Source of the DNA: Gulosibacter molinativorax | GTDB lineage: Bacteria > Actinomycetota > Actinomycetes > Actinomycetales > Microbacteriaceae | NCBI RefSeq assembly: GCF_003010915.2 | Contig: NZ_CP028426.1 | Coordinates: 1,550,001 to 1,614,000 of the forward strand | DNA: 64,000 nt | Direction of reading: 5' to 3' | Shown: one piece after another, positions 1-64,000 of the stretch | Layout: each line of letters opens with the position of its first letter | Position numbering within the stretch: the stretch's first letter is position 1 | Notes under the pieces: model-generated | Told to the model about the DNA's origin: nothing | Seen by the model: only the letters and a program-made list of their open reading frames with translations | The model's database searches: none | Program-made: the position numbers and the translations under genes

Positions 1-1
1 G

Positions 2-3000
2 TACTCGACTCGCGCGAAGGTGCAGCGGCTGCCGATCGAGCCGATCTCGCAGGCATCGGCGAACCAGCGCTCGGGTCGGTCGGGTCGTACTCGCGACGGC
101 ATCGCGATTCGGCTGTACGGCGAGGATGATTTCAACTCGCGTCCCGAATTCACCGACCCGGAAATTCTGCGCACGAACCTCGCGAGCGTACTGCTGCAGA
201 TGCTCGAGCTCGGCCTCGGCGCGATCGAGGACTTCCCATTCCTCACTCCGCCCGACAGCCGGGGTGTGAAGGATGGCGTGGACCTCCTTCGCGAGCTCGG
301 CGCGATTCGTGGCGGCACTCGGGCTTCGCGCGCCGTCCCCAAGCTCACCCGCATCGGCCGCGACCTCGCCCGCCTGCCGATCGACCCGCGCTACGGCCGC
401 ATGGTGCTCGCCTCCAAAGAACTCGATGTCGCACGCGAGATTCTCATCATCGTCTCTGGCCTCACGATTCAGGACATCCGCGAGCGCCCGCTCGAGCATC
501 GTCAGCAGGCCGACCAACTCCACGCGCGCTTCCGCGATCCGACGAGCGACTTCTTCACACTGCTGAACCTCTGGAACTACCTCGAGGCGCAGTCGCACGC
601 CCTCGGCTCAAGCGCCTTCCGCCGCCTGTGCAAAAAGGAATTCCTCAACTTCGTGCGCTTCCGCGAGTGGCAGGACCTCTTCCGGCAGCTGCGCGAGGCG
701 ACCCGGGGACTCGGGTTGCGCATCCAGAGGCCGAAGCACGAAACCGCCCCCGGCGCCGAGATCGCGCCGAACGCCGAGCCCGGCGCGAACGCAGATGCGG
801 TGCATAAGGCGATGCTGACGGGCCTCCTCAGCCACATTGGTGTCTACGACCAGGTCAAGCGCGACTACAAGGGCGCGCGCAACACGCGCTTCCGCATCTT
901 CCCCGGCTCGGGCCTCGCGAAGTCGAACCCGGATGCGGTCATGGCGGCCGAGCTCGTCGAGACCTCGGCGCTGTTCGCGCGAACGGTCGCAAAGATCGAC
1001 CCGGCGTGGGCCGAGGAGTTCGCGGGCGATCTCGTAAAGCGCCAGCACGCCGAACCGCACTGGGAGCGAAAGCAGGGCCAGGCCGTCGCGCTCGAGACCG
1101 TGACGCTGTACGGCGTACCGCTGGTGAAGGGTCGCCGCGTTGGATTCGCGAAGATCGACCCGGTCTGGAGCCGCGACCTGTTCATCCGCCACGCGCTCGT
1201 CGAGGGTGACTGGACCGGACACTATCCGTTCGAGCGGAAGAACCGGCAGCTGCGGCGGGAGCTCGAGGAACTTGAGGAACGGACTCGCCAGCGCGGGCTC
1301 ATCGAGGACGACGAGGTGCTCATGGAGTTCTTCTCCGAGCGCATCCCCGATGACGTCGTCTCGCAGGCGACGTTCGATAAGTGGTGGCGCGAAGCGCAAA
1401 AAACGCAGCCGGACCTGCTCACCCTCACCCGCGCGGACCTCCTCGGCGAGGACGTCGACGAGGCCGACGACGCGCAGTTCCCGCGCGTGTGGAAGCAGGG
1501 CGAGCAGCAGCTCAAGCTCCGGTACAAGTTCGACCCGAACTCCGCCGACGACGGCGTGACGGCGACGATTCCCTTGCCGCTACTCGCCATGTTGCAGCCG
1601 GATGGCTTCGACTGGCTCGTGCCGGGTTTGCGCGCCGAGCTCGTGACCGCGCTGTTGCGGTCGCTGCCGAAGGTCATCCGCCGCAACTTCGTGGCCGCCG
1701 CCGACTGGGCCGCGAAGCTCCTCGAGGAGTCCGCGAACGAACGCTCCCTGAGTGCGGGCGGAGCCCGTGTATCGAAGGGTGCGGACGCATCCAACCGCAC
1801 GTTGAGTAGTCGCGATAGCGACGTATCGAAACGCACCATCGCGACCGCCCGCCCAGACCTCGCCGAACCTGTCGACGGCACCCTCACCGAGGTCCTGCGT
1901 GTTCACATGCAGCGCGCGGCGGGCATCCGCTTCGACGTCGAGGAGTTCGATCTCGCGAAGATCCCCTCGCACCTGCTCATGCGGTTCCGCGTGGTGGATG
2001 ATTCGGGTCGCGAACTCGGCGCCGGTAGCGACCTCATCGCGCTGCAGCAGCGACTCAAGCGCGCCTCCGAGGCCGCGCTCATCCACGCGACGACCGCGGA
2101 CGCGGCCCGCTCCCCTCGCCACACCGCCGAGGGTGGTCTTCGAGTAGGTGCCGACGGCACCGTATCGAGAAGCGGCACTCGGGAATCCGACACCGGCCGA
2201 TCCCCGCGTGCCGGCGAAGCCGGTGTATCGAGGGGAGCAGCCGAAGCCAACTTCGACCAGCGCGAAATCACCGCTTGGCCCGTCGATGAGATTCCCGAGT
2301 CCTTCGAGATCCGCCGCAAGCACGGGGTGATCCGCGCGTGGCCAACGCTGCAGCTGCGCAAACCGGCGACCCCCGCATCCTCGCCGATTGACCTGGTGCT
2401 CGCGACCACGGCGGACGACCAGCAGCGCGAGCACCAGCGCGCGGTCGCGGCCCTCCTCGCCCGCTCGGTGCCCACACCCGCGAGCTACGTGCAGTCGCAC
2501 CTGACCTCGCACGAGAAGCTGTCGCTCGCATCCAGCCCGTACCAATCGACGGATGCGCTGCTCGCCGATGTACTGATCGCGCTCGCGAATGCGGCAATGC
2601 CCGAAGAGCCAGTAAGTACTCGGGCTCAGTTCGAGGCGCTGCGGGATGCGTTCAACGCGACACTCGTCGACGCGATGTTCGCCGCGGTCAAGCTCGTCGC
2701 CGAGATCCTCAAGGCACACCGAGAGGCGCTGGCCGCGATCAAGAATGTGAACGCCCTCGCCTATCTCGGCTCGCTGACCGATGCCAAGGCGCAGCTCGAG
2801 GGCCTCATCTTCGACGGCTTTGTGTCGCGCACCGGGATGGATCAGCTGCGTCATCTCCCCCGCTATTTGCGCGCGGTGACGTATCGCCTCGAGCGGCTGC
2901 AGTCGGGCGCCGCGACCGAGCGCTCCGGGATGCTCGAAATCGAAAAGGCCACCGAGCTCTACAAGGCTGCTGGCGGCGAGATTCCGACCGGCCCGAACGC

Positions 3001-3124
3001 GCCGGCAGGTTTCGTGCAGGTTCGCTGGATGCTCGAGGAGTTTCGCGTGAGCCTCTTCGCGCAGCAGCTCGGCACGGCCCAGACCGTGTCACTGAAGCGC
3101 ATCCGCGCGGCGCTCAGCGCTTAG
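2..3124 (+). CDS. hrpA: ATP-dependent RNA helicase HrpA, 5'-truncated by the window edge
   Basis: C-terminal part (about 1040 residues) of a DEAH-box RNA helicase; the reading frame is open from base 2, so the ATPase core lies to the left. Helicase motif VI (Q-R-S-G-R-S-G-R-T) is visible near the start. It is followed by the winged-helix/HA2 region (LPIDPRYGRM), an OB-type region, and a long DUF3418-like tail ending in R-R-Y-L-R-A-V-type helices and LRIRAALSA. HrpA proteins are RNA helicases linked to ribosome-collision rescue and mRNA processing. Oddity: two low-complexity stretches, encoded at about 1740-1850 and 2100-2250, are made of a dispersed palindromic repeat that keeps the frame open. 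The stop overlaps the convergent downstream gene by 4 bp. Confidence 0.93.
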   Translation, partial: YSTRAKVQRLPIEPISQASANQRSGRSGRTRDGIAIRLYGEDDFNSRPEFTDPEILRTNLASVLLQMLELGLGAIEDFPFLTPPDSRGVKDGVDLLRELGAIRGGTRASRAVPKLTRIGRDLARLPIDPRYGRMVLASKELDVAREILIIVSGLTIQDIRERPLEHRQQADQLHARFRDPTSDFFTLLNLWNYLEAQSHALGSSAFRRLCKKEFLNFVRFREWQDLFRQLREATRGLGLRIQRPKHETAPGAEIAPNAEPGANADAVHKAMLTGLLSHIGVYDQVKRDYKGARNTRFRIFPGSGLAKSNPDAVMAAELVETSALFARTVAKIDPAWAEEFAGDLVKRQHAEPHWERKQGQAVALETVTLYGVPLVKGRRVGFAKIDPVWSRDLFIRHALVEGDWTGHYPFERKNRQLRRELEELEERTRQRGLIEDDEVLMEFFSERIPDDVVSQATFDKWWREAQKTQPDLLTLTRADLLGEDVDEADDAQFPRVWKQGEQQLKLRYKFDPNSADDGVTATIPLPLLAMLQPDGFDWLVPGLRAELVTALLRSLPKVIRRNFVAAADWAAKLLEESANERSLSAGGARVSKGADASNRTLSSRDSDVSKRTIATARPDLAEPVDGTLTEVLRVHMQRAAGIRFDVEEFDLAKIPSHLLMRFRVVDDSGRELGAGSDLIALQQRLKRASEAALIHATTADAARSPRHTAEGGLRVGADGTVSRSGTRESDTGRSPRAGEAGVSRGAAEANFDQREITAWPVDEIPESFEIRRKHGVIRAWPTLQLRKPATPASSPIDLVLATTADDQQREHQRAVAALLARSVPTPASYVQSHLTSHEKLSLASSPYQSTDALLADVLIALANAAMPEEPVSTRAQFEALRDAFNATLVDAMFAAVKLVAEILKAHREALAAIKNVNALAYLGSLTDAKAQLEGLIFDGFVSRTGMDQLRHLPRYLRAVTYRLERLQSGAATERSGMLEIEKATELYKAAGGEIPTGPNAPAGFVQVRWMLEEFRVSLFAQQLGTAQTVSLKRIRAALSA
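1748..1833 (+). repeat. Two dispersed palindromic repeat copies inside hrpA
   Basis: Two direct copies of a stem-loop repeat with the form TTGAGTAG - GC-rich stem-loop - GTATCGAAACG: 1748-1776 (degenerate, CTGAGTG start) and 1801-1833 (near consensus). Both stay in frame and encode a serine/arginine-rich insert. The same family occurs in intergenic DNA at 20451-20493 and 48905-48988. Confidence 0.75.
2139..2234 (+). repeat. Second palindromic repeat cluster inside hrpA
   Basis: Copies at 2139-2172 (TTCGAGTAG, stem GGTGCC/GGCACC, GTATCGAGAAG) and 2206-2234 (stem GCCGG/CCGG, GTATCGAGGGG). They belong to the same family as 1748-1833 and are also translated, giving another low-complexity insert between conserved helicase tail segments. 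Confidence 0.68.
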
Positions 3125-3492
3125 TGATCGTTGTCGGCCACGTTGGGCACGGCAGCTTCACCGAGACCTTGAATGAACTCATTTAATTCTTCGAGCCTGG
3201 CGTCGACGTATCGACCGGCCCTCGCATCTGCCCAGCCTTCATCTGCAGCGCTTCGAAGCGCGGTGAGCGAGTCGCGCAATCGGGCGTAGTGGTCGTCGGC
3301 GTCAACCAACTCGACCGAACCATCACGCACCTCGGTAAGGCGTCGGTTGACCTCTTCGTGCCAAGCCTCATCGATTTCACCCGTGTCTGGACCTTCGTGG
3401 AGGCTTTCGATCAAGACATTCGCGACCACCGCACGCTGGTCAGCGTCGAGAGTGAGAGCCTCTCGAATGAAGTTTGCGGTGTCTGGTGTCAT
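3121..3492 (-). CDS. Putative addiction-module antitoxin-like protein
   Basis: A 123-residue acidic protein. Residues about 5-75 resemble the addiction-module component family (LTLDADQRAVVANVLIESL, then DEAWHEEVNRRLTEVRDG). The tail (about 85-115, ADEGWADARAGRYVDARL...FIQGLG) resembles the C-terminal toxin-binding segment of ParD-type antitoxins. No ParE/RelE-like toxin gene flanks it, so it looks like an orphan antitoxin. It converges on hrpA with a 4-bp overlap of the two stops. The family call rests on pattern recognition only. Confidence 0.55.
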   Translation of the reverse strand: MTPDTANFIREALTLDADQRAVVANVLIESLHEGPDTGEIDEAWHEEVNRRLTEVRDGSVELVDADDHYARLRDSLTALRSAADEGWADARAGRYVDARLEELNEFIQGLGEAAVPNVADNDH

Positions 3493-3537
3493 GCCCCAAG
3501 TTTACGACGTGCGACCGACAAACACCGAAGGCAAAAA

Positions 3538-3578
3538 GTCTCCGCGTGACTTCAGCAGAACTGAGGTCACGCGGAGAC
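3538..3578 (-). terminator. Intrinsic terminator of the BVMO/esterase operon
   Basis: Inverted repeat with 18-bp arms (3538-3555 and 3561-3578; one mismatch, which can pair G-U) and a 5-nt loop. On the minus strand it is followed by a run of five T (3533-3537), the classic arrangement just after the stop of the gene ending at 3595. Confidence 0.85.
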
Positions 3579-3594
3579 GTGATTCCCTATTTAG

Positions 3595-5226
3595 TTAGGC
3601 GGCAACGGAAGCTGCCACCGCGGATCGGAGCTCGAAGCCGCGATAGTCGTTATCGGCGATGTCCTTGAGGATGTCGCGATAGTTCTTCAACCCTCCAACG
3701 TAGAACAGCACCGACCGGGTCTTCCCGGCAACATTGGCACCGAAGATCCACGAGTCAACCTTGCCGAAGACGGTCATGTCCGCGATTTCGCTGCAGGTCT
3801 TAGTCCACTCGTCGACCGACTCCTGGCTCGGCTCGATCGAAGCAAGGCCGTTGTCCTCGGCGTGCTTGATGAAGTCGGTGAACCACTCGACCTGGGTTTC
3901 GATGCTGGGCACCAGGTTGGTGAACGGCCCGTTCGGGCCGAGCACCATGAACCAGTTCGGGAAGTTCGCGGTCGCGACGCCCAGGAAGCTGGTCGGCTGC
4001 CCGTCCCAGTACTCGTTGATATGGATCCCGTTCCGACCGCGGATGTTCATCCGACGGTAGTTGCCGTCCACCGCGTCGAACCCGGTGGCGAAGATGATCA
4101 CGTCAAGCTCGTGCACGGTTCCGTCAGCGGTGCGGATGCCGTTCGGCACGATTTCCTCAATCGGCGTCTCCTTCAGGGCGACGACGTCAACGTTGTCGCG
4201 GTTGAAGGTCTCGAAGAATCCTCCGTCGCAGAGCGGGCGGCGGGCGTAAAGGTCGGTCGGAGTGAGCTTGCGGGCCTTTTCCTCATCCTTCACGGTCTCG
4301 CGGATTTTCGAGCGGATGAACGCGGCGGCAGTCTCGTTCGCCTCAAGGTCGGTCGCGATGTCACCAAACGTGCCAAACATGAAGCGGAACCCGCCGCCTC
4401 GCTCCCAGGCCTCCTGGTACACGCGCTGGCGTTCCTCCTCCGACACCGAGAGCGCGGGGGTCGTCGACTCGTCGAACCCGAACGCAACGGCCGAGTTCTT
4501 CACCTGATCCCAAATCGCGTCAAAGTTCTCCCGCGTCTCGAGCACCTCGGCCTCATCGACCGGGCGGAAGCCCGAGGGCACCGAGTACTGCGGGGTGCGG
4601 ATGAAGTGCGTCAGGTGCTTCACCTTCGGACCGAGCGCGGTGACCACCTGGGTGCCGGTAGAACCGGAACCGATTACGCCGACGCGGAGCCCGGTGAGGT
4701 CCTTCCCCTCCGGGTACGCACCGGTATGCAGGATCTCGCCCTCGAAGGTGTCCATACCCTTAATATCGGGCAGGTTCACGGCCGAAAGCAGGCCGAGCGC
4801 GTTCACGACGTACTTGGCGCGATACACGTCTCCCTTGCTCGTGGTTACTTCCCACAGCTCGGCGTCTTCGAGGTAGATCGCCGAAGTCACCTCGGTGTTG
4901 AACTCGAAGTATTGCCAGAGGTCGTAGCGGTCCATCACGCGCTCGATGTTGGCCAGGATGTCCGCCTGCATGAGGTAGGTGTTCGACCAGGTATCCTCCT
5001 GCAGCATCTCCTTGTCGAACGAGAATCGGTAGATGTGGCTTTCCGTGTCCGACATGGCGCCCGGGTAGCGGTTCCAGTACCAGGTACCGCCGGGGCCGGC
5101 GGCCTTATCGAAGGCCTTGACGGTCATCCCGAACTCGTTTCCGAGTCGGTGAGTGGCCTGAATGCCGCCGAATCCGGCGCCAATGACGATTGCGTCAACA
5201 GTCTGTGTCGTCGTTGTGGTGCTCAT
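3595..5226 (-). CDS. chnB: Cyclohexanone monooxygenase-like Baeyer-Villiger monooxygenase
   Basis: 543-residue FAD/NADPH type I Baeyer-Villiger monooxygenase that would insert one O2-derived oxygen next to a ketone to give an ester or lactone. It tracks the classical Acinetobacter cyclohexanone monooxygenase closely over its whole length from memory. Visible: FAD motif GAGFGG (16-21), GGTWYWNRYPGAMSD (46-60), NADPH motif GSGSTG (about 186-191), catalytic-type Arg in YARRPLCD (about 330) and ATGFDAVDGNY. The BVMO fingerprint is FEGEILHTGAYP (161-172), with Tyr where Trp is usual. Start chosen at ATG 5226; ATG 5238 is an in-frame alternative. It is second in an operon, 34 bp after the esterase stop. 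The exact ketone is inferred. Confidence 0.88.
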   Translation of the reverse strand: MSTTTTTQTVDAIVIGAGFGGIQATHRLGNEFGMTVKAFDKAAGPGGTWYWNRYPGAMSDTESHIYRFSFDKEMLQEDTWSNTYLMQADILANIERVMDRYDLWQYFEFNTEVTSAIYLEDAELWEVTTSKGDVYRAKYVVNALGLLSAVNLPDIKGMDTFEGEILHTGAYPEGKDLTGLRVGVIGSGSTGTQVVTALGPKVKHLTHFIRTPQYSVPSGFRPVDEAEVLETRENFDAIWDQVKNSAVAFGFDESTTPALSVSEEERQRVYQEAWERGGGFRFMFGTFGDIATDLEANETAAAFIRSKIRETVKDEEKARKLTPTDLYARRPLCDGGFFETFNRDNVDVVALKETPIEEIVPNGIRTADGTVHELDVIIFATGFDAVDGNYRRMNIRGRNGIHINEYWDGQPTSFLGVATANFPNWFMVLGPNGPFTNLVPSIETQVEWFTDFIKHAEDNGLASIEPSQESVDEWTKTCSEIADMTVFGKVDSWIFGANVAGKTRSVLFYVGGLKNYRDILKDIADNDYRGFELRSAVAASVAA

Positions 5227-5260
5227 TGCATGTCCCATAAATCCAGAAATCGAATGTCGG

Positions 5261-6172
5261 CTATCGTGCCGAGCCGTACCAGTCGCGGATGCGGGCCAGT
5301 TCTTCCGTGACCACGTCCGAGCGACCCGCGAGGAACGGGAAGACATGCTGCTGCCCCTCCGCGATGTTGACGGTGATGTCCACGCCCGCAGCTTCAGTGC
5401 GTTCCTGCAGTCGCGTGGCGTTGTCGACGAGCGACTCGACGCTTCCCGCGTTGACGTAGAGGCGGGGGAACCCGGTGAAGTCGGCGTAGAGCGGGTTCGC
5501 GAGCGGCGTGCGCGGATCGATCTTGTCGCCGAGCACACCCGCGATCATGCCGGCAAGGAGCTCGGGCGTAATGAGCGCATCCGTGTCGTTGTTCGTCTTG
5601 AGGGTCTCGCCCTCGTTCTCCATGTCGAGCCACGGCGAGAAGACGATTACCTGGCCGGGAGTCGGCTTGCCCTGCTCCTTGAGCGCGAGGGGGATCGCGA
5701 TGGCCAGGTTTCCGCCGGCGGAGTCACCGATGGTCGTGATGTTGTTCGGGTCGATGCCGCGTTCCACCAGCGCATCGAAGACAGCGACGCCGTCTTCGAT
5801 CTGCGCGGGGTGCGGATGCTCCGGGGCACGGCGGTAGTCGAGGACAAAGCTGGTGACGCCGAGCGTCTTCGCGACGTGTGCCGCGACCTTACGGTGGCTC
5901 GAGGCCGAGCCGACCGCGAACCCGCCGCCGTGAGTGAAGAGCATCACCTGCGACTCATCGGCGCCCGCGGGGAGGCACCAGATTCCGGGAACGCCACCCA
6001 CGACTTCCTCGCGGTAGGTGACGTCTTCCGGCTCGACGGTCGGCTGGTGCCACTCATCGAAGATCGAACGGAAGAGGCGCATCCCCATCGTGGGGTTGTC
6101 AGTCATGAGCGTCGTCCACTCGGCGTAGAGATCCCGTAGTGCGTCCGACTTGATAGCAATGTTGCTGGTCAT
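5261..6172 (-). CDS. Alpha/beta hydrolase (HSL family), probable lactone/ester hydrolase
   Basis: 303-residue hormone-sensitive-lipase-type esterase. It has the oxyanion motif HGGG (81-84), nucleophile Ser151 in GDSAGGN, YRRAPEHP upstream of it, and a C-terminal EGQQHVFPF supplying the catalytic His. Start ATG 6172 follows a clear AAAGGAG site; the frame remains open further upstream but that part does not resemble the family. It is the first gene of the operon with the Baeyer-Villiger enzyme, so the natural role is opening of the lactone formed by it (a ChnC-like step, epsilon-caprolactone to 6-hydroxyhexanoate). That assignment is by context, not by sequence signature. Confidence 0.85.
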   Translation of the reverse strand: MTSNIAIKSDALRDLYAEWTTLMTDNPTMGMRLFRSIFDEWHQPTVEPEDVTYREEVVGGVPGIWCLPAGADESQVMLFTHGGGFAVGSASSHRKVAAHVAKTLGVTSFVLDYRRAPEHPHPAQIEDGVAVFDALVERGIDPNNITTIGDSAGGNLAIAIPLALKEQGKPTPGQVIVFSPWLDMENEGETLKTNNDTDALITPELLAGMIAGVLGDKIDPRTPLANPLYADFTGFPRLYVNAGSVESLVDNATRLQERTEAAGVDITVNIAEGQQHVFPFLAGRSDVVTEELARIRDWYGSAR

Positions 6173-6297
6173 CGCAAACTCCTTTGTTGTCTTCGTTGTC
6201 AGCGTGAGTTCGGCGTTCCGTGTTCGCGACTTCGATGTCTGCGATACGGATGGCAACGCCGTGATGACAACACTAGGAATTCGTAGGCGTGTTCCGG

Positions 6298-6314
6298 TGT
6301 TCCGAAACGGAACA
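6298..6314. promoter_or_regulatory. Palindromic operator TGTTCC-N5-GGAACA
   Basis: Perfect 6-bp arms around GAAAC in the divergent promoter between the esterase operon and the Fis-type regulator, with an extra half-site TGTTCC at 6290-6295. The arm length and 5-nt spacer match the usual geometry of Fis-type HTH sites (as in NtrC). The same arms recur at 13726-13742. Confidence 0.6.
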
Positions 6315-6436
6315 GGGCACCTACCAACCACCAATACGTCTCGAGCATCAATCGGCGCAGCATTGGTCTCACCCGGGCCCCGTATCTGGCGCATAATGGC
6401 TGATACCAATCTTCACGGTGACAATGAGGTGACCTC

Positions 6437-8155
6437 GTGCGAAATGGTGATTCACACCCTGCTCAATTGCTGCGATCCGTTCGCGAGCAGCTCCTGACAG
6501 TGGGGGTCGAGGTCGCCTCGATCAGTGACGCCAACCTGGATCCCGTCATCGAACGCAGCTGGCGCCGCACCGTCTCGTCAGGCGATGTGGTGCCGGATGC
6601 GCATCCCAAGTTTCGGCTCGACGACGTGCGTCAGTCTTCGCCGGAGCGCCTGATGAAGGCCAGCGGCGAGGTCTTTTCGCGATGGCACAGCAGCCTCGTC
6701 GGGCAGCCCGTTTCCATCCTGTTGAGCGACCCTGCGGGTCGGATCATTGCTCGCCAGACCGAGGAGTCGAGCGTGCTTCGCCGCCTCGATCGCGCCTACG
6801 CCAGCGAGGGCTATGACTTCTCCGAGTCGTCCATCGGCACAAACGGTCTGGGGACCGCGCTGGAAGAGCGAAACGCGATTCTGATCAACGGTGCGGAGCA
6901 CTTCAGCGACGCGCTGTCCGGCCTCACGTGCGCGGGGATGTCGATCCGCCATCCCGGCACTGGCCGACTACTGGGCTCGATCGCACTTGCCGCTCCCGAG
7001 CGGGCCGCGCATCCGATGATGCTGGCGATCGTCAAGCAGGTTGCGAGTGAGCTGGAATCCGCGATCGCGAATCAAGGCATCCCTGAACATATTCGGGCGA
7101 TGTTGGCGCTTTTCCTTGGCACTTCACCCACGAAGACGGTGCTCGCGCTGAGTCGAGATGGCGTCTACAGCACCACCGGCGGATTGTCGCTCCTGTCTGC
7201 CGAGACCCACGTGAAAGTGTGGGAGCACTTGCAGTCGCTCGACTGGAGCAGTAATTCCATTCAACCCGTCACGATCGGCTATTCGACCGGCACCGCGCGT
7301 CGGTTGTATGACGCCCGAGAAGACACCGTGTACGGCATCGAACTCGATAACCGCACTCTGGTATCGGGACACTCGAACAACTGGCACGCTCAGCGAATCG
7401 CGGAGCTCAACGAGGCGACGGATCTTTCTGCCACAATCGCGGTCACGGGCCCCAACGGTGTGGGCAAAGTACACCTCACGAGGGAGTGGCTCTCGCAGCG
7501 ACACGGGGTGACCCCCACCGTCGTGAGCCACGCCACCGATCAGGATGCCGACCGGCTGCAACGCGAGCTGGCCTCGGGCAGTTCGATCATTCTTTCCGAA
7601 CCGGAGCTCCGCTTCGAGCGCGCTGAGGGCTCAGAGCTCCTCAACCTCTTCCGTCACCAGAACAGGCCCGGCCGCGGACACCTCATCATCACCACGAGCG
7701 ATAGCGCAATGCCTCGGATGCTCGAAAAGCGCAGTGGCCTGCGCATCCCGAACATTGCGCTCCAGCCGCTGATGGGCGACGTCGATCGGATCACGGAAAT
7801 CGTTGCGGAATACGGCGAGCGTGAGGGACTCGTACTGTCCGCTGCCGCAACGCAGGCCCTATTGCGGTGGAATTGGCCGGGAAACGTCCGCGAGCTCACG
7901 TCGCTGCTGACTCACCTCAAGCGGACGCACGGTGGCAACGTCGTTGATGCCGAGGCCCTTCCTGCCGAGATGCGGATGCGCGCTCGATCGCTCTACGGCC
8001 TGGCCGCATCCGAGTACCGAAGCATCGAAGAGGCGCTCGAACGCACCGGCGGAAACCGCAGTCGTGCGGCCGAACTGCTCGGGATCGGCCGGACCACGCT
8101 CTATCGCAAGATGCGGGAATACGGCATCGGCGCCACCCAGCGTCTCGCCGAGTAG
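6437..8155 (+). CDS. GAF / Fis-type HTH transcriptional regulator with degenerate AAA+ domain (AcoR-like)
   Basis: 572-residue regulator starting at GTG 6437 after a GAGGTGACC site. Residues about 1-200 are an AcoR-like sensor region with a GAF domain (SSIGTNGLGTALEERNA). About 310-500 is an AAA+-derived region: the P-loop reads GPNGVGKVH, without the usual Ser/Thr; no GAFTGA sigma54-contact loop is visible; the late WPGNVREL motif is kept. The end (about 530-568) is a Fis HTH (GGNRSRAAELLGIGRTTLYRKM). Actinobacteria lack sigma54, so this degenerate form fits a conventional sigma70-type activator. It is divergent from the BVMO operon and is its likely effector-sensing regulator. Confidence 0.85.
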   Translation: MRNGDSHPAQLLRSVREQLLTVGVEVASISDANLDPVIERSWRRTVSSGDVVPDAHPKFRLDDVRQSSPERLMKASGEVFSRWHSSLVGQPVSILLSDPAGRIIARQTEESSVLRRLDRAYASEGYDFSESSIGTNGLGTALEERNAILINGAEHFSDALSGLTCAGMSIRHPGTGRLLGSIALAAPERAAHPMMLAIVKQVASELESAIANQGIPEHIRAMLALFLGTSPTKTVLALSRDGVYSTTGGLSLLSAETHVKVWEHLQSLDWSSNSIQPVTIGYSTGTARRLYDAREDTVYGIELDNRTLVSGHSNNWHAQRIAELNEATDLSATIAVTGPNGVGKVHLTREWLSQRHGVTPTVVSHATDQDADRLQRELASGSSIILSEPELRFERAEGSELLNLFRHQNRPGRGHLIITTSDSAMPRMLEKRSGLRIPNIALQPLMGDVDRITEIVAEYGEREGLVLSAAATQALLRWNWPGNVRELTSLLTHLKRTHGGNVVDAEALPAEMRMRARSLYGLAASEYRSIEEALERTGGNRSRAAELLGIGRTTLYRKMREYGIGATQRLAE

Positions 8156-8164
8156 GCGCCACAG

Positions 8165-8220
8165 CGAACGGCGACTCCCCGGAACGAACGGCGACTCCCC
8201 GGAACGAACGGCCGCTCCCC
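8165..8220. repeat. 20-bp tandem repeat, about 2.8 copies
   Basis: Unit GAACGGCGACTCCCCGGAAC begins at 8165, 8185 and (partial, diverged) 8205. It lies just after the regulator stop and before a long hairpin. No coding role is seen. Confidence 0.7.
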
Positions 8221-8256
8221 CAGACGCGATTTAGGGCGAACGCGATTGCGGCGAAC

Positions 8257-8295
8257 GCGTATGAGGCGGACGCCACCGGCGTCCGCCTCATACGC
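8257..8295. terminator. Bidirectional hairpin between convergent genes
   Basis: Perfect 18-bp stem (8257-8274 with 8278-8295) and a 3-nt loop ACC, between the convergent regulator and CoA-transferase genes. There is no clear U-run, so the terminator role is inferred from position and stem strength. Confidence 0.65.
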
Positions 8296-8311
8296 GGGAT
8301 GCGAACCTAGT

Positions 8312-9547
8312 TCAGGCGTTCGCGCCGCTAGGAACCGGCGCTTCCTGCGTGGCCGAGGACTGCCCTGCCCACGCGAGGATCGCATCCCGGTGCTCGTCGA
8401 GCTGCGGCGGGGCGAGCCGATACTGCAGGTCGTATTCGCTGTAGTTTACCGGGTTCCGGACGGTCGCGAACCGACGCTCCCCCTCGCCGACCTGCGTGAC
8501 CGGATCGAGCCCCAGAGACTCGGCGAATTTCAAACCACCCAGGACGTCATTGATGGGCCCGCACGGAATGCCGGCCGGGCTCAGGAGGTCGAACCACTCT
8601 TGCGTGGTTCGCTGCTGCAGGATTTCGGTGAGCAGCGGCTCCAGCTGCGCGCGGTTGTTGCTTCGATCTTTCGCTGCCGCAAACCGCCGATCCGTTGCCA
8701 GGTCCGGTCGTTCGAGGAGGTCGCACAGGAGGACGTACTGCCGGTCGTTACCGACCGCCAGAACGATTCGCCCGTCCGAAGTCTCGAACGGTGCGTACGG
8801 ATAGATGCTCGGATGCTCGTTGCCCATGCGCATGGGCGAGGCACCGGTGAGCGCGGCCGCTCCAGTCTGATTGGCCATGCAGGACAGCGCCGTGGCCATC
8901 AGGTTCGTGCTGATGCGTTGCCCATTGCCGTGCCGTTCCCGATCCAGCAGTGCGGAAACGATACCGATCGTCAGGTGAAGTCCCGTCATGACATCGAACA
9001 TCGCGATGCCCGCGCGGTACGGCTCGGTATCGACGTCACCCGTGATGTGCATGTGGCCGGATGCGGCCTGCACGAGCAAGTCATACCCCGGCAGGTCTTT
9101 CCCGCCGGTTTCCCCGAATCCAGTCACCGAAGCCACGATGAGATGCGGAAACTCGCGTCGAACGTCGTCGTGCCCGAGACCGAGTTTCTCCAGCCCACCC
9201 GGCTTGAAGTTGTCCACCATGACGTCGGCGCGCGCGAGGATCGCTCGGGCTGTCGCCAGATCCGCGGGATCGCGCAGGTCGAGCTGGATGTTGAACTTAT
9301 TTCGATTAATCGAAAGGTAGTACGTGGACTCACCCTGATACACCGGGGGTTGCCACCAGCGAGTCTCGTCGCCAGACGGCGCCTCGATCTTGATGATGGT
9401 TGCGCCGAGGTCGCCAAGCAGCATGGTCGAGTACGGCGCGGCGAGGACCCGGCCGAAATCGGCGACCACGAATCCGGCAAGCGGTCCGGTCGACGAGGCG
9501 ATGTATTCATCAATAACGGAGTTCAGTTCGCCTGCGTTGCGCATCAT
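8312..9547 (-). CDS. CaiB/BaiF (class III) CoA-transferase
   Basis: 411-residue family III CoA-transferase. It has the N-terminal VVADFGRVLAAPYSTMLLGDLGA segment, PGYDLLVQAASGHMHITG, the presumed catalytic Asp (about 185) in MFDVMTGLHL, and SPAGIPCGPIN in the small domain. It moves CoA between carboxylic acids. Start ATG 9547 is 6 nt after AAAGGA. It is the last gene of the transporter-aldehyde dehydrogenase-alcohol dehydrogenase operon, so a dicarboxylate such as adipate is a reasonable acceptor. That substrate is inference. Confidence 0.87.
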   Translation of the reverse strand: MMRNAGELNSVIDEYIASSTGPLAGFVVADFGRVLAAPYSTMLLGDLGATIIKIEAPSGDETRWWQPPVYQGESTYYLSINRNKFNIQLDLRDPADLATARAILARADVMVDNFKPGGLEKLGLGHDDVRREFPHLIVASVTGFGETGGKDLPGYDLLVQAASGHMHITGDVDTEPYRAGIAMFDVMTGLHLTIGIVSALLDRERHGNGQRISTNLMATALSCMANQTGAAALTGASPMRMGNEHPSIYPYAPFETSDGRIVLAVGNDRQYVLLCDLLERPDLATDRRFAAAKDRSNNRAQLEPLLTEILQQRTTQEWFDLLSPAGIPCGPINDVLGGLKFAESLGLDPVTQVGEGERRFATVRNPVNYSEYDLQYRLAPPQLDEHRDAILAWAGQSSATQEAPVPSGANA

Positions 9548-9626
9548 GGCGAGTCCTTTCAAAACAGTTCAACGTGCGCCGACTTCATTGACGTTGCGCA
9601 TCGAGATCATTTACCTGGCCAGTGGC

Positions 9627-10694
9627 CTAGCGAACGAGTACCGTTCGCCCGCGGCTACGGCCATCTTCCATTGCGGTTAGTACGCCGTTCAAGGAGTCGA
9701 GCGACAGTTCCGCGGTCGCGATCGGGCTCCGCGGCAGCTTTCCTTCCTTGGCGAGATCGACGACGGCACGCAGGTCGTTGAGACCACCGACGTAGCTGCC
9801 GATGATGCTCACCTGCTGGATGACGGTGAGCGCGGTTGGCACGCGCAGCTCTCCGCCGAAGAGCCCGACCTGCACGATCGTTCCCGCACGCCGAATCGAA
9901 TCGAAGGCGAGCTTCGAGGTCTGCGTGCTGTTGACGAAATCGATGATCGCGGCGGGCTTCTCGCCGACGATTTCCCCGATGTCGGAACCGTTGGTCTCAT
10001 CACCGATGACGGCCGTCTTCGTAGCGCCGAGTTCCTTGGCGTACTGGAAGGTGCCGTCATGACGGTCCACGACAACGATGTTTTCGTGCCCGAGGGCGTG
10101 CAGCGTCGCGATGGCGGTGAGTCCAACGCCACCGGCGCCAATCACGAGAATCGGGTGGTCTGCCGGGATGTTCGACACCTTGCGTGCCGCCGAGTACGCG
10201 GTGACTCCGGAGCACGCGAGCGTTGCGCCCCACTCGGGATCGATACCGTCCAACGATACGCAGTACTTCGCATCCGGCACCCACACGGCATCCGCGTATC
10301 CACCGTGCAGCGCGACACCAAGCCCGCGATTCTTGACGGGGCACTGGTTCTCATTGCCGGTAAGGCAGGTCGCGCATTCTCCGCATCCGAGCCACGGGTA
10401 GACGACGACCTGCTGGCCGACTTGCAGGTCGGTCACCTCGTCCCCGACCGCCCGGACGGTCCCGGCGATCTCGTGCCCCATAATGAGTGGGTACTGCACA
10501 CCTCGGTCAAGCAACGACAGGAACCCCGCGCTCCCCAAGTCGTAGCCACCGCTTCGAAGGTGCAGGTCGGTGTGGCAGACCCCCGCATGGGTGACGTCCA
10601 CTAGGACTTCCCGGCCGGAAAGCTCCGGCTCTGCGATTTCGATTTCCGAGAGTTCCGGACCATCCGGACTCGTGACGGCGAATGCCTTCATCAT
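9627..10694 (-). CDS. Zinc-dependent alcohol dehydrogenase (ChnD-like by context)
   Basis: 355-residue medium-chain dehydrogenase/reductase. It has the catalytic zinc Cys in AGVCHTDLH (about 40), GHEIAGTV, an intact structural-zinc lobe (CGECATCLTGNENQC) and the NAD(P) motif GAGGVG. It oxidises a primary or secondary alcohol reversibly. Two adjacent Met codons (10694, 10691) are possible starts; the purine-rich AGAAAGAAGAA precedes them. It lies 19 bp downstream of the aldehyde dehydrogenase. In a Baeyer-Villiger pathway this position is filled by 6-hydroxyhexanoate dehydrogenase; that role is inferred. Confidence 0.88.
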   Translation of the reverse strand: MMKAFAVTSPDGPELSEIEIAEPELSGREVLVDVTHAGVCHTDLHLRSGGYDLGSAGFLSLLDRGVQYPLIMGHEIAGTVRAVGDEVTDLQVGQQVVVYPWLGCGECATCLTGNENQCPVKNRGLGVALHGGYADAVWVPDAKYCVSLDGIDPEWGATLACSGVTAYSAARKVSNIPADHPILVIGAGGVGLTAIATLHALGHENIVVVDRHDGTFQYAKELGATKTAVIGDETNGSDIGEIVGEKPAAIIDFVNSTQTSKLAFDSIRRAGTIVQVGLFGGELRVPTALTVIQQVSIIGSYVGGLNDLRAVVDLAKEGKLPRSPIATAELSLDSLNGVLTAMEDGRSRGRTVLVR

Positions 10695-10713
10695 TTCTTC
10701 TTTCTGTTCCGTC

Positions 10714-12096
10714 CTAGTTTGCGTCTTCGAAAACCCGGACAAGCTTCTGATTCGCGAATTGCGTGAGCCCAACCTCGCCGAGTTCACGGCCAACCCCGGA
10801 ACGCTTTACGCCGCCGAAGGGCAGTTCTGCCGAGCTCTTGCTCACCGAGTTCACCCAGACCATCCCGGCCTCAAGCTCTGCGCTAATGCGCTCGGCGCGA
10901 TCAACATCCGACGTATAGACCGAGCTGGAGAGACCAAAAGGCGAGTCATTTGCGAGCTCGATCGCGGTCTGCTCGTCGGGCACGCGATACACGACTGCCA
11001 CTGGACCGAAGAGTTCCTCGCGGTATGCGCGGGCCGTCTCCGTCACACCGGTGAGCACAGTCGCCGGGTAGTAGCTGCCCGGGCCTTCGAGTCGCTCGCC
11101 ACCCGTTTCGACATTCGCACCGTTCGCGACGGCATCGGCGACGAACTCCTCGAGGTCTTTCACGGCCGACTCGCTCGAGAGTGGGCCAAGGACGGTGGCG
11201 GGATCGGTCGGGTCGCCGGTCGGCACCTGCGACATGCCACCGACGAACTTCTCGACGAATTCGTCGTACACGTCATCGACCACGATGAAGCGCTTCGAGG
11301 CAGTGCAGGTCTGGCCATTGTTCACGAGCCGACCAGCGACCGCATCCTTTGCAGCCTTCTCGATGTCCGCATCCTCGAGGACGATGAATGGGTCCGAGCC
11401 CCCGAGCTCCAGCACAACGGGCTTGAGGTGACGACCCGCGAGCTCGCCAGTGCGTGCGCCAGCACCCTCCGAGCCGGTGAGCGACACGCCACGCACGCGA
11501 TCATCCGCGATCATCTGGGCGACCTGGTCGTGTGAGGCGAAGACGTTGATATACGCGTCCTCGGGTAGCCCCGCGTCGCGCAAAAGCGACTCGAACATGA
11601 CCGCACTTTGCGGGCAGTTGGATGCGTGCTTGAGGATGATCACGTTACCGAGGAGCAGGTTCGGTGCCGCGAAGCGCGCGACCTGGTAGTACGGGAAGTT
11701 CCACGGCATGATGCCGACGAGCGGACCAATCGGGTCGAGTCGAAGACGCGCGCGTCCGGGCCCGGCGACGTCGAGTTCCTCGCCGTCGAGTTGCTTCACC
11801 GCCGTCGTGGAGTAGTACCGGAAGATGCCGATCACGGTCTTGATCTCACCCCGCGCTGCCGCGAGGGTCTTTCCGATCTCCTCGGTCAAGACCGCAGCGA
11901 GTTCTTCCGTGCGTTCCTCAAAGAGTTCGGCGGCTCGGGCGAGAACGGATGCGCGGCGCTCGACGCTCTCTCGACGCCACCGGTTGTACGCCTGCCCCGA
12001 CCTGGCAAGGACGCCTTCGACCTCGGAGTCGGCCAGAGCGCCGAACTCGCGAATCAATTCGCCCGTGGCTGGGTTAATCGTTTTGTAGTTACTCAT
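10714..12096 (-). CDS. NAD(P)-dependent aldehyde dehydrogenase (ChnE / succinate-semialdehyde type)
   Basis: 460-residue aldehyde dehydrogenase close in form to succinate-semialdehyde dehydrogenases: NPATGE near the N-terminus, PWNFPYYQ, catalytic Glu in LELGGSDPF, catalytic Cys about 264 in NNGQTCTASKRF, and EELFGPVA near the end. A GAAAGGAC ribosome site precedes ATG 12096. Second gene of the operon. It likely oxidises the aldehyde made by the next gene's alcohol dehydrogenase (for example 6-oxohexanoate to adipate), which is inference from context. Confidence 0.88.
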   Translation of the reverse strand: MSNYKTINPATGELIREFGALADSEVEGVLARSGQAYNRWRRESVERRASVLARAAELFEERTEELAAVLTEEIGKTLAAARGEIKTVIGIFRYYSTTAVKQLDGEELDVAGPGRARLRLDPIGPLVGIMPWNFPYYQVARFAAPNLLLGNVIILKHASNCPQSAVMFESLLRDAGLPEDAYINVFASHDQVAQMIADDRVRGVSLTGSEGAGARTGELAGRHLKPVVLELGGSDPFIVLEDADIEKAAKDAVAGRLVNNGQTCTASKRFIVVDDVYDEFVEKFVGGMSQVPTGDPTDPATVLGPLSSESAVKDLEEFVADAVANGANVETGGERLEGPGSYYPATVLTGVTETARAYREELFGPVAVVYRVPDEQTAIELANDSPFGLSSSVYTSDVDRAERISAELEAGMVWVNSVSKSSAELPFGGVKRSGVGRELGEVGLTQFANQKLVRVFEDAN

Positions 12097-12131
12097 CGAA
12101 GAATTGTCCTTTCAAGGATGCGATGGAGAAG

Positions 12132-13496
12132 TTAGTTGGCGAGCGAGGTGTCGAAACGGATGTTCCGCCCACCGGCGAGGCTCGCATCGGTGACTTTCTG
12201 ACCGGGCAGCGGCTTGAAGGCGGTTTCCTTGAACCCAAAGAGCGCGGCGACGAACGACAGACCGGAGGCGAGCATCACGAAGAATGCCGGTGACTCGGCG
12301 ATGCCCGTATTGGCAATGAGCCACTGCGAAATATAGGGAGCCGGACCGCCAGCAAGGATCGAGGACAAGTTGTACCCGATCGCGACGCCGCTGACTCGCA
12401 GCGACGCCTTGAACAGCTCCGTGTAGGCGGCGAGCAGGACGCCGAGGTAGGCGCCCTCGATGATTCCGAAGGAGACCTGACCGAGAACTGCGAAGACGAG
12501 ACCCTGCTTCATCATCACGAAGAGCGGGTATGCCAAGACCACGAGGGCACCGGTGGCAGCCAGGAACACGGGCTTGCGACCGATCTTGTCAGAAAGGCGC
12601 CCGGCAAGCGGAATGGTGATGCCCGCAATGAGCAGCGACAGAACCGACGACCACGAGGCCATCGACTGGCTCATGATGTCCTGCGTCACGAAGTACGTGC
12701 TCATGTAGGTAAACGCGATGTAGTAGGCCGCGAATGATCCCAGGTTCATCAGCGTCACAAGGAAGACTTCCTTCGGCTGCTCTTTGAAGGTGGTCACCAG
12801 AGGCGACTTCTTCACCTGTGCTTGCGACTTCATGCTCTCGAATTCGTTCGACTCTTCCATGTGTCGACGAATAAGGAGAGCAACGACCCCGAGCACAACC
12901 GAGATTAGGAACGGAACACGCCAGCCCCATGTCATCATCTGCTCGTCCGAAAGCGCGGCGTAGAGGACACCAACCACGATGGCACCCAGACCGGTACCGA
13001 TGACGAGGCCGAGATTGACGAAGCTCACGTCAAACCCGCGGCGACCTGTGGTGGACGACTCCGCGGTGTAGGTGGCCGCGCTGGCCATCTCGCCACCTGC
13101 AGCCAGTCCCTGCACGGCGCGAAGCAGCACGAGCAGAATCGGCGCAAGGATTCCCACTGCCACGTAGGTGGGCAGCAGACCGATCAGCGTGCTCGTTGCC
13201 GCCATGCCGACGACCGATATGACGAGCGACGGACGGCGACCGAACTTGTCGGCAATGTGCCCGAAGATGATGCCACCGAGGGGCCGGAAAAGGAAAGAGA
13301 CACCGAAGACCGCGAGTGCGGACAGAAGCCCAATTCCAGGGTTGTCTGCGGCGAAGAAGATTGCCGCAATCGTGGTCGCCAGGAATGCGTAGACCATGTA
13401 GTCGTACCACTCGATGACGGTGCCCACGCTCGAGGCCAGCACCGCGAGACGTCGCTGCTTCTTCGACGGCGTAGCAATTGTTGATTCAGAAACCAT
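12132..13496 (-). CDS. MFS transporter, metabolite:H+ symporter (MHS) family
   Basis: 454 residues with about 12 membrane segments. MHS hallmarks: GTVIEWYDYMVYAFLA in helix 1, ADKFGRRPSLVIS in the first cytoplasmic loop, LRAVQGLAAGGEMASA, and GRLSDKIGRKPVF in the second half. This family imports carboxylates, betaines or similar small acids with protons. AAAGGAG lies 8 nt before ATG 13496. First gene of the four-gene catabolic operon; it may import a dicarboxylate or hydroxy acid intermediate. Confidence 0.87.
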   Translation of the reverse strand: MVSESTIATPSKKQRRLAVLASSVGTVIEWYDYMVYAFLATTIAAIFFAADNPGIGLLSALAVFGVSFLFRPLGGIIFGHIADKFGRRPSLVISVVGMAATSTLIGLLPTYVAVGILAPILLVLLRAVQGLAAGGEMASAATYTAESSTTGRRGFDVSFVNLGLVIGTGLGAIVVGVLYAALSDEQMMTWGWRVPFLISVVLGVVALLIRRHMEESNEFESMKSQAQVKKSPLVTTFKEQPKEVFLVTLMNLGSFAAYYIAFTYMSTYFVTQDIMSQSMASWSSVLSLLIAGITIPLAGRLSDKIGRKPVFLAATGALVVLAYPLFVMMKQGLVFAVLGQVSFGIIEGAYLGVLLAAYTELFKASLRVSGVAIGYNLSSILAGGPAPYISQWLIANTGIAESPAFFVMLASGLSFVAALFGFKETAFKPLPGQKVTDASLAGGRNIRFDTSLAN

Positions 13497-13572
13497 GAGG
13501 AGAACTCCTTTGTTCGGGACGAGGTCAATCCTGCTCCTGACATCGATGCCTGTCCAATGCCTATAAAGTGAT

Positions 13573-13597
13573 TATTGATGCTCGTCAATTATCAATA
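13573..13597. promoter_or_regulatory. Inverted repeat TATTGAT-N11-ATCAATA
   Basis: Perfect 7-bp arms 77 bp upstream of the MHS transporter start, within the 385-bp gene-free promoter region 13497-13881. Likely an operator for the operon or the divergent thiolase gene; the cognate regulator is unknown. Confidence 0.45.
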
Positions 13598-13725
13598 GTC
13601 AAACGGTTGGGTTGAGGCCCCGCCGAGAGGCGCGACTCGGCTGAAACTCGGCCGGGATCGCGCCCTTTCACACTTGACTCCGCCGCAGCACACTTCATTG
13701 TGCTGCCAGGACTGCCCGTCGTCGA

Positions 13726-13742
13726 TGTTCCGTTGTGGAACA
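13726..13742. promoter_or_regulatory. Second TGTTCC-N5-GGAACA operator
   Basis: Same arms and spacing as 6298-6314, here with spacer GTTGT. It sits between the MHS operon and the thiolase gene. It suggests the regulator at 6437 also controls this divergent promoter. The rest of 13497-13881 shows no coding signal. Confidence 0.6.
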
Positions 13743-13881
13743 GTCGGACGAGCCATTGCGCATCCCAGCCACGGGTCTTACACTTTCGACTAGCGAAGCT
13801 CTTTTCGCTTTACGAAAACACAACGAGTCAGCGCGGACCCCACTTCTCCGTGGCTCGACCGACCTCCGCAGGAGCAGCATT

Positions 13882-15051
13882 TTGACCAGCACGTTCATTT
13901 ACGACGCCGTCCGCACCCCGTTCGGGAAGGCCGCGGGCGGGCTCTCCGACGTCCGCCCCGACGACCTCGCCGCCACCGTCATGCGCGCAATCGTCGAGCG
14001 CACGCAGCTCGACCCGGCCCGCATCGAAGACGTCATCTTCGGCGACGCGAACCAGGCCGGCGAAGATAACCGAAACGTGGCCCGCTTCGGCGCGCTGCTC
14101 GCCGGCTTCCCGACCTCCGTGACCGGCACCACCGTGAACCGCCTGTGCGCATCCTCGGTCGAAGCCGTCATTCAGGGCTCGCGAGCGATCGAGTCGGGTG
14201 ACGCCGAGATCATCCTCGCCGGTGGCGTCGAGTCGATGAGCCGCGCGCCGTTCGTCGTCGAAAAGTCGAAGAAGCCGTGGCCCGCCGTCGGCAACCAGAC
14301 CCTGTGGAACACCTCGATCGGCTGGCGCATGACCAACCCCGCGCTCCCCACCCACTGGACGATCTCAAACGGCGAATCGGCCGAAAAGATCGCCGGTGAC
14401 TGGAACCTCAGCCGCGAGGCACAGGATGAGTTCGCGGTGCGCTCGCACACCCTCGCCGCGAAGGCATGGGCTGACGGCCGCTACGACGCAGAGATCGTTC
14501 AGGTCGAGGGCCACGAGCTCGCGCGCGACGAGGGCATCCGCGACACCACGACCGTCGAGAAGCTCGGTGGCCTCAAGGCGCTCTTCGCGAAGGAGGGCAC
14601 GGTCACGGCCGGTAACTCGTCCTCGATCAACGACGGCGCATCCGCCGTGCTGCTCGGCCGTGAGGGCCTCGACATCGGCGAGCCTCTCGCCCGCGTCATC
14701 GGTCGCGGCGTGCACGGCGTCGACCCCGACCAGTTCCCCATTGCCCCGATCGAGGCCGCGAACAAGGCGCTCGCCCGCGCCGGCAAGACCTGGGCGGACG
14801 TCGACTTCGTCGAGCTCAACGAGGCCTTCGCCTCGCAGAGCCTCGCGTGCATCGCGGGCTGGCCCGACCTCGACCCCGAGAAGGTCAACATCCACGGCGG
14901 CGCGCTCGCGATCGGTCACCCGCTCGGCGCATCCGGCGGCCGCATCATCGGCCACGCCGCCCACGAGCTGAAGCGCCGCGGCGGCGGTGTCGCGGTCGCC
15001 GCGATCTGCATCGGCGTCGGCCAGGGTCTCGCGGTCGTCCTCGAGCGCTAA
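13882..15051 (+). CDS. Acetyl-CoA acyltransferase (thiolase), 3-oxoadipyl-CoA thiolase-like
   Basis: 389-residue thiolase. It has nucleophile Cys 89 in VNRLCASS, NGESAEKIA, the NEAFASQSLA loop, GGALAIGHPLGASG with the catalytic His, and the second Cys in CIGVGQG. Start is TTG 13882, 7 nt after GGAG; the open frame upstream does not match thiolases. It would cleave a 3-oxoacyl-CoA with CoA. Next to a PcaR/PobR-like regulator and the BVMO block, the final step of adipate/beta-ketoadipate breakdown (to acetyl-CoA and succinyl-CoA) is plausible. The chain specificity cannot be read from sequence. Confidence 0.88.
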   Translation: MTSTFIYDAVRTPFGKAAGGLSDVRPDDLAATVMRAIVERTQLDPARIEDVIFGDANQAGEDNRNVARFGALLAGFPTSVTGTTVNRLCASSVEAVIQGSRAIESGDAEIILAGGVESMSRAPFVVEKSKKPWPAVGNQTLWNTSIGWRMTNPALPTHWTISNGESAEKIAGDWNLSREAQDEFAVRSHTLAAKAWADGRYDAEIVQVEGHELARDEGIRDTTTVEKLGGLKALFAKEGTVTAGNSSSINDGASAVLLGREGLDIGEPLARVIGRGVHGVDPDQFPIAPIEAANKALARAGKTWADVDFVELNEAFASQSLACIAGWPDLDPEKVNIHGGALAIGHPLGASGGRIIGHAAHELKRRGGGVAVAAICIGVGQGLAVVLER

Positions 15052-15118
15052 GCCCGAGCGCGCATCCCGAAACCGTAACAAGAAAACCGCAACAAGAAAA
15101 CCGCGTAGCCTCGATTCA

Positions 15119-15898
15119 ATGAGTGATTCCACCGAGCCCCGTGCGAGCGACTTCGTCCAGTCGCTCGCACGGGGCTTCGCCGTCATCCGCGCATTCGACG
15201 CCGAGCATCCAGCCCTTAACCTCAGCGAGGTGGCCAAGCGCGCCGAAATTTCCCCCGCATCCGCCCGGCGTTTCCTCTACACGCTCGAGCAGATGGGATA
15301 CGTCCGCGCCGACGGCCGGCAGTTCACGCTCGCCCCGCGCGTGCTTGAGCTCGGGTTCAGCTATCTCTCGGCGCTGAGCCTGCCCGAGGTCATGCAGCCG
15401 CACCTCGAGCGCCTCTCGCGCGCGGTCGGCGAATCGGTCTCCGGCGCGGTGCTCACCGACGGCGACATCGTCTATATCGCGCGCGTCCCCACACGCCGCA
15501 TCATGTCGATCGGCATCACGATCGGCACGAGCTTCCCCGCGCACGCGACGAGCATGGGTCGCGTGCTGCTCGCTTCGCTCGACGAGCAGGATGCGCGGGC
15601 CCGGGTCGGCGAGGGCCCGTTACGTTCGTTCACCAACGACACGGTGACCGAAGTGGATGCGCTGCTCACGCAGCTCGCACAGGTCCGGCAGCAGGGCTGG
15701 GCGATCGTCGACGGCGAGCTCGAGACGGAGCTTAGATCGCTCGCGGTACCCGTCAACGACAAGGACGGCACGGTCGCCGCCGCGATTAACATCTCGACCA
15801 CGGTCACCCGCCACTCGGTCGAGCGGATGCGCGAGGTGCTCCTCCCCCAGGCGCTCGACACCGCGCGCGACATCGAGGCCGAACTCAAGCTGCTGTAG
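15119..15898 (+). CDS. IclR-family transcriptional regulator (PcaR/PobR type)
   Basis: 259-residue regulator. N-terminal winged HTH (about 15-75: LSEVAKRAEISPASARRFLYTLEQMGYV) is followed by the IclR effector domain (about 90-255: HLERLSRAVGESVSGAVL, then the SFPAHATSMGRVLLA and SLAVPV segments). ATG 15119 is 67 bp after the thiolase stop; no strong ribosome site is visible. The ARRFLYTLEQMGYV form is typical of the beta-ketoadipate regulator subgroup, matching the thiolase next door. Confidence 0.85.
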   Translation: MSDSTEPRASDFVQSLARGFAVIRAFDAEHPALNLSEVAKRAEISPASARRFLYTLEQMGYVRADGRQFTLAPRVLELGFSYLSALSLPEVMQPHLERLSRAVGESVSGAVLTDGDIVYIARVPTRRIMSIGITIGTSFPAHATSMGRVLLASLDEQDARARVGEGPLRSFTNDTVTEVDALLTQLAQVRQQGWAIVDGELETELRSLAVPVNDKDGTVAAAINISTTVTRHSVERMREVLLPQALDTARDIEAELKLL

Positions 15899-16060
15899 CT
15901 GGGCGGTATCGATCACGGCGGGAGCGATCCCGGCTACGCGGTCACCGCCTCGAAGGTCATCGCGAAGCCGAAGACTCGGCCCTGGGATTCGATATGTCCC
16001 AGCCGGGACTCTCTACGCTGGAAGCATGATTGCTGCCAGCACCGACCAGCCCCGCCGCGC

Positions 16061-17008
16061 ATGAACCGCCTCCAGCAGTTCGTGCTGAGCCTGTTCGCCG
16101 CGCCCCGGCTCAACATGCGCGAGGACTACGGCAAGGTGCGCCGCGCCCAGCGCTGGGTCGCCTCAATCTCGATGCCGTGGCGCCGCACCCCGTACCGGCA
16201 GACCTTGGTTCGGCTCGGCGACCGCTCGATCTCGGTGCGGGTCTTCCAGCCGCAGCAGCGCACCCGCGACGACGTCCTCGTCTTCTTCCACGGCGGCGGC
16301 TGGGTCACGGGCGACATCGAGACCTACACGCCCGCGTGCGCGAACATGGCCGAGCTCACCGGATGCGCGGTCGCATCGGTGAACTACCGGCTCGCCCCGG
16401 AGCATCCATTCCCCGCCGGACTCAACGACTGTTACGGCGTCGCACAGCAGGTCCTCGCGAACCCCCTCGCGGCCGGTATCGATCGCGCCGAAAACATCGT
16501 GCTCATCGGCGACTCGGCCGGCGGCAACTTGGCCGCGGCAACCTCGCTGCTGCTCAAGGAGCGGGGGCAACGGGCATTCAGCCGACAGATCCTCCTCTAC
16601 CCGGTCACGCACTGGGATCACGATCCGGAGACCTCGCCGTTCGACTCCGTCCGCGAATACGGTGAGGGGCTGCGGCTGACCAATACCGAGATCGACGACT
16701 ACTTCGACCTCTACGTTCCCGAACCGATGGAGCAGCGCGGGCCGCTCGTCTCGCCGCTCATGGCCGATGACCTGAGCGGCCAACCCACCACGCTCATCCT
16801 CACCGCCGAGCAGGACCTACTGCGCGACGAGGGTGAAGCATACGGGCAGGCCATCGCGGCGGCCGACGGCACCGCGGAAGTGCACCGCATCCCGTCGGCC
16901 CTCCACGGATTCATCCAGCTGCCGAAGTTCTCGAAGCCGATGCGCGAGGCCTACGAGCACATCAACGCATTCTTGGATGCGCATCCCGCACCGAAAGTCG
17001 GGGCATGA
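16061..17008 (+). CDS. Alpha/beta hydrolase (HSL family esterase)
   Basis: 315 residues with HGGGWVTGD (oxyanion motif), nucleophile Ser152 in GDSAGGN, NYRLAPEHPFPA, an Asp in EQDLLRDEG and the catalytic His in SALHGF. It is a carboxylesterase-type enzyme with no signal peptide. Its stop overlaps the next gene's start (ATGA). The three-gene order esterase / acetyltransferase-like / zinc-ribbon membrane protein suggests ester or acyl-lipid turnover. Confidence 0.86.
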   Translation: MNRLQQFVLSLFAAPRLNMREDYGKVRRAQRWVASISMPWRRTPYRQTLVRLGDRSISVRVFQPQQRTRDDVLVFFHGGGWVTGDIETYTPACANMAELTGCAVASVNYRLAPEHPFPAGLNDCYGVAQQVLANPLAAGIDRAENIVLIGDSAGGNLAAATSLLLKERGQRAFSRQILLYPVTHWDHDPETSPFDSVREYGEGLRLTNTEIDDYFDLYVPEPMEQRGPLVSPLMADDLSGQPTTLILTAEQDLLRDEGEAYGQAIAAADGTAEVHRIPSALHGFIQLPKFSKPMREAYEHINAFLDAHPAPKVGA

Positions 17009-18450
17009 CGCGGGAAACCCCGACCCGCGACACCTGGGTGCGCCTCGATAACGCATCCAATATCTTCCTGGCCGCGCGGACCGAATCCGACCCGAAGGTC
17101 TTCCGGGTCGTAGCCGAGACCGATCATGAGGTCGACCCGCTGATCCTCCAGGATGCGCTCGACCACACTTACGACCGCTACCCGCTCTATCACGCGGTGC
17201 TTCGGCGCGGTATTTTTTGGTATTACCTGCAGGACAGCGACCTGCGCCCCGCCGTCTCCCCCGAGAATCAGCACACTTGCGCGCCGATCTATCAGTCCGA
17301 TCGGCGAAACCTGCTCTTTCGCGTCGTCTATCACCGGCGGCGCATCACGCTCGAGATCTTCCACGCGCTGTCCGATGGCACCGGCGCGCTCTGGTTCCTC
17401 ACCGATCTCGTGGGCGCGTACATCCGGTTGCGCGAGGCTGGCGAGCAACAGGATGCGCCGACCCAGGTCGATCTCCCGAGCGCGCATCCGACCGACGACG
17501 TCGCCGATGCCGCGCTCGGCCTGGTGCCCGACAGCTTCGCGCACTACTTTCGCCGCCGAAATCGCGGCGAGGCGATTCCGGATGAGGTTGAGGCGGCGCG
17601 AGAACTCGGCGCCTCGCGGCCGGAAGCTGCCGAGCCACGGCTGCCCGGCGAGCGGCCCGCGGGGCTCGGCAGGCTCCTGCGTCCCCTCGAAAAGCGGGTG
17701 TATCGCGTTCAAGGCACGCGCACGCCCGATAACCGCACGCGCGCCGTCGAGCTGACGATGCCCGCGAGCGAGGTGCTCGCCCTCGCCCGAGCCGAGGGCG
17801 TCGCTGTCACGATGTACCTGACCGCGATGTTTTTCGAGGCCATCCGCCGATCCGCGGGCGACCTCGGCACCGCCCGGACGCTCTCGGCCTCGGTGCCGGT
17901 GAATCTCCGGCAGTTCTTCCCCTCGATGTCACCGCGGAACTTCTTCGCGACGGTTCGCGTCGAGCACACGTACGGCGAAGGCACGGATGATCTCGGCTCG
18001 ATCAGCAGGGCGCTCGAGGCACAGTTCCGGCCGCTCGCGAGCGCGCCATCACTCGCCCGGAAGCTCGGCCGACTGATCAAGCTCGAGACCATGCCGCTGT
18101 TGCGGATCATCCCGCGGCCGCTGAAGGACAGCATCCTGCGGCTCATGAATTGGGGCAACAACCGCGGCCTCACCGTCGCGGTGTCAAACCTCGGACGGGT
18201 CGTGTTGCCGGAGCCAGCCGAGTCGCGGGTCGGCCGGATGCTGTTCCACGTGTCCGCTGCCCGCCCGCAGTTTTGCGCGATGAGTCACGGTGGGCTCCTC
18301 ACTGTGAGCTTCACGTCACCCTTCAGCGAGACCGGACACATCCGGGAGTTCGCACGGCAGCTCACCGAGCGTGGGGTTGACGTTTCCGTCGCTGCGGCGC
18401 GGGTGACCGAGGCTGAGCTCACCGAGGCCGCACTCGCGGGGGCCGCCTAA
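17005..18450 (+). CDS. Alcohol acetyltransferase-like / condensation-fold acyltransferase
   Basis: 481-residue protein of the CoA-dependent acyltransferase (condensation/Atf) fold. The catalytic HHxxxDG motif appears in a variant form as EIFHALSDGTGALWF (about 113-127). A second half carries SVPVNLRQFFPS and the NRGLTVAVSNLGRV segment typical of this fold. Similar proteins are usually labelled alcohol acetyltransferase. It overlaps both neighbours (ATGA and TAATG), so translation of the three genes is coupled. Substrates are unknown; acetylation of an alcohol with reversal by the esterase is a possibility. Confidence 0.72.
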   Translation: MTRETPTRDTWVRLDNASNIFLAARTESDPKVFRVVAETDHEVDPLILQDALDHTYDRYPLYHAVLRRGIFWYYLQDSDLRPAVSPENQHTCAPIYQSDRRNLLFRVVYHRRRITLEIFHALSDGTGALWFLTDLVGAYIRLREAGEQQDAPTQVDLPSAHPTDDVADAALGLVPDSFAHYFRRRNRGEAIPDEVEAARELGASRPEAAEPRLPGERPAGLGRLLRPLEKRVYRVQGTRTPDNRTRAVELTMPASEVLALARAEGVAVTMYLTAMFFEAIRRSAGDLGTARTLSASVPVNLRQFFPSMSPRNFFATVRVEHTYGEGTDDLGSISRALEAQFRPLASAPSLARKLGRLIKLETMPLLRIIPRPLKDSILRLMNWGNNRGLTVAVSNLGRVVLPEPAESRVGRMLFHVSAARPQFCAMSHGGLLTVSFTSPFSETGHIREFARQLTERGVDVSVAAARVTEAELTEAALAGAA

Positions 18451-19115
18451 TGGCACGGTGCGAGGCCTGCAACGTCGAGATCGAGGGCAGCTGGGCGCAC
18501 TGCCCGCTCTGCGGCAACGTGGTGACGGGCTCCCCCGCACCGAGCCCGCTCCCCGCGATTCCCCTGAGCTTCTCGCGCCGACGCATCCTGCGCGCGCTCT
18601 TTCTCATTTCGCTCGCGATCATCCTCGCGTCGTTCGCCGCGCAGCTGTTCTTCAGCCACGAGTTCGCCAACATCGGCGTGGCTCGTTCCATCTGGCTCGG
18701 CCTCACCGCGCTGTGGCTCGTGGTGCTCACGGCGGCGCGCAAGCGTCGCAATCTCGCGAAAAGCACCGTGTACCTCGTGATCCTCGTCAGCCTGATCTGC
18801 GTCTACTGGGACTTCCTCACCGGCTGGCACGGCTGGGCGCTGACCTACACCGTGCCGATCCTCTGCGCGTCCGCGATCGTGGCGCTGCTCGTCACGGTGC
18901 GGCTCATGCGCATCGAGTCGGGCGAGCACATCGTCTACTCGGGGCTCACCGTCCTGCTCGGCCTGCTTCCAATCGGCTTCGTCGCCTTTGGCTGGGTCAC
19001 AACGCCCTGGCCCTCGATTATCTGCGGCGCGCTCAGCCTCGTTGCGCTCGTGATCATCCAGGTATTCGGCGGGCGGGCGGTGCGCCGCGAGCTCGGCAAA
19101 CGGCTGCACCTCTAG
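18450..19115 (+). CDS. DUF6320-like zinc-ribbon membrane protein
   Basis: 221 residues. An N-terminal zinc ribbon (Cys4, Cys7, Cys18, Cys21) is followed by a proline-rich linker and about six hydrophobic helices from residue 50 onward. Proteins of this shape are commonly found beside alcohol-acetyltransferase-like genes, and the TAATG overlap here fits a fixed functional unit. Probably an integral inner-membrane partner; the function is not known. Confidence 0.72.
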   Translation: MARCEACNVEIEGSWAHCPLCGNVVTGSPAPSPLPAIPLSFSRRRILRALFLISLAIILASFAAQLFFSHEFANIGVARSIWLGLTALWLVVLTAARKRRNLAKSTVYLVILVSLICVYWDFLTGWHGWALTYTVPILCASAIVALLVTVRLMRIESGEHIVYSGLTVLLGLLPIGFVAFGWVTTPWPSIICGALSLVALVIIQVFGGRAVRRELGKRLHL

Positions 19116-19138
19116 CGGCAAGCGTTATTCGTCCTGCG

Positions 19139-19777
19139 CTACTCGTCCTGTTCAGGCGGCACCGGAATGGCGCCCAGGACGGCGACCATGAAGTCATCGG
19201 CGGGTGGATGCAGCTGCCACGTCGAGTAGTGCTGCTCGAGTTCGAGCCCGGCGCGGTACGCATCCGCCGCGAAATCGACGAACTCGTAGCCGCGGCCGGC
19301 ACCGAAGCCGACGACGAGGCGACCGAACGGGGCGAGGTGGCCGCGCATCCGCTGCAGGGCCGGGAGCCGTTCGCTCTCCGCGAGGAAGGTCAGGACGTTA
19401 CCCGCGCTGACAATGATGTCGAACTCGCGCAGGTCGCCGGTCTCGTCGTCGAGCGCGAGCCGGGCGAGGTTGCCCACCTCCCACTCAGCCTGCGGGTGGT
19501 CCTCGCGCGCCACCGAGATCAGGTGCTCGTCGAGGTCCACGCCGACGACCTGATGCCCGCGCTCGGCGAGCCAGCCGCCGATGCGTCCGGTGCCGCATCC
19601 GGCATCCAGGATGCGGCTGCCGCGGTCGGCCATCGCGTCAATGAGGCGCGCCTCGCCGTAGATATCGCGCCCCTGCGCCTCGAAGTTGCGCCAGCGCTGG
19701 GCGTAGTTCTTCGCGTGGTCGGGGTTATTGCGAACGGCGGCGAGCCACACGTTTTCCTGCGGTGCTGGAGTGGTCAT
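19139..19777 (-). CDS. SAM-dependent class I methyltransferase
   Basis: 212 residues with motif I ILDAGCGTGRIGGWLAERG (about 53-71), the acidic residue after VVGVDLD, and DIIVSAGNVLTFL. Start ATG 19777 is chosen because the family match begins there. The substrate cannot be deduced. Its N-terminal YAQRWRNFEAQGRDIYGEA segment resembles small actinobacterial methyltransferases of unknown target. It lies 24 bp downstream of the deacylase gene and may be co-transcribed with it. Confidence 0.83.
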   Translation of the reverse strand: MTTPAPQENVWLAAVRNNPDHAKNYAQRWRNFEAQGRDIYGEARLIDAMADRGSRILDAGCGTGRIGGWLAERGHQVVGVDLDEHLISVAREDHPQAEWEVGNLARLALDDETGDLREFDIIVSAGNVLTFLAESERLPALQRMRGHLAPFGRLVVGFGAGRGYEFVDFAADAYRAGLELEQHYSTWQLHPPADDFMVAVLGAIPVPPEQDE

Positions 19778-19802
19778 CCGACCAGTATCGCAGTTCGGCG
19801 CG

Positions 19803-20306
19803 TCAGTTTTCGAAGCTCGGATCGGGATCGGTGATGTCGAGCCGCACCGCGCCGAAGTGGTCGAGCAGATCGCTGCCATTGAGGTAGAACGCCACCGAGT
19901 GCGCCCCGCCGCCGATCGAGATCGGGCCTTCCGGGATGCGCTCATCGGCGATGATCGGCAGCGCCGACTTCGTGCCGAACGGGGTGATCGTGCCGCGTGC
20001 GAAGCCGGTTATCTCCTCCGCCTCGCCCTGCGGCGGCATCGCCGCCTTGTTGACGCTGAGGAGCTTTCGCAGCTTCGCCCACGCGATCACGCGATCGCCG
20101 GGCACGAGTACGACCGAGTACACGCCCCGCGAGTCCTTAATCACCATCGACTTGATGAGCTCGCGCGGGGTGATGCCACGCTGTTCGGCCGCCTCGCGCA
20201 GCGAGCTCGCGCGGCCGTGTTCGCGGATGCTGTGCGGGAGCCCCGAGGCCTGGATCGCTGCGACTGCCGGATTGTTATTTGGATCGAGGTCTGGGTTCGT
20301 GCTCAT
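19803..20306 (-). CDS. YbaK/ProX-type aminoacyl-tRNA deacylase
   Basis: 167-residue protein of the YbaK/INS-domain family, which hydrolyses mischarged aminoacyl-tRNA (for example Cys-tRNA-Pro or Ala-tRNA-Pro). Visible family features are the Lys in ELIKSMVIKD (about 50), VVLVPGDRVIAWAKLRKLL, the G-x-x-PFG-type ITPFGTKSALPIIADE and the late GGGAHSVAFYLNGSDLL. The frame and length are normal for a stand-alone editing domain. Confidence 0.85.
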   Translation of the reverse strand: MSTNPDLDPNNNPAVAAIQASGLPHSIREHGRASSLREAAEQRGITPRELIKSMVIKDSRGVYSVVLVPGDRVIAWAKLRKLLSVNKAAMPPQGEAEEITGFARGTITPFGTKSALPIIADERIPEGPISIGGGAHSVAFYLNGSDLLDHFGAVRLDITDPDPSFEN

Positions 20307-20390
20307 TGCTGGATGTAACTCCCCTGGTCGGCAGGATATTCCGCGGTTCTCGGACAGCTTTTCGTTGCCGCGTGTTTGGTCAGATGCAGA

Positions 20391-20432
20391 AAATGACCCT
20401 ATGTCCCCGCCTGAGCGGACATAGGGTCATTT
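20391..20432. terminator. Hairpin between tandem minus-strand genes
   Basis: Perfect 16-bp stem (20391-20406 with 20417-20432) and a 10-nt loop. On the minus strand the stem ends in a T-rich stretch (complement of AAA at 20389-20393). It lies downstream of the phytase-like gene and upstream of the deacylase, so it most likely terminates the former. Confidence 0.7.
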
Positions 20433-20450
20433 CTCGCATTTCTAGCAACC

Positions 20451-20493
20451 GGTCTTTTCGATACGGCGGGCTCCGCCCGCCTACTCAAAGACC
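20451..20493 (-). repeat. Dispersed palindromic repeat, minus orientation
   Basis: Intergenic copy of the TTGAGTAG/GTATCGAAA family with stem GGCGGGC/GCCCGCC, bracketed by 7-bp outer arms GGTCTTT and AAAGACC. It sits 8 bp past the stop of the surface protein gene. Confidence 0.72.
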
Positions 20494-20501
20494 TTGGTGG
20501 A

Positions 20502-23069
20502 TTACTCGGCGCTGCGGCGGCGGAGAGTCAGTACGGTTCCGCCAGCGATCGCCGCGGCTGCGACGAGCCCGCCGATCAGCAGGAGCGAACCGTTCGCACC
20601 GGTCTGTGCCAGACCATCCTCCGACTTGCCAGCCTCAGACTTGCCGTCTTCATCCGACGCACCCGAAGTCGGACCAGCAGTCTCGGTCGGCGCAGCAGTC
20701 TCGGTCGGACCAGCGGTCTCGGTCGGACCAGCAGTCTCGGTCGGTGCCGGGGTCTCGCCAGCCAGGTCGAAGACATCCTTCGCGTCACCGAGACGCAGGA
20801 ACACGGTCTCACCGGTAGCGTCGTCGAGGCCGTCGTTGTCGGTCACTGCGTAGAGCTGACCGTCAGCAGCGATGGTGAACCCTTCGAGCTTCTCCTGCGT
20901 CCAACCGTGGGTCGCCTGCAGCTCGGGCAGGACGTCGATCGCGAGTTCCTTCTCAACCGGGATGACCTCGCCCGCGGCGGCCTCGATGGTCGCGGCATCG
21001 GGGATGGTCACGCTGTAGATGCGCTTGATGGCTGCGTTCGGACCGTTCAGCTTGTCGCGCTCGATCACCGCGAGGGTGTTCTCGTCAACGACGGTGACCT
21101 CCGAAAGGCCCATCCAGTCGCCAGCAACGTCGGTGGACTCGAGCTCGTAGCCGAACCAAGCCCACTCGCCGGTTTCGACGTTGAGCTGACCAATGCGGGT
21201 GGTGTTCGCGCCCTCGAGTGCTTCGAGCGGCTTGGCGTCGGGGTCGACCCACAGCGGACGCTGGATCGCGACGTAGACGATCTCGTTGCCCGAAGCATCC
21301 TTCGTCGCCGAGATACCCTCGAGGCCCCACTTGCCGATGTGTGCGGAGACGTCCTCCGGCAGCGCGGTCTCCGAGACGACGTTGTAGTCGGCGTCGACCT
21401 CGACGAGGAGGTTTTCGGCGCCAGTCGCACCCTCAGATGCGAGCCAGTAGCCGCCGTCTTCGCGGGCGTAGATGCCCTCGATGTCGTAGCTGGTGACGAC
21501 GCCGTCCTTCAGCACCGGGTTCGACGCGGTGATCATGGCCGGGGCCGACGAGACGTCGATCGTATAGATGCTGTTCTCGACGAGCGCAGCGTCGGTCGCG
21601 GAGTACAGGATGCTCGCATCGGCCGGGTCCGCCGTGAGGGCTCCCAGCGCGCTCCAGCCGATGGGCATGCCGTCGACCGCGTCCGAGATGATGCTCGGCT
21701 GGGCGGGCTGCTCGCTACCGAGCTGGAAGATGTTGATCGCCGAGCGAACGCCGGCATCCGCCTCGTCAACCTCGCTCGAGACCAGCAGCAGGCCACGCTC
21801 GGTGACGGGGAGGACGCCCTCGGGACCGTTGGTGGTGAAGAGCACCTGCACGAATGCGGGGTTCGAGGGGTCGGTGAGGTCGTAGACTGCGACGAAGTTC
21901 GAGCGCTCCGACGCGATGAAGGCGTAGTTCACGCCGTCGAATTCGGCGACCGCGAGGCCCTCGGGCTCCGGGCCCTTGTTGTCGGCACGGTTACTGTTGT
22001 GCAGGCCGTGCTGGATTGCGAGGTTCTCGAAGCTGTTACCCGCGTCCCAGACGATTTCGCCCGAGGCCGAGAAGATGGTCCAGCCGCGAGAGCCGCCCTT
22101 CCAGTCACCCTCGTTCGCCGTCGCGAGCGTGTTGTTGTCGACCCAGCCGATTGCATCCGGCTCACGCGGGACGGTGACTGACGCGGTCGGGTTGATGATC
22201 GAGTCGTCCTCGACGTCAACGTTGTCGACCGTCGTGGTGCCGGTGCTCCACGCGTCGGTGATCTCGCGCGTAGCGAGGTCGATGATCGCGACGCCGTTGT
22301 TCTCCTGGAGCGTCACGGCCGCGACGTTGTTGTCGTTGATCGTGATGTACTCGGGCTCCGGGTCTTCGGGGGTGTCGAACCCTGCATCCGCGACGACCGG
22401 CAGCGGGGCGCCGGTGCCGTCAACGAAGTCGATGCTCTCGGCGGTCCACATACCCGGGTCACCGGCGAGGTCAATCACCGACACGAAGCCGGCCGGCAGC
22501 TGCGGCAGGCCGCCGTCGCCGAGTTCCTCGTCACGCTGGTTCTCGATCGCGATGGCCGCATACTGACCGTCGGCCGAGATGTCGATCGAGTCCGGCTGAC
22601 CGCCGAGGTCGATGGATGCGACACGCTCGCGGTCGCTCAGGCGCAGCACGTCGACGCGGCCCTTGGGCTCGGTGAAGTTGCCACCGGTCTCGTCAATGAC
22701 GACGAGCACGTAGTCGCCGTATGCGGCAACCGAGGTCGGCTGGTCGTCCGCGTTGCCGAGGGTCGTCAGCGAGACGGTGCCGAGGCCATTCGGGGCCGAC
22801 GGGTCGGTGACGTCGACGAAGCCGATGCGCTGACCAGCGGCATCCGTGTAAATCATCGTGTTGCCGTCAGGCGTTATGGTCGAGATTTCGGCGACGGTCT
22901 CGGCGAGCGGGTCGACGCCCTCCGGCACGTTCTGGTACACGGGGTAGGTCGCGGTGCGATCAAAGAATGAGTTCGAGTCTGCGGTGGCGGGCCCGGCGGC
23001 CACGACACAGCTGAGGGCAAGGCCCGTGGCTGCAAGTGTGGCGACCGGAGCAAAACGACGAGTGCGCAT
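20502..23069 (-). CDS. Secreted, wall-anchored esterase-like/phytase-like beta-propeller protein
   Basis: 855-residue exported protein. It has an N-terminal signal peptide (MRTRRFAPV... to about residue 30, ATADS), then long beta-propeller-like segments. The first half resembles the choice-of-anchor I / LVIVD type (VDVTDPSAPNGLG, AVYDLTDPSNPAFVQ). The second half (about 480-760) resembles the esterase-like activity of phytase family (EGIYAREDGGYWLASEGA, LEGISATKD, GLSEVTVVDENTLAVIERD). A Pro/Thr/Glu repeat spacer (GPTETA units, about 772-800) leads to LAQTG (820-824), a hydrophobic helix and RRRSAE: a sortase signal. Possibly a phosphatase or phosphodiesterase on the cell wall; activity is unproven. 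CAGGAG precedes ATG 23069. Confidence 0.84.
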   Translation of the reverse strand: MRTRRFAPVATLAATGLALSCVVAAGPATADSNSFFDRTATYPVYQNVPEGVDPLAETVAEISTITPDGNTMIYTDAAGQRIGFVDVTDPSAPNGLGTVSLTTLGNADDQPTSVAAYGDYVLVVIDETGGNFTEPKGRVDVLRLSDRERVASIDLGGQPDSIDISADGQYAAIAIENQRDEELGDGGLPQLPAGFVSVIDLAGDPGMWTAESIDFVDGTGAPLPVVADAGFDTPEDPEPEYITINDNNVAAVTLQENNGVAIIDLATREITDAWSTGTTTVDNVDVEDDSIINPTASVTVPREPDAIGWVDNNTLATANEGDWKGGSRGWTIFSASGEIVWDAGNSFENLAIQHGLHNSNRADNKGPEPEGLAVAEFDGVNYAFIASERSNFVAVYDLTDPSNPAFVQVLFTTNGPEGVLPVTERGLLLVSSEVDEADAGVRSAINIFQLGSEQPAQPSIISDAVDGMPIGWSALGALTADPADASILYSATDAALVENSIYTIDVSSAPAMITASNPVLKDGVVTSYDIEGIYAREDGGYWLASEGATGAENLLVEVDADYNVVSETALPEDVSAHIGKWGLEGISATKDASGNEIVYVAIQRPLWVDPDAKPLEALEGANTTRIGQLNVETGEWAWFGYELESTDVAGDWMGLSEVTVVDENTLAVIERDKLNGPNAAIKRIYSVTIPDAATIEAAAGEVIPVEKELAIDVLPELQATHGWTQEKLEGFTIAADGQLYAVTDNDGLDDATGETVFLRLGDAKDVFDLAGETPAPTETAGPTETAGPTETAAPTETAGPTSGASDEDGKSEAGKSEDGLAQTGANGSLLLIGGLVAAAAIAGGTVLTLRRRSAE

Positions 23070-23187
23070 TGTGCTCCTGGGTGAGGGAAACGGGAACCGT
23101 TCGTGGTCCGGCCCACAGAGTGCTTGGCGGAAGTTAACAATTGACGCCCAGGAAGTTAACGAAACGTCGTCTGACGGCGCAAAAAAA

Positions 23188-23226
23188 GTGCCCCCGCGGC
23201 TCGCAAATTGCGAGCCGCGGGGGCAC
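23188..23226 (-). terminator. Intrinsic terminator of the amino acid ABC transporter operon
   Basis: Near-perfect palindrome with 19-bp arms (23188-23206, 23208-23226). On the minus strand it is followed by seven T (23181-23187). It lies 18 bp after the ATPase gene stop. Confidence 0.9.
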
Positions 23227-23244
23227 TAGTCGGGTAGCCGAGCG

Positions 23245-24024
23245 CTACAGGACCTTCGAGAGGAAGTCCTGCGTGCGCGATTCCTTGGGGTGGTCGAAGA
23301 GGTCGGCAGGTGCCGACGACTCGACGACCTTGCCGCCATCCATGAACACAACGCGGTCGGCGACCTCGCGAGCGAAGCCCATCTCGTGGGTCACGAGCGC
23401 CATCGTCATGCCGGATGCGGCAAGGTCACGAATAACCTGCAGCACCTCGCCGACCATCTCGGGGTCGAGCGCCGAGGTCGCCTCGTCGAACAGCATGATC
23501 TCCGGGCTCATCGCGAGCGCGCGCGCAATCGCGACACGCTGCTTCTGACCACCGGACAGCTGCGCGGGGCGCTGTTCCTTCTTGTCCCCCAGACCTACCC
23601 GGTCGAGGAGCTCCGCGGCGCGCTTGCGCGCATCCGCCTTGCCCAGCTTGCCGGTCTCAACGGGCGCGAGTGCCACGTTCTCGAGCGCGGTCATGTGCGG
23701 GAAGAGGTTGAAGTGCTGGAACACCATGCCCACGCGCTGGCGCACCTGGTCGAGTTCCTTGCCCTTCGCGGTGGCGATGTTCTCGCCGAGGATGATCACC
23801 TCGCCGCTGGTCACATCCTCGAGCCGGTTAAGGCAACGCAGGAGCGTCGACTTTCCGGAACCCGAGGGGCCGATGATCGCGATCACCTCGCCGTTCTTGA
23901 CCTTGAGGTCGATCCCCTTGAGCACCTCGTTGCTGCCGAAGCTCTTGTGGAGGTCGTTGACGATGATCGGGTCTTCGTCGCCCACGGTAATGGGCTGGGT
24001 GTACACAGGTTCACTGTTCGTCAT
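23245..24024 (-). CDS. glnQ: Polar amino acid ABC transporter ATP-binding protein (GlnQ-like)
   Basis: 259-residue ABC ATPase: Walker [10 protein letters not shown] (about 53-61), signature [15 protein letters not shown], Walker [13 protein letters not shown] and switch His in ALVTHEMGF. The closest pattern is the glutamine/polar amino acid class, where it powers uptake through the upstream permease. It starts 8 bp after the stop of the fused binding protein-permease gene, so the two form a compact operon. The substrate (Gln/Glu or another amino acid) is not determined. Confidence 0.92.
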
Positions 24025-24032
24025 GAGAATCC

Positions 24033-26330
24033 CTACTTATTGAACTTGCGGTCGAAATAGTTGGACAGCAGCGTCAGCAGCCAGATCACGATGAAGTAGA
24101 TCGCACCAACCACGAGCCAGATCTCGAACGAGCGGAACGTGGAGGCGATGACGATGCGGCCCTGGTAGGTGAGCTCGGCGAAACCGAGGACCGACAGGAG
24201 CGACGTGTCCTTCAGGGTGATGATGAGCTGGTTGATGAGGTTCGGCGTCATGATCTTGAATGCCTGCGGCATCACGACCTTGCGCATCGACGAACCCCAG
24301 CCCATACCGAGCGAGCGTGAGGCTTCCATCTGTCCCGCATCCACCGACTGCACGCCACCGCGAACGATCTCGGTGATGTACGCACCGGCGTTGAGTGACA
24401 GCGTGATCACACCGGCCGTCAGCGCATCGAGCGGCTGCCCGGTAATCGCTGGCACACCGAAGTAGAAGAAGAACGCCTGCACCAGGACCGGGGTACCGCG
24501 GAAGATGTTGACGTAGGCGCCCGCGAGTCCGCGCAGGAACCAGTTGCCCGAGAGCTTCAGGATGCCGAAGAGGATACCCAGGATCATCGCGAAGATGAGC
24601 GAGAGCAGGGTCGCAACCAGCGTCAGCCCGAGACCGTACATCAGCGACGGGAAAGCGTTCGCTACGAGGGCAAAGAACGACGTGCCGCCGGATTCCTGGC
24701 TGTCGACCGCGAGGTAGCGGTCAACGATCTGCTGGTAGGCGCCCGAATCCTGCGCATTCTTGAGGCCCTCGTTGAACATCGCGAGGAGCTCGGCGTTTTC
24801 GCCCTTGTTCACGGCAAAGCCGTACTCCGAGCCGGGCTCGGGGTCGGTCACCAGCTTAAGCGGAACGTTGCCGGACGCGATGCCGTACTGCAGCACCGGC
24901 GAGTCTTCGAACGTCGCGGCCGAGTTGCCCGCCGCGACGTCGTTGTACATGTCGGCCGAGTCCTGGAACGCGTTGATCTCGAAGCCGTATTCCTCCGAGA
25001 GTGCCTGCGCGAAGTCGTAGCCGGTCGTTCCGGTCTTCACCGCGACCGTCAGCCCCGCGAGGTCCTCGTAGGAGGTGATGTCGCTATTCTCCGCGACGGC
25101 CATCTGCGTGCCCGATTCGAAGTACGGGTTCGAATAATCGAAGACTTGCTTGCGCTCGTCGGTAATACCCATACCGGCGATGACGCCGTCGGCCTGGCCA
25201 GACTGAACCGCCTGCAGCGCCGCGTCGAATCCGAGCGACTGAATCTCAATCTCGAAGCCCTGGTTCGCGGCGATCGCGCGGATCAGGTCCATGTCGATGC
25301 CGACGTTCTGGCCGCCCTCCTGGAAGACGAATGGTGCGAACGTGGTGTCGGTCGCGATGATGAACGAGCCGTTTTCGACGGGCGTGTCGGTCGCGAAGTT
25401 CGGGTTCTCGGGCAGGTCGCCCGGGTTACCGGGGTCAAGCTGTTCGTTACCGAGGGCCGCCTGACCGTTGCCGATCGTTTTGGCGTCCGGCGCATCCCCA
25501 CCGAGGTAGTCGTCGAGAATGGCCTGGTAGGTGCCGTCCTCGATGAGGTTCTTGAGGCCCTCATTGAACGCCTCGCGAAGCTCGAGGTTCTCGCCCTTCT
25601 TGACGCCCATGCCGTAGCTCGACGCCTTCTCCTGCGGAGTGACGATCTGGAGGTCTACGTTGCCGGTGTTGATGCCGTAAGCAAGAATCGGGTAGTCATC
25701 GAACACGGCGACGGAACCACCCGACGTGACGTCGCTGTACGCGTCCGACGCATCCTGGAAACCGGTGACCGTGAAGCCGATCTCTTGGCCAAGCGTCTCG
25801 GCGTAGGCGTAGCCCTCGGTGCCCGTCTTCGCGGAGACGGTCTTCCCCGCGAGGTCCTCATATGACTTGGTCTCGTTGTCCTTCGTCGACACGGCCATCT
25901 GGATACCCGAGTCGAAGTAGGGGTTCGAGAAGTCGAAGATTTCTTTTCGTTCGTCGGTGATCGACATGCCGGCCATGACCGCGTCGGCCTGGCCCGCCTG
26001 CACTGCGGCGAGCGCGCCATCGAAGCCAAGGACGTCGATCTCGACGTTGAAGCCTTGGTTCTCGGCGACCGCATTAATCAGGTCAATGTCGATACCGCGC
26101 AGTTCACCGTCGCGTTCGAATTCGAACGGCGCCCAGGTCGTGTCGGTTGCGATTGTGAAGGTTTGCCCCTCGACCGCGTTTTGCGAGGCCGGAGACTCAC
26201 CTGTCGCTGCTTTTGCCATCGAGCTTGCGCCACCAACGGTGAGCAGCAGGATGAGTAAGACGGCGATGCTTGGCAGAATTGTGCCGCGGTTAGCCCGCCA
26301 CCAATTCGCAGATTGCGTTATATATGCCAT
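24033..26330 (-). CDS. Amino acid ABC transporter: two fused substrate-binding domains plus permease (GlnP-like)
   Basis: 765 residues. An N-terminal membrane segment (about 18-40) is followed by two tandem type 3 solute-binding domains (about 53-290 and 323-545). The two share many segments: [12 protein letters not shown] versus [30 protein letters not shown] versus [18 protein letters not shown]. Then comes a permease domain (about 560-765) with the EAA-type loop [16 protein letters not shown]. This layout matches GlnP of lactic acid bacteria, where two tethered domains feed one transporter. It pairs with the ATPase downstream to import polar amino acids. Confidence 0.9.
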
Positions 26331-26627
26331 TTGATTCCTCTAGTCGTCAGTGACTTCTTTCGGCGTGCAGCTGGGGCACAGACCTCCAACCTACGCGTTC
26401 ACTGACAATTTCCCGGGGATTTGTCACGAGGGCGCGCAAATTCCCACGCAAATCGTTACTTGGCTAGTTCAGATTGTGAGGTCGGCGGGCGGGAACTCAC
26501 ATGTCGCACGAAGTTCGAAAGTTCTTCACTTTCCCGCACGAAATCCGCATCTGATCGGGCATACCCTCAGATCGTCTCGCGTGATTTCGGTACTAAGTTC
26601 ACACGCTTGACTTCAATAGGAGTAGAT

Positions 26628-27851
26628 ATGAATGCCGTTGACCAGGTTCTAGCAAATCTCGACGACGTGAACTCTTGGCAAGAAGAGCTCTACGTCGCGC
26701 TCCACCAGAATCCCGAGCTGTCCATGCAGGAATCGGAAACCGCCGAGGAGATCGCCCGGCGCCTCGAGTCCTTCGGCTACGAGGTTCAGCGCATTGGCGG
26801 TGGCGTCGTCGGCCGTCTGCGCAATGGTGAGGGCCCCACCGTCTTGTTCCGCGCCGACATCGACGCACTCCCCGTTGCGGAAGCATCCGGACTGCCGTAT
26901 GCATCCACGAAGACGATGGTTGACCGCGACGGCGTGACCCAGCCCGTCATGCACGCGTGCGGGCACGACCACCACATCACGGCGGGGCTCGGAGCCGCAG
27001 CCCTCCTCGCGCAGTCGCAGGATGCGTGGGCCGGCACCTATATCGCGCTCTTTCAGCCGGGCGAAGAGACTGCCGAGGGCGCGCGCTCGATGGTGAAGGA
27101 TGGGCTAGTCGAGAAGGTCGGCCCGATCGACGTCGCGTTGGGGCAGCACGTGCTCACCTCCCCCGCGGCGGGCCAGGTCGCGACCCACTCGGGACCGACC
27201 CTCTCCGCTGCTGCGTCGCTGCGCATCCACATCGTCGGCAAAGGCTCGCACGGTTCGATGCCACACCTCGGCATTGATCCGGTGCTCATGGCCGCGTCGA
27301 TCGTCGTGCGACTGCAGGGTATCGTCGCGCGAGAGATCAACCCGAACGACTTCGCCGTCGTCACTGTCGGCTCGATCAAGTCGGGCACGAAGGCAAACGT
27401 CATCCCCGGCGACGCCACGATGCTCCTCAATATCCGCGCCTACAGCGAAGACATCAAGGCGAAGCTCATCGATTCGATCACGCGCATCGCGCGCGCCGAG
27501 TGCGAGGCTTCGGGTGCCCCGGAAGCGCCCACCATCGAGGTGTTCGACGAGTACCCGCTCACCGATAACGATGCCGGCGCGACCTCGAAGGTCACGGCCG
27601 CCTTCACCTCGCACTTCGGCGAAGACCGTGTCCAGCCGCTCGGTCGCGTCACCGCATCCGAAGACTTTTCGGTGATCCCCGACGCCTTTGGCGTGCCCTA
27701 CAGCTACTGGGGCTTCGGCGGCTTCACGCCCGACCAGGTAGCGCTCCCGAACCACAACCCCGGGTTCGCTCCCGCGATGCAACCAACCCTTCGCACCGGT
27801 ACCGAAGCGGCAGTTACCGCCATTCTCGCCTTCCTTGGAAAGGGCAACTAA
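26628..27851 (+). CDS. M20-family amidohydrolase (hippurate / N-acyl amino acid hydrolase type)
   Basis: 407-residue zinc aminoacylase-type hydrolase. It has metal-binding HACGHDHH (about 102-109), the catalytic Glu pair in QPGEETAEGA, dimerisation-domain SHGSMPHLGIDPV and NHNPGFAP near the end. It cleaves N-acyl or amide bonds of amino acid conjugates. ATG 26628 follows AATAGGAG. It is 2 bp upstream of an MFS gene in the same operon, suggesting that the product or substrate is moved by that carrier. The 297 bp upstream (26331-26627) is a divergent promoter region with no gene. Confidence 0.87.
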   Translation: MNAVDQVLANLDDVNSWQEELYVALHQNPELSMQESETAEEIARRLESFGYEVQRIGGGVVGRLRNGEGPTVLFRADIDALPVAEASGLPYASTKTMVDRDGVTQPVMHACGHDHHITAGLGAAALLAQSQDAWAGTYIALFQPGEETAEGARSMVKDGLVEKVGPIDVALGQHVLTSPAAGQVATHSGPTLSAAASLRIHIVGKGSHGSMPHLGIDPVLMAASIVVRLQGIVAREINPNDFAVVTVGSIKSGTKANVIPGDATMLLNIRAYSEDIKAKLIDSITRIARAECEASGAPEAPTIEVFDEYPLTDNDAGATSKVTAAFTSHFGEDRVQPLGRVTASEDFSVIPDAFGVPYSYWGFGGFTPDQVALPNHNPGFAPAMQPTLRTGTEAAVTAILAFLGKGN

Positions 27852-27853
27852 GC

Positions 27854-29596
27854 ATGTCGAACACCACCGACCTCGAAGAACCAACCCCCGCTTCGGGAGA
27901 ACCAAACGAGCCGATAACCGCCCTCGCGAAAACGGGCTACACCGGCACCGAGAAACTCCTATGGGGTATCGTCCTCGCGGTCGTCACGTTCTGGCTCTTC
28001 GCGGGCACGGCTGGCAGCGTCGCCCCCGAGATCATGAACGAGATCAACGCGGGACAAACCTCGCCGCTCATTGATGCCTCGTCGATGAACCTCGCCGTGT
28101 CGATCACCGCCCTGTTCTCGGGCCTGTTCATCGTCTTCTTCGGTGGCCTCGCCGACCGCTTCGGACGCGTTCGCCTCGCGCTCATCGGTATCGTGCTCGG
28201 CATCATCGGCTCGGCACTCCTCGTGTTCGCGACCGGACCCGCAGCCCTAGCGTTGTTGCTCGCCGGCCGCGCCATTCAGGGGCTTTCTGCCGCGTGCGTC
28301 ATGCCGTCAACGATGGCGCTGGTGAAGTCGTACTGGGACGGGCCGGCACGCCAGCGCGCGGTCTCGATGTGGTCGATCGGCTCCTGGGGCGGTTCCGGGC
28401 TCTCCGCCGTTTTCGGCGGTACCGTGGTGCAGTTCGTGGGCTGGCGAGGAATCTTCGTTGCCTCAATCGTGATCTCGGTCATCGCGTTCTTCATGATTCT
28501 CGGCACGCCGGAAGACAAGGCGGCGACGCAAACGAAGCACCGCTTCGACGTCATTGGCTTGCTGCTGTTTGTAGTCGGCACGCTCGGCCTGATGATCGTG
28601 CTGCTGTTCGGTTCCTCGCTCGGTTGGCTCTCCATTCCAGTGATCACGTCAGCGGTGATCGCGGTAATCGCGTATGTCATCTTCGTTGTGTGGGAGCGCA
28701 GGCAGGCCAACCCATTCATCGACTTCACACTCTTCTCGAACACGACGTTCACCGGCGCGACAATCTCCAACTTCTTGTTGAACGGCACGATCGGCATGCT
28801 CATGGTCTCGCAGCAGCTCATCCAGCTCGCGGCGCAAAAGCCGGATGGCACCAACTACACCGCGTTCGAGGCGGGGCTGCTGACAATTGGCTATGCCGTA
28901 TTCATCATCGCCTTTATCCGAGTCGGCGAGCGGCTGCTGCAGCGGTTCGGCCCACGCAAGCCGATGCTGTGGGGCACGCTGATCGTTTCAGTCGCCGCGA
29001 TCCTACTGATGGCAACGAACCTGCTCGTGAGCCAGTACTTCGTCTTGGCGGTCATCGCGTACTGCCTCTTTGGCCTCGGCCTCGCGTTCTACGCGACCCC
29101 CTCGACGGATGCGGCGCTCTCGAACCTCCCCGCGGACCAGTCTGGTGCAGGATCGGGTATCTACAAGATGGCATCCTCGCTCGGCAGCGCGATCGGCGCC
29201 GCCGTGTCGCTCGCGGTGTTCTCGGGTCTCGCAGGTGGCGGAGCGAGTGTGCTCGGAAATGTCATTCAGATGGAGGGCCGCACGGACAATGTGTCGCTTC
29301 GCCTCGCCGGGATGATGGGCATCGGCGTAAGCCTCGTGTTCTGTCTTCTTGCCTTGGTCTCGATCGTGACGACCGTCCCGAAGGGTGGTGGTTCGCGCGA
29401 ACTCGGCAAGTCTGCCGAATCACCGGCCCCGGAGCCGCACGCGACGCTGGATGAGGAGAAGCAGTCGATCCTCGATCGCCTCGCGGATCTACCCCTTGAT
29501 GAGCTTCGTCAGCTCGAGAAGCAGCACCTTGTCAATGAGCTGGCGGATCTGCCGCCCGAGGTGCTCAAGGACATCGTGGCGAAGCGTCACGACTGA
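27854..29596 (+). CDS. MFS transporter, DHA2-like (14 TM), with C-terminal repeat tail
   Basis: 580 residues. A hydrophilic N-terminus of about 35 residues leads into about 14 membrane segments with the motif-A-like GGLADRFGRVRLALIG and the motif-C-like stretch IGSWGGSGLSAVFGG. The last 60 residues are cytoplasmic and contain two related halves (LADLPLDELRQLEKQHL and LADLPPEVLKDIV). Drug- or metabolite-efflux type by family. Located 2 bp after the M20 hydrolase stop. The tail is unusual for the family and may be a regulatory or interaction segment. Confidence 0.84.
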   Translation: MSNTTDLEEPTPASGEPNEPITALAKTGYTGTEKLLWGIVLAVVTFWLFAGTAGSVAPEIMNEINAGQTSPLIDASSMNLAVSITALFSGLFIVFFGGLADRFGRVRLALIGIVLGIIGSALLVFATGPAALALLLAGRAIQGLSAACVMPSTMALVKSYWDGPARQRAVSMWSIGSWGGSGLSAVFGGTVVQFVGWRGIFVASIVISVIAFFMILGTPEDKAATQTKHRFDVIGLLLFVVGTLGLMIVLLFGSSLGWLSIPVITSAVIAVIAYVIFVVWERRQANPFIDFTLFSNTTFTGATISNFLLNGTIGMLMVSQQLIQLAAQKPDGTNYTAFEAGLLTIGYAVFIIAFIRVGERLLQRFGPRKPMLWGTLIVSVAAILLMATNLLVSQYFVLAVIAYCLFGLGLAFYATPSTDAALSNLPADQSGAGSGIYKMASSLGSAIGAAVSLAVFSGLAGGGASVLGNVIQMEGRTDNVSLRLAGMMGIGVSLVFCLLALVSIVTTVPKGGGSRELGKSAESPAPEPHATLDEEKQSILDRLADLPLDELRQLEKQHLVNELADLPPEVLKDIVAKRHD

Positions 29597-29609
29597 CGCG
29601 GTCTCCCGA

Positions 29610-29658
29610 AAAGCACGATGCGGGTACCCGGCCAGACCGGGTACCCGCATCGTGCTTT
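29610..29658. terminator. Bidirectional terminator
   Basis: Perfect 22-bp stem (29610-29631 with 29637-29658) and a 5-nt loop, ending in TTT on both strands. It separates the convergent MFS and BCCT genes. Confidence 0.88.
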
Positions 29659-29669
29659 GGATGCTGTGG

Positions 29670-31343
29670 TTACGGGCGCAGCGCGCGGCTCGGCACGCGC
29701 AGCGCCGCGGTCGCAAGGTCCTCGCGGTGCACGCCCTTCGTGTGGTCGAAGTGGGGGTCCTCACGCAGCTGCTTGATCAGCGAGTAACCGAGCAGCGCGA
29801 CGATCACCGTGAACGGCAGGGCCGAGAGCATCGCCGCCTGCTGTAGTGCCGCGAGACCGCCGACTACGAGCAGCAGCGCCGCGCAGACACCGGTCAGCAC
29901 GCCCCAGATCGACAGCACCGTTCGGGTCGGGTTGAGCGTGCCTCGCGTCGAGAGCATTCCGAGCACGAACGTGTTCGCATCGGCGCCCGAGACGAAGAAC
30001 AACACGACCAGGATGACCGCAATGACCGAAGTGATCTCGACCAGCGGGAGCTGCGCCAGCATCTCAAAGAACGCCGAGTTGATATCGTTCGCGGCCGCCG
30101 CACCAATGTTGCTGACGCCCGCCATGTCGAGGCGGATGGCGGTGCCGCCGAAGATCGTGAACCACAGGAAGAACACGATGCTCGGAACGACCATGACGCC
30201 GAGCACGAACTCACGGATCGTGCGACCGCGCGAGATCTTCGCGAGGAAGACGCCGACGAAGGCGCCCCAGCTCAGCCACCAGGCCATCATGAAGTAGGTC
30301 CACCACTGCATCCACTGGCTGCCCTCATCGGTCAGCGGCGTGATGAGGCTCACCTGCAGGAAGTCGCTCGAGTACTGGCCGATCGAACGCACGAAGAGGT
30401 TCGTGATGAAGTTCGACGGGCCGGTAAAGAAGACGTAGATGCCGATACCGATCGACAGCAGCATCGTGAACTGGCTGATGTACTTGATACCGCGGTTCAC
30501 GCCCGAGAGCGCCGACAGGGTGAAGAGCACCGTGATGACCGCGATAATGACGATCTGCACGAAGAGATCGGTCGGGATGCCCATGATGCGGTTGAGGCCC
30601 TCGGAGATCTGCGCGGCACCGAGGCCGAGCGAGGTCGTCGTGCCGAAGAGCGTCGCGATAATCGCGAACACGTCGATGAACTTGCCTACCCAGCCGTCAA
30701 CGAGCTTGCCGAGCACCGGTCGGAGCATCGGCGAGATGAGGCCGGTGTTGCCCTTGCGGTGCGTCGAGTAGGCGATCGCGAGCCCGAAGACGCCGAAGAT
30801 CGCCCACGCGTGGGGACCCCAGTCGAAGTACGAGAACTGCATCGCGCGAACCGCGGCTTCGACGGTGCCTGGCTCGGCGAGACCGTGCGGCGGCGCAAAG
30901 AAGTGCGTGATCGGCTCGGCCACACCGTAGCTGATGAGGCCGATGCCCATGACCGCCGAGACGATCATCGCGATCCAGGCCCAGGTCGAGTGCTCGGGGC
31001 GGTCGTCGTCGCTACCGAGGCGGATGCGTCCGAAGCGGCTCGCGGCGAGATAAATGAGCAGGACGATGCAGCCGAAGCCGACGAGCAGGTAGGCCCAGCC
31101 AACCGTCTCGGAGGCCCAGTTCATCGCCGACGTCATGGCTCCGCCGAGAGTCTCGGGCGACAACCCGGCCCACGCGACGAACGCGAGGATGAGCCCGATC
31201 GAGATGTAAAACACCGCGCCCGGGCGGTGGCGCAGTGAGTCGGCGAGCTGCTGGGCCTTGCTCGGCCCGCCTTCGCTGGTGAGGCCCGAAATGGCCATAG
31301 AGCCGAGCTCGGTGTCGGCGTCGTGGTGATTGTTTTGGGTCAT
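29670..31343 (-). CDS. BCCT-family betaine/choline/carnitine-type transporter
   Basis: 557 residues, about 12 membrane segments. Family landmarks: WAWIAMIVSAVMGIGLISYGVAEP, the substrate-region FFAPPHG and FSYFDWGPHAWAIF, GVNRGIKYISQF, and WTYFMMAWWLSWGAFVGVFLAKISRGRTIREF. BCCT carriers move quaternary ammonium compounds with Na+ or H+. ATG 31343 has GGAG 6 nt upstream; a GTG 12 bp earlier is an alternative. It follows the fused flavin reductase gene by 39 bp in one operon, so it may import the substrate of the flavin-dependent pathway. Confidence 0.9.
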   Translation of the reverse strand: MTQNNHHDADTELGSMAISGLTSEGGPSKAQQLADSLRHRPGAVFYISIGLILAFVAWAGLSPETLGGAMTSAMNWASETVGWAYLLVGFGCIVLLIYLAASRFGRIRLGSDDDRPEHSTWAWIAMIVSAVMGIGLISYGVAEPITHFFAPPHGLAEPGTVEAAVRAMQFSYFDWGPHAWAIFGVFGLAIAYSTHRKGNTGLISPMLRPVLGKLVDGWVGKFIDVFAIIATLFGTTTSLGLGAAQISEGLNRIMGIPTDLFVQIVIIAVITVLFTLSALSGVNRGIKYISQFTMLLSIGIGIYVFFTGPSNFITNLFVRSIGQYSSDFLQVSLITPLTDEGSQWMQWWTYFMMAWWLSWGAFVGVFLAKISRGRTIREFVLGVMVVPSIVFFLWFTIFGGTAIRLDMAGVSNIGAAAANDINSAFFEMLAQLPLVEITSVIAVILVVLFFVSGADANTFVLGMLSTRGTLNPTRTVLSIWGVLTGVCAALLLVVGGLAALQQAAMLSALPFTVIVALLGYSLIKQLREDPHFDHTKGVHREDLATAALRVPSRALRP

Positions 31344-31382
31344 GTTCCGCTCCACTTCATTGTGTTTTGCGAGATTTGGTCG

Positions 31383-32339
31383 CTAGAGCTCAGCGAGGCC
31401 GCGGCCGTCGTAGAACTTCGCAGCCTTGTAAATAATTGGGGCGTCATCGGTCGACTCCGCGTACTGCACGCGGCCGATGAAGATCGTGTGGGTCAAGGCC
31501 TGGAAACGTTCCTTGATTTCGACCTCGATTGAGGCCGACGAGCCATCGATGAGCGGGCTGCCGTTCGGGCCCTCGTGCCAGTCGATCTCCGCGAACTTGT
31601 CCGCCGACTTCGAGGCGAAGGTCCCGATTGTCTCGCGCTGCTCGCTCGAGAGCGCGTTGATGCCGATGTGTGAGGAGCGGAAGAGCGACGGGTACGTGGA
31701 CGAAGTCTTCTGCACGCACACGAGCACGAGCGGCGGGTCAAGGGAGACCGAGGAGAACGCGCTGACCGCGAGCCCGCGGGGCTTGCCCTCTTCGTCAGTG
31801 GTAGTCACCACGGTGACGCCCGAGATGAACTGTTTGTTGAACGCTTTCAGCCCCTCGCGCGGCGGCAGCGCGTCGCCGATTGGAGTGACCGCGGGCGCCT
31901 CCTCGAATGCCGATGCGAGCGACGTGAGGCCGAGGTCGCGCAGCAGCGCGGAATCGTCCCAGGTCACTTCTTCTTCGGCGATCTTGCCGTCGCGGATGCG
32001 CGCAAAGTTCGAGCCGTGCGTCTGCAGCTTGGTGCCGGTCGGCGGCACATTGCCGAGCGGCTCGGTAAAGGTACCGTCAGTTCGCCAGAAGATGGCGAGC
32101 TCGTCATCGTTCGCCACGATGCGTTCGATCGTCGTGTGCATGTCCGGGAAAGCCGCGCGCATCTCGTCGATCTCATTGATGAAGTCGTCGAGATTCATGA
32201 CTCGACCCGAGGATGCGCTGGTACGGCGGTAATCACTCGTCACCAGCTCTCGGAGGGCCGTGTACTTGCCCTCGTCCCAGGCCTTCGCCCATGCATGCCT
32301 AACAGCATCCTTGATGTCTTGTTGCATGCCAGTAAGCAT
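31383..32339 (-). CDS. Fusion: SnoaL-like (ester cyclase) domain + flavin reductase domain
   Basis: 318 residues in two parts. Residues 1-135 are a SnoaL/NTF2-like fold (AWDEGKYTALRELVTSDYRR, AAFPDMHTTIERIVANDDELAIFWRTDGT). Residues about 155-318 are a DIM6/HpaC-type flavin reductase (FNKQFISGVTVVTTTD, GLAVSAFSSVSLDPPLVLVCV, HTIFIGRVQYAE). The second part would supply reduced FMN to a partner monooxygenase; the LLM-class enzyme at 36949 in the divergent operon is the obvious partner. ATG 32339 follows a strong GGAGG. The fused first domain is unusual for such reductases. Confidence 0.82.
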   Translation of the reverse strand: MLTGMQQDIKDAVRHAWAKAWDEGKYTALRELVTSDYRRTSASSGRVMNLDDFINEIDEMRAAFPDMHTTIERIVANDDELAIFWRTDGTFTEPLGNVPPTGTKLQTHGSNFARIRDGKIAEEEVTWDDSALLRDLGLTSLASAFEEAPAVTPIGDALPPREGLKAFNKQFISGVTVVTTTDEEGKPRGLAVSAFSSVSLDPPLVLVCVQKTSSTYPSLFRSSHIGINALSSEQRETIGTFASKSADKFAEIDWHEGPNGSPLIDGSSASIEVEIKERFQALTHTIFIGRVQYAESTDDAPIIYKAAKFYDGRGLAEL

Positions 32340-32418
32340 ATGTTCCTCCACTTGCATTCGTCAAATATCAGTCATATCTATGTAATCTACTGGAAACACT
32401 CGGGTCGATTGACACGAT

Positions 32419-32450
32419 CTTGTATGCAAGATACGCTCCTTGTATGCAAG
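32419..32450. promoter_or_regulatory. Pair of CTTGTATGCAAG operators
   Basis: Two identical 12-bp imperfect palindromes, 32419-32430 and 32439-32450, spaced 20 bp centre to centre (about two helical turns). They lie in the divergent promoter of the flavin-reductase/BCCT and GntR operons. The second covers the GntR start codon, which implies autoregulation. Related sites occur at 46567-46602. Confidence 0.72.
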
Positions 32451-33169
32451 CAAAATCCGAGCTTCGCGACGATGCCGTCGCAGCTACCGATCTCCCGCTG
32501 CTGGATCGCCTGCGCGATGCCATCATCAGCGGCAAGTACGAGCCTGGCCAGCTCATGCCCGAGCTCGCGCTGGCCGATGAGTTTGAAGTCAGCCGCACCC
32601 CCATCCGGGAGGCGTTGAAGCAGCTCCAGAACGAGGGCCTCGTCGAGGTGCGCCCGCGCGTGGGCACCTTCGTGCGCATCCCCACCCGCCGAGAGATCGT
32701 CGAGCTGTTCCAGCTCAAGGAGTCGCTCGAGGGGCTTGCCGCCGGGCTCATGGCCCGCCGCGGCCCCACGCCGGAACTCGATATCCTCGAGCGAAACGTG
32801 CGCGACGCCGAGCGCCCCGCCGACCGTCACGACAGCGAAGGCTACGCCGGGCTCGTGCACGACTTCCACTGGACGCTCGTGACGGGCGCCGACAACGTGA
32901 AGCTCAGCGAGCACTACCGGCTGCTCATGAATCAGCTCGCCTACCACCGCATCGTGCTGCGTACCGTCGCTCGCTCGGGCCGCATCGCCGCATCCAACGA
33001 CGAGCATCGCGCCGTCGTCGAAGCCATCCGGTCGAAGGATGCGATGGGCGCGGAGCTCGCGATGCGGCACCACGTGCACGCCTCGAGCCAGCTCGCGCTC
33101 GCGACGCAGGATTTCCCGCTTACGTTTGACCCCCTTAACGCCGACACCAAGACGCAGGAGCCCCGATGA
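32444..33169 (+). CDS. GntR-family regulator, FCD subfamily
   Basis: 241-residue regulator with an N-terminal winged HTH (LLDRLRDAIISGKYEPGQLMPE, VSRTPIREALKQLQNEGLV) and an all-helical FCD ligand domain (about 90-230) with metal-type His/Asp positions (HDFHWTL, NDEHRAVVEAI, MRHHVHAS). Start ATG 32444 is preferred; TTG 32420 is in frame upstream. Its stop overlaps the next start (ATGA), making it the first gene of a seven-gene operon. The CTTG-N4-CAAG sites over its own start are its likely operators. Confidence 0.88.
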   Translation: MQAKSELRDDAVAATDLPLLDRLRDAIISGKYEPGQLMPELALADEFEVSRTPIREALKQLQNEGLVEVRPRVGTFVRIPTRREIVELFQLKESLEGLAAGLMARRGPTPELDILERNVRDAERPADRHDSEGYAGLVHDFHWTLVTGADNVKLSEHYRLLMNQLAYHRIVLRTVARSGRIAASNDEHRAVVEAIRSKDAMGAELAMRHHVHASSQLALATQDFPLTFDPLNADTKTQEPR

Positions 33170-33831
33170 CCACACCTGGAACCGTGCAGCTACCCAAGGC
33201 GAGCGAGCTGCACCGCCTCGCGATCGAATGCGGCGTGCGCAAGCTCTACACCGCGGTGGAAGAGACCCGTGCCGAGAACGGCGCCGGCGTCGCGACGCCG
33301 ATCCTGCAGGCCGCGGCCGTCGCCGTGATCAAGAACCCGTGGGTTGGCACGTCGACCGACACCGACCTCCAGCCCGAGACCAAGCGCATCGCGCCGATCA
33401 TTTCCAAGCTGCTGAGCGACCGCCTGCTCGCGGCGCTCGGTGGCGAGGATGCATCAGCCGACTCAGTCGAGGCGTTCGGCAAGGCCGCCGTCGTCGGAAT
33501 CGCGGGCGAGATGGAGCACGCCGGCGCGCTCATCCACACCCCCTACTTCGGGAACCTCCTGCGCGAGTTTCTCGACGGCACGTCGATCATCTGCTTCTCG
33601 GATGAGCGTGCCGAGGCTGGCGGCGACCTGCGGGTGCCGATGTGGCACAAGTCGCACGCGTCGACCCGCAGCCACTACCAGAGCATGAGCGTGCACCTGG
33701 CGGATGCGCCGCACGCCGACGAGATCGCGATCATTGCGGTCGCTTCCTCCGGCTCCCGACCCTTCCCCCGAATTGGCGACCGCAGCACCGACGGCGTCGT
33801 GACCTCCGAAGTCTTGAAAGGACTCCTGTAA
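33166..33831 (+). CDS. AA_synth (DUF1185-type) family protein, paralog 1
   Basis: 221 residues of the putative amino acid synthesis family. It shares segments with the next gene: EAFGKAAVVGIAGEMEHAGALIHTPYFGN here and EAFGKAAIVGLNGEIEHGSGLIHTLKFGN there, plus IRSHHQS/TRSHYQS and DAPHxDE. No catalytic mechanism is established for the family to my knowledge. It overlaps GntR (ATGA) and the second copy (TAATG), so the two are probably made in equal amounts, perhaps as a heteromer acting on a ring-cleavage product. Confidence 0.72.
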   Translation: MTTPGTVQLPKASELHRLAIECGVRKLYTAVEETRAENGAGVATPILQAAAVAVIKNPWVGTSTDTDLQPETKRIAPIISKLLSDRLLAALGGEDASADSVEAFGKAAVVGIAGEMEHAGALIHTPYFGNLLREFLDGTSIICFSDERAEAGGDLRVPMWHKSHASTRSHYQSMSVHLADAPHADEIAIIAVASSGSRPFPRIGDRSTDGVVTSEVLKGLL

Positions 33832-34382
33832 TGAACCTGCGCAAAGTAGTCACCATCGTTGACGAGACCCTCCTCGAGGGCGGCCGCGAGGTCGACCCAG
33901 TCGCCCGCGTCGCCGTGGTCGCCGCAATCATCGACAACCCGTGGGCGGGCCAGGGGTTCGTCGAGAACCTGAACGCCGGCATCGACGAGGTCGCGCCACA
34001 GCTCGGCCAGCTCCTCGCACCGCGCGTCATGGAGGCCCTCGGCGTACCGCTCGAGGCGTTCGGCAAGGCCGCGATCGTCGGCCTGAACGGCGAGATCGAA
34101 CACGGCTCGGGACTCATCCACACCCTCAAGTTCGGCAACTACTTCCGTGACGCGGCGAACGCATCCACCCTGCTGCCGGCCGTCGAGAAGCGCGGCCCCG
34201 CGGGCACGACGTTCGACATCCCGCTGAAGCACTTCACCGACGCGACGATCCGCTCGCACCACCAGTCCTACGAGGTTCGCATCGCGGATGCACCGCACCC
34301 CGACGAGATCCTCATCGCCCTCGCCGGTGCCTCGCGTGGCCGTCCCCAGCAGCGCCTCGCCGCACTGAACACCGAGCAGTAG
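33831..34382 (+). CDS. AA_synth (DUF1185-type) family protein, paralog 2
   Basis: 183 residues; the ATG at 33831 overlaps the stop of paralog 1 (TAATG). It shares the conserved core with its neighbour (VARVAVVAAIIDNPWAGQ, AFGKAAIVGLNGEIEHGS, TIRSHHQSYEVRIADAPHPDE) but is shorter at both ends. Function unknown; tandem paralogs argue for a two-subunit complex or for division of labour. Confidence 0.72.
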   Translation: MNLRKVVTIVDETLLEGGREVDPVARVAVVAAIIDNPWAGQGFVENLNAGIDEVAPQLGQLLAPRVMEALGVPLEAFGKAAIVGLNGEIEHGSGLIHTLKFGNYFRDAANASTLLPAVEKRGPAGTTFDIPLKHFTDATIRSHHQSYEVRIADAPHPDEILIALAGASRGRPQQRLAALNTEQ

Positions 34383-34388
34383 GCGCTG

Positions 34389-35174
34389 ATGACTGCATCC
34401 CGCGACACCCCCGTCGTGCTGCTGCACGGCGTTGGGCTCGACCGCAGCATGTGGCAGTCGACCACCGCGCGGCTCGCGCAGCGCGGTCGCGACGCCGTGG
34501 CCCTAGATCTTCCGGGCCACGGCGCGCAGCCGCCACTCACCTCGAAGACCTCGCTTCGCGAACTGGCGGAGGATGTGCTCGCGCGGATGCCCGAGGGCGA
34601 AAGTCACCTGGTCGGCTTCTCCCTTGGCGCATTGATCGCCCAGCACATTGCGCGCTACTTCCCCGAGCGCATCGCTTCGCTCACCTCGGTGAGCAGCGTG
34701 TGCCAGCGCACCCCGGAGGAGTCGGCGTCGGTACTCGAGCGCCTCGAGACCGCGCGCTGCGACATCCAGGCGAGCACCGAGCGCTCCATCCACCGCTGGT
34801 ACCCACAGGGCACCACGGTCAGCGCCGAGGAGATCGCCGAAACCCGCCGCATCCTCGAGGCGAACGACCCGGACTCTTTCCTGTATGCGTACGAGGTCTT
34901 CGCGACCGGCGACCAGGAGCTCGCGGACGAGCTGCAGCGCATCCACGCCCCGGCCCTCGCCATCACCGGCGAGCTCGACCCCGGCTCCACGCCGGAGATG
35001 ACCCGCCGGCTCGCCGCGGCCATCCCCGGCTGCCGCGCGAGCATCGTTCCGGATGCGCGACACATGCTCCCGCTCGAGGCCACCGACACGTTCGTGGCCG
35101 AGCTGAACACACTCTTTGACGCCGCCAATTCCGACGACGCCACCACCGACAACTTGGATAAGGAGCTCCGATGA
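34389..35174 (+). CDS. Alpha/beta hydrolase (RutD/PcaD-like fold)
   Basis: 261-residue single-domain hydrolase. It has LLHGVGLDRSMW (oxyanion region), nucleophile Ser78 in GFSLGA, an Asp in TGELDPGSTPEM and the catalytic His in DARHMLPLE. Similar enzymes open lactones or hydrolyse enamine, carbamate or ester bonds in catabolic pathways. It lies 6 bp after the AA_synth pair and overlaps the aldehyde dehydrogenase start (ATGA). In this operon, hydrolysis of a ring-cleavage lactone or N-formyl intermediate is the likely kind of job; the substrate is not known. Confidence 0.83.
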   Translation: MTASRDTPVVLLHGVGLDRSMWQSTTARLAQRGRDAVALDLPGHGAQPPLTSKTSLRELAEDVLARMPEGESHLVGFSLGALIAQHIARYFPERIASLTSVSSVCQRTPEESASVLERLETARCDIQASTERSIHRWYPQGTTVSAEEIAETRRILEANDPDSFLYAYEVFATGDQELADELQRIHAPALAITGELDPGSTPEMTRRLAAAIPGCRASIVPDARHMLPLEATDTFVAELNTLFDAANSDDATTDNLDKELR

Positions 35175-36652
35175 CTGAACGACTCGGACACTTCATCAAT
35201 GGCGAAACGCGTGCCCCCGCGGGTGGCACGTACTTCGAAAGCACGAACCCGGCCACCCTCGAGGTGCTCTACGAGGCCGCGCGCGGCGACGCCGCCGACG
35301 TCGAGGCCGCCGTATCTTCCGCGAAGCGTGCGTTCAAGGCACCCTCGTGGGCGGGACTGACCGCGACGCAACGCGGCAAGCTGCTGCGCCGCCTCGGCGA
35401 CCTCATCGGTCAGAACGCTGAGGAGCTCGCTCACTTCGAGAGCCTCGACAACGGCAAGCTGTTGCGCGAGATGCGCGGCCAGCTCGCGACGCTGCCCGAG
35501 TACCTCTACTACTACGGCGGGCTCGCCGACAAGGTGCAGGGGTCGCAGATCCCTACGAACAACCTCGCGGTGCTGAACTACACCCAGCGCGAACCGCTCG
35601 GCGTCGTCGGTGCGATCACCCCTTGGAACTCGCCGCTCACGCTCACGACCTCGAAGCTTGCCCCGGCGCTGGCCGCGGGCAACACGATCGTGATCAAGCC
35701 GAGCGAGTACACGTCGCGCACCATCCTGCGCTTCGCGGAACTCGCATCCGAGGCAGGCTTCCCCGACGGCGTCGTGAACGTCGTCACGGGTCTCGGTGCC
35801 GAGGCTGGCTCCGCGCTCGTCGACCACCCGGACATCGCGAAGATCTCGTTCACCGGCTCGACCGCGACCGGCTCGGCCATCGCATCCAAGACCGCGGCAC
35901 GCTTCATCGGCTCGACCCTCGAGCTCGGTGGCAAGAGCCCGAACATCGTGTTCGACGACGCCAACGTCGAGAACGCGGCCATGGGCGTCATCGCCGGCAT
36001 CTACGCTGCGGCGGGTCAGACCTGCATTGCCGGTAGCCGCGTGTTCGCGCAGCGCGGGGTCTACGACGAGCTGCTCGAGCGCGTCGCTGACCGCGCCCGC
36101 TCGATCAAGATCGGTGACCCGCTGGATGCCGAGACTGAGCTCGGCCCGCTCGCCTTCGGCAACCAGCTCGAGAAGGTGCAGTACTACGTCGACCTCGGCG
36201 TCGACGAGGGCGCGACGCTGTTCGCGGGCGGCAAGCGCCCCGAACTCGAGCTGCCCGGCTACTTCTTCTCGCCGACCGTCCTCACCGACGTCAACAACGA
36301 CATGCGCGTGGTGCGTGAGGAGATCTTCGGCCCGGTCGCCGCGATCATGCCGTTCGACGACGAAGAAGAGGTCGTCGGCCTCGCGAACGACACCGAGTAC
36401 GGCCTCGCCGCGGGTGTCTGGACGCGCGACCTCGCACGCGCCCACCGGATGTCACGCCGTCTCGAAGCTGGCACTGTCTGGATCAACATGTACCGCGCGA
36501 TGTCACCGATGTCGCCGCGCCAGGGCTTCAAGAACTCGGGCGTCGGTATCGAGCACGGCATCGAGTCGATGCACGAGTACACGCGCCTCAAGAGCGTGTG
36601 GATCAACACCGACGAGAGCCCGCTCGGCGACCCGTTCGTCATGCGCGGCTAA
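35171..36652 (+). CDS. Aldehyde dehydrogenase
   Basis: 493-residue NAD(P)-dependent enzyme with PWNSPLTLTTSKLAPALAAGN, Glu in LELGGKSPN, catalytic Cys285 in GQTCIAGSR and EEIFGPVAAI. Unusual near the end is the long MYRAMSPMSPRQGFKNSGVG. AAGGAG precedes ATG 35171. It oxidises an aldehyde in the operon's pathway, perhaps a semialdehyde released after ring cleavage. The specificity cannot be read from sequence. Confidence 0.9.
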   Translation: MTERLGHFINGETRAPAGGTYFESTNPATLEVLYEAARGDAADVEAAVSSAKRAFKAPSWAGLTATQRGKLLRRLGDLIGQNAEELAHFESLDNGKLLREMRGQLATLPEYLYYYGGLADKVQGSQIPTNNLAVLNYTQREPLGVVGAITPWNSPLTLTTSKLAPALAAGNTIVIKPSEYTSRTILRFAELASEAGFPDGVVNVVTGLGAEAGSALVDHPDIAKISFTGSTATGSAIASKTAARFIGSTLELGGKSPNIVFDDANVENAAMGVIAGIYAAAGQTCIAGSRVFAQRGVYDELLERVADRARSIKIGDPLDAETELGPLAFGNQLEKVQYYVDLGVDEGATLFAGGKRPELELPGYFFSPTVLTDVNNDMRVVREEIFGPVAAIMPFDDEEEVVGLANDTEYGLAAGVWTRDLARAHRMSRRLEAGTVWINMYRAMSPMSPRQGFKNSGVGIEHGIESMHEYTRLKSVWINTDESPLGDPFVMRG

Positions 36653-36674
36653 CCGCTAAGGAAAGGTCTGCGAC

Positions 36675-36872
36675 ATGCCAATCATCGACATTTCGATTGC
36701 CGAGGGCCGCTCCCCCGAGCAGCTCCGCGCCCTGATCGACGGCGTCCACCGTGTCGCCGAAGAGACGGTCGACGCCGCTCCCGAGAACATCACCGTCCTC
36801 ATCCGCGAGGTCCCGCACGAGCACTGGGCCCGCACCAACGTCACTATCGCCGAACGCAACGCCAGTAAGTAA
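36675..36872 (+). CDS. 4-oxalocrotonate tautomerase-family protein
   Basis: 65-residue small tautomerase. The initiator Met is followed by Pro (catalytic Pro1 after processing), then IIDISIAEGRSPEQLRALI and an IREVPHEHW segment with an Arg typical of the 4-OT fold. It probably isomerises an enol or enamine produced by ring opening. It follows the aldehyde dehydrogenase by 22 bp with AAGGAAAGG as ribosome site. Confidence 0.85.
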   Translation: MPIIDISIAEGRSPEQLRALIDGVHRVAEETVDAAPENITVLIREVPHEHWARTNVTIAERNASK

Positions 36873-36948
36873 GCGACCGGTCTAGCAACTGAAGCCTCGG
36901 TCACCGGGGCAACGCATCCATCCGGATGCATTAGAGAAAGGAATTGAC

Positions 36949-37995
36949 ATGCGCTTCTCGCTCTTCATTCACATGGAACGCTGGGACGACTCGATCAGCC
37001 ACGAGCAGCACTGGAAGAACCTCGTCGAGCTGACCCTCCTCGCCGAGGCGGGCGGTTTCAAGACCGTCTGGATCGGTGAGCACCACTCGATGGAGTACAC
37101 CGTTTCGCCGAACCCGATGTCGCAGCTCGCGTACCTCGCGGCACGCACGAGCACGATCCGCCTCGGTGCCGGCACGATCATCGCGCCGTTCTGGAACCCG
37201 ATCCGCGTCGCCGGCGAGACCGCGCTGCTCGACGTGATTTCGGACGGTCGCGCCGAGGTTGGCCTCGCGCGTGGTGCCTACCAGTTCGAGTTCGACCGCA
37301 TGATGAACGGGATGCCCGCCGCTGAGGGTGGCGACTACCTCCGCGAGATGGTGCCAGCCGTGCGCGAACTCTGGCAGGGCGACTACGCCCACGACGGCAA
37401 GATCTGGCAGTTCCCGACCTCGACGAGCGTGCCGAAGCCAGTGCAGAAGCCGACTCCCCCGATGTGGCTCGCCGCGCGCTCGCCCGAGACGCACGATTTC
37501 GCGGTTGCGAACGGCTGCAACGTCATGGTTACCCCGCTCATGAAGGACGACAACGAGGTGGTCGACCTCGTGAACAAGTTCGAGACGGCGATCGCCGCGC
37601 ACCCCGAGGTCGAGAAGCGCCCCGAGATCATGGTGCTGCGTCACACCTACGTGCACGACGAGTCGGACCCCGAGGGCTGGCGCGTCGGCACCGACGGCAT
37701 CAACAAGTACTACCGCACGTTCGACGCGGTCTTCGGCAACAAGGAAGAGGCGGTCAACGGCTTCCACGAGCCGAGCCCCGAGTCGAAGTTCGCCGAGCGC
37801 GAGGACTTCAAGCCCGAGTCGCTGCACCGCTCCGCGATGGTTGGTACCCCTGACGAGGTAACGGTTCGACTGCGCGAATACGAGAAGCTCGGCGTTGACG
37901 AGTTCAGCTACTGGACCGACAACTCGCTCTCGCACGAGGAGAAGAAGCGCTCGCTCGAGCTCTTCATCGAGCACGTCGTGCCGCAGTTCTCGTAG
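36949..37995 (+). CDS. LLM-class (luciferase-like) flavin-dependent monooxygenase
   Basis: 348 residues with the bacterial-luciferase TIM-barrel pattern: FKTVWIGEHH (about 37-46), LAARTSTIRLGAGTIIAPFWNPIRVA, ISDGRAEVGLARG and, late, VGTPDEVTVRLREYEKLGVDEF. It needs reduced FMN from a reductase, most simply the fused flavin reductase of the divergent operon. Known members in similar operons open N-heterocycles (trigonelline, pyridine, alkylpyrazine). AAAGGAA precedes ATG 36949; a strong terminator follows at 38006, so it ends the operon. Confidence 0.87.
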   Translation: MRFSLFIHMERWDDSISHEQHWKNLVELTLLAEAGGFKTVWIGEHHSMEYTVSPNPMSQLAYLAARTSTIRLGAGTIIAPFWNPIRVAGETALLDVISDGRAEVGLARGAYQFEFDRMMNGMPAAEGGDYLREMVPAVRELWQGDYAHDGKIWQFPTSTSVPKPVQKPTPPMWLAARSPETHDFAVANGCNVMVTPLMKDDNEVVDLVNKFETAIAAHPEVEKRPEIMVLRHTYVHDESDPEGWRVGTDGINKYYRTFDAVFGNKEEAVNGFHEPSPESKFAEREDFKPESLHRSAMVGTPDEVTVRLREYEKLGVDEFSYWTDNSLSHEEKKRSLELFIEHVVPQFS

Positions 37996-38005
37996 TTTGT
38001 GCTGC

Positions 38006-38044
38006 GTAGGGGGTGCATCCTGGTTTTCAGGATGCACCCCCTAC
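38006..38044 (+). terminator. Terminator after the monooxygenase operon
   Basis: Perfect 17-bp stem (38006-38022 with 38028-38044) and a 5-nt loop GTTTT, 10 bp after the monooxygenase stop. Confidence 0.82.
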
Positions 38045-38056
38045 TTGGTGGGCGTC

Positions 38057-38126
38057 GCTTGAGGTGCAGATTCTGGGGTCATATCGCTCTCAGAAGGGGT
38101 ATGCGCACATTATCTGCACCTCAAGC
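38057..38126. repeat. Inverted repeat with 15-bp perfect arms
   Basis: Arms GCTTGAGGTGCAGAT (38057-38071) and its exact complement (38112-38126) flank 40 bp. It lies between a terminator and the FAD oxidoreductase start at 38186. It could be a leader hairpin, a second terminator or a remnant of a small mobile element. Confidence 0.6.
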
Positions 38127-38185
38127 AACACGTCTCCGGCTGCACGTGCGGGAAGCATTCGCCACCGCAACGCGTTGCCCAATGC

Positions 38186-39337
38186 ATGAGCGAAGAGCTG
38201 CTGGATGTCGTCATCATCGGGGCCGGACAGGCCGGACTCACTGCCGCGTACTGGTTGAAGCACCGCGGCCTCGAGCCGTGGCGCGACTTCGTCGTCCTCG
38301 ATCGCAATGAGGGCCCCGGCGGGGCATGGCGCCACCGCTGGCCCGAGCTGACGCTGGGCAAGGCCCACGGCATCCACGATCTCCCCGGCATGAAGCTCGG
38401 CGAGCCCGACCCCAACGAGCCAGCCGCCGTTGTTGTCACCCGCTACTACGGCGAGTATGAGCAGAAGTTCGGCCTGCCCATCGAACGGCCGGTGAAGGTC
38501 GATGAAGTGCGCTCGTTTGACCCGGGTTCGAAGGCAGCGGATGCCGCCAGTTCGAGCGCAGCGGATGCGGCCAGTTCGAACCCGCACACCGCTCAAGACC
38601 GCGTGGACTACTCCGCGCCGCTCGAGGTGCGCGCGGGCGATCGCGTCTGGCGCACCAAGCTCGTGATCAACGCGACCGGCACGTGGACGAAGCCGTTCGT
38701 GCCCTACGCGCCCGGTGCCGAACAGTTCGAGGGCCTGCAGCTGCGCACCGTCGACTACTGGTGCTCGGACGACTTCACCGGAAAGCACGTGGTCGTCGTC
38801 GGCGGCGGCATGTCGGCCGTGCAGTTCATCCTGATGCTCGAGAAGGCGGGCGCGACCACCTCGTGGTCGACGCGCCGCGAGCCCGACTGGGTCGAGGATC
38901 CCTTCGACGAGCGCTGGGGCGTCGCGGTCGAAGAGCGGGTGGATGCGCGGGCCAGCCAGGGACTTGTCCCCCACAGCGTGGTGCGCAACACCGGTATCCC
39001 GCCATGGCCCGAGTACGTCGCTGCCCGCGACCGCGGTCGGCTCGTCTCGGACGGTCCGATCGATCACATCGAAAAGGATGCGGTTGTGTTCGAGTCGGGT
39101 AAGCGCGTCGACACCGACGTCATCCTCTGGGCGACGGGGTTCCGCCCCGATCTCGATCACCTCGCACCGCTCCACCTACGCGAGCCCGGCGGCGGGGTGA
39201 AGACCACCGACGTCGTGAAGGTGAATCGCGACCCGCGCATCCTGCTCGTCGGCTACGGAGCATCCGCCTCGACAGTCGGTGCGACGCGGGCCGGGCGCCG
39301 CGCCGCCCTCACCGCGATCGAAAGGCTGGAGGCGTAG
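38186..39337 (+). CDS. FAD/NAD(P)-dependent oxidoreductase (flavin monooxygenase-like)
   Basis: 383 residues with two dinucleotide-binding motifs: GAGQAGL (about 12-18) for FAD and GGGMSA (about 208-213) for NAD(P), plus ATGTWTKPF and ATGFRPDLDHL near the end, as in the YpdA/FMO-type superfamily. It may hydroxylate or reduce a small substrate. Oddity: residues about 117-130 are an Ala/Ser repeat (KAADAASS units) from a direct repeat at 38537-38580. It is close to, but separated by a terminator from, the upstream operon, and convergent with the next gene. Confidence 0.8.
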   Translation: MSEELLDVVIIGAGQAGLTAAYWLKHRGLEPWRDFVVLDRNEGPGGAWRHRWPELTLGKAHGIHDLPGMKLGEPDPNEPAAVVVTRYYGEYEQKFGLPIERPVKVDEVRSFDPGSKAADAASSSAADAASSNPHTAQDRVDYSAPLEVRAGDRVWRTKLVINATGTWTKPFVPYAPGAEQFEGLQLRTVDYWCSDDFTGKHVVVVGGGMSAVQFILMLEKAGATTSWSTRREPDWVEDPFDERWGVAVEERVDARASQGLVPHSVVRNTGIPPWPEYVAARDRGRLVSDGPIDHIEKDAVVFESGKRVDTDVILWATGFRPDLDHLAPLHLREPGGGVKTTDVVKVNRDPRILLVGYGASASTVGATRAGRRAALTAIERLEA

Positions 39338-39341
39338 CGAC

Positions 39342-40838
39342 CTACGAGTCGAAGCCGAGGCCGAGCGCATCCATCAGGTGCAGCCACGCGTTACGCTTCC
39401 CGGTGCGATCCTCGGCTGCCATCGACCACCTCGTGAGGTTCACACCGAGCGCCCGAACCGGCTCGGGCGGGAACGGCACCGGCTTCTTCCGAATCATCTC
39501 GAGCCGCGTGCGTTCAGTCGCCTCGCCCGCGAGCAGATCGAGCATGACGTCCGCACCAAATCGAGTCGCCGCGACCCCGAGCCCCGTGTACCCGAGCGCG
39601 TAGGCGACGCGGCCGCCCCGTGCAAGTCCCGCGGTGAGCGAGAATCGAGTGGATGAGTCAATCATCCCGCCCCATTGATGGGTGAAGCGCACGTCGCGCA
39701 GCTGCGGATAGGTCGTTCGGAAGTTGCGTTCGAGCGTCGCGAAAGTGGCCTCCCGCTGGGTCAGCGCCTCGCTGCGTCGGGAGCCATAGTGATAGATCGC
39801 GTCGTAGCCTCCCCAGAGGATGCGGCCATCAGCGGTCTTGCGAAAGTAGTGGAACTGGTTGCCGGCATCGGAGAGCCCCTCGTCACCCGTCCAACCGATG
39901 GCCGCGAACTGCTCGGCGGTGAGCGGCTCGGTCACGAGCACCATGTCGTAGACGGGAATCGTCAGAAGCGACAGGCGCCGCAGAAGCGTCGGGTAGGCAT
40001 TGGTCGCGAGCGCGACCTGCGACGCGGTCACAAAGTTTGGCGCGCCGACCGCACCGGGCTGGCTGGTAACGGCCCGGAGCCTGCCGCCGGAGTGATCAGT
40101 GGTCGTGCCTGTTCCGCCAGTTCCTGCGCCGCCAGTTCGAGCCCCGCCAGCGCGCGTGCCGCCGGAGCTACCCCCGTCCGGCCTGCCGCCCCCGTCGAGC
40201 GCCGCGACCACCGTGCCCTCGTAGATCTCGACGCCGAGCGCGTCACACGCATCCGCCAGGCCGCGGGCAAGTTTCACCGGGTCGATCACGCTCGTGTGCG
40301 GCTCGCGCAGCGCGGCCACAAACGCGGGCGACGCAGTCACCTCGTGGATGCGCTCATCACCAAAGAATTCGACGTCGCCTTCCTCGTGTTGCCGCAGAAT
40401 CTCTGCCATGTCGCGCAGCGCATCCGCCTCCCAGTCGGTACGCGCGAAGGCGATGCCGCCGCCATCGCGCCAGTCGCAGTCGATGCCGTACCGCGCGATG
40501 GCCTCGCGCATCCCGCGCACATTTTCGTGGCCGAGGCGCACCAGCTCGGTGATCTCGTTGGGCCAACGGTCGAGCCCGTTGAGCAGCCCGTGGGTGAGGC
40601 TCGGCTCGACGAAGCCGCCGTTTCGGCCGCTCGCCGCGTGGCCAACGCGCTTGCCCTCAAGCAGCACGACGCGCCGATCGGGCTCGCGCTCCTTCGCGTG
40701 CAGCGCGGTCCACAGCCCCGTGAATCCCCCGCCAATGACGAGCAGGTCGGTCTCTATATCGCGGTCCAGGGCAGGATGCGGCACCCGCCCGGGCGCGTGG
40801 TCAAGCCAAAAGGACATCCGAATTCGCTTCGTGGACAC
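39342..40838 (-). CDS. FAD-dependent amino acid/amine oxidoreductase (DAO family)
   Basis: 498 residues. FAD motif LLVIGGGFTGLWTAL (about 30-45), GRNGGFVEPSLTHG, and a C-terminal GLGVAATRFGADVMLDL as in PuuB/DAO-type oxidases. Such enzymes oxidise secondary or primary amines. A GTG at 40838 sits 5 nt after GGAGG and is preferred over ATG 40817. A Gly/Thr-rich insert (about 208-242) interrupts the substrate domain. It could act on an amine released by the neighbouring pathway, or be independent. Confidence 0.8.
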   Translation of the reverse strand: MSTKRIRMSFWLDHAPGRVPHPALDRDIETDLLVIGGGFTGLWTALHAKEREPDRRVVLLEGKRVGHAASGRNGGFVEPSLTHGLLNGLDRWPNEITELVRLGHENVRGMREAIARYGIDCDWRDGGGIAFARTDWEADALRDMAEILRQHEEGDVEFFGDERIHEVTASPAFVAALREPHTSVIDPVKLARGLADACDALGVEIYEGTVVAALDGGGRPDGGSSGGTRAGGARTGGAGTGGTGTTTDHSGGRLRAVTSQPGAVGAPNFVTASQVALATNAYPTLLRRLSLLTIPVYDMVLVTEPLTAEQFAAIGWTGDEGLSDAGNQFHYFRKTADGRILWGGYDAIYHYGSRRSEALTQREATFATLERNFRTTYPQLRDVRFTHQWGGMIDSSTRFSLTAGLARGGRVAYALGYTGLGVAATRFGADVMLDLLAGEATERTRLEMIRKKPVPFPPEPVRALGVNLTRWSMAAEDRTGKRNAWLHLMDALGLGFDS

Positions 40839-41039
40839 CGTTGCCTCCGTCTCGTGGATGCGAGCCTCACTCTCGACAATGCCGCCCCCTGGCCGCAGAA
40901 TCAAGAATAAGTTCCCGATCAGCACTACTTTTTTACGACATTCGCTCGATCGACCACGACAGCGGGCCTGCAGCAGGGTAACTTCTATGACAAACCGCTT
41001 GCCCGAATAGCGGGCATTCCTTCAACGGCGAGGGTCCTC

Positions 41040-42557
41040 ATGAGCGCACCACAAAATGTCACAGACACCGGCCACATCCATGTCGGCAAGGGTCTCAACT
41101 CGAACGCGCTCGGCGTCGTGGGCAGCACGGTCATCGGGCTCGCATCCACCGCACCGCTCTATTCGCTCGCGGCGACGCTGGGATACGTGATCCTCGCGAT
41201 CGGCGCCCAGGCCCCGGTCGCGTTCCTCGCCGCGGCCATCCCGATGGTCTTCGCGGCGCTCGCCTACCAGGAGCTCAACCGCGAGATGCCGGACTGCGGC
41301 ACGACATTCGTGTGGGGCACAAAAGCGTTCGGGCCCGTCGTCGGCTGGATCGGCGGCTGGGCCGTGGCCGTGTCGGCGGTGATGGTGCTCGCGAATGTGT
41401 CGGAGATCGCCGGTAAGTATCTCTGGTACCTCGTCGGCCGAAACGACCTTGCAGATAACCGGGTGGTCGTCGTGATCACCGGCTGTGTGTTCATCGCCGT
41501 CATGACCTTCATCTCCACGATCGGCGTGCAGATCGGCGAGAAGCTGCAGATGGTGCTCATGGTGATCCAATACATCGCACTCGCGGCGTTCGGGATCCTC
41601 GCGTTCGCCGGCGCGATCAACGGCTCGAGCCCCTCGGCAGTGCCCTTCGACATCGAGTGGTTCAACCCCGCGGCGGTCGAATCCTGGTCTGGGTTTATCG
41701 AGGCGGTCCTACTGTGCCTCTTTATCTACTGGGGCTGGGACACGTGCCTCGCGCTCAACGAGGAAACGAAGAACCCACGCAAGACGCCCGGCCGCGCCGC
41801 CCTCGCGACCATCGTCATCCTGATCGTCACCTACGTCGGCATCTCGGTTGCCGTGATGATGTACGCGGGTTTCGGCACCACCGGCTTCGGCCTCACGAAC
41901 GAGGCAAATCTGGATGACGTCTTTACCGTTTTGCGGGATGCGCTCTTCGGCCCCTGGGGTTGGTTCCTGATCCTCGCGATGCTGGTGTCCGGCGCATCCT
42001 CGACCCAGACTACGATTCTGCCGACCGCTCGAGGCACGCTCTCAATGGCCGTCTACCGCGCGCTGCCCGCGAAGTTCGCTTCCATTCATCCGAAGTGGAA
42101 GACTCCGTGGTTCTCGACCACCGTCATGGGAATCTCCGCAATTGTGTACTACGCGGTGATGTCGCTGATCTCCGAGAACGTCCTCGCCGACTCGCTCACC
42201 TCGATGGGTCTCGCCGTCGCGCTCTACTACGCGATCACCGCGTTCGCGTGCGTCTGGTACTACCGCGACACGCTCTTCACGACCACCCGGAACTTCTTCA
42301 TGCGGGGTCTTCTCCCGTTCCTCGGCGGCGTCATGTTGACGTATGCGTTCGTGCAGTCGGCGATCGACATGATCAGCACCGACTACAGCATGACGGTGCT
42401 GCTCGGCATCGGCGGCGCGTTCGTGATCGGCGTCGGCGCGCTCGCCCTCGGGTTCGTGCTCATGGGCATCTGGTGGATGTTCCCAAACTCGAAGCCATTC
42501 TTCCGCGGCGAAAGCCTCAACCGGGAGACACCGGTGCTCGTTCCCGACGAGGGATAG
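41040..42557 (+). CDS. APC-superfamily amino acid permease
   Basis: 505 residues, about 12-13 hydrophobic segments. Typical APC start (LNSNALGVVGSTVIGLASTAPLYSLAATLGYV), then CGTTFVWGTKAFGPVVGWIGGW and FIYWGWDTCLALNEETKNPRKTPGRAALATI. Imports amino acids or amines. Divergent from the amine oxidase gene, so the two may share substrate and control. A small hairpin (41000-41016) lies in the leader 24 bp before the start. Confidence 0.86.
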   Translation: MSAPQNVTDTGHIHVGKGLNSNALGVVGSTVIGLASTAPLYSLAATLGYVILAIGAQAPVAFLAAAIPMVFAALAYQELNREMPDCGTTFVWGTKAFGPVVGWIGGWAVAVSAVMVLANVSEIAGKYLWYLVGRNDLADNRVVVVITGCVFIAVMTFISTIGVQIGEKLQMVLMVIQYIALAAFGILAFAGAINGSSPSAVPFDIEWFNPAAVESWSGFIEAVLLCLFIYWGWDTCLALNEETKNPRKTPGRAALATIVILIVTYVGISVAVMMYAGFGTTGFGLTNEANLDDVFTVLRDALFGPWGWFLILAMLVSGASSTQTTILPTARGTLSMAVYRALPAKFASIHPKWKTPWFSTTVMGISAIVYYAVMSLISENVLADSLTSMGLAVALYYAITAFACVWYYRDTLFTTTRNFFMRGLLPFLGGVMLTYAFVQSAIDMISTDYSMTVLLGIGGAFVIGVGALALGFVLMGIWWMFPNSKPFFRGESLNRETPVLVPDEG

Positions 42558-42661
42558 TCGCTCGGTCTCGGTAACGCATGTGACGGCCAAATCTGCGGGG
42601 CTGCCACGCGAGGGTTCGGCCAATTGTGGCAACGCGCACCCGTTACTGAAAGACTCAAGTA

Positions 42662-43510
42662 ATGACAACTCCGTCTATTTCGACTAAACATCACGTACCC
42701 GCTGAAATTTCCCGCTCGTGGCTGCTCTTATCGGCCCGCGAGGAGGACCGCTTCGATAAGGCGCGAGCCTCGCGAAGCGACCAGCTCATCCTCGACCTTG
42801 AGGATGGTGTGGATCCTTCCCATAAGGACAGCGCGCGTGCGTCGGTGCTCAAGTGGTTCTCCGACGGCAATGACGCGTGGGTTCGCATCAACGTGCACGG
42901 CACGTCGTTCTGGGAGGACGACATCGAACTGCTCCGCGGCAACGAGGGGCTCTCGGGAGTGATGCTCGCGAAGGTCGAGCGGCCCGAGGAAGTCACCGAA
43001 ACCTTCGAGCGCCTCGGCGGCAAGACGCCGGTGATTCCGCTCATCGAGTCGGCGCTCGGGATCGAGGCTGCCGTCGCGATCGCGCAGGCGAAGGGCGTCT
43101 TCCGCCTCGCCTTCGGCAGCGGCGACTACCGCCGCGACACCGGCACGTCTGCTACGGCCCTTGCGATGGCGTACCCGCGCTCCCGCCTCACGGTTGCGAG
43201 TGCAATCGCCGGGCTGACCGGCCCGATCGACGGCCCGACGGTGAGCAAGAGCCACCCGATCCTGCGCGAGCAGTCGGAGACCGCGGTGAGCCTCGGGCTA
43301 ACGGGCAAGCTGTGCCTCGACACGAATCAGCTGCCCGTGATTAACGAGACCTTCAGCCCGCCGGCTTCGGATGTGGGCTGGGCGCGCGACTTTCTCAACG
43401 AGTTCAACGAGCGCGGACGCGTCGTGCGCGACGGCAGCGACCTGCCACGTCTGCACCGCGCCGAGCGCATCGACGGCCTCGCCCGCGCCTTCGGCATCGA
43501 GCCGGTGTAG
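42662..43510 (+). CDS. HpcH/HpaI (CitE-type) aldolase / CoA-ester lyase family protein
   Basis: 282-residue TIM-barrel lyase of the CitE family: LLLSAREEDRFDKARASRSDQLILDLEDGVDPSHK (family PGN/S-x-x-x-K region altered), MLAKVERPEEV, IPLIESALGIEAA, AFGSGDYRRDTG and RLTVASAIAGLTGPIDGPT. Members split or form CoA esters such as malyl- or citramalyl-CoA. It starts 104 bp after the APC permease. The acyl substrate is unknown. Confidence 0.8.
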   Translation: MTTPSISTKHHVPAEISRSWLLLSAREEDRFDKARASRSDQLILDLEDGVDPSHKDSARASVLKWFSDGNDAWVRINVHGTSFWEDDIELLRGNEGLSGVMLAKVERPEEVTETFERLGGKTPVIPLIESALGIEAAVAIAQAKGVFRLAFGSGDYRRDTGTSATALAMAYPRSRLTVASAIAGLTGPIDGPTVSKSHPILREQSETAVSLGLTGKLCLDTNQLPVINETFSPPASDVGWARDFLNEFNERGRVVRDGSDLPRLHRAERIDGLARAFGIEPV

Positions 43511-43669
43511 GCGGCCTGAGCGGATAGCAGTCGTGGTGCTGCGAAGTGGATCGAGTAGCTACGAAGCGGCGTGTTGAGGTAAATGACCGCCACCGTGGAG
43601 AGCCATGGCATCGTTCAAGCTGCTGAGCTAAAATAGTCGAAGCTCGCCCCCGCAGGGGGTTAGAGAAGT

Positions 43670-43708
43670 GAAGGCCGGGGCCCCGACGTTTAGCGGGACC
43701 CGGCCTTC
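43670..43708. terminator. Hairpin between convergent genes
   Basis: 10-bp arms GAAGGCCGGG and its complement (43670-43679, 43699-43708), with the loop itself able to pair, between the CitE-like gene and the convergent DUF3800-like gene. A second short GC stem (CCCCC/GGGGG near 43647-43659) lies just before it. Confidence 0.65.
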
Positions 43709-43713
43709 GCGCA

Positions 43714-44313
43714 TCACGCGCCGCCCGGAACCCAGACGATTGTTGAATTGGGCAGGAAAGGATTACCGCCTTCCTCGTGCTGAATAATCGCAGGGCCGAG
43801 CGAGCCCAAAACGACATCAGGAATCCACAACAACGGCTCGTTGGCGGGGTCTTCATGTTCGACCCATACATCACGCGGAATTTTCCCTGCCCCTCGAAGA
43901 GCATCGATTAGACGTCGATCTCGCTTGTTCAAATTTTCTTCGCGGCGTTCCATCACGAAGTGAGAAACAGTAAGCAAGTTCGCTTCCCAAATGGCGCGTT
44001 CAATGCATTTCGCTCGAGCTCGCTCCTGCTTGTTGACGCTTCCGAAGGGCCCAAATGCGACGATCAACTGTTCGAGTCCCAACTGCGCAATCGATTCCGA
44101 GACTGCGGTTCTTTCTCTGAAATTGAGATCCCGCCAGTGCAGTTTGATGCCCCGGTGAGGAAGTCGACGAACCAGGGATCTTATACGGTCATCATCTTCG
44201 GGACTGATCAAGGTCGCCGCTAGCAAATAGAAGTTCTCACTTGAGTTGTCTCTCGAGGACCGCATACTCTCATCGACCCAAGCATGGAAGTTCGGTTGAC
44301 GGTCCGCGGTCAT
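43714..44313 (-). CDS. DUF3800-like protein
   Basis: 199 residues; ATG 44313 preceded by AAGGGG. N-terminal HAWVDES, then FYLLAATLISPEDD, GIKLHWRDLN and a mid-protein HFVMERREENL match the RNase H-like DUF3800 pattern. No cellular role is established. It stands alone between terminators and interrupts the catabolic region, which suggests a later insertion. A longer DUF3800 protein occurs at 62621. Confidence 0.6.
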   Translation of the reverse strand: MTADRQPNFHAWVDESMRSSRDNSSENFYLLAATLISPEDDDRIRSLVRRLPHRGIKLHWRDLNFRERTAVSESIAQLGLEQLIVAFGPFGSVNKQERARAKCIERAIWEANLLTVSHFVMERREENLNKRDRRLIDALRGAGKIPRDVWVEHEDPANEPLLWIPDVVLGSLGPAIIQHEEGGNPFLPNSTIVWVPGGA

Positions 44314-44376
44314 TTTGCCCCTTCCATGCACACGTACTCGACAAGGTAGGGCTGGCCTACGACATCGCGAAAAGAA

Positions 44377-44420
44377 CCGCCCCGGCTCGAGACAGAACTA
44401 ACTGTCTCGAGCCGGGGCGG
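44377..44420. terminator. Strong terminator of the NCS1/hydrolase operon
   Basis: Perfect 19-bp stem (44377-44395 with 44402-44420) and loop AACTAA, 23 bp past the stop of the isochorismatase-type gene on the minus strand. Confidence 0.82.
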
Positions 44421-44443
44421 TCATGGTTTGCGCGGGGGCGCCG

Positions 44444-44980
44444 CTAGTCGACGACCTTCGCGGCGAGGAGCTCGTCGGTGGTCGTGAGCTCGACCATCGG
44501 CGCGAGCATTCCCATGAGGTTCAGCGCCTGGTCGTGCACCTCGGCAGTCGCGCCTGCGCACGCATCCGTCACCACGGTCACGGTACGACCCGCGTCCACT
44601 GCCGGGAGTACCGTCGAGAGCACGCAGCAGTCGGTCGCGACGCCGCAGACCACGAGGTCGTGACCCTCGGTGAGTGAGGCGAGCTCGTCGCCCCACTTGC
44701 CGAACGTCGGCAAGGTGACCACCGCATCCGACGCCGGGACGGGCAAGGTGATGTCCCAGAGCTCGGAGTCCTCGTCGACGCGGAATTCGCTCCAGCGGTC
44801 GTAGTACGGACCCCACGCGCCCTTCTCCTGGGGATCCCGCACGAATTTCGTCCAGATCACATCCCCGGAGTGCGCCTCGGCGAGGCGGGCGACCTGCTCG
44901 GCAGCGGCGTCGTAACCCACGCACTGCCAGCCGCCCTCGCGGCGAAACGCCTCCTGCATGTCGATGATGACGAGCTTCAC
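44444..44980 (-). CDS. Isochorismatase-family cysteine hydrolase
   Basis: 178 residues with the full Asp-Lys-Cys triad: Asp7 in LVIIDMQ, Lys95 in TFGKWGDEL and Cys119 in GVATDCCVLST. This family hydrolyses amides and ureido compounds (nicotinamide, ureidoacrylate, maleamate, N-carbamoyl groups). It follows the NCS1 permease by 9 bp, under the CTTG-N4-CAAG operators, pointing to a nitrogen-containing imported substrate or a ring-opened amide. Confidence 0.88.
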   Translation of the reverse strand: MKLVIIDMQEAFRREGGWQCVGYDAAAEQVARLAEAHSGDVIWTKFVRDPQEKGAWGPYYDRWSEFRVDEDSELWDITLPVPASDAVVTLPTFGKWGDELASLTEGHDLVVCGVATDCCVLSTVLPAVDAGRTVTVVTDACAGATAEVHDQALNLMGMLAPMVELTTTDELLAAKVVD

Positions 44981-44989
44981 GGTGATGTC

Positions 44990-46420
44990 CTAACGTCCGG
45001 TGGTCTCGTGCAGGCTAACCGCTTCGGTCGCGGTCAGGTGATCCTTCGGCTTCGACAGCGGCGGGAACTGGCGCACGATGAAGTATGCGACTGCCGCACC
45101 GATCACACCGGCGACGTATGAGACGTCACCCAACGCCGACGTTGCTTCCGAGAACGGACCAACCCAGAACGACGTGTTCCAGAACAGCGACGAGAAGAGG
45201 CAACCGAAGATCCAGGCGAAGAAGCCCCACTCAATCTTGCGGCTCTTGTCGAAGAGCTCGGTCGTCGCCTGTTGCCCGAGGTGTCGCGAGCGCGTGTAGT
45301 AGTCGAGCAGCAGCACGGTGCTGAACGGCACGACAAGGTATGCGAGCACGTTGAGGAAGTCGTAGAAGCTGCCGTATGGGTCGCCCGCCATGAGCAGCGC
45401 GATGCCGAGGCTGATGACCGCGGTTACGGCAACGCCGACGACTCGGTTAACCGGGATGCCGATCGTCAGCAGCGACAGCGCGCCGCCGTAGAGGTTCATC
45501 GCGCTCACGGGCAGGGTCGACAGCACAACGGTGACCATCGCGAGTGGCGCCCACGATCCGGTCAGCTCGCTGAGCGCCTCGATCGCGCCGAGCTCGCCTG
45601 CGAAGCTCGACACGAGTACGCCGATGCCGCCGAGCCACATGAGCGAGACGAAGCTACCGCCAGCCGTGTAGGTCGCGACCTTCGTGTGGCTGACCGAGCG
45701 CGGCAGGTAGCGCGAGAAGTCGGAGGCGAAGGGCGTCCAGGTCATCACGTACGCGAAGAAGAAGCCGGCGAAGGTGACCCAGCTGCCGAAGCCGCCCTGG
45801 AAGATGGTCGCGTCGCGGTTCAGCTCAACGCCGAGGTCGATCTGCGAGAGCGACAGGAAGGTGATGAACGCGAAGAGGATGGCGAGCACGACGCTCGCGA
45901 TCTTGTTGATGAGGTGGATGAGGTTGTGGCCCCACACCGCGAAGATCGCCTGGACGGCGTAGATCACGACCGCGCCGGTCCAGAAGGGGATGTCGACCAG
46001 AGTCTGCAGCGCCAGGACCGCGAAGACGGTGTTGACTGCGGTCCAACCCATCGCGGACACGATCGTGAGCAGGGCGATCGGCACGTAGTTGGCGTAGTAG
46101 CCCATCGGGCCACGGCCCTGTACCTGCTGCGGAACACCGAGCTTCGCGCCGATACCGGCGAGCACGCCCATGACGATCGCCCCGAGCAGCGAGCCCGCCG
46201 CGACCGCGGTCAGGCCCTCGATCACGGTGAGCCCGAAGGATGCGGAGAAGAAGCCCGAGACCATCACTGCCAGGACCATGTTCGCCGCGAACCACAGCGT
46301 GAACTGCTGGCGCGGGTGACCGTGGCGCTCGCTGTCGGGAATCGCTTCGGTTCCGTGTGGCTCGACCTTGGTTAGGGAGCTGCCGTATGCAGACTCGGTG
46401 TCTGCAGATGAATTCGACAT
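44990..46420 (-). CDS. NCS1-family nucleobase/heterocycle permease
   Basis: 476 residues, about 12 membrane segments, related to cytosine/purine/hydantoin permeases: FTLWFAANMVLAVMVSGFF, GRGPMGYYANYVPIALLTIVSAMGWTAVNT, FFFAYVMTWTPFASDFSRYLPR and VVPFSTVLLLDYY. Imports nitrogen heterocycles. The frame is open further upstream but ATG 46420 starts the family-like N-terminus. Transcribed with the hydrolase downstream. Paired operator sites lie about 150 bp upstream. Confidence 0.87.
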   Translation of the reverse strand: MSNSSADTESAYGSSLTKVEPHGTEAIPDSERHGHPRQQFTLWFAANMVLAVMVSGFFSASFGLTVIEGLTAVAAGSLLGAIVMGVLAGIGAKLGVPQQVQGRGPMGYYANYVPIALLTIVSAMGWTAVNTVFAVLALQTLVDIPFWTGAVVIYAVQAIFAVWGHNLIHLINKIASVVLAILFAFITFLSLSQIDLGVELNRDATIFQGGFGSWVTFAGFFFAYVMTWTPFASDFSRYLPRSVSHTKVATYTAGGSFVSLMWLGGIGVLVSSFAGELGAIEALSELTGSWAPLAMVTVVLSTLPVSAMNLYGGALSLLTIGIPVNRVVGVAVTAVISLGIALLMAGDPYGSFYDFLNVLAYLVVPFSTVLLLDYYTRSRHLGQQATTELFDKSRKIEWGFFAWIFGCLFSSLFWNTSFWVGPFSEATSALGDVSYVAGVIGAAVAYFIVRQFPPLSKPKDHLTATEAVSLHETTGR

Positions 46421-46566
46421 CAGTGTTGACCTCGCTTGTGCCATGCCACTGCATCGCTGACAGTGGCGTAATGAGACAAGACTAGTCAGCTGTGGCATAC
46501 ATGTCAATCCAGTTACCGGCAGCATCGCACCAATTCACGATAACTAACGAGTGAAAACGGCAATTT

Positions 46567-46602
46567 CTTGCATACAAGAAAGCGCAACCTCTTGCGTACA
46601 AG
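46567..46602. promoter_or_regulatory. Pair of CTTGYRTACAAG operators upstream of the NCS1 operon
   Basis: CTTGCATACAAG (46567-46578) and CTTGCGTACAAG (46591-46602), 24 bp centre to centre, upstream of the NCS1 gene. They match the consensus of the two sites at the GntR promoter (CTTGTATGCAAG), so the GntR at 32444 probably controls this operon 14 kb away. Confidence 0.68.
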
Positions 46603-46653
46603 AAAAGGGCGGAAACTTGCCAGCTCCCGCCCTCGCTCTCGCTCTCGCCTAGG

Positions 46654-47568
46654 CTACGGCTCGATGATCACCTTGCCGAGGCTGTGGCCACCCTCGACCT
46701 CGGCAATCGCCTCGTCCGCGCGCTCGAGACTGAATCGCTTCTCCACGTGCGGATCCACCAGCCCGTATTCGACTACACCGGTAATCTTCTCGAGCGCATC
46801 CGCGGTTCGCACGAGCGCGGAACCGCCGAGCTCCTCGACCGTGGCCGCGTCCGACGCCGAAATGACCAATTTCGGGTCTTTCGCGACCGGCGCGACATCG
46901 CGCAGCGCCTGACCACCAACAAGGTCGATCACGACATCGGCACCCTCAGGGGCTACGGCCCGGACACGGTCAGCAACGCCCTCTCCACTCAACACAAACG
47001 TCGCCCCGGCGGACTCCACAAATTCGCGCTTCGACTCGCTCGCGATGCCGATGACATTGAACTTATGCACCTTGCCGATCTGGGCGGACATATTTCCCAC
47101 TCCCCCGCCAGCACCGAGAATGACCATCGTCTGCCCCGCCTCGAGTTCGATCTGGTGGGTGGCGATGTACGCGGTTGCTCCGGCGACGGGAAGCGTCGCG
47201 GCATCAGCAAACGAAACCTCTTCCGGCTTCAAGACTGATTGCGCCGCATTGAGTAACGTGTGCTGCGCAAACGAGCCGTAGCCGATCGCGGGAGTGCCGA
47301 GCACCGCATCCCCCACCGCGAAGCCCGACACGTCGTCGCCGACGGCGGTGACGATTCCCGAGGCTTCCATCCCCATGGGCGAGGGCAACGGATGCGCGTT
47401 GCCGAACCAGCCTTCGCGGCGTTTCCAGTCGGCCGGGTTCACGCCCGTTGCCTTCACCGCAATCGCGATCTGCCCCGAACCCGGCTCCGGGATCGGCTGC
47501 TCGATGAGCTTTTGAACCTCGGGCCCGCCGTACTCGGTGAACACTAATGTCTGGGTGGTTTCTGACAT
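46654..47568 (-). CDS. NADP-dependent quinone oxidoreductase-like MDR protein
   Basis: 304-residue medium-chain dehydrogenase without zinc ligands: VKATGVNPADWKRREGW, AVGDAVLG, VAGATAYIA and nucleotide motif GAGGGVGNMSAQIG. Typical of quinone/enoyl reductases. ATG 47568 with GAGG upstream. It shares an orientation with the MarR gene upstream and may be part of its regulon, which would fit an electrophile or quinone response. Confidence 0.86.
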   Translation of the reverse strand: MSETTQTLVFTEYGGPEVQKLIEQPIPEPGSGQIAIAVKATGVNPADWKRREGWFGNAHPLPSPMGMEASGIVTAVGDDVSGFAVGDAVLGTPAIGYGSFAQHTLLNAAQSVLKPEEVSFADAATLPVAGATAYIATHQIELEAGQTMVILGAGGGVGNMSAQIGKVHKFNVIGIASESKREFVESAGATFVLSGEGVADRVRAVAPEGADVVIDLVGGQALRDVAPVAKDPKLVISASDAATVEELGGSALVRTADALEKITGVVEYGLVDPHVEKRFSLERADEAIAEVEGGHSLGKVIIEP

Positions 47569-47677
47569 TTCTGAACCTCTTTCCGAACTGGTGCTGGAGC
47601 TTCGACTCCTACACCGCTTACTTACTGAACAATATGATTGGGCGAGTGGCGCATCCTTGACGCGGGTCAAGACGCCA

Positions 47678-48163
47678 CTATTTGCTCTCTATCCGATCGA
47701 GATGGGCGCTCAGCGCATCCACCGTCTTGGCCACCCCGGCTAGTTGCTCGGGGGTAAGCGCATCCACGAATAGCTCGCGAATGTCGCGAAGATGCGGGGC
47801 CGAACATCGCCGGAATGCATCCGCCCCCTCGGGCGTCAGCAGGATCTCAGAGCCCCGACTGTCGTCGGCACACGCGACCCGCTGGATGAGCCCGCGCTTC
47901 TCCATTCGGCCGAGGTGATGCGAGAGCCGACTACGTTCCCAACCCATCTGGCTCGCCAATTCGGAGGAGCGGAAACGCGCCTCCGGAGCCTCAGAGAGCG
48001 CCAACATGACCTCATAGTCGGCCACCGATATCGACGACGTGGACTGTAGGCGACTCCCGAGCAACGTCGTCAGCCGCCCCGTCGTTTCCATATACGAGCG
48101 CCACACGCGCAGCTCTTCGCGCGTGGGGGTCTTTCGACCCGCCCTGTTTTCCTGCGCCACCAC
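47678..48163 (-). CDS. MarR-family transcriptional regulator
   Basis: 161 residues with the MarR winged HTH (ISVADYEVMLALSEAPEARFRSSELASQMGWERSRLSHHLGRMEKRGLI). GTG 48163 lies 7 nt after AGGAGG and is preferred over upstream in-frame codons. Divergent from the F420-type reductase-like gene, with two palindromes between them that it probably binds. Confidence 0.87.
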   Translation of the reverse strand: MVAQENRAGRKTPTREELRVWRSYMETTGRLTTLLGSRLQSTSSISVADYEVMLALSEAPEARFRSSELASQMGWERSRLSHHLGRMEKRGLIQRVACADDSRGSEILLTPEGADAFRRCSAPHLRDIRELFVDALTPEQLAGVAKTVDALSAHLDRIESK

Positions 48164-48178
48164 GCGATCACCTCCTAA

Positions 48179-48218
48179 TTGACATGTCAATAATATGGTT
48201 ACATAATTGACACGTCAA
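48179..48218. promoter_or_regulatory. Two MarR-type operators TTGACRYGTCAA
   Basis: TTGACATGTCAA (48179-48190, perfect palindrome) and TTGACACGTCAA (48207-48218), 28 bp apart centre to centre, in the divergent promoter between marR and the reductase-like gene. The first overlaps the marR leader. Confidence 0.75.
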
Positions 48219-48239
48219 CTAAATAGAAAGCGAAGTCTC

Positions 48240-48893
48240 ATGAGCACCAATCCCACTCTCGGAATCCTCGGCGCCGGCAAGGTCGGCACCGCAATCGCTC
48301 GTCTCGCAATGGCCGCCGGCTACCCGGTCTTCATCTCCGGCTCCGGCGACCCTGAGCGCATCGCGCTCACGACTCGGGTGCTCACGCCCGGCGCGACGCC
48401 GGTTTGGCCGGCGGATGCGCTGCGTGAGGCCGACATCGTCATCCTGGCGCTCCCCCTCGGCAAGTACAAGGCAATCGACCCCGAGGGCGTAGCCGGCAAA
48501 CTCGTCATTGACACGATGAACTACTGGTGGGAGACCGACGGTATTCGGGATGACCTGAGCGATCCACGTACGACGACCAGCGAACTCGTACGCGAGCACC
48601 TCCCCGAGGCTCGACTGGTCAAAGCGCTGAATCACATGGGCTACCACGATCTCGAGGAGGAGGCGCGCCCCGCGGGTGTCGAGGGCCGCAAGGCGATCGC
48701 GATTGCTGGCGACGACACCGCGGACGTGGAGTCGGTGGCCGAGTTTGTCGACGACCTCGGCTTCGACGCGCTGAAGATTGGCGGCCTCGCCGAAGGCGGC
48801 AGCCTCCAGCCCGGCAACCCCGCGTTCGGTGCCAACCTGCCGAAGGCCGAGCTTGCGGAAGCGATCGAGAACGTCGTCCAGCCGGTCGAGTAG
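48240..48893 (+). CDS. NADPH-dependent F420 reductase-like oxidoreductase
   Basis: 217-residue Rossmann protein of the F420H2:NADP oxidoreductase type: [22 protein letters not shown] (N-terminal nucleotide motif), [36 protein letters not shown] and [21 protein letters not shown] 48240 fits the family start. Whether it uses F420 or another hydride carrier is unresolved. It is divergent from marR and upstream of an LLM-class enzyme, a family that includes F420- and FMN-users. Confidence 0.8.
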
Positions 48894-48904
48894 GGCTTCA
48901 AGCC

Positions 48905-48988
48905 CGTATCGAAACGCACGTTGAGTAGGTGCGAAGCACCGTATCGAAACGAGCCAGACCTCGATACGCCTGCGGCTACTCGGCCTAC
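48905..48988. repeat. Cluster of dispersed palindromic repeats, both orientations
   Basis: A partial copy (CGTATCGAAACG, 48905-48916), a full copy (TTGAGTAG...CGTATCGAAACG with stem GGTGC/GCACC, 48921-48951) and an inverted copy (CTCGATACG...CTACTCGG, 48960-48982). They fill the space between the F420-type reductase and LLM genes. Same family as in hrpA. Confidence 0.78.
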
Positions 48989-49019
48989 GTAAAGCACACC
49001 GAAGCATCGGAGAAGAGAA

Positions 49020-50078
49020 TTGACCAACACCACCATGGAAATCGGGGCATATAGCTTCGGCGACACGCAACGCGGTGCCGACGGCCTGCCCGGCTCGACC
49101 GCCGAGGCGATCGCGAACCTGTTCGAGGCAATCAAGCTTGGCGACTCCCTCGGGCTCGACTACTTCGGCATCGGCGAACACCACACCGACACGATGCCCG
49201 CATCCTCCCCCGGCGCGCTCATCGCTGCGGCCGCCGCCGCAACGTCACAGATCAAGTTGGGCAGTGCCGCGAGCATCATCAGCACCGATGATCCGGTGCG
49301 TGTGTACCAGCAGTTCGCCACGGCGGACGCGATCTCGGGTGGTGGTCGGATCGAAATTACCGCAGGGCGCGGCTCCTCGACCGAGACTTTCCCGCTCTTC
49401 GGCTACGACCTCGGCGACTACGACCGCTTGTATGCCGAAAAGCTCGGCCTCCTGATGAAGATCAACGACAGCGATCGCACCAAGGTCTCGTGGTCCGGCA
49501 AGACGCGGCCATCGATGAAGAACCTGGATGTGGTGCCGCGTCCCGTAAACGGCTCGCTGCCCATCTGGTTGGCAACCGGCGGCAACCCGGGCTCGTCGGC
49601 TCGCGCCGGTCAGCTTGGCCTGCCGATCTCCTACGGCATCATCGGTGGTGCTCCCGCGCGCTTCGCGCCGCTCGCCAACCTCTATCGTGCCGCTGCGGCT
49701 GAGGCCGGGGTTAGCGAGGAGCAGACCGCGGTCTCGGTTGCCGCGATCGGCTTCGTCGCGCCGACGAAGCAGGAGGCACTCGACCGCTTTTACCAGGGTT
49801 GGTACAACATGAATCTCGAGATGGGACAGCGCCGCGGCTGGCCGGAGCCCGACAAACGGCAGTTTCTCGCCCAGGCCGATTTCCCCGGCGCGTACTACAT
49901 CGGCGATCCCGATGAGGTCGCCGAGCGGATCGTCGAGCTCCACGGCCACATGGGTCACATGCGCCACTTCCTGCAAATGGATATTGGCGGCATCCCGCAG
50001 GAGCATTATCTCGAGTCGGTCTCGCTGCTCGCCACGGAGGTCAAGCCGCGCGTGCAGCGGCTGCTCGCAAAAAAGTAG
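49020..50078 (+). CDS. LLM-class flavin-dependent oxidoreductase
   Basis: 352 residues with [74 protein letters not shown] and [16 protein letters not shown]. TTG 49020 has GGAG 10 nt upstream; ATG 49035 is an alternative. A luciferase-family reductase or monooxygenase using FMN or F420. It may act with the F420-type reductase upstream. Confidence 0.83.
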   Translation: [352 protein letters not shown]

Positions 50079-50223
50079 CTCGCGAATTCCAAATCGTCAT
50101 GTGTTCCCAATCCGCTCGGCGGTGCGCCCCGTATCGTGCAGACACACGTACCGACAAAGGGGCGCCGCTCGGGCGGTGAACCTCCACGACGGTGCTGGCC
50201 CCGCCCATCCCTGGAGGACTGCC

Positions 50224-50592
50224 ATGGCCACCGGTTCCAACAAGATGATTAGCGATTTCGCGAGCAAGCCGAAGACGCAGTCCTTCTACACGGACATTGT
50301 CGCGTTCGTCACCAGCTTCGGGCCGGTGACGCAGGATGCGAAAGCACAGGTGAGTTTCTCCGTGAACCGAAAATTCCTCTGGCTCTGGGCGTACGAGAAG
50401 ACGGCCGACGGCACGCTGTACCTCAATGTCATGTTGGACAAGCGGATCGATGATCCGCACTTCCATGCCGTGAACCAGGTGAGCAAGCACCGCTGGAATC
50501 ACCACGTCGAGGTCAAATCCCCAGATATGGCCAACAGTGATTGGCTCCGCGACCTCATCCGCGCCGGATACGCGTTCGCGAGTGTCACTTAG
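50224..50592 (+). CDS. DUF5655 domain protein
   Basis: 122-residue cytoplasmic protein: FYTDIVAFVTSFGPVTQDAKAQVSFSVNRKFLWLWAYEK and WNHHVEVKSPDMANSDWLRDLIRAGYAFA match the DUF5655 pattern. The function is unknown. Its 3' end (from 50472) and the following 30 bp are duplicated at 51588-51740 in a decayed form. Confidence 0.65.
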   Translation: MATGSNKMISDFASKPKTQSFYTDIVAFVTSFGPVTQDAKAQVSFSVNRKFLWLWAYEKTADGTLYLNVMLDKRIDDPHFHAVNQVSKHRWNHHVEVKSPDMANSDWLRDLIRAGYAFASVT

Positions 50593-50742
50593 TTGCCAGC
50601 AGAACCAGAGCGGCCACACGGCCTCGCCGACGGCACGCTTTGCCTCGCGGTCACATTGGGCAAGCGGCTCATTCTTCGATATCGGCGAACACCACACCTA
50701 CACAGGGCCTGACTAGCGGGAGCGACTGGCGAAGGACTGGGA

Positions 50743-51357
50743 CTATTCGCGGGTGTGTTTCCCGCCGTGGCCCAAATTATTATCGTGATCATGGTGTCCT
50801 GGCAGCTCCGGGTCTGCGTCCGGCCCCGATGCCAGCGAGGAGTTCTGCTCGTCTCGCACCCGGTCATTCCGAGCCCGATCGTCTTGCACGCGGTCCGCCT
50901 GGATCCGGTCGTCCTGGATCCGGTCGTCCTGCACGCGGTCATCCTGGATCCGGTCGTCTCGCGCCCGGTCCTCCTGCGAATAGGGATCGAGATCTTCGGC
51001 TTTGTGGATCGCGGCTTCCTGCTCCGCACGGCTCTGCTGTGCGGCCTCTTCGTAACCGCGAATGTTGTCCTCGGCACGGCGAGCTTCGACATCGGCTTGC
51101 GCGGCCTCGGCCCGCGCCTGCTGCGCCGCAGCCTCGGCACCAGCGATATTAGCGCGCTCTTGGGCCGCCTTCGCCTCCTGCTCACGGGCAGCCAGGTCTG
51201 ACTCTCGCGCTTCGACGCGCAACCGCTCTGCTTGCTCGTGCTGCGCGCGTTTGCGTTCTTCTGTCCGGCGCCGAGAGGTAAGAACCCCGACGAGCACGAT
51301 GATCGCAACAACGACGACTACTGCGACGATAATCCAAATGAGGAGGGTGGTATCCAT
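50743..51357 (-). CDS. Membrane-anchored coiled-coil protein with Asp/Arg repeat tail
   Basis: 204 residues. An N-terminal membrane helix (LIWIIVAVVVVVAIIVLVGVL, about 5-25) leads to a long Ala/Glu/Arg coiled coil (about 30-125), then seven or so degenerate 5-residue repeats of the type DDRIQ/ADRVQ (about 130-170) encoded by 15-bp direct repeats, and a His/Asp-rich tail. ATG 51357 after AAGGAG. Looks like a cytoplasmic-facing scaffold; the function is unknown. Confidence 0.68.
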   Translation of the reverse strand: MDTTLLIWIIVAVVVVVAIIVLVGVLTSRRRTEERKRAQHEQAERLRVEARESDLAAREQEAKAAQERANIAGAEAAAQQARAEAAQADVEARRAEDNIRGYEEAAQQSRAEQEAAIHKAEDLDPYSQEDRARDDRIQDDRVQDDRIQDDRIQADRVQDDRARNDRVRDEQNSSLASGPDADPELPGHHDHDNNLGHGGKHTRE

Positions 51358-51587
51358 GGTGGTTGCTCCTTCTTGGCGGAATAAGGCGCTCCGCGTCTTC
51401 TTCGTGAATGCTGTCCGCAGAACTGCGAGCAGATAACGCTCTGCCAATCTCGGTGAGCCCGGCCCGCAGCTGCCCGCAGGATGGTACTTGCGCCCCACAT
51501 CGCTTGCCACGGAACTGACGCGCCCACCGTGTTTTGGTGGTCAGGCTACCTGACGCGCGTGCGAATCATTCGGCGAACTTCCAGCCT

Positions 51588-51708
51588 GAACTACGTGAGC
51601 AAGCTCCGCTGCAATCACCACGTCGAGGCGAAATCTGTGGAGATCGCCAACAGCGGCTGGCTCCGCGACCTCATCCGCGCCGGATACGCGTTCGCAAGTT
51701 TCACTTAG
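51588..51708 (+). pseudogene. Truncated duplicate of the DUF5655 gene
   Basis: Encodes YVSKLRCNHHVEAKS, a short diverged stretch and then NSGWLRDLIRAGYAFASFT, nearly identical to the last 40 residues of the gene at 50224; similarity continues past the stop (GTTGCCAGCAGAACC). The N-terminal two thirds are absent. The stretch 51358-51792 holds no other gene. Confidence 0.72.
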
Positions 51709-51792
51709 TTGCCAGCAGAACCAAAGCAGCTACACGGCCGCACTGGCCGCATCCCCCGTAAAATTGCCGACAGGATTAACACGACACCCGCA

Positions 51793-52260
51793 ATGAAGGC
51801 GGTGATTGAGTTGAACCTGACGCTTCAAATTTCGAGACGCCTGGGTGCGGTCACGCTTTTGGCCTCTGGACTCGTCCACCTCAAGGAATACTTCGACGGC
51901 TACGCCGAGCTTCCGGTGATCGGCCTGCTCTTCCTGCTCAATTTTCTCGGGGCCGTGGTTCTCGCGGTCGTCCTCTTATTACCCACCGAGCGCATCCTGC
52001 ACCGCTACGGTACGATCCTCGTCACGCTTTCCGCAATCGCCGGAATCGGCATGTCGCTCATGTCGTTGGTGATGCTCGCGATCGCCGAGCGGCAGCCCGT
52101 CTTCGGGTTCATGGAGCCAGGATTCCATCCCGGGATGATCCTGCTCGCGCGCATTACCGAGGTACTCACCGTCGTTCTGCTTGGCGCGTTCCTCATCACA
52201 CTTCTCGTTCGGCACCGACGCCGAATCAACGGCCGCGGCACACACGTCGAGACCGCCTAG
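51793..52260 (+). CDS. Four-helix integral membrane protein of unknown function
   Basis: 155 residues with about four membrane helices (LGAVTLLASGLVHLKEYF, PVIGLLFLLNFLGAVVLAVVLLL, ILVTLSAIAGIGMSLMSLVML, ILLARITEVLTVVLLGAFLI). The first helix carries SGLVHLKEY, seen in some actinobacterial membrane proteins next to secreted lipoproteins. ATG 51793 is chosen by family-like start; no ribosome site is clear. It is 20 bp before the lipoprotein gene, likely one operon. Confidence 0.65.
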   Translation: MKAVIELNLTLQISRRLGAVTLLASGLVHLKEYFDGYAELPVIGLLFLLNFLGAVVLAVVLLLPTERILHRYGTILVTLSAIAGIGMSLMSLVMLAIAERQPVFGFMEPGFHPGMILLARITEVLTVVLLGAFLITLLVRHRRRINGRGTHVETA

Positions 52261-52280
52261 GGTTCAAAGGAGATCCCATC

Positions 52281-52820
52281 ATGACCCGTATCAATGCGCT
52301 GACACGTCGAGTCTTCAGCGCCCTCACGCTCGCAGGCGCCGCGCTCCTGCTCGCCGCCTGTGCCGCCGGCGGAGGTGGTGGCGCCGCACCCACCGACACC
52401 ACAACATCCAGCAGCGACACCATCTCGGTCGCCGACGTCGGAGGCCAAAGCGTCCTCGTCACTACCGAGGGGCTCCCCGTCTACATCACCGAAGAAGAAC
52501 AGGCCTCGGGCGACGTGCTGTGTGTCAGCAGCGGCTGCGTCGAGTTCTGGCCACCTGTGGTGGCGCCCAGCGAAGCGCCAACCGGTAACGTCAACGGCCA
52601 ACTCGGCACCGTGACGAGGCCCGACGGCACCGAGCAGGTCACCCTCGACGGGGTGCCGCTCTATACCTTCGCGAGCGACTCATCCAGCTCGGTCAACGGC
52701 GACGGCCTGTCCGACTCATTCGACGGCCAGACCCTCACGTGGCACGTCGTTCCCCAGGATGGGCTGGCCGGCATCGGGAGCGGAGGCGGAGGCACCCAGG
52801 ACAGTCGCCCCGGCTACTGA
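52281..52820 (+). CDS. Secreted lipoprotein with COG4315-type repeats
   Basis: 179 residues. Signal peptide and lipobox LLLAACAAGG (Cys about 26), then two copies of the secreted repeat of unknown function (VLVTTEGLPVYITEEEQASGDVLCVSSGCVEFWPPVV and QVTLDGVPLYTFASDSSS...DGLSDSFDGQTLTWHVV). The repeats have the D/G-LPVY...W form of this family. Outer-surface lipoprotein; role unknown. Confidence 0.82.
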   Translation: MTRINALTRRVFSALTLAGAALLLAACAAGGGGGAAPTDTTTSSSDTISVADVGGQSVLVTTEGLPVYITEEEQASGDVLCVSSGCVEFWPPVVAPSEAPTGNVNGQLGTVTRPDGTEQVTLDGVPLYTFASDSSSSVNGDGLSDSFDGQTLTWHVVPQDGLAGIGSGGGGTQDSRPGY

Positions 52821-52872
52821 TTGAAGGGCCAAGTTCGTGAGCAGCGAGGCCTGACCGAGGATCTCGCGCTGT

Positions 52873-53136
52873 TCATCGAGCAAGTATTCGGCGAGGATGC
52901 GCTGCAAGGCTTCTCGCGCGTTCCCCTCGCTGGGTTCCGCGGATTCGACCGCCTTGCTCGCGGTTCGCAGCGCGCCGCCGGCAATTTCTCGCAGGGCGAC
53001 CAGGGGTGCGAAAGGTTGCACCAGGAAATCCCTCCTCAGCGTTCTTCGCAAGACGGGCCACCACTTCTTCCGTGATTTCAACACCGTCTATCTCTCCGTA
53101 CGAGCCGTTTACTGGCTGCGCAATCTTGTCGTTCAT
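52873..53136 (-). pseudogene. Broken ribbon-helix-helix antitoxin-like gene
   Basis: A strong ribosome site (GGAGGAGGA) precedes ATG 53136. The first 45 residues (ITEEVVARLAKNAEEGFPGATFRTPGRP) look like the start of an RHH antitoxin, but the frame then turns into Arg-rich non-protein-like sequence. A better codon pattern continues in the minus-strand frame that ends at 52716 (VALREIAGGALRTASKAV, ALQRILAEYLLDEQ), suggesting a frameshift near 53020. Remaining bases to 53377 show only the operator of the next gene pair. Confidence 0.42.
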
Positions 53137-53344
53137 TCCTCCTCCTCTGTATCTTGGCGATCACCGATTTCCGAACTGGCATCGCATGATTCACGAGATA
53201 CGCGCGCCGACTTCGCTTGGCCAATTGTCCCTCGTTTAAGTGCGATCGAGGCTGGCGACCCAGATCGTGACCTGTCGACCACTACCCGCACTCTGGGGTC
53301 GATGAAGCCGACGACCCCTCCAAGAGCACACAGGGTTTTGTGTG

Positions 53345-53360
53345 ACAAAACTAGTTTTGT
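53345..53360. promoter_or_regulatory. Operator palindrome ACAAAACTAGTTTTGT
   Basis: A 16-bp perfect palindrome, with a further TTTTGTGTGACAAAA overlap just upstream, 17 bp before the toxin start. A TAAACT box (53366) follows. Typical of an autoregulated toxin-antitoxin promoter bound by the RHH antitoxin. Confidence 0.68.
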
Positions 53361-53377
53361 GCGACTAAACTGAGACC

Positions 53378-53620
53378 ATGCAGATCCGGTTCTCCCGATC
53401 GTCGCGTAAACACAAGGTCGGTCGCGCGTCCGCGATTACGGCAATGACCAACGCCGGTGTGCCACGCGAGATCGACGGACAGAAACTGCTCTGGATAGGT
53501 GTCGATGATCGCGATCGCGAACTCGAGATCATCGGGTTTGTCGCCGCCGAAGACCCAAACCTCGTCATCATCATCCACGTCATGCCAATGATCTATCGGA
53601 AGGAAGGACACTGGGAATGA
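53378..53620 (+). CDS. Putative small toxin of a type II toxin-antitoxin pair
   Basis: 80 residues: FSRSSRKHKVGRASAITAMTNAG, LLWIGVDDRDRELEIIGFVAA and IIHVMPMIYRKEGH. The layout of basic N-terminus, D-R-G/D-x-E-L-E-I strand and HVMP-x-x-YR end is that of small toxins paired with RHH antitoxins in actinobacteria. Its stop overlaps the antitoxin start (ATGA). Toxin-before-antitoxin order is the reverse of most classical modules. Biochemical activity unknown. Confidence 0.68.
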   Translation: MQIRFSRSSRKHKVGRASAITAMTNAGVPREIDGQKLLWIGVDDRDRELEIIGFVAAEDPNLVIIIHVMPMIYRKEGHWE

Positions 53621-53949
53621 ACCGCAAGATCAACACCAATCAATACGCCGTCGACGACAATACTGAGTTCGGGCCCGACGTCGACCTCGACGTCGAGTCG
53701 TATAGCGACGCCAATGGCGAGCGTATTTCCGAGGCAGCGGCACAGGAATATACGGCCGAACGCGCGGAGGCGGCGCGGCGCGGCGGTCGTCCGCCGCTCG
53801 GTAAGAAGGGATCGTCACCGTCCGTGGCATTCCGCATTTCGGCCGAGCTCCGCGAGCGCGCGGAAGAAGTCGCAGCAAAAGAGGGCCGCACGCTCTCGGC
53901 GATCGCCCGCGAGCAACTCGAGCGCTACATCAATTCACACGCCGCCTAA
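53617..53949 (+). CDS. Ribbon-helix-helix (CopG-like) antitoxin
   Basis: 110 residues. Acidic N-terminal half (NTEFGPDVDLDVESYSDANG) followed by GGRPPLGKKGSSPSVAFRISAELRERAEEVAAKEGRTLSAIAREQLERYI, a clear RHH DNA-binding unit. It likely neutralises the preceding toxin and represses the promoter at 53345. Overlap with the toxin gene couples translation. Confidence 0.78.
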   Translation: MNRKINTNQYAVDDNTEFGPDVDLDVESYSDANGERISEAAAQEYTAERAEAARRGGRPPLGKKGSSPSVAFRISAELRERAEEVAAKEGRTLSAIAREQLERYINSHAA

Positions 53950-53959
53950 AACACGCGTT

Positions 53960-53996
53960 ACGCCCGCTCGCTTCTCGTTGGAAGTAGCGCGGGCGT
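53960..53996 (+). terminator. Terminator after the toxin-antitoxin pair
   Basis: 8-bp arms ACGCCCGC/GCGGGCGT (53960-53967, 53989-53996) followed by TTTC, 10 bp past the antitoxin stop; the 21-nt loop is long. Confidence 0.55.
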
Positions 53997-54009
53997 TTCA
54001 CTCGAACAC

Positions 54010-54227
54010 CTACCCAATCGCATCCTCGCGGGCCTGACGCGTGCGCTTGTTCGCCGCGAGCTCCCAGGCCAGATCGAGCAGCTCGTCGAGCACCGCCGGG
54101 TCGGCGACCAGCGCATCGGCGAGGATGTGCCCCGAGCTCGCGTAGTGCGGTTCGGTGAACAGGCCAGGCTCCCCCGAGGCGAGTCTGGCCTGACGTTCTT
54201 CGACAGTCGATTTGAAGACGAGCGCGG
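54010..54227 (-). pseudogene. C-terminal remnant of an MmcQ/YjbR-like gene
   Basis: The minus-strand frame encodes about 70 residues (ALVFKSTVEERQARLASGEPGLF, TEPHYASSGHILADALVADPAVLDELLDLAWELAANKRTRQ) resembling the end of MmcQ/YjbR-type DNA-binding proteins. There is no start codon in this frame between the methionine synthase stop and the fragment, so its 5' part is gone, probably through insertion of the mesXD operon. Confidence 0.5.
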
Positions 54228-55289
54228 TTAGGCCGTTACCGTGACCAGTTCCTCGCGAACGATCCGCGCACCCGCGCTGAGCGCGCTCAGCTTCTCGAGC
54301 GCAACATCCCGGGCAAAGGGCGCCATGCCGCAGTTTGTGCTTGGGATGAGCTTGTCGGCGTCGACGAACTGGAGCGCCTTGCGGAGGGTGTCGGCGACCT
54401 CTTCCGGGGTCTCGATCGCCTCGTTCGCCACGTCGATAGCCCCGACCATGACCTTCTTGCCGCGGATGAGCTCGATCAGATCCATCGGCACATGGGAGTT
54501 GTGGGCTTCCAGCGAGATGATGTCGATCGTGGACTGCTGCAGGAGCGGGAACGATTCTTCGTACTGCCGCCACTCCGACCCGAGGGTCGCCTTCCAATCG
54601 TTGTTCGCCTTAATCCCGTAGCCGTAACAAATGTGCACCGCGGTTTCCGCGCGTAGTCCCTCGGCTGCGCGCTCGAGCGCCGCGACGCCCCAGTCCTTGA
54701 CCTCGTCGAAGAAGACATTGAAGGCCGGCTCATCGAACTGGATGATGTCGACCCCCGCCGCCTCGAGCGCCTTCGCCTCCTGGTTGAGGATCGTCGCGAA
54801 CTCCCACGCGAGCTTCTCGCGGCTCTTGTAATGACGGTCCGACAGCGTGTCGATCATGGTCATCGGGCCAGGCAGCGCCCACTTGATGGGGCGGTCGGTC
54901 TGCTGGCGAAGGAACTTCGCGTCGTCCGCGAACACGGGCCGATCGAGGCTCACTGCGCCCACGACGGTCGGCACGCTCGCGTCATAGCGGTTGCGGATGC
55001 GCACCGTCTCGCGGTTCTCGAAATCGACCCCGTTGAGATGCTCGATGAACGTCGTCACGAAGTGCTGGCGAGTCTGCTCCCCGTCGCTGACGATGTCGAT
55101 GCCCCGCCGAGTCTGCTCGTGCGCCGCGATACGAAGCGCATCCTGCTTACCCTCGGCCAGCGCATCCCCCTCGATGCTCCACGGCGACCAGAGCTGCTCC
55201 GGTTCGGCGAGCCAGGATGGTTTGGGCAGGCTCCCGACCGTCGAGGTCGGCAAAAGCGTGTTCATGTTCGAGTGGTCTCCGGTGGTCAT
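54228..55289 (-). CDS. mesD: Folate-independent core methionine synthase, MesD type
   Basis: 353 residues of the MetE C-terminal fold without the folate-binding half. N-terminal LPTSTVGSLPKPSWL, FDEPAF, the zinc ligands in HICYGYG and STNCGMAPFARD. The MesD family makes methionine from homocysteine without 5-methyl-THF or cobalamin and is known to need a DUF1852 protein and oxygen. The DUF1852 gene is directly upstream and its stop overlaps this start (TAATG). ATG 55265 is an alternative start. Confidence 0.88.
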   Translation of the reverse strand: MTTGDHSNMNTLLPTSTVGSLPKPSWLAEPEQLWSPWSIEGDALAEGKQDALRIAAHEQTRRGIDIVSDGEQTRQHFVTTFIEHLNGVDFENRETVRIRNRYDASVPTVVGAVSLDRPVFADDAKFLRQQTDRPIKWALPGPMTMIDTLSDRHYKSREKLAWEFATILNQEAKALEAAGVDIIQFDEPAFNVFFDEVKDWGVAALERAAEGLRAETAVHICYGYGIKANNDWKATLGSEWRQYEESFPLLQQSTIDIISLEAHNSHVPMDLIELIRGKKVMVGAIDVANEAIETPEEVADTLRKALQFVDADKLIPSTNCGMAPFARDVALEKLSALSAGARIVREELVTVTA

Positions 55290-56278
55290 TAGGCGAGAAC
55301 GAGGTCGTTGGCGGCGAATGCTTCGAGCGTCGCCCCGTGGGGGTTCATGAGGTGTTCCTCGGTGTACTTCCCCTGCTTGGTTGCGAGCTCGGTGCGTTCG
55401 ACGCGGTCGTAGTCAATCAATGTCTTGGAGAAGTTCTGCTCCTCCAGCGAGGGCCGGTACACGCTCGCGGCTTCCGAGTTCGCGTTGTAAATCTCGGGCC
55501 GGTAGATCTTCTGGAAGGTCTCCATCGTGCTGATCGTGCCGATGAGTTGCAGCGCGGAATAGTCATTGAGCAAGTCGCCGCGGAAATAGAACGCGAGCGG
55601 CGCGACGCTGCCGCGCGGCATAAAATACCGCACCTGCAGCCCCATCTTGCCGAAGTACTCGTCGGTCAGCGAGTAGTCATTCTGCGCATACTCGACGCCG
55701 AGAATCGGGTGGTGGTTCTCGGTGCGGCGGTACGTCCGGCTCGTCGAGACGCTAATGCAGATCACCGGCGACGTGCGAAATCGCTCGTGATAGGCCGCCG
55801 AGTCGAGGAAGTGCTGGAAGAGCTTGCCGTGCAGGTCGCCGAAGTCCTCGGGGACGGTGAACTCGGTCGCCCCTTCGTTCGCGGCCGGCAGCCGAACGCT
55901 GAAGTCGTAGTCGCGGATGAACGAGGAAAAATTGTTCCCCACGATCCCGGGGGTGCGCACGCCGGTAAGCCGGTCGAGGATGCGCACATCGAGGATCTCG
56001 AGGAACGGGAACTGCTGCTGCTGGCCGGCCTCGGTGAACTGCAGGTCGGCGGACACGATCTCGAGCTCGACGGTGTAGCGGTCGCGGTTCGGGTTGTCCC
56101 AGTGCGCGAGGTCGTTGAAGCGGCGGTCGATCGTCGTCAACGCGTTGCGGAGGTTCTGCTGCCGGTGCTCGCCTCGTGCCAGGTTCGCGAAGTTCGTGGT
56201 GATCCGGGAGTTCTCCGACGGCGAGTAGTCCTCATCGAAGGTCGTGGTGGAAAGCCGGAACGTGATTTCGTTCGTCAT
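55289..56278 (-). CDS. mesX: DUF1852 protein, MesD partner (MesX)
   Basis: 329 residues; ATG 56278 begins the family-like ITFRLSTTTFDEDYSPSENSRITTNFANLARG. Later segments are VRTPGIVGNNFSSFIRDYDFSVRLPAANEG, HHPILGVEYAQNDYSLTDEYFGKMGLQVRYFMP and IYNANSEAASVYRPSLEEQNFSKTLID. The family is required with oxygen for MesD activity; the methyl donor is not established. First gene of the two-gene operon, divergent from a LysR regulator. Confidence 0.86.
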   Translation of the reverse strand: MTNEITFRLSTTTFDEDYSPSENSRITTNFANLARGEHRQQNLRNALTTIDRRFNDLAHWDNPNRDRYTVELEIVSADLQFTEAGQQQQFPFLEILDVRILDRLTGVRTPGIVGNNFSSFIRDYDFSVRLPAANEGATEFTVPEDFGDLHGKLFQHFLDSAAYHERFRTSPVICISVSTSRTYRRTENHHPILGVEYAQNDYSLTDEYFGKMGLQVRYFMPRGSVAPLAFYFRGDLLNDYSALQLIGTISTMETFQKIYRPEIYNANSEAASVYRPSLEEQNFSKTLIDYDRVERTELATKQGKYTEEHLMNPHGATLEAFAANDLVLA

Positions 56279-56377
56279 GTCCGTCCAATCTGGTGGGTGA
56301 TCGGCCGGGCCCGGCCTTGCGGAAGTCAGTGCATCCATCTTGCGGGCAACGCTTGGCTATCGGGTAACTCGAGGCGT

Positions 56378-56393
56378 CTATAGCCCTCTATAG
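56378..56393. promoter_or_regulatory. Tandem CTATAG sites in the mesX/lysR promoter
   Basis: Two CTATAG hexamers (56378-56383, 56388-56393) 10 bp apart, ending 9 bp before the LysR start; together they form the palindrome CTATAG-N4-CTATAG. Possible LysR binding site or overlapping promoter elements for the methionine operon. Confidence 0.45.
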
Positions 56394-56402
56394 TCTTTAG
56401 CT

Positions 56403-57344
56403 ATGACCAGTGGCTCGAGAGGCATCACGCTGCAGCAGCTGCAGTACTTCATCGAGGTCGCGGCGGAGGGTTCGATTACCGCCGCCGCCGACCTGCTCTA
56501 CGTAGCGCAGCCGACCCTGTCCGCCGCAATGAAGGATCTCGAGGGCCGAGTGGGACGTATGCTGCTGCTCCGCTCCCCCCGCGGGGTGACCCTCACGGAG
56601 GATGGGGCGGAGTTCCTCGGCTACGCCAAGCAGGTCATGGAGCAGGTCGACCTGCTCGAGCAGCGCTACCTCGGTCGACCCCCGTCGCGACGCCTGCTCG
56701 GGGTGTCGACGCAGCACTACTCGTTCGCCGTCGACGCGTTCGTTCGGATGGTCAAGCGCACCGGGGCGCCCGAGTTCGAGTTCTCGCTGCGCGAGACGCG
56801 TACCTCGGACATCATCGAGGATGTGCGGACGCTGCGAAGCGAGCTCGGCATCCTGTACCAGAACGACTTCAACCGGAACGTCATCAACAAGCTGCTACGA
56901 GACTCGAAGCTCGCATTCCATCCGCTCTTTCTCGCCAAGCCGCACATCTTTATCTCGCGTCGGAACCCGCTCGCATCCCGAGAGCGCGTCACCCTCGCCG
57001 ATCTCGCCGACCTGCCGCGACTCACCTTCGACCAGGGCGCGAACAACTCGTTCTACTTCGCCGAGGAGATCCTCTCGACACTGTCGAGCAAGCAGGACAT
57101 CCGCGTCTCCGACCGCGCCACCATCTTCAACCTCATGATCGGCCTCGACGGCTACACGATCTCAACCGGCATCATCAGCGACGACCTCGACCCCGAAATC
57201 ATCGCCATCCCGCTCGAGAGCGACGAACGCATCGAGATTGGCTGGATCAGCCACTCCGCGATCCCCCTCACCGAGCAGGCGCAGGTTTACTTGGATGAGC
57301 TGCGGGCTGTGGTGGCGCAGTTCGGTGTCGAGGTGCTCGGCTAG
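56403..57344 (+). CDS. LysR-family transcriptional regulator
   Basis: 313 residues: N-terminal HTH (LQQLQYFIEVAAEGSITAAADLLYVAQPTLSAAMKDLEGRVG) and a two-lobed effector domain (about 95-305; ETRTSDIIEDVRTLRSELGILYQND, SRRNPLASRERVTLADLADLPRLTFDQG). Divergent from mesX-mesD, so it probably controls methionine synthesis in response to a sulfur metabolite, as LysR proteins such as MetR or CysB do. That regulatory link is inferred. Confidence 0.87.
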   Translation: MTSGSRGITLQQLQYFIEVAAEGSITAAADLLYVAQPTLSAAMKDLEGRVGRMLLLRSPRGVTLTEDGAEFLGYAKQVMEQVDLLEQRYLGRPPSRRLLGVSTQHYSFAVDAFVRMVKRTGAPEFEFSLRETRTSDIIEDVRTLRSELGILYQNDFNRNVINKLLRDSKLAFHPLFLAKPHIFISRRNPLASRERVTLADLADLPRLTFDQGANNSFYFAEEILSTLSSKQDIRVSDRATIFNLMIGLDGYTISTGIISDDLDPEIIAIPLESDERIEIGWISHSAIPLTEQAQVYLDELRAVVAQFGVEVLG

Positions 57345-57366
57345 GCGTTCCGCGGAACCTGCCGCA

Positions 57367-57684
57367 TTATTTCGAGCGGCCTCCGCGTGCAGCGAAGCCG
57401 CCACCGCCCATGCCGCCGAAGACGATCGAGAGCCCGAAAAGGAATCCGAAGTCGTACCAGCCGCCGTTGTTGTGGACTTCGTAGATCGAAACATTCGAGT
57501 TGAACAGCGACACGATGAACGTGATCGGTGCAATGAGGCCATGCCAGAGCCCGGGCCAGAACCCCGCGACTTCAGTACCGCTCTCGGGTGGGATGCCCGG
57601 ACCAGCCGTGCACGCGGTCAGCACCAGGAGCATGGCCGCTGCGCCAAGGCCGAGTAGACCAATGCGCAGACGCTGTAGTTGCAT
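57367..57684 (-). CDS. Small lipoprotein with membrane segment
   Basis: 105 residues. Signal peptide with lipobox LVLTACTAGP (Cys about 25), then FWPGLWHGLIAPITFIVSLFN and DFGFLFGLSIVFGGMGGGGF, two hydrophobic stretches joined by VSIYEVHNNGGWYD. Such W-H-G-L-I-x-P-x-x-F-I proteins occur in many bacteria without known function. GGGGAC upstream of ATG 57684. Confidence 0.68.
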   Translation of the reverse strand: MQLQRLRIGLLGLGAAAMLLVLTACTAGPGIPPESGTEVAGFWPGLWHGLIAPITFIVSLFNSNVSIYEVHNNGGWYDFGFLFGLSIVFGGMGGGGFAARGGRSK

Positions 57685-57940
57685 AACTTTGTCCCCACTT
57701 CGCGCGAGTTGCGTGACAGCAGTGTTTCATGCCAACGGAGCGTTGGTGTTCGCGACAGCGCAAAGTTGCATAAGGCTGGAACGGATGTGAGCGAATCACC
57801 AGCCCTCGACCAACGTCGGTAGCGGTCGGCCTTTGAGCCTTGGTGGAACACCACAGACGGGTACGCATCCCGAGCCCGACCGGTGAGACTCGCCACGGGC
57901 TCCAGCCCTTCGACGGCGTGGTATCAACCCGAGGCTGCAG

Positions 57941-58201
57941 TTAGGCGGCCATCTCACGATCGGATTGTTCAAGCGCCTGATATGCCGCTTCGAAACCGCC
58001 GCAGACGCCGCGCGGAATCGCATAGTTATTCGTCACCGCACGTAATTCCGCGAATAGTGCAGACGTGCGGGCCGAGTTGTCGGTTTTCTGGAGTTCCTGC
58101 GTTATCTCGCGCACACGGGTGAGTTCTGGATGGTGTTCGCCGTGGACGCGCTCGATGATAGGCGCGAGTTGTGCTGCTTTCTTGAGGCTATGGCTGGGCA
58201 T
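57941..58201 (-). CDS. Small helical protein, possibly related to RIC/ScdA hemerythrin-type proteins
   Basis: 86 residues, all-helical: LAPIIERVHGEHHPELTRVREITQELQ resembles the VHGEHHPEL segment of iron-sulfur-cluster repair di-iron proteins, but the rest of that fold is missing. The C-terminal half ends in RGVCGGFEAAYQALEQSD. ATG 58201 with AAAGGGG upstream. Could be a minimal relative; function uncertain. The 256 bp before it (57685-57940) hold no gene. Confidence 0.5.
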   Translation of the reverse strand: MPSHSLKKAAQLAPIIERVHGEHHPELTRVREITQELQKTDNSARTSALFAELRAVTNNYAIPRGVCGGFEAAYQALEQSDREMAA

Positions 58202-58677
58202 CTGATATCCCCTTTCATTTGATGTTTTCAAAATATGACTGTTCGGGCGGGATGACCTTGACCCGCATCAATTGCTCTCAAGTTTGATCACCTCGAAGAA
58301 ACCTCCGCGTCGCGCCAGTTCGCCGATATTGGCAGTGGCGCGCGAAGTCGTTTCCCGTCATGAACGAGACGTTCAGCCTGGCGGCATCGGGGGTGTGACG
58401 GGCTTGCCGCTCACCGATTTGGTGGCGCTCACGACCCGAATTCGGGCAGTGCAGCGCTCATCGAATTGCGCCTCGCAGTCGGGTCAGTGAACACAGCACT
58501 CGTCGCGGGTCGCGGAATCACGCGGTTCTTGAGTTTGCAGCGGTGCCGTGCCCTCTGCGTGCCACTCTGATCCAGGCTCTGCTTCTGCTGTCTCTCGGAC
58601 TGTGGCACTTTTTCAAGGGGAATCGCGGGGCGTGGTGGCAGCAATAACAAGCGCCGCTGAACAGTCGGAGTCGGGCT
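58202..58677. other. Gene-free stretch with a CitE-like sequence remnant
   Basis: No credible gene in 476 bp. Bases 58354-58390 match 31 of 37 positions of the 3' part of the CitE-like gene (43334-43370) and translate as PVMNETFSLAAS against PVINETFSPPAS, followed by a stop. Probably decayed DNA. Confidence 0.5.
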
Positions 58678-59124
58678 TTAAAGCCATTCAATCCGATCCG
58701 CCGACCAGGACTTCCCGTGGACCTCACGCACGAGCGCGGGATCGATGAGCCGAGACGCAAGCGCTGCAGCCAGTGCCACCGTGGGATAGTCGGCGCAATG
58801 CTCCACGGGTTTGCTCAGCTTGACGTAGCCGGTTCCCCAAGTCGACGGAACAGCAAATCGTTCGAATGGTTCCATCTTGCGGCGACGACGTTCGGTATCG
58901 ATCGCGAGACTCAGCGCTGTTCCGTCGATGTCTTGTGTGACAGCGAAGACCACGATGTCGACGAGATCCTTCTCGCGACTAGAGGGTCGTCCGTCATAGT
59001 CAGCCATTGTTGCGCAAACCTTATTCGTGTCGAGCGATGAGTCAACTTGCGCCGCTTTCTTCGCGACTTCCTTGATCGCTGCTTCCACACCGCGAGCGGA
59101 GGAGTATGGCTCGGGTGACTCCAT
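58678..59124 (-). pseudogene. AbiEii-type toxin with internal deletion of the nucleotidyltransferase core
   Basis: 148 codons. Residues about 1-30 look like an AbiEii N-terminus (YSSARGVEAAIKEVAKKA) and about 35-148 like its C-terminal half (NKVCATMADYDGRPSSREKDLVDIVVFA...). The middle, about 130 residues that should carry the GG-S/T nucleotidyltransferase motif, is missing. AbiEii is the type IV toxin of the AbiE phage-defence module, so this copy is expected to be inactive. It overlaps the antitoxin stop (TGATG). Confidence 0.66.
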
Positions 59125-59855
59125 CACCCTGCCGCTTCTAAGTATTTGGCAACGACGAGCGCACTCAGTTTCGGATCATCCAAGATCCTTCGCGCGACGG
59201 AGTCAAGATCGAGGCCAGCAATCTCCATAAGATGCTCTAGCACTGCACCACCGTCATGTCGTTTGAACCCGTTGCGTTCGGCAAGCGGGCTGAACAGGTC
59301 TCGCAGGCGATCAAAGTCCAGCGGTTGCTTCCTCACCGCTGAACCCAGCGCATCAGCGACAAGACTCAACTCCCCCATTTCTTCAAGAAGGTCCGCCAGG
59401 GTTCGTTCCAATGTCATCACCGGAAGCCCCTTGGCCAGGGTGACGTCGCGGTCTTCGAGGATGCGCTGCCGATAGCGAATCTCAGCGCGTTGTGTCTGAC
59501 GACGTTGGCGTGTCACAAACTCATGACGATTGGCCCACAGATCTCCGACACCATGCAGCAGCGCCGCCGACGAACTCGCCACCACAACGCCGTCCTTCAG
59601 ATCACCCAGACGCTCTTCAGCCAGAAGCTTGGGTTCGGCACTGAGCCAGGCTGCTCTAAGATCTTCAAACTCGTCACTAGGGGCACCGGCATCTCGATAG
59701 ACACCATGCGCGAGCCGCTCCAGATGCCCCGCAGCCGCGAGGCGAGCCAGCGCGAGACGGGGAATCCCGAGCGCGCCCGCCTGCGCCGTCGTCACCATTC
59801 CCCACTGCGAGGCGGTGACGTCAGCGATCAATCTCAGCACGTCACTATACTTCAT
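59124..59855 (-). CDS. abiEi: AbiEi antitoxin (type IV toxin-antitoxin)
   Basis: 243 residues. N-terminal winged HTH (QWGMVTTAQAGALGIPRLALARLAAAGHLERLAHGVYRDAGAP) and a C-terminal AbiEi domain (HEFVTRQRRQTQRAEIRYRQRIL, LPVMTLERTLADLLEE, VLEHLMEIAG). The antitoxin represses its own operon through inverted repeats; a 10-bp inverted repeat lies right upstream. It is intact although its partner toxin is not. Confidence 0.8.
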   Translation of the reverse strand: MKYSDVLRLIADVTASQWGMVTTAQAGALGIPRLALARLAAAGHLERLAHGVYRDAGAPSDEFEDLRAAWLSAEPKLLAEERLGDLKDGVVVASSSAALLHGVGDLWANRHEFVTRQRRQTQRAEIRYRQRILEDRDVTLAKGLPVMTLERTLADLLEEMGELSLVADALGSAVRKQPLDFDRLRDLFSPLAERNGFKRHDGGAVLEHLMEIAGLDLDSVARRILDDPKLSALVVAKYLEAAG

Positions 59856-59856
59856 A

Positions 59857-59891
59857 CTTGAATTGTATCTATCTAAGTGAAACAATTCAAG
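59857..59891. promoter_or_regulatory. AbiEi operator: inverted repeat with 10-bp arms
   Basis: CTTGAATTGT (59857-59866) and its exact complement ACAATTCAAG (59882-59891) with a 15-bp spacer, ending 2 bp before the abiEi start. Matches the known mode of AbiEi autorepression via inverted repeats. Confidence 0.7.
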
Positions 59892-60093
59892 ATTTTCCCC
59901 GAGGCAGAGGCTCAACGGCCAATCACGCACTGCGCGCCCGGCGGAAAGATTCAACGCAGCTCGCCCACAGCAACTCAAGTTCGCGCAACCGTGGCCAACT
60001 AGCCTGATAGGGTAAAAAACACATCCCTCGGCGGAGCAGGATTCGGTCCTGTGAGTCTTGCCTCCGGCCTCATTCGCAGAGTTAGGAGCACTC

Positions 60094-61038
60094 ATGAAAG
60101 CTTGGCACTTCACCGGAACCCACCAGCCATTCACCAAGGTCGAGGTCGACCAGCCGACTCCCGGCCCCGGCCAGATCCTGATCCAGACCAAGGCAGCCGG
60201 CATCTGCCACTCTGACGTGGGCATCCTTGAAGACGAGAAGTGGCTCGACATCATGGAGCTCCCCGCGATCCCCGGCCACGAGATCGCTGGCACGGTCGTG
60301 GCCGTGGGCGACGACAACACCGGCTACGCCGAAGGCGACAATGTCTGCGTCTGGCCGATGGGTACCGCGGGCAAGGCCTACGGATACTCTCGCGGTGGCG
60401 GCTGGGGCGAGTACGTCGTCGCCGACATCGAAGACGTCCTGCGCATCCCCGAAGGCGTCTCGTTCGAACTCGCGGCCGCAGCGACCGACGCGGGCATGAC
60501 CTCGTACGGCGCGGTCGTCGAGGCCGGCAAGCTGCAGAAGGGCGAGAAGGTCGGCATCATCGGCTTCGGTGGTCTCGGACAGATCGGTGCCCGCATCGCG
60601 TTCCTCGAGGGCGCCGAGGTCTACGTCGCCGAGGTCAACGAGAACATCTGGGATGCGGCCTACGCCGCCGGTGCGACCAAGGTCGTCAAGGACATCACGG
60701 AACTCAGCGACATCGGACTGAATCTGATCGTCGACTTCGCGGGCTTTGGTACGACCACCGCTGGCGCGATCCAGGCGGTCGGTTACGAAGGACGCGTCGT
60801 GCAGATCGGCATGGGCAAGCTCGAGTCGACCATCGACACGTACCCGCTGATCATGAAGCACGTGACGCTGGTCGGTAACACGGGCGGCTCGCGCGACGCG
60901 ATCGCGAATGTGTTGAAGTACATGGCCTCGGGCGATATCACCCCGGCCATCGAGAAGACCGACTTCGACGGCATCGCCGAGGGCGTTGACCGCCTGCACC
61001 GAGGCGAGGTCCGCGGCCGCCTCGTCGCGCTCTACTAA
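60094..61038 (+). CDS. Short zinc-type alcohol dehydrogenase lacking the structural-zinc lobe
   Basis: 314 residues: AAGICHSDVGIL with catalytic Cys, IPGHEIAGTVVAVG, DNVCVWPMGTAGKAYGYSRGGGWGEYV in place of the four-Cys structural-zinc loop, nucleotide motif GFGGLGQIGARIA. ATG 60094 after GTTAGGAG. A medium-chain dehydrogenase, probably oxidising or reducing an aldehyde/alcohol. The shortened lobe is a recognised subtype. Stands alone with its own terminator; 59892-60093 has no gene. Confidence 0.85.
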   Translation: MKAWHFTGTHQPFTKVEVDQPTPGPGQILIQTKAAGICHSDVGILEDEKWLDIMELPAIPGHEIAGTVVAVGDDNTGYAEGDNVCVWPMGTAGKAYGYSRGGGWGEYVVADIEDVLRIPEGVSFELAAAATDAGMTSYGAVVEAGKLQKGEKVGIIGFGGLGQIGARIAFLEGAEVYVAEVNENIWDAAYAAGATKVVKDITELSDIGLNLIVDFAGFGTTTAGAIQAVGYEGRVVQIGMGKLESTIDTYPLIMKHVTLVGNTGGSRDAIANVLKYMASGDITPAIEKTDFDGIAEGVDRLHRGEVRGRLVALY

Positions 61039-61061
61039 ACCGATCACCGAATCTCAATAAA

Positions 61062-61101
61062 GGCGCCGGGCCAGGGCGTGGTACAGCCCTGGCCCGGCGC
61101 C
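61062..61101 (+). terminator. Terminator after the alcohol dehydrogenase
   Basis: Perfect 16-bp stem (61062-61077 with 61086-61101) and an 8-nt loop, followed by CTTACTTT, 23 bp past the stop. Confidence 0.85.
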
Positions 61102-61143
61102 CTTACTTTCCCGACAGCAAGCATGCGCTCATAGACTCGGCTC

Positions 61144-61671
61144 ATGACCACGCACTTCTACACCGCCTCTTCCCTCGATGGGTTTATTGCCACCGAAGAG
61201 CACTCGCTGCAGTGGCTATTCGAGCAAGACTTCGACAGGGACGGCCCGATGGCCTATCCGAAGTTCATCGAGCGCATCGGTGCACTCGTCATGGGCGCGT
61301 CAACCTACGAGTGGCTACTGCGCAACCAGGAGTCGTGGGAGTACACCCAACCCACATGGGTATTCACGCACCGTGACCTCGCCGTCCCGGAGGGCGCCGA
61401 CGTGCGCTTCACGAGCGGAAAACCGCGCGAGGCGTTTGACGACATCGAAACGTCAGCGCCGGGTAAAGATATTTGGGTAATGGGCGGCGGCGACCTCGCT
61501 GGGCAATTCGCCGAAGCGGGACTGCTCGACGAGATCTGGGTGCAGTTCGCATCCGTGACTCTTGGTTCAGGCCAACCGCTGTTCACCCGTCCGCTCAAGC
61601 TCGAACTCCTCGAAGTCGCTCGCAACCGCGACTTCGTCTGCGCCCACCATCGCGTGGTGAAGGACCACTAA
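61144..61671 (+). CDS. Dihydrofolate reductase-family protein (RibD C-terminal fold)
   Basis: 175 residues: FYTASSLDGFIATEEHSLQWLFEQD, IGALVMGASTYEWLL, VFTHRDLAVPEG, KDIWVMGGGDLAGQFAEAGLLDEIWVQFASVTLGSGQPLF. This YwjB/YyaP-like group is a small NADPH reductase family of mostly unknown substrate. No partner genes are evident. Confidence 0.85.
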   Translation: MTTHFYTASSLDGFIATEEHSLQWLFEQDFDRDGPMAYPKFIERIGALVMGASTYEWLLRNQESWEYTQPTWVFTHRDLAVPEGADVRFTSGKPREAFDDIETSAPGKDIWVMGGGDLAGQFAEAGLLDEIWVQFASVTLGSGQPLFTRPLKLELLEVARNRDFVCAHHRVVKDH

Positions 61672-61850
61672 CCAGGCACCGGGACGTGCTACAGTCGCTC
61701 CCACGTTCAAGAGTCGTGACGCTAAGTACCTGGCTAGTCACGCGACAACCCGAATCCATCGATTCCCGGGTGTCCCAGGGGAAGAACGGGCTCACGAGTA
61801 CTCGTGATGCAAGGTTCGATGGGGCGATGCCCCGGAGAGGGGCATTTCTT
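61672..61850 (+). ncRNA. Structured leader or small RNA candidate
   Basis: 179 bp without a gene but rich in pairing: perfect palindrome CACGAGTACTCGTG (61793-61806), then three G/C blocks (61821-61825, 61829-61833, 61839-61845) that can form either GGGGC-GAT-GCCCC or ATGCCCC-GGAGA-GGGGCAT. The second hairpin displays GGAGA in its loop 13 nt before the ATG at 61851. Could control translation of the next gene; no named riboswitch recognised. Confidence 0.35.
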
Positions 61851-62432
61851 ATGTCCACACAACAGGAATCATTCGGTATCGAGCCTGGATGGTGGAGGCA
61901 GCTAGAGCTTCGCCACACAGGCATGATCACGGCCGGTCAACTAGACCCGCGAGCACACCAGGCAGCCCTCGACGTTCTGAGGAGTCATCCGCCAATCGCA
62001 TTCAGTGGCGACGAGGCGGGCCAGACGTTGAACGCCGAGGACCTAGCGGGGCTTATGGGGCAGGCACGTGAGCAAACTGAGCGCGAGCTCCTCAAAGAGC
62101 GGGATGCGGCCGCCAAAGAGCAGCGCAGGCTCGGCTGGCAGCGAGTAGAGGATGCGCTGACCGCGGACGACGCAAACGAAACGATCAGCGAGGGTCGCTG
62201 GGCTGGATTCAGCCGAGGCGAAGCGAGAGCGTGGTGCTGGAGCCTCTTCGAGTATGAGCCACACGGCTTCGTGCACCCCGGCTCACAGCTACGCCACGAA
62301 TCGCTACAGCAGCTACAGTCCGGGGCGTTCCCCGAAGTGTTCGGTTACCCCGAGCGAGCTTGCGCGCTTGCCGATCGGGGGCTCACCCCGCGCGAATATC
62401 GCCGCTACAAGGAGTTGTTAGGACGTTCCTGA
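61851..62432 (+). CDS. Hypothetical protein with charged coiled-coil middle
   Basis: 193 residues, not recognised. N-terminal FGIEPGWWRQLELRHTGMITAGQLDPRAHQAALDVL, a charged helix (AREQTERELLKERDAAAKEQRR, split by no break) and WAGFSRGEARAWCWSLFEYEPHGFVHPGSQL before a final PREYRRYKELLGRS. ATG 61827 is a possible earlier start. Its 3' end overlaps a convergent small gene by 50 bp. Lies in an accessory stretch; a mobile-element origin is possible. Confidence 0.55.
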   Translation: MSTQQESFGIEPGWWRQLELRHTGMITAGQLDPRAHQAALDVLRSHPPIAFSGDEAGQTLNAEDLAGLMGQAREQTERELLKERDAAAKEQRRLGWQRVEDALTADDANETISEGRWAGFSRGEARAWCWSLFEYEPHGFVHPGSQLRHESLQQLQSGAFPEVFGYPERACALADRGLTPREYRRYKELLGRS

Positions 62433-62631
62433 TCTCCTCGGCCGGCACACCAAGCGGGCAGTGCCGCTCGAGCATACTCAGAATGGTTGCCCCGGTGCTC
62501 CAAAGCATTCGGGGGCAGCCCCATCGAACGTCACTTGCTAAAGGTCCGAATAGCCGGAACATTTCACGTCCAGTCTTCGTGGCCGTGGCGAGAGTTTGGC
62601 CCGGGTCGGGATACCGCAATCTAATTTTCAT
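62383..62631 (-). CDS. Small protein overlapping the DUF3800 gene
   Basis: 82 residues; the ATG lies inside the last codons of the DUF3800 gene (11-bp overlap), as in tightly coupled pairs. Contains LATATKTGREMFRLFGPLASDVRWGC and LERHCPLGVPAEEIRNVLTTPC, a possible HTH-like helix pair. Not recognised. Overlaps the convergent gene at 61851 by 50 bp, so confidence is limited. Confidence 0.42.
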   Translation of the reverse strand: MKIRLRYPDPGQTLATATKTGREMFRLFGPLASDVRWGCPRMLWSTGATILSMLERHCPLGVPAEEIRNVLTTPCSGDIRAG

Positions 62632-63529
62632 TGTTCGACTTCTGCTGCGCCATCGCGCGAAGCCTTCGCTGAACTTCAGGTGGCGTCACAGAAACAAGCC
62701 TCTGACCATCCAGTTTCGGATAGAGTGGCCGATCCCGACTGAAGATTGTGGAGTGATGCATATCCGGCACACCCTTATTCCAGAGATGCAGCTTCGATTC
62801 ATGGGTGAACGAGCCCCGAACCGCATCGATTGCGCCACCCGTAATCCATCCAAAATCAGAATGCTCGATGAGCTGATATTCGACCGCCCGGGATACGCAA
62901 GCTGCAACCCAATCGGCAAACTGGATATTCGCACTTACGGCACTATCGAGATGCATCGGCGGCTCGACGATCCGCAGCATCTCCTCGAACTCACCCGAAC
63001 GACTAAACATGTGGGCGTACATCGTGGGCATCCGTTCAATACGCTGTTTCTCGTTTACCTGATCCATCATCACAAGCAGATGATTGTGACGACTCTCAGC
63101 GTGGCGCGCAAGACGGTTCAGCGTCTCCTTCATGGCCATGGCCTCACGGGCATCCGTGTCTAGGTGAGTCTGGTTCGGCGTCCCAAGTGGTTTCTCATCG
63201 ATGTAGTAGAAGAGGTTTCCACCGACCGAGCGGAGCCGCCGCACCAGTGCGCTAAAAACGCGGATCTGCTGAGGATACTTGTCGAGAGTTACCCTACGGA
63301 AGATCGCAGAGCCTTTCTTCTCCCATTGTGCGGGTCGGTCGCTGGCGGCGATTTCGGTGGCGTAGACCTTCCGCTTCTCCTCGGCAAACCAACTACCGAA
63401 ACGTCGAGCTTCGGGAGCTGGCACGACGAATCCCGCATAGCCGAAGGCAGGACTGGTATTAAATCGGGAATGATCCTTCGACACGAACGCGCCGGTCTCG
63501 CCAACCTCGTCAAGATACGCCAGAAGCAT
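62621..63529 (-). CDS. DUF3800 protein
   Basis: 302 residues with the RNase H-like acidic pattern of DUF3800: LLAYLDEVGETG at the start, YAGFVVPA, LFYYIDEKPLG, HLLVMMDQVNEKQR and QFADWVAACVSRAVEY toward the end. The family is frequent near mobile elements and defence genes, but no activity is established. Lower GC than the catabolic blocks and location next to a transposase suggest horizontal origin. Confidence 0.74.
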   Translation of the reverse strand: MLLAYLDEVGETGAFVSKDHSRFNTSPAFGYAGFVVPAPEARRFGSWFAEEKRKVYATEIAASDRPAQWEKKGSAIFRRVTLDKYPQQIRVFSALVRRLRSVGGNLFYYIDEKPLGTPNQTHLDTDAREAMAMKETLNRLARHAESRHNHLLVMMDQVNEKQRIERMPTMYAHMFSRSGEFEEMLRIVEPPMHLDSAVSANIQFADWVAACVSRAVEYQLIEHSDFGWITGGAIDAVRGSFTHESKLHLWNKGVPDMHHSTIFSRDRPLYPKLDGQRLVSVTPPEVQRRLRAMAQQKSNNEN

Positions 63530-63558
63530 GCATCCATCTTGTCCGCAGCCTCCGACAC

Positions 63559-63586
63559 GAAAGCCCGCGCTCTCGCGCGGGCTTTC
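63559..63586. terminator. GC-rich hairpin upstream of DUF3800
   Basis: Perfect 12-bp stem GAAAGCCCGCGC/GCGCGGGCTTTC with loop TCTC. Typical terminator form, likely ending a transcript that reads toward it from the transposase side, or shielding the DUF3800 gene. 63587-63747 holds nothing else visible. Confidence 0.65.
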
Positions 63587-63747
63587 CGAATCGGCGCTCA
63601 GAGACCTATTTCATTCTCCGCTACCGGAAACCATGCTAGCCACTTTCGTTGTTAACCGCCAAGCTCCGACAAGACTCACTTCAAGTGCCCGCGAAACACC
63701 CTCGATGCCTCACATAAAAAGGCCCGTGAAACGGTGACGCTCAAGGC

Positions 63748-64000
63748 ATGGGAAGTGAGTTGTCAATGGCCGCCCGAATAGAGATCACCCGGAAGTATGC
63801 CCGGCAGTACGCCAACGCCTCGAAAAAGGACCGTGGCCGGCTGTTGGACGAGGTCGTCGCGGTCACGGGCTGGTCCCGCGATAACGCCCGACGCCGACTC
63901 GCGAAAGCCTCCAAACCAGGACCACGGGCCGTTACGACCGAACGCAAACCACGGCCACGGAAGTATTCCTACGACGCGACCAAGGTACTGCAGCGGGTGT
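63748..64000 (+). CDS. Transposase / integrase-core protein, 5' part (runs off the window)
   Basis: 84 codons visible, open at the right edge. MGSELSMAARIEITRKYARQ, then ASKKDRGRLLDEVVAVTGWSRDNARRRLAKA is the N-terminal HTH of a DDE transposase group common in actinobacteria (IS family not assigned), and RKPRPRKYSYDATKVLQRV precedes the catalytic domain. ATG 63748 is preferred; ATG 63766 is in frame. The left inverted repeat of the element was not identified with certainty. Confidence 0.7.
   Translation, partial: MGSELSMAARIEITRKYARQYANASKKDRGRLLDEVVAVTGWSRDNARRRLAKASKPGPRAVTTERKPRPRKYSYDATKVLQRV

Follow-up and report, generated by a model that had tools for sequence, protein, structure and literature searches.

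A GntR-controlled locus of Gulosibacter molinativorax as a predicted actinobacterial variant of the tgn pathway of trigonelline catabolism

Analysis of a 64,000-nucleotide stretch of the Gulosibacter molinativorax genome (contig NZ_CP028426.1, positions 1,550,001-1,614,000; referred to below as the window) points to a GntR-controlled regulon for the catabolism of trigonelline (N-methylnicotinate), which would make it an actinobacterial form of the tgn pathway; we assign this reading a probability of roughly 0.7. The substrate, and every step of its breakdown, we infer from gene content, operators, homology, synteny and co-occurrence. Trigonelline, an alkaloid of coffee, is common in plants as an osmolyte and also occurs in marine samples; its tgn pathway is that of Acinetobacter baylyi ADP1. 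The locus appears to be a distinct relative of this known pathway rather than a wholly new one. A preliminary description of the window had proposed the degradation of an N-methylpyridinium or betaine compound by a two-component luciferase-type oxygenase, with trigonelline among its model pathways, and this proposal is well supported.

All of the genes named in that description were found, each with a strong Pfam match (Table 1). The regulon comprises (i) BCCT-reductase, (ii) GntR-AA_synth-AA_synth-hydrolase-aldehyde dehydrogenase (ALDH)-tautomerase-LLM and (iii) NCS1-isochorismatase. The GntR gene most likely starts within operator 2, and the start of the second AA_synth gene overlaps the stop of the first.

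Table 1. Features of the locus, with positions in the window.
Feature	Position	Strand	Evidence or remark
MFS/BCCT intergenic inverted repeat, perfect 22-bp	29610..29658		likely bidirectional terminator
BCCT-family importer, 561 aa	29670..31355	-	Pfam BCCT 2.2e-173
Flavin reductase with N-terminal SnoaL, 324 aa, putative TgnA role	31383..32357	-	SnoaL 2.8e-27, Flavin_Reduct 1.3e-36
Predicted operator 1, CTTGTATGCAAG	32419..32430		genome pattern search and window shuffles
Predicted operator 2, CTTGTATGCAAG	32439..32450		pattern search; overlaps likely GntR start
GntR/FCD regulator	32444..33169	+	Pfam; ATG 32444 likelier than listed ORF start TTG 32420
AA_synth protein 1, TgnF-like paralogue	33166..33831	+	Pfam AA_synth 3.2e-52
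AA_synth protein 2, TgnF-like	33831..34382	+	AA_synth 2.2e-59 from own start
Alpha/beta hydrolase, putative TgnD role	34389..35174	+	Abhydrolase_1 1.7e-21
Aldehyde dehydrogenase, putative TgnC role	35171..36652	+	Aldedh 4.4e-172
4-OT family tautomerase, 65 aa	36675..36872	+	Pfam Tautomerase 3e-17; Pro after start Met
LLM flavin monooxygenase, putative TgnB role	36949..37995	+	Bac_luciferase 1.2e-61
Inverted repeat, perfect 17-bp	38006..38044		likely terminator of plus-strand operon
Isochorismatase-family hydrolase	44444..44980	-	Pfam Isochorismatase 6.6e-27
NCS1 permease	44990..46525	-	Pfam Transp_cyt_pur 9.8e-32
Predicted operator 3, CTTGCATACAAG	46567..46578		pattern search and shuffles
Predicted operator 4, CTTGCGTACAAG	46591..46602		pattern search and shuffles

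A search of the complete 3.5-Mb genome for CTTGYRTRCAAG yielded four sites: one pair separates the reductase gene from the GntR gene, and the other lies upstream of NCS1-isochorismatase. The reversed-pattern control gave no genomic match. All four sites thus lie at the two promoter regions of the regulon, in agreement with the single operator family proposed earlier. When one mismatch was allowed, CTTGYATRCAAG was found at the same four sites in the window, compared with a mean of 0.23 in shuffled sequences (0 of 100 shuffles reached four); this figure is optimistic, because the pattern was taken from the sites themselves, and the absence of further sites in the genome is the stronger fact. 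The regulon is predicted to be under the control of the GntR/FCD protein, with putative palindromic operators at its promoters only. In a survey of 47 divergent regions and 3 whole loci of relatives, a loose rule revealed operator-like palindromes in 14 of the 50 stretches, and the operator therefore seems to be conserved in only part of the family. The alignment of the regulator with the tgn GntR protein covers only one third of its length.

The span 29670-46602 had been described as one regulon, which holds for both of its flanks but not for the inner segment 38186-44331. This segment, which encodes an FAD oxidoreductase, a DAO protein, an amino-acid permease, an HpcH/HpaI lyase and a DUF3800-like ORF (scoring below its cut-off), was rejected as a part of the regulon: it contains no operator and lies beyond the terminator-like 17-bp hairpin. 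Few of its homologues adjoin the clusters of relatives; a single 39% permease was found (L020), and seven other loci contain 24-28% matches to the FAD oxidoreductase, DAO or permease.

The annotated tgn cluster of Acinetobacter sp. PK01 contains genes for an AA_synth protein (TgnF), GntR, hydrolase, ALDH and an NCS1 permease, and these are therefore not distinguishing marks of the locus, which had been presented as a new regulon. Both systems combine GntR and an NCS1 permease with AA_synth (TgnF in tgn), LLM (TgnB), a flavin reductase (TgnA), ALDH (TgnC) and a hydrolase (TgnD), the last three of which are candidate counterparts in the window. The variant is characterized by a SnoaL-fused reductase, a 4-OT tautomerase, twin AA_synth proteins, a BCCT importer and an NCS1-isochorismatase arm; the fusion, the tautomerase, the doubling of AA_synth, BCCT and the isochorismatase are absent from the tgn annotation. 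The case for a distinct, new regulon is thus weaker than first proposed. The locus also differs from tgn in having no linked succinate semialdehyde dehydrogenase (SSADH) gene and in its LLM protein, which belongs to a sister clade (48% identity).

The LLM monooxygenase matches the annotated TgnB of strain PK01 at 47.7% identity over 348 aa; the PK01 protein, which is 90-92% identical to three other Acinetobacter entries of the same name, stands in here for TgnB of A. baylyi ADP1. A tree including 27 of 81 loci (L009, L012-L091) placed the window LLM clade as the sister of the TgnB clade. Fixed residues (at least 95% in both clades) occupy 101 columns, of which 96 are identical and 5 mildly different, and at 20 of the 96 shared columns a different residue is fixed in the outgroup, which consists of two sequences. 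The LLM relatives comprise the best 80 of 579 loci, every one of them actinobacterial or from Pseudomonas, and each of the 20 genomes examined from these 80 loci contains one TgnB relative (E≤1e-60), which is of the window type. Among 120 listed relatives, three JGI entries bear the name trigonelline monooxygenase, which was assigned on homology alone. A sequence search for a solved structure of a trigonelline monooxygenase found none, the nearest chain being 7bip (3e-31).

Taken together, the core genes resemble the annotated tgn set of PK01. The reductase domain matches PK01 TgnA at 40.7% identity over 150 aa, but the domain architecture differs: SnoaL is N-terminal in the window protein, whereas the Flavin_Reduct domain comes first in the tgn reductase, and SnoaL was not found in the scanned PK01, S. 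meliloti and Agrobacterium reductases. The ALDH matches TgnC at 44% but is grouped by its tree with the Agrobacterium/Rhizobium N324 type and not with TgnC (support 96/92). The values for the alpha/beta hydrolase (TgnD; same fold family), the two AA_synth proteins (TgnF) and the NCS1 permease are 30.7%, 43.5% and 44.7%, and 24%, respectively. Two AA_synth genes were found in the genome, both at this locus. No SSADH gene lies under the operator, and the best match in the genome (44%, at C1:2044564) is unlinked. BCCT scored 553 of 650 bits against the glycine betaine model, which is below the equivalog cut-off. The modest LLM identity, the distant hydrolase and NCS1, the short GntR alignment, the ALDH grouping and the lack of SSADH under the operator weigh against the trigonelline reading, and the presence of extra enzymes at the locus could mean a different substrate.

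The gene set recurs among actinobacteria. In counts over 41 actinobacterial loci, which leave out two truncated loci (L034, L050) and the plasmid locus L009, GntR, AA_synth and ALDH are present in all 41, the reductase in 39 and the hydrolase in 37. The tautomerase was detected in 25 of 41 loci by BLAST, and in 37 of 42 (L009 included) by a profile built from the BLAST hits and the window protein. Crude ORF picking resolved two AA_synth copies in 29 of the 41 loci and a single-ORF fusion in 16 of the 33 that contain SnoaL. SSADH is linked in four of the 41, and it adjoins the cluster in an Arthrobacter plasmid copy.

A split cluster in Pseudomonas (P. japonica, P. syringae and others) shares with the window the LLM clade, hydrolase, ALDH, AA_synth, GntR and NCS1. 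Its LLM protein is of the window type (71-74%), but its AA_synth (56-57% to TgnF) and NCS1 (55-57%) proteins are of the tgn type, its reductases are short, and SSADH (69-71% to that of PK01) is present in four of the seven genomes fetched; no tautomerase or BCCT was found in the scanned stretches. The ALDH is about equally similar to TgnC and to the Agrobacterium/Rhizobium N324 type. Among 119 Pseudomonas genomes, 63 contain both LLM (a partial match in two) and tgn-type AA_synth, one contains AA_synth only and 55 neither. The combination of a window-type LLM with tgn-type partners resembles a natural gene swap. A caution is that the fork placing Pseudomonas within the actinobacterial LLM clade has support of 82/58, and that placing its AA_synth beside TgnF 83/71. 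According to Table 2 of one study (PMC10890144), 53 of 53 P. syringae-group isolates, which differ from the genome searched here, grew on trigonelline as the sole carbon source; the same source states that its trigonelline results for pv. actinidiae disagree with those of other authors.

The S. meliloti pSymA cluster near nifT, a set of the tgn type, shares AA_synth, hydrolase, reductase, LLM and ALDH with the window, but differs in having an ABC importer and a NIPSNAP protein. Its LLM, ALDH and AA_synth proteins are 71-72% identical to those of PK01 (hydrolase 51%, reductase 41%), and its LLM matches that of the window at 49%. This cluster probably represents the trc trigonelline genes; the title of a 1991 paper assigns genes for trigonelline to the symbiotic region of pSym.

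The locus might use the same chemistry on another N-alkylpyridinium compound, e.g. 1-methylnicotinamide, N-methylisonicotinate or homarine, served by the tautomerase, SnoaL and isochorismatase. These enzymes have no counterpart in the PK01 annotation, the isochorismatase-NCS1 module shares the operator, and isochorismatase relatives lie near LLM in 8 of the 41 actinobacterial loci and in 8 of 37 loci from Pseudomonas. We nevertheless consider this reading unlikely, given the near-identity of the fixed LLM positions to those of TgnB and the swap with tgn-type partners in Pseudomonas. Homarine has moreover been argued, in a passage of PMC8269262, to be sterically unfit for TgnAB. Our literature searches found no homarine gene clusters.

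A neutral N-heterocycle (nicotinate, pyridine or a pyrimidine) opened after import by NCS1 is improbable. NCS1 permeases usually carry such neutral cargo, and 12 of the 41 actinobacterial loci contain NCS1 without BCCT; however, 25 contain BCCT without NCS1, four contain both and none lacks both (BCCT at ≥50% in 29 loci, NCS1 at ≥35% to a reference in 16). The two importers therefore seem interchangeable, BCCT points to a charged betaine, and the annotated tgn cluster itself has an NCS1 permease. The logic of the Rut pyrimidine pathway (LLM, reductase, isochorismatase-family amidase and alpha/beta hydrolase) is likewise found in the window, but to our knowledge rut includes no aldehyde dehydrogenase or AA_synth; a Rut assignment was rejected, since matches to the RutF, RutD and RutB models score far short of the cut-offs and RutA is not among the LLM model matches listed (25 of 31). 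Least probable is an unrelated LLM oxidation, e.g. of alkanesulfonates, amid chance neighbours. Some close relatives bear SsuD-like database names and many have sulfonate-type or generic ones, but the NCBIfam matches of the LLM protein, SsuD-type models included, are far below cut-offs (25 of 31 matches listed), for which reason the SsuD-like assignment was rejected, and the gene set is conserved across the 41 loci.

If trigonelline is the substrate, GntR would act on the paired palindromic operators, from which either the substrate or one of the first products would probably release it. The zwitterion would be imported by BCCT, or in other strains by NCS1. The reductase would supply FMNH2 to LLM for ring opening as by TgnAB, ALDH would oxidize the ring-opened aldehyde/hydroxylactone, and the hydrolase would split the product into succinate semialdehyde, methylamine, formate and CO2. 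The tgn chemistry was reportedly described by Perchat et al. in 2018. The tautomerase and SnoaL domain would probably hasten isomer interconversion of the ring-opened product, the AA_synth pair may help as TgnF does, and the last-step SSADH is presumably encoded elsewhere in the genome, as its 44% match suggests. A more speculative extension, which we regard as rather doubtful, is that NCS1-isochorismatase acts as a feeder, by which an amide such as 1-methylnicotinamide would be taken up and deamidated to trigonelline; methylated vitamin B3, whether as betaine or as amide, would then be funnelled by one GntR regulon into a single ring-opening route, with the SnoaL-reductase, tautomerase and twin AA_synth proteins handling the unstable ring-opened intermediate.

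No paper on actinobacterial trigonelline genes was among the literature matches listed, which does not prove that none exists. The trigonelline reading, if true, would provide a function for an LLM family that occurs in Actinobacteria and in roughly one half (63/119) of the Pseudomonas genomes sampled. It would also show that two versions of the pathway can exchange their ring-cleaving enzyme, and would further tie AA_synth, whose family name refers to amino-acid synthesis, to trigonelline catabolism. A third clade of LLM, ALDH and AA_synth proteins is present in Agrobacterium and Rhizobium N324; it indicates diversification of this toolkit, a point against the trigonelline reading.

Scans against Pfam and NCBIfam confirmed every gene that the preliminary description had placed in this locus (29670..46602).

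Gene content and predicted operators of the locus (window positions)
Feature	Position	Strand	Location	Basis
BCCT importer	29670-31355	minus		Pfam/NCBIfam scans
Flavin reductase with N-terminal SnoaL domain	31383-32357	minus		Pfam/NCBIfam scans
Predicted operators	32419, 32439		between reductase and GntR	
GntR/FCD, two AA_synth, alpha/beta hydrolase, aldehyde dehydrogenase (ALDH), 4-OT tautomerase (65 residues), LLM monooxygenase	end 37995	divergent from BCCT/reductase		
Isochorismatase and NCS1 importer	44444-46525	minus	6.4 kb beyond LLM end	
Predicted operators	46567, 46591		upstream of NCS1	

A pattern search of the whole 3.5-Mb genome revealed four sites for the palindrome CTTGYRTRCAAG, all of them at the two promoter regions of the locus, which bears out the single operator family proposed earlier. 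The reversed pattern, used as a control, had no sites in the 3.5-Mb genome, and the shuffle mean for a near form of the palindrome was 0.23 (window only). A 17-bp perfect hairpin is located after the LLM gene. Given the confinement of the operators to the locus and the position of this hairpin, the NCS1-isochorismatase pair is predicted to belong to the regulon despite its distance, and the five intervening ORFs, which lack the operator, apparently lie outside it. This region between the two parts (38186-43510) encodes a FAD monooxygenase resembling ArsO (269 bits vs a cut-off of 425), a DAO-type oxidoreductase, an amino-acid permease and a RipC-like lyase. Similar palindromes occupy the same place in 14 of 50 stretches of relatives; two loci from the genus itself were fetched, L164 with such a palindrome and L163 without.

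A search at E<=1e-20 gave 1542 homologues of the LLM, of which 120 were listed; the best named one among these matches originates from a Gulosibacter MAG (87%). The best 80 of 579 loci in the genome scan comprised 43 actinobacterial and 37 Pseudomonas loci; two of the former were incomplete, and feature counts refer to the remaining 41. Within this set, GntR, AA_synth and ALDH are present in 41/41, the reductase in 39, the hydrolase in 37 and the isochorismatase in 8, while the importer is BCCT alone (25 loci), NCS1 alone (12) or both (4), and is never missing. The tautomerase is placed between ALDH and LLM in 37 of 42 loci. Since the LLM is found in 3/11 genomes of its own genus (including the genome analyzed here) and in 5/60 genomes of the relatives search overall, the locus is an accessory island. 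A NUDIX hydrolase, perhaps involved in flavin supply, adjoins the cluster in L037 (16591-17154) and in the plasmid locus L009 (5881-6830), the latter also containing a riboflavin kinase.

The locus is probably a trigonelline regulon and, as such, a novel version of the tgn pathway, not a separate pathway. The N-heterocycle regulon suggested by the preliminary description is real with respect to its genes and shared operator. The annotated tgnA-tgnB-tgnC cluster of the Acinetobacter sp. PK01 plasmid contains, in this order, a divergent GntR gene, AA_synth, hydrolase, tgnA, tgnB, tgnC, NCS1, a porin-like ORF and succinate semialdehyde dehydrogenase (SSADH). Identities of the proteins of the locus to these are 47.7% (LLM), 44% (ALDH), 43.5 and 44.7% (AA_synth), 40.7% (reductase domain), 30.7% (hydrolase) and 24% (NCS1). 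Ring opening by TgnA/TgnB is the first step of trigonelline degradation, according to excerpts of PMC8269262. Excerpts of PMC7913881 describe TgnF, which is homologous to a DUF1185/AA_synth protein, as a stimulator of the TgnE-dependent oxidation of succinate semialdehyde; the authors saw no such stimulation for their own DUF1185 protein. In Mesorhizobium WSM1497 (L145:6205-8004), a single 599-residue ORF annotated as an alpha/beta hydrolase occupies the place of hydrolase and reductase, which suggests a fusion of the two.

Trigonelline is the likeliest substrate, as indicated by the LLM tree, the fixed columns, the Pseudomonas partner genes, the number of TgnB relatives per genome and the use of trigonelline by isolates of the P. 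syringae group. In the tree, the LLM falls in a clade of 28 rows whose sister group is the TgnB clade (9 rows), and an Agrobacterium/Rhizobium pair is separate, with long branches meeting on the side of this pair (tool warning). Both clades are fixed at 101 columns, 96 of them with the same residue; the other five differ (Y/F, M/F, F/Y, G/A and V/L). At 20 of these 96 columns the outgroup pair, poor in that it consists of two sequences, has a different fixed residue. Each of the 20 genomes examined contains a single TgnB relative. A third clade of LLM/ALDH/hydrolase/AA_synth/carboxymuconolactone-decarboxylase sets, adjoining betaine- or amino-acid-type ABC transporters, occurs in Agrobacterium and Rhizobium (L094, L148).

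Among the 37 Pseudomonas loci of the best 80 of 579, an LLM of the same type as in the locus described here is accompanied by a nearby short reductase in 36 and by a minus-strand NCS1 gene in 33. All 15 Pseudomonas genomes tested encode an AA_synth protein 88-100% like that of P. japonica, located in 11 of them on the same contig within 45 kb of the LLM (positions compared). In the seven genomes fetched it is always followed by the hydrolase; ALDH, reductase and GntR come next, within the limits of the stretches. By sequence comparison, the Pseudomonas AA_synth, NCS1 and SSADH are of the tgn type, and ALDH and hydrolase are about equally distant from both types. LLM and AA_synth occur together in 63 of 119 Pseudomonas genomes, AA_synth only in one, LLM only in none and neither in 55. 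Two Pseudomonas genomes, G069 and G102, gave only partial LLM matches (residues 1-267 and 161-347) and carry the AA_synth gene. Trigonelline was used by 53/53 kiwifruit isolates of the P. syringae group in one published set, according to excerpts of PMC10890144, whose authors mention that other reports on trigonelline use differ. The sole TgnB relative of the P. syringae genome searched is an LLM of the type described here; the AA_synth-hydrolase-ALDH-reductase-GntR set lies on another contig, and the stretch fetched around it contains no SSADH.

Several observations speak against trigonelline: in the clade of the locus, ALDH clusters with its counterpart of the Agrobacterium type instead of TgnC, GntR and hydrolase are distant from their tgn counterparts, the window contains no linked SSADH, and literature searches found no assay of an actinobacterial member.

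In the mechanism proposed from gene-level facts, the substrate would be taken up by BCCT (and NCS1) and its ring opened by the LLM with FMNH2 from the SnoaL-reductase. The tautomerase and SnoaL domain may accelerate enol/aldehyde or Z/E interconversion of the ring-opened product, and oxidation by ALDH and subsequent hydrolysis would yield succinate semialdehyde, methylamine, formate and CO2, following the chemistry reportedly described for the tgn pathway by Perchat et al. 2018. An SSADH encoded elsewhere in the genome would carry out the last step. Another LLM gene with weak similarity is present 11 kb downstream, at about 49113-49577, where a match to residues 23-176 shows 34% identity.

The LLM-adjacent isochorismatases of Actinobacteria show only a distant relationship to those of Pseudomonas (27-29%), which suggests that such an enzyme may have been recruited repeatedly for a feeder step, perhaps acting on an amide of trigonelline. 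A Lys ahead of the SAF motif is present in the four Pseudomonas proteins aligned and absent from the eight actinobacterial ones, which have a conserved KWG instead.
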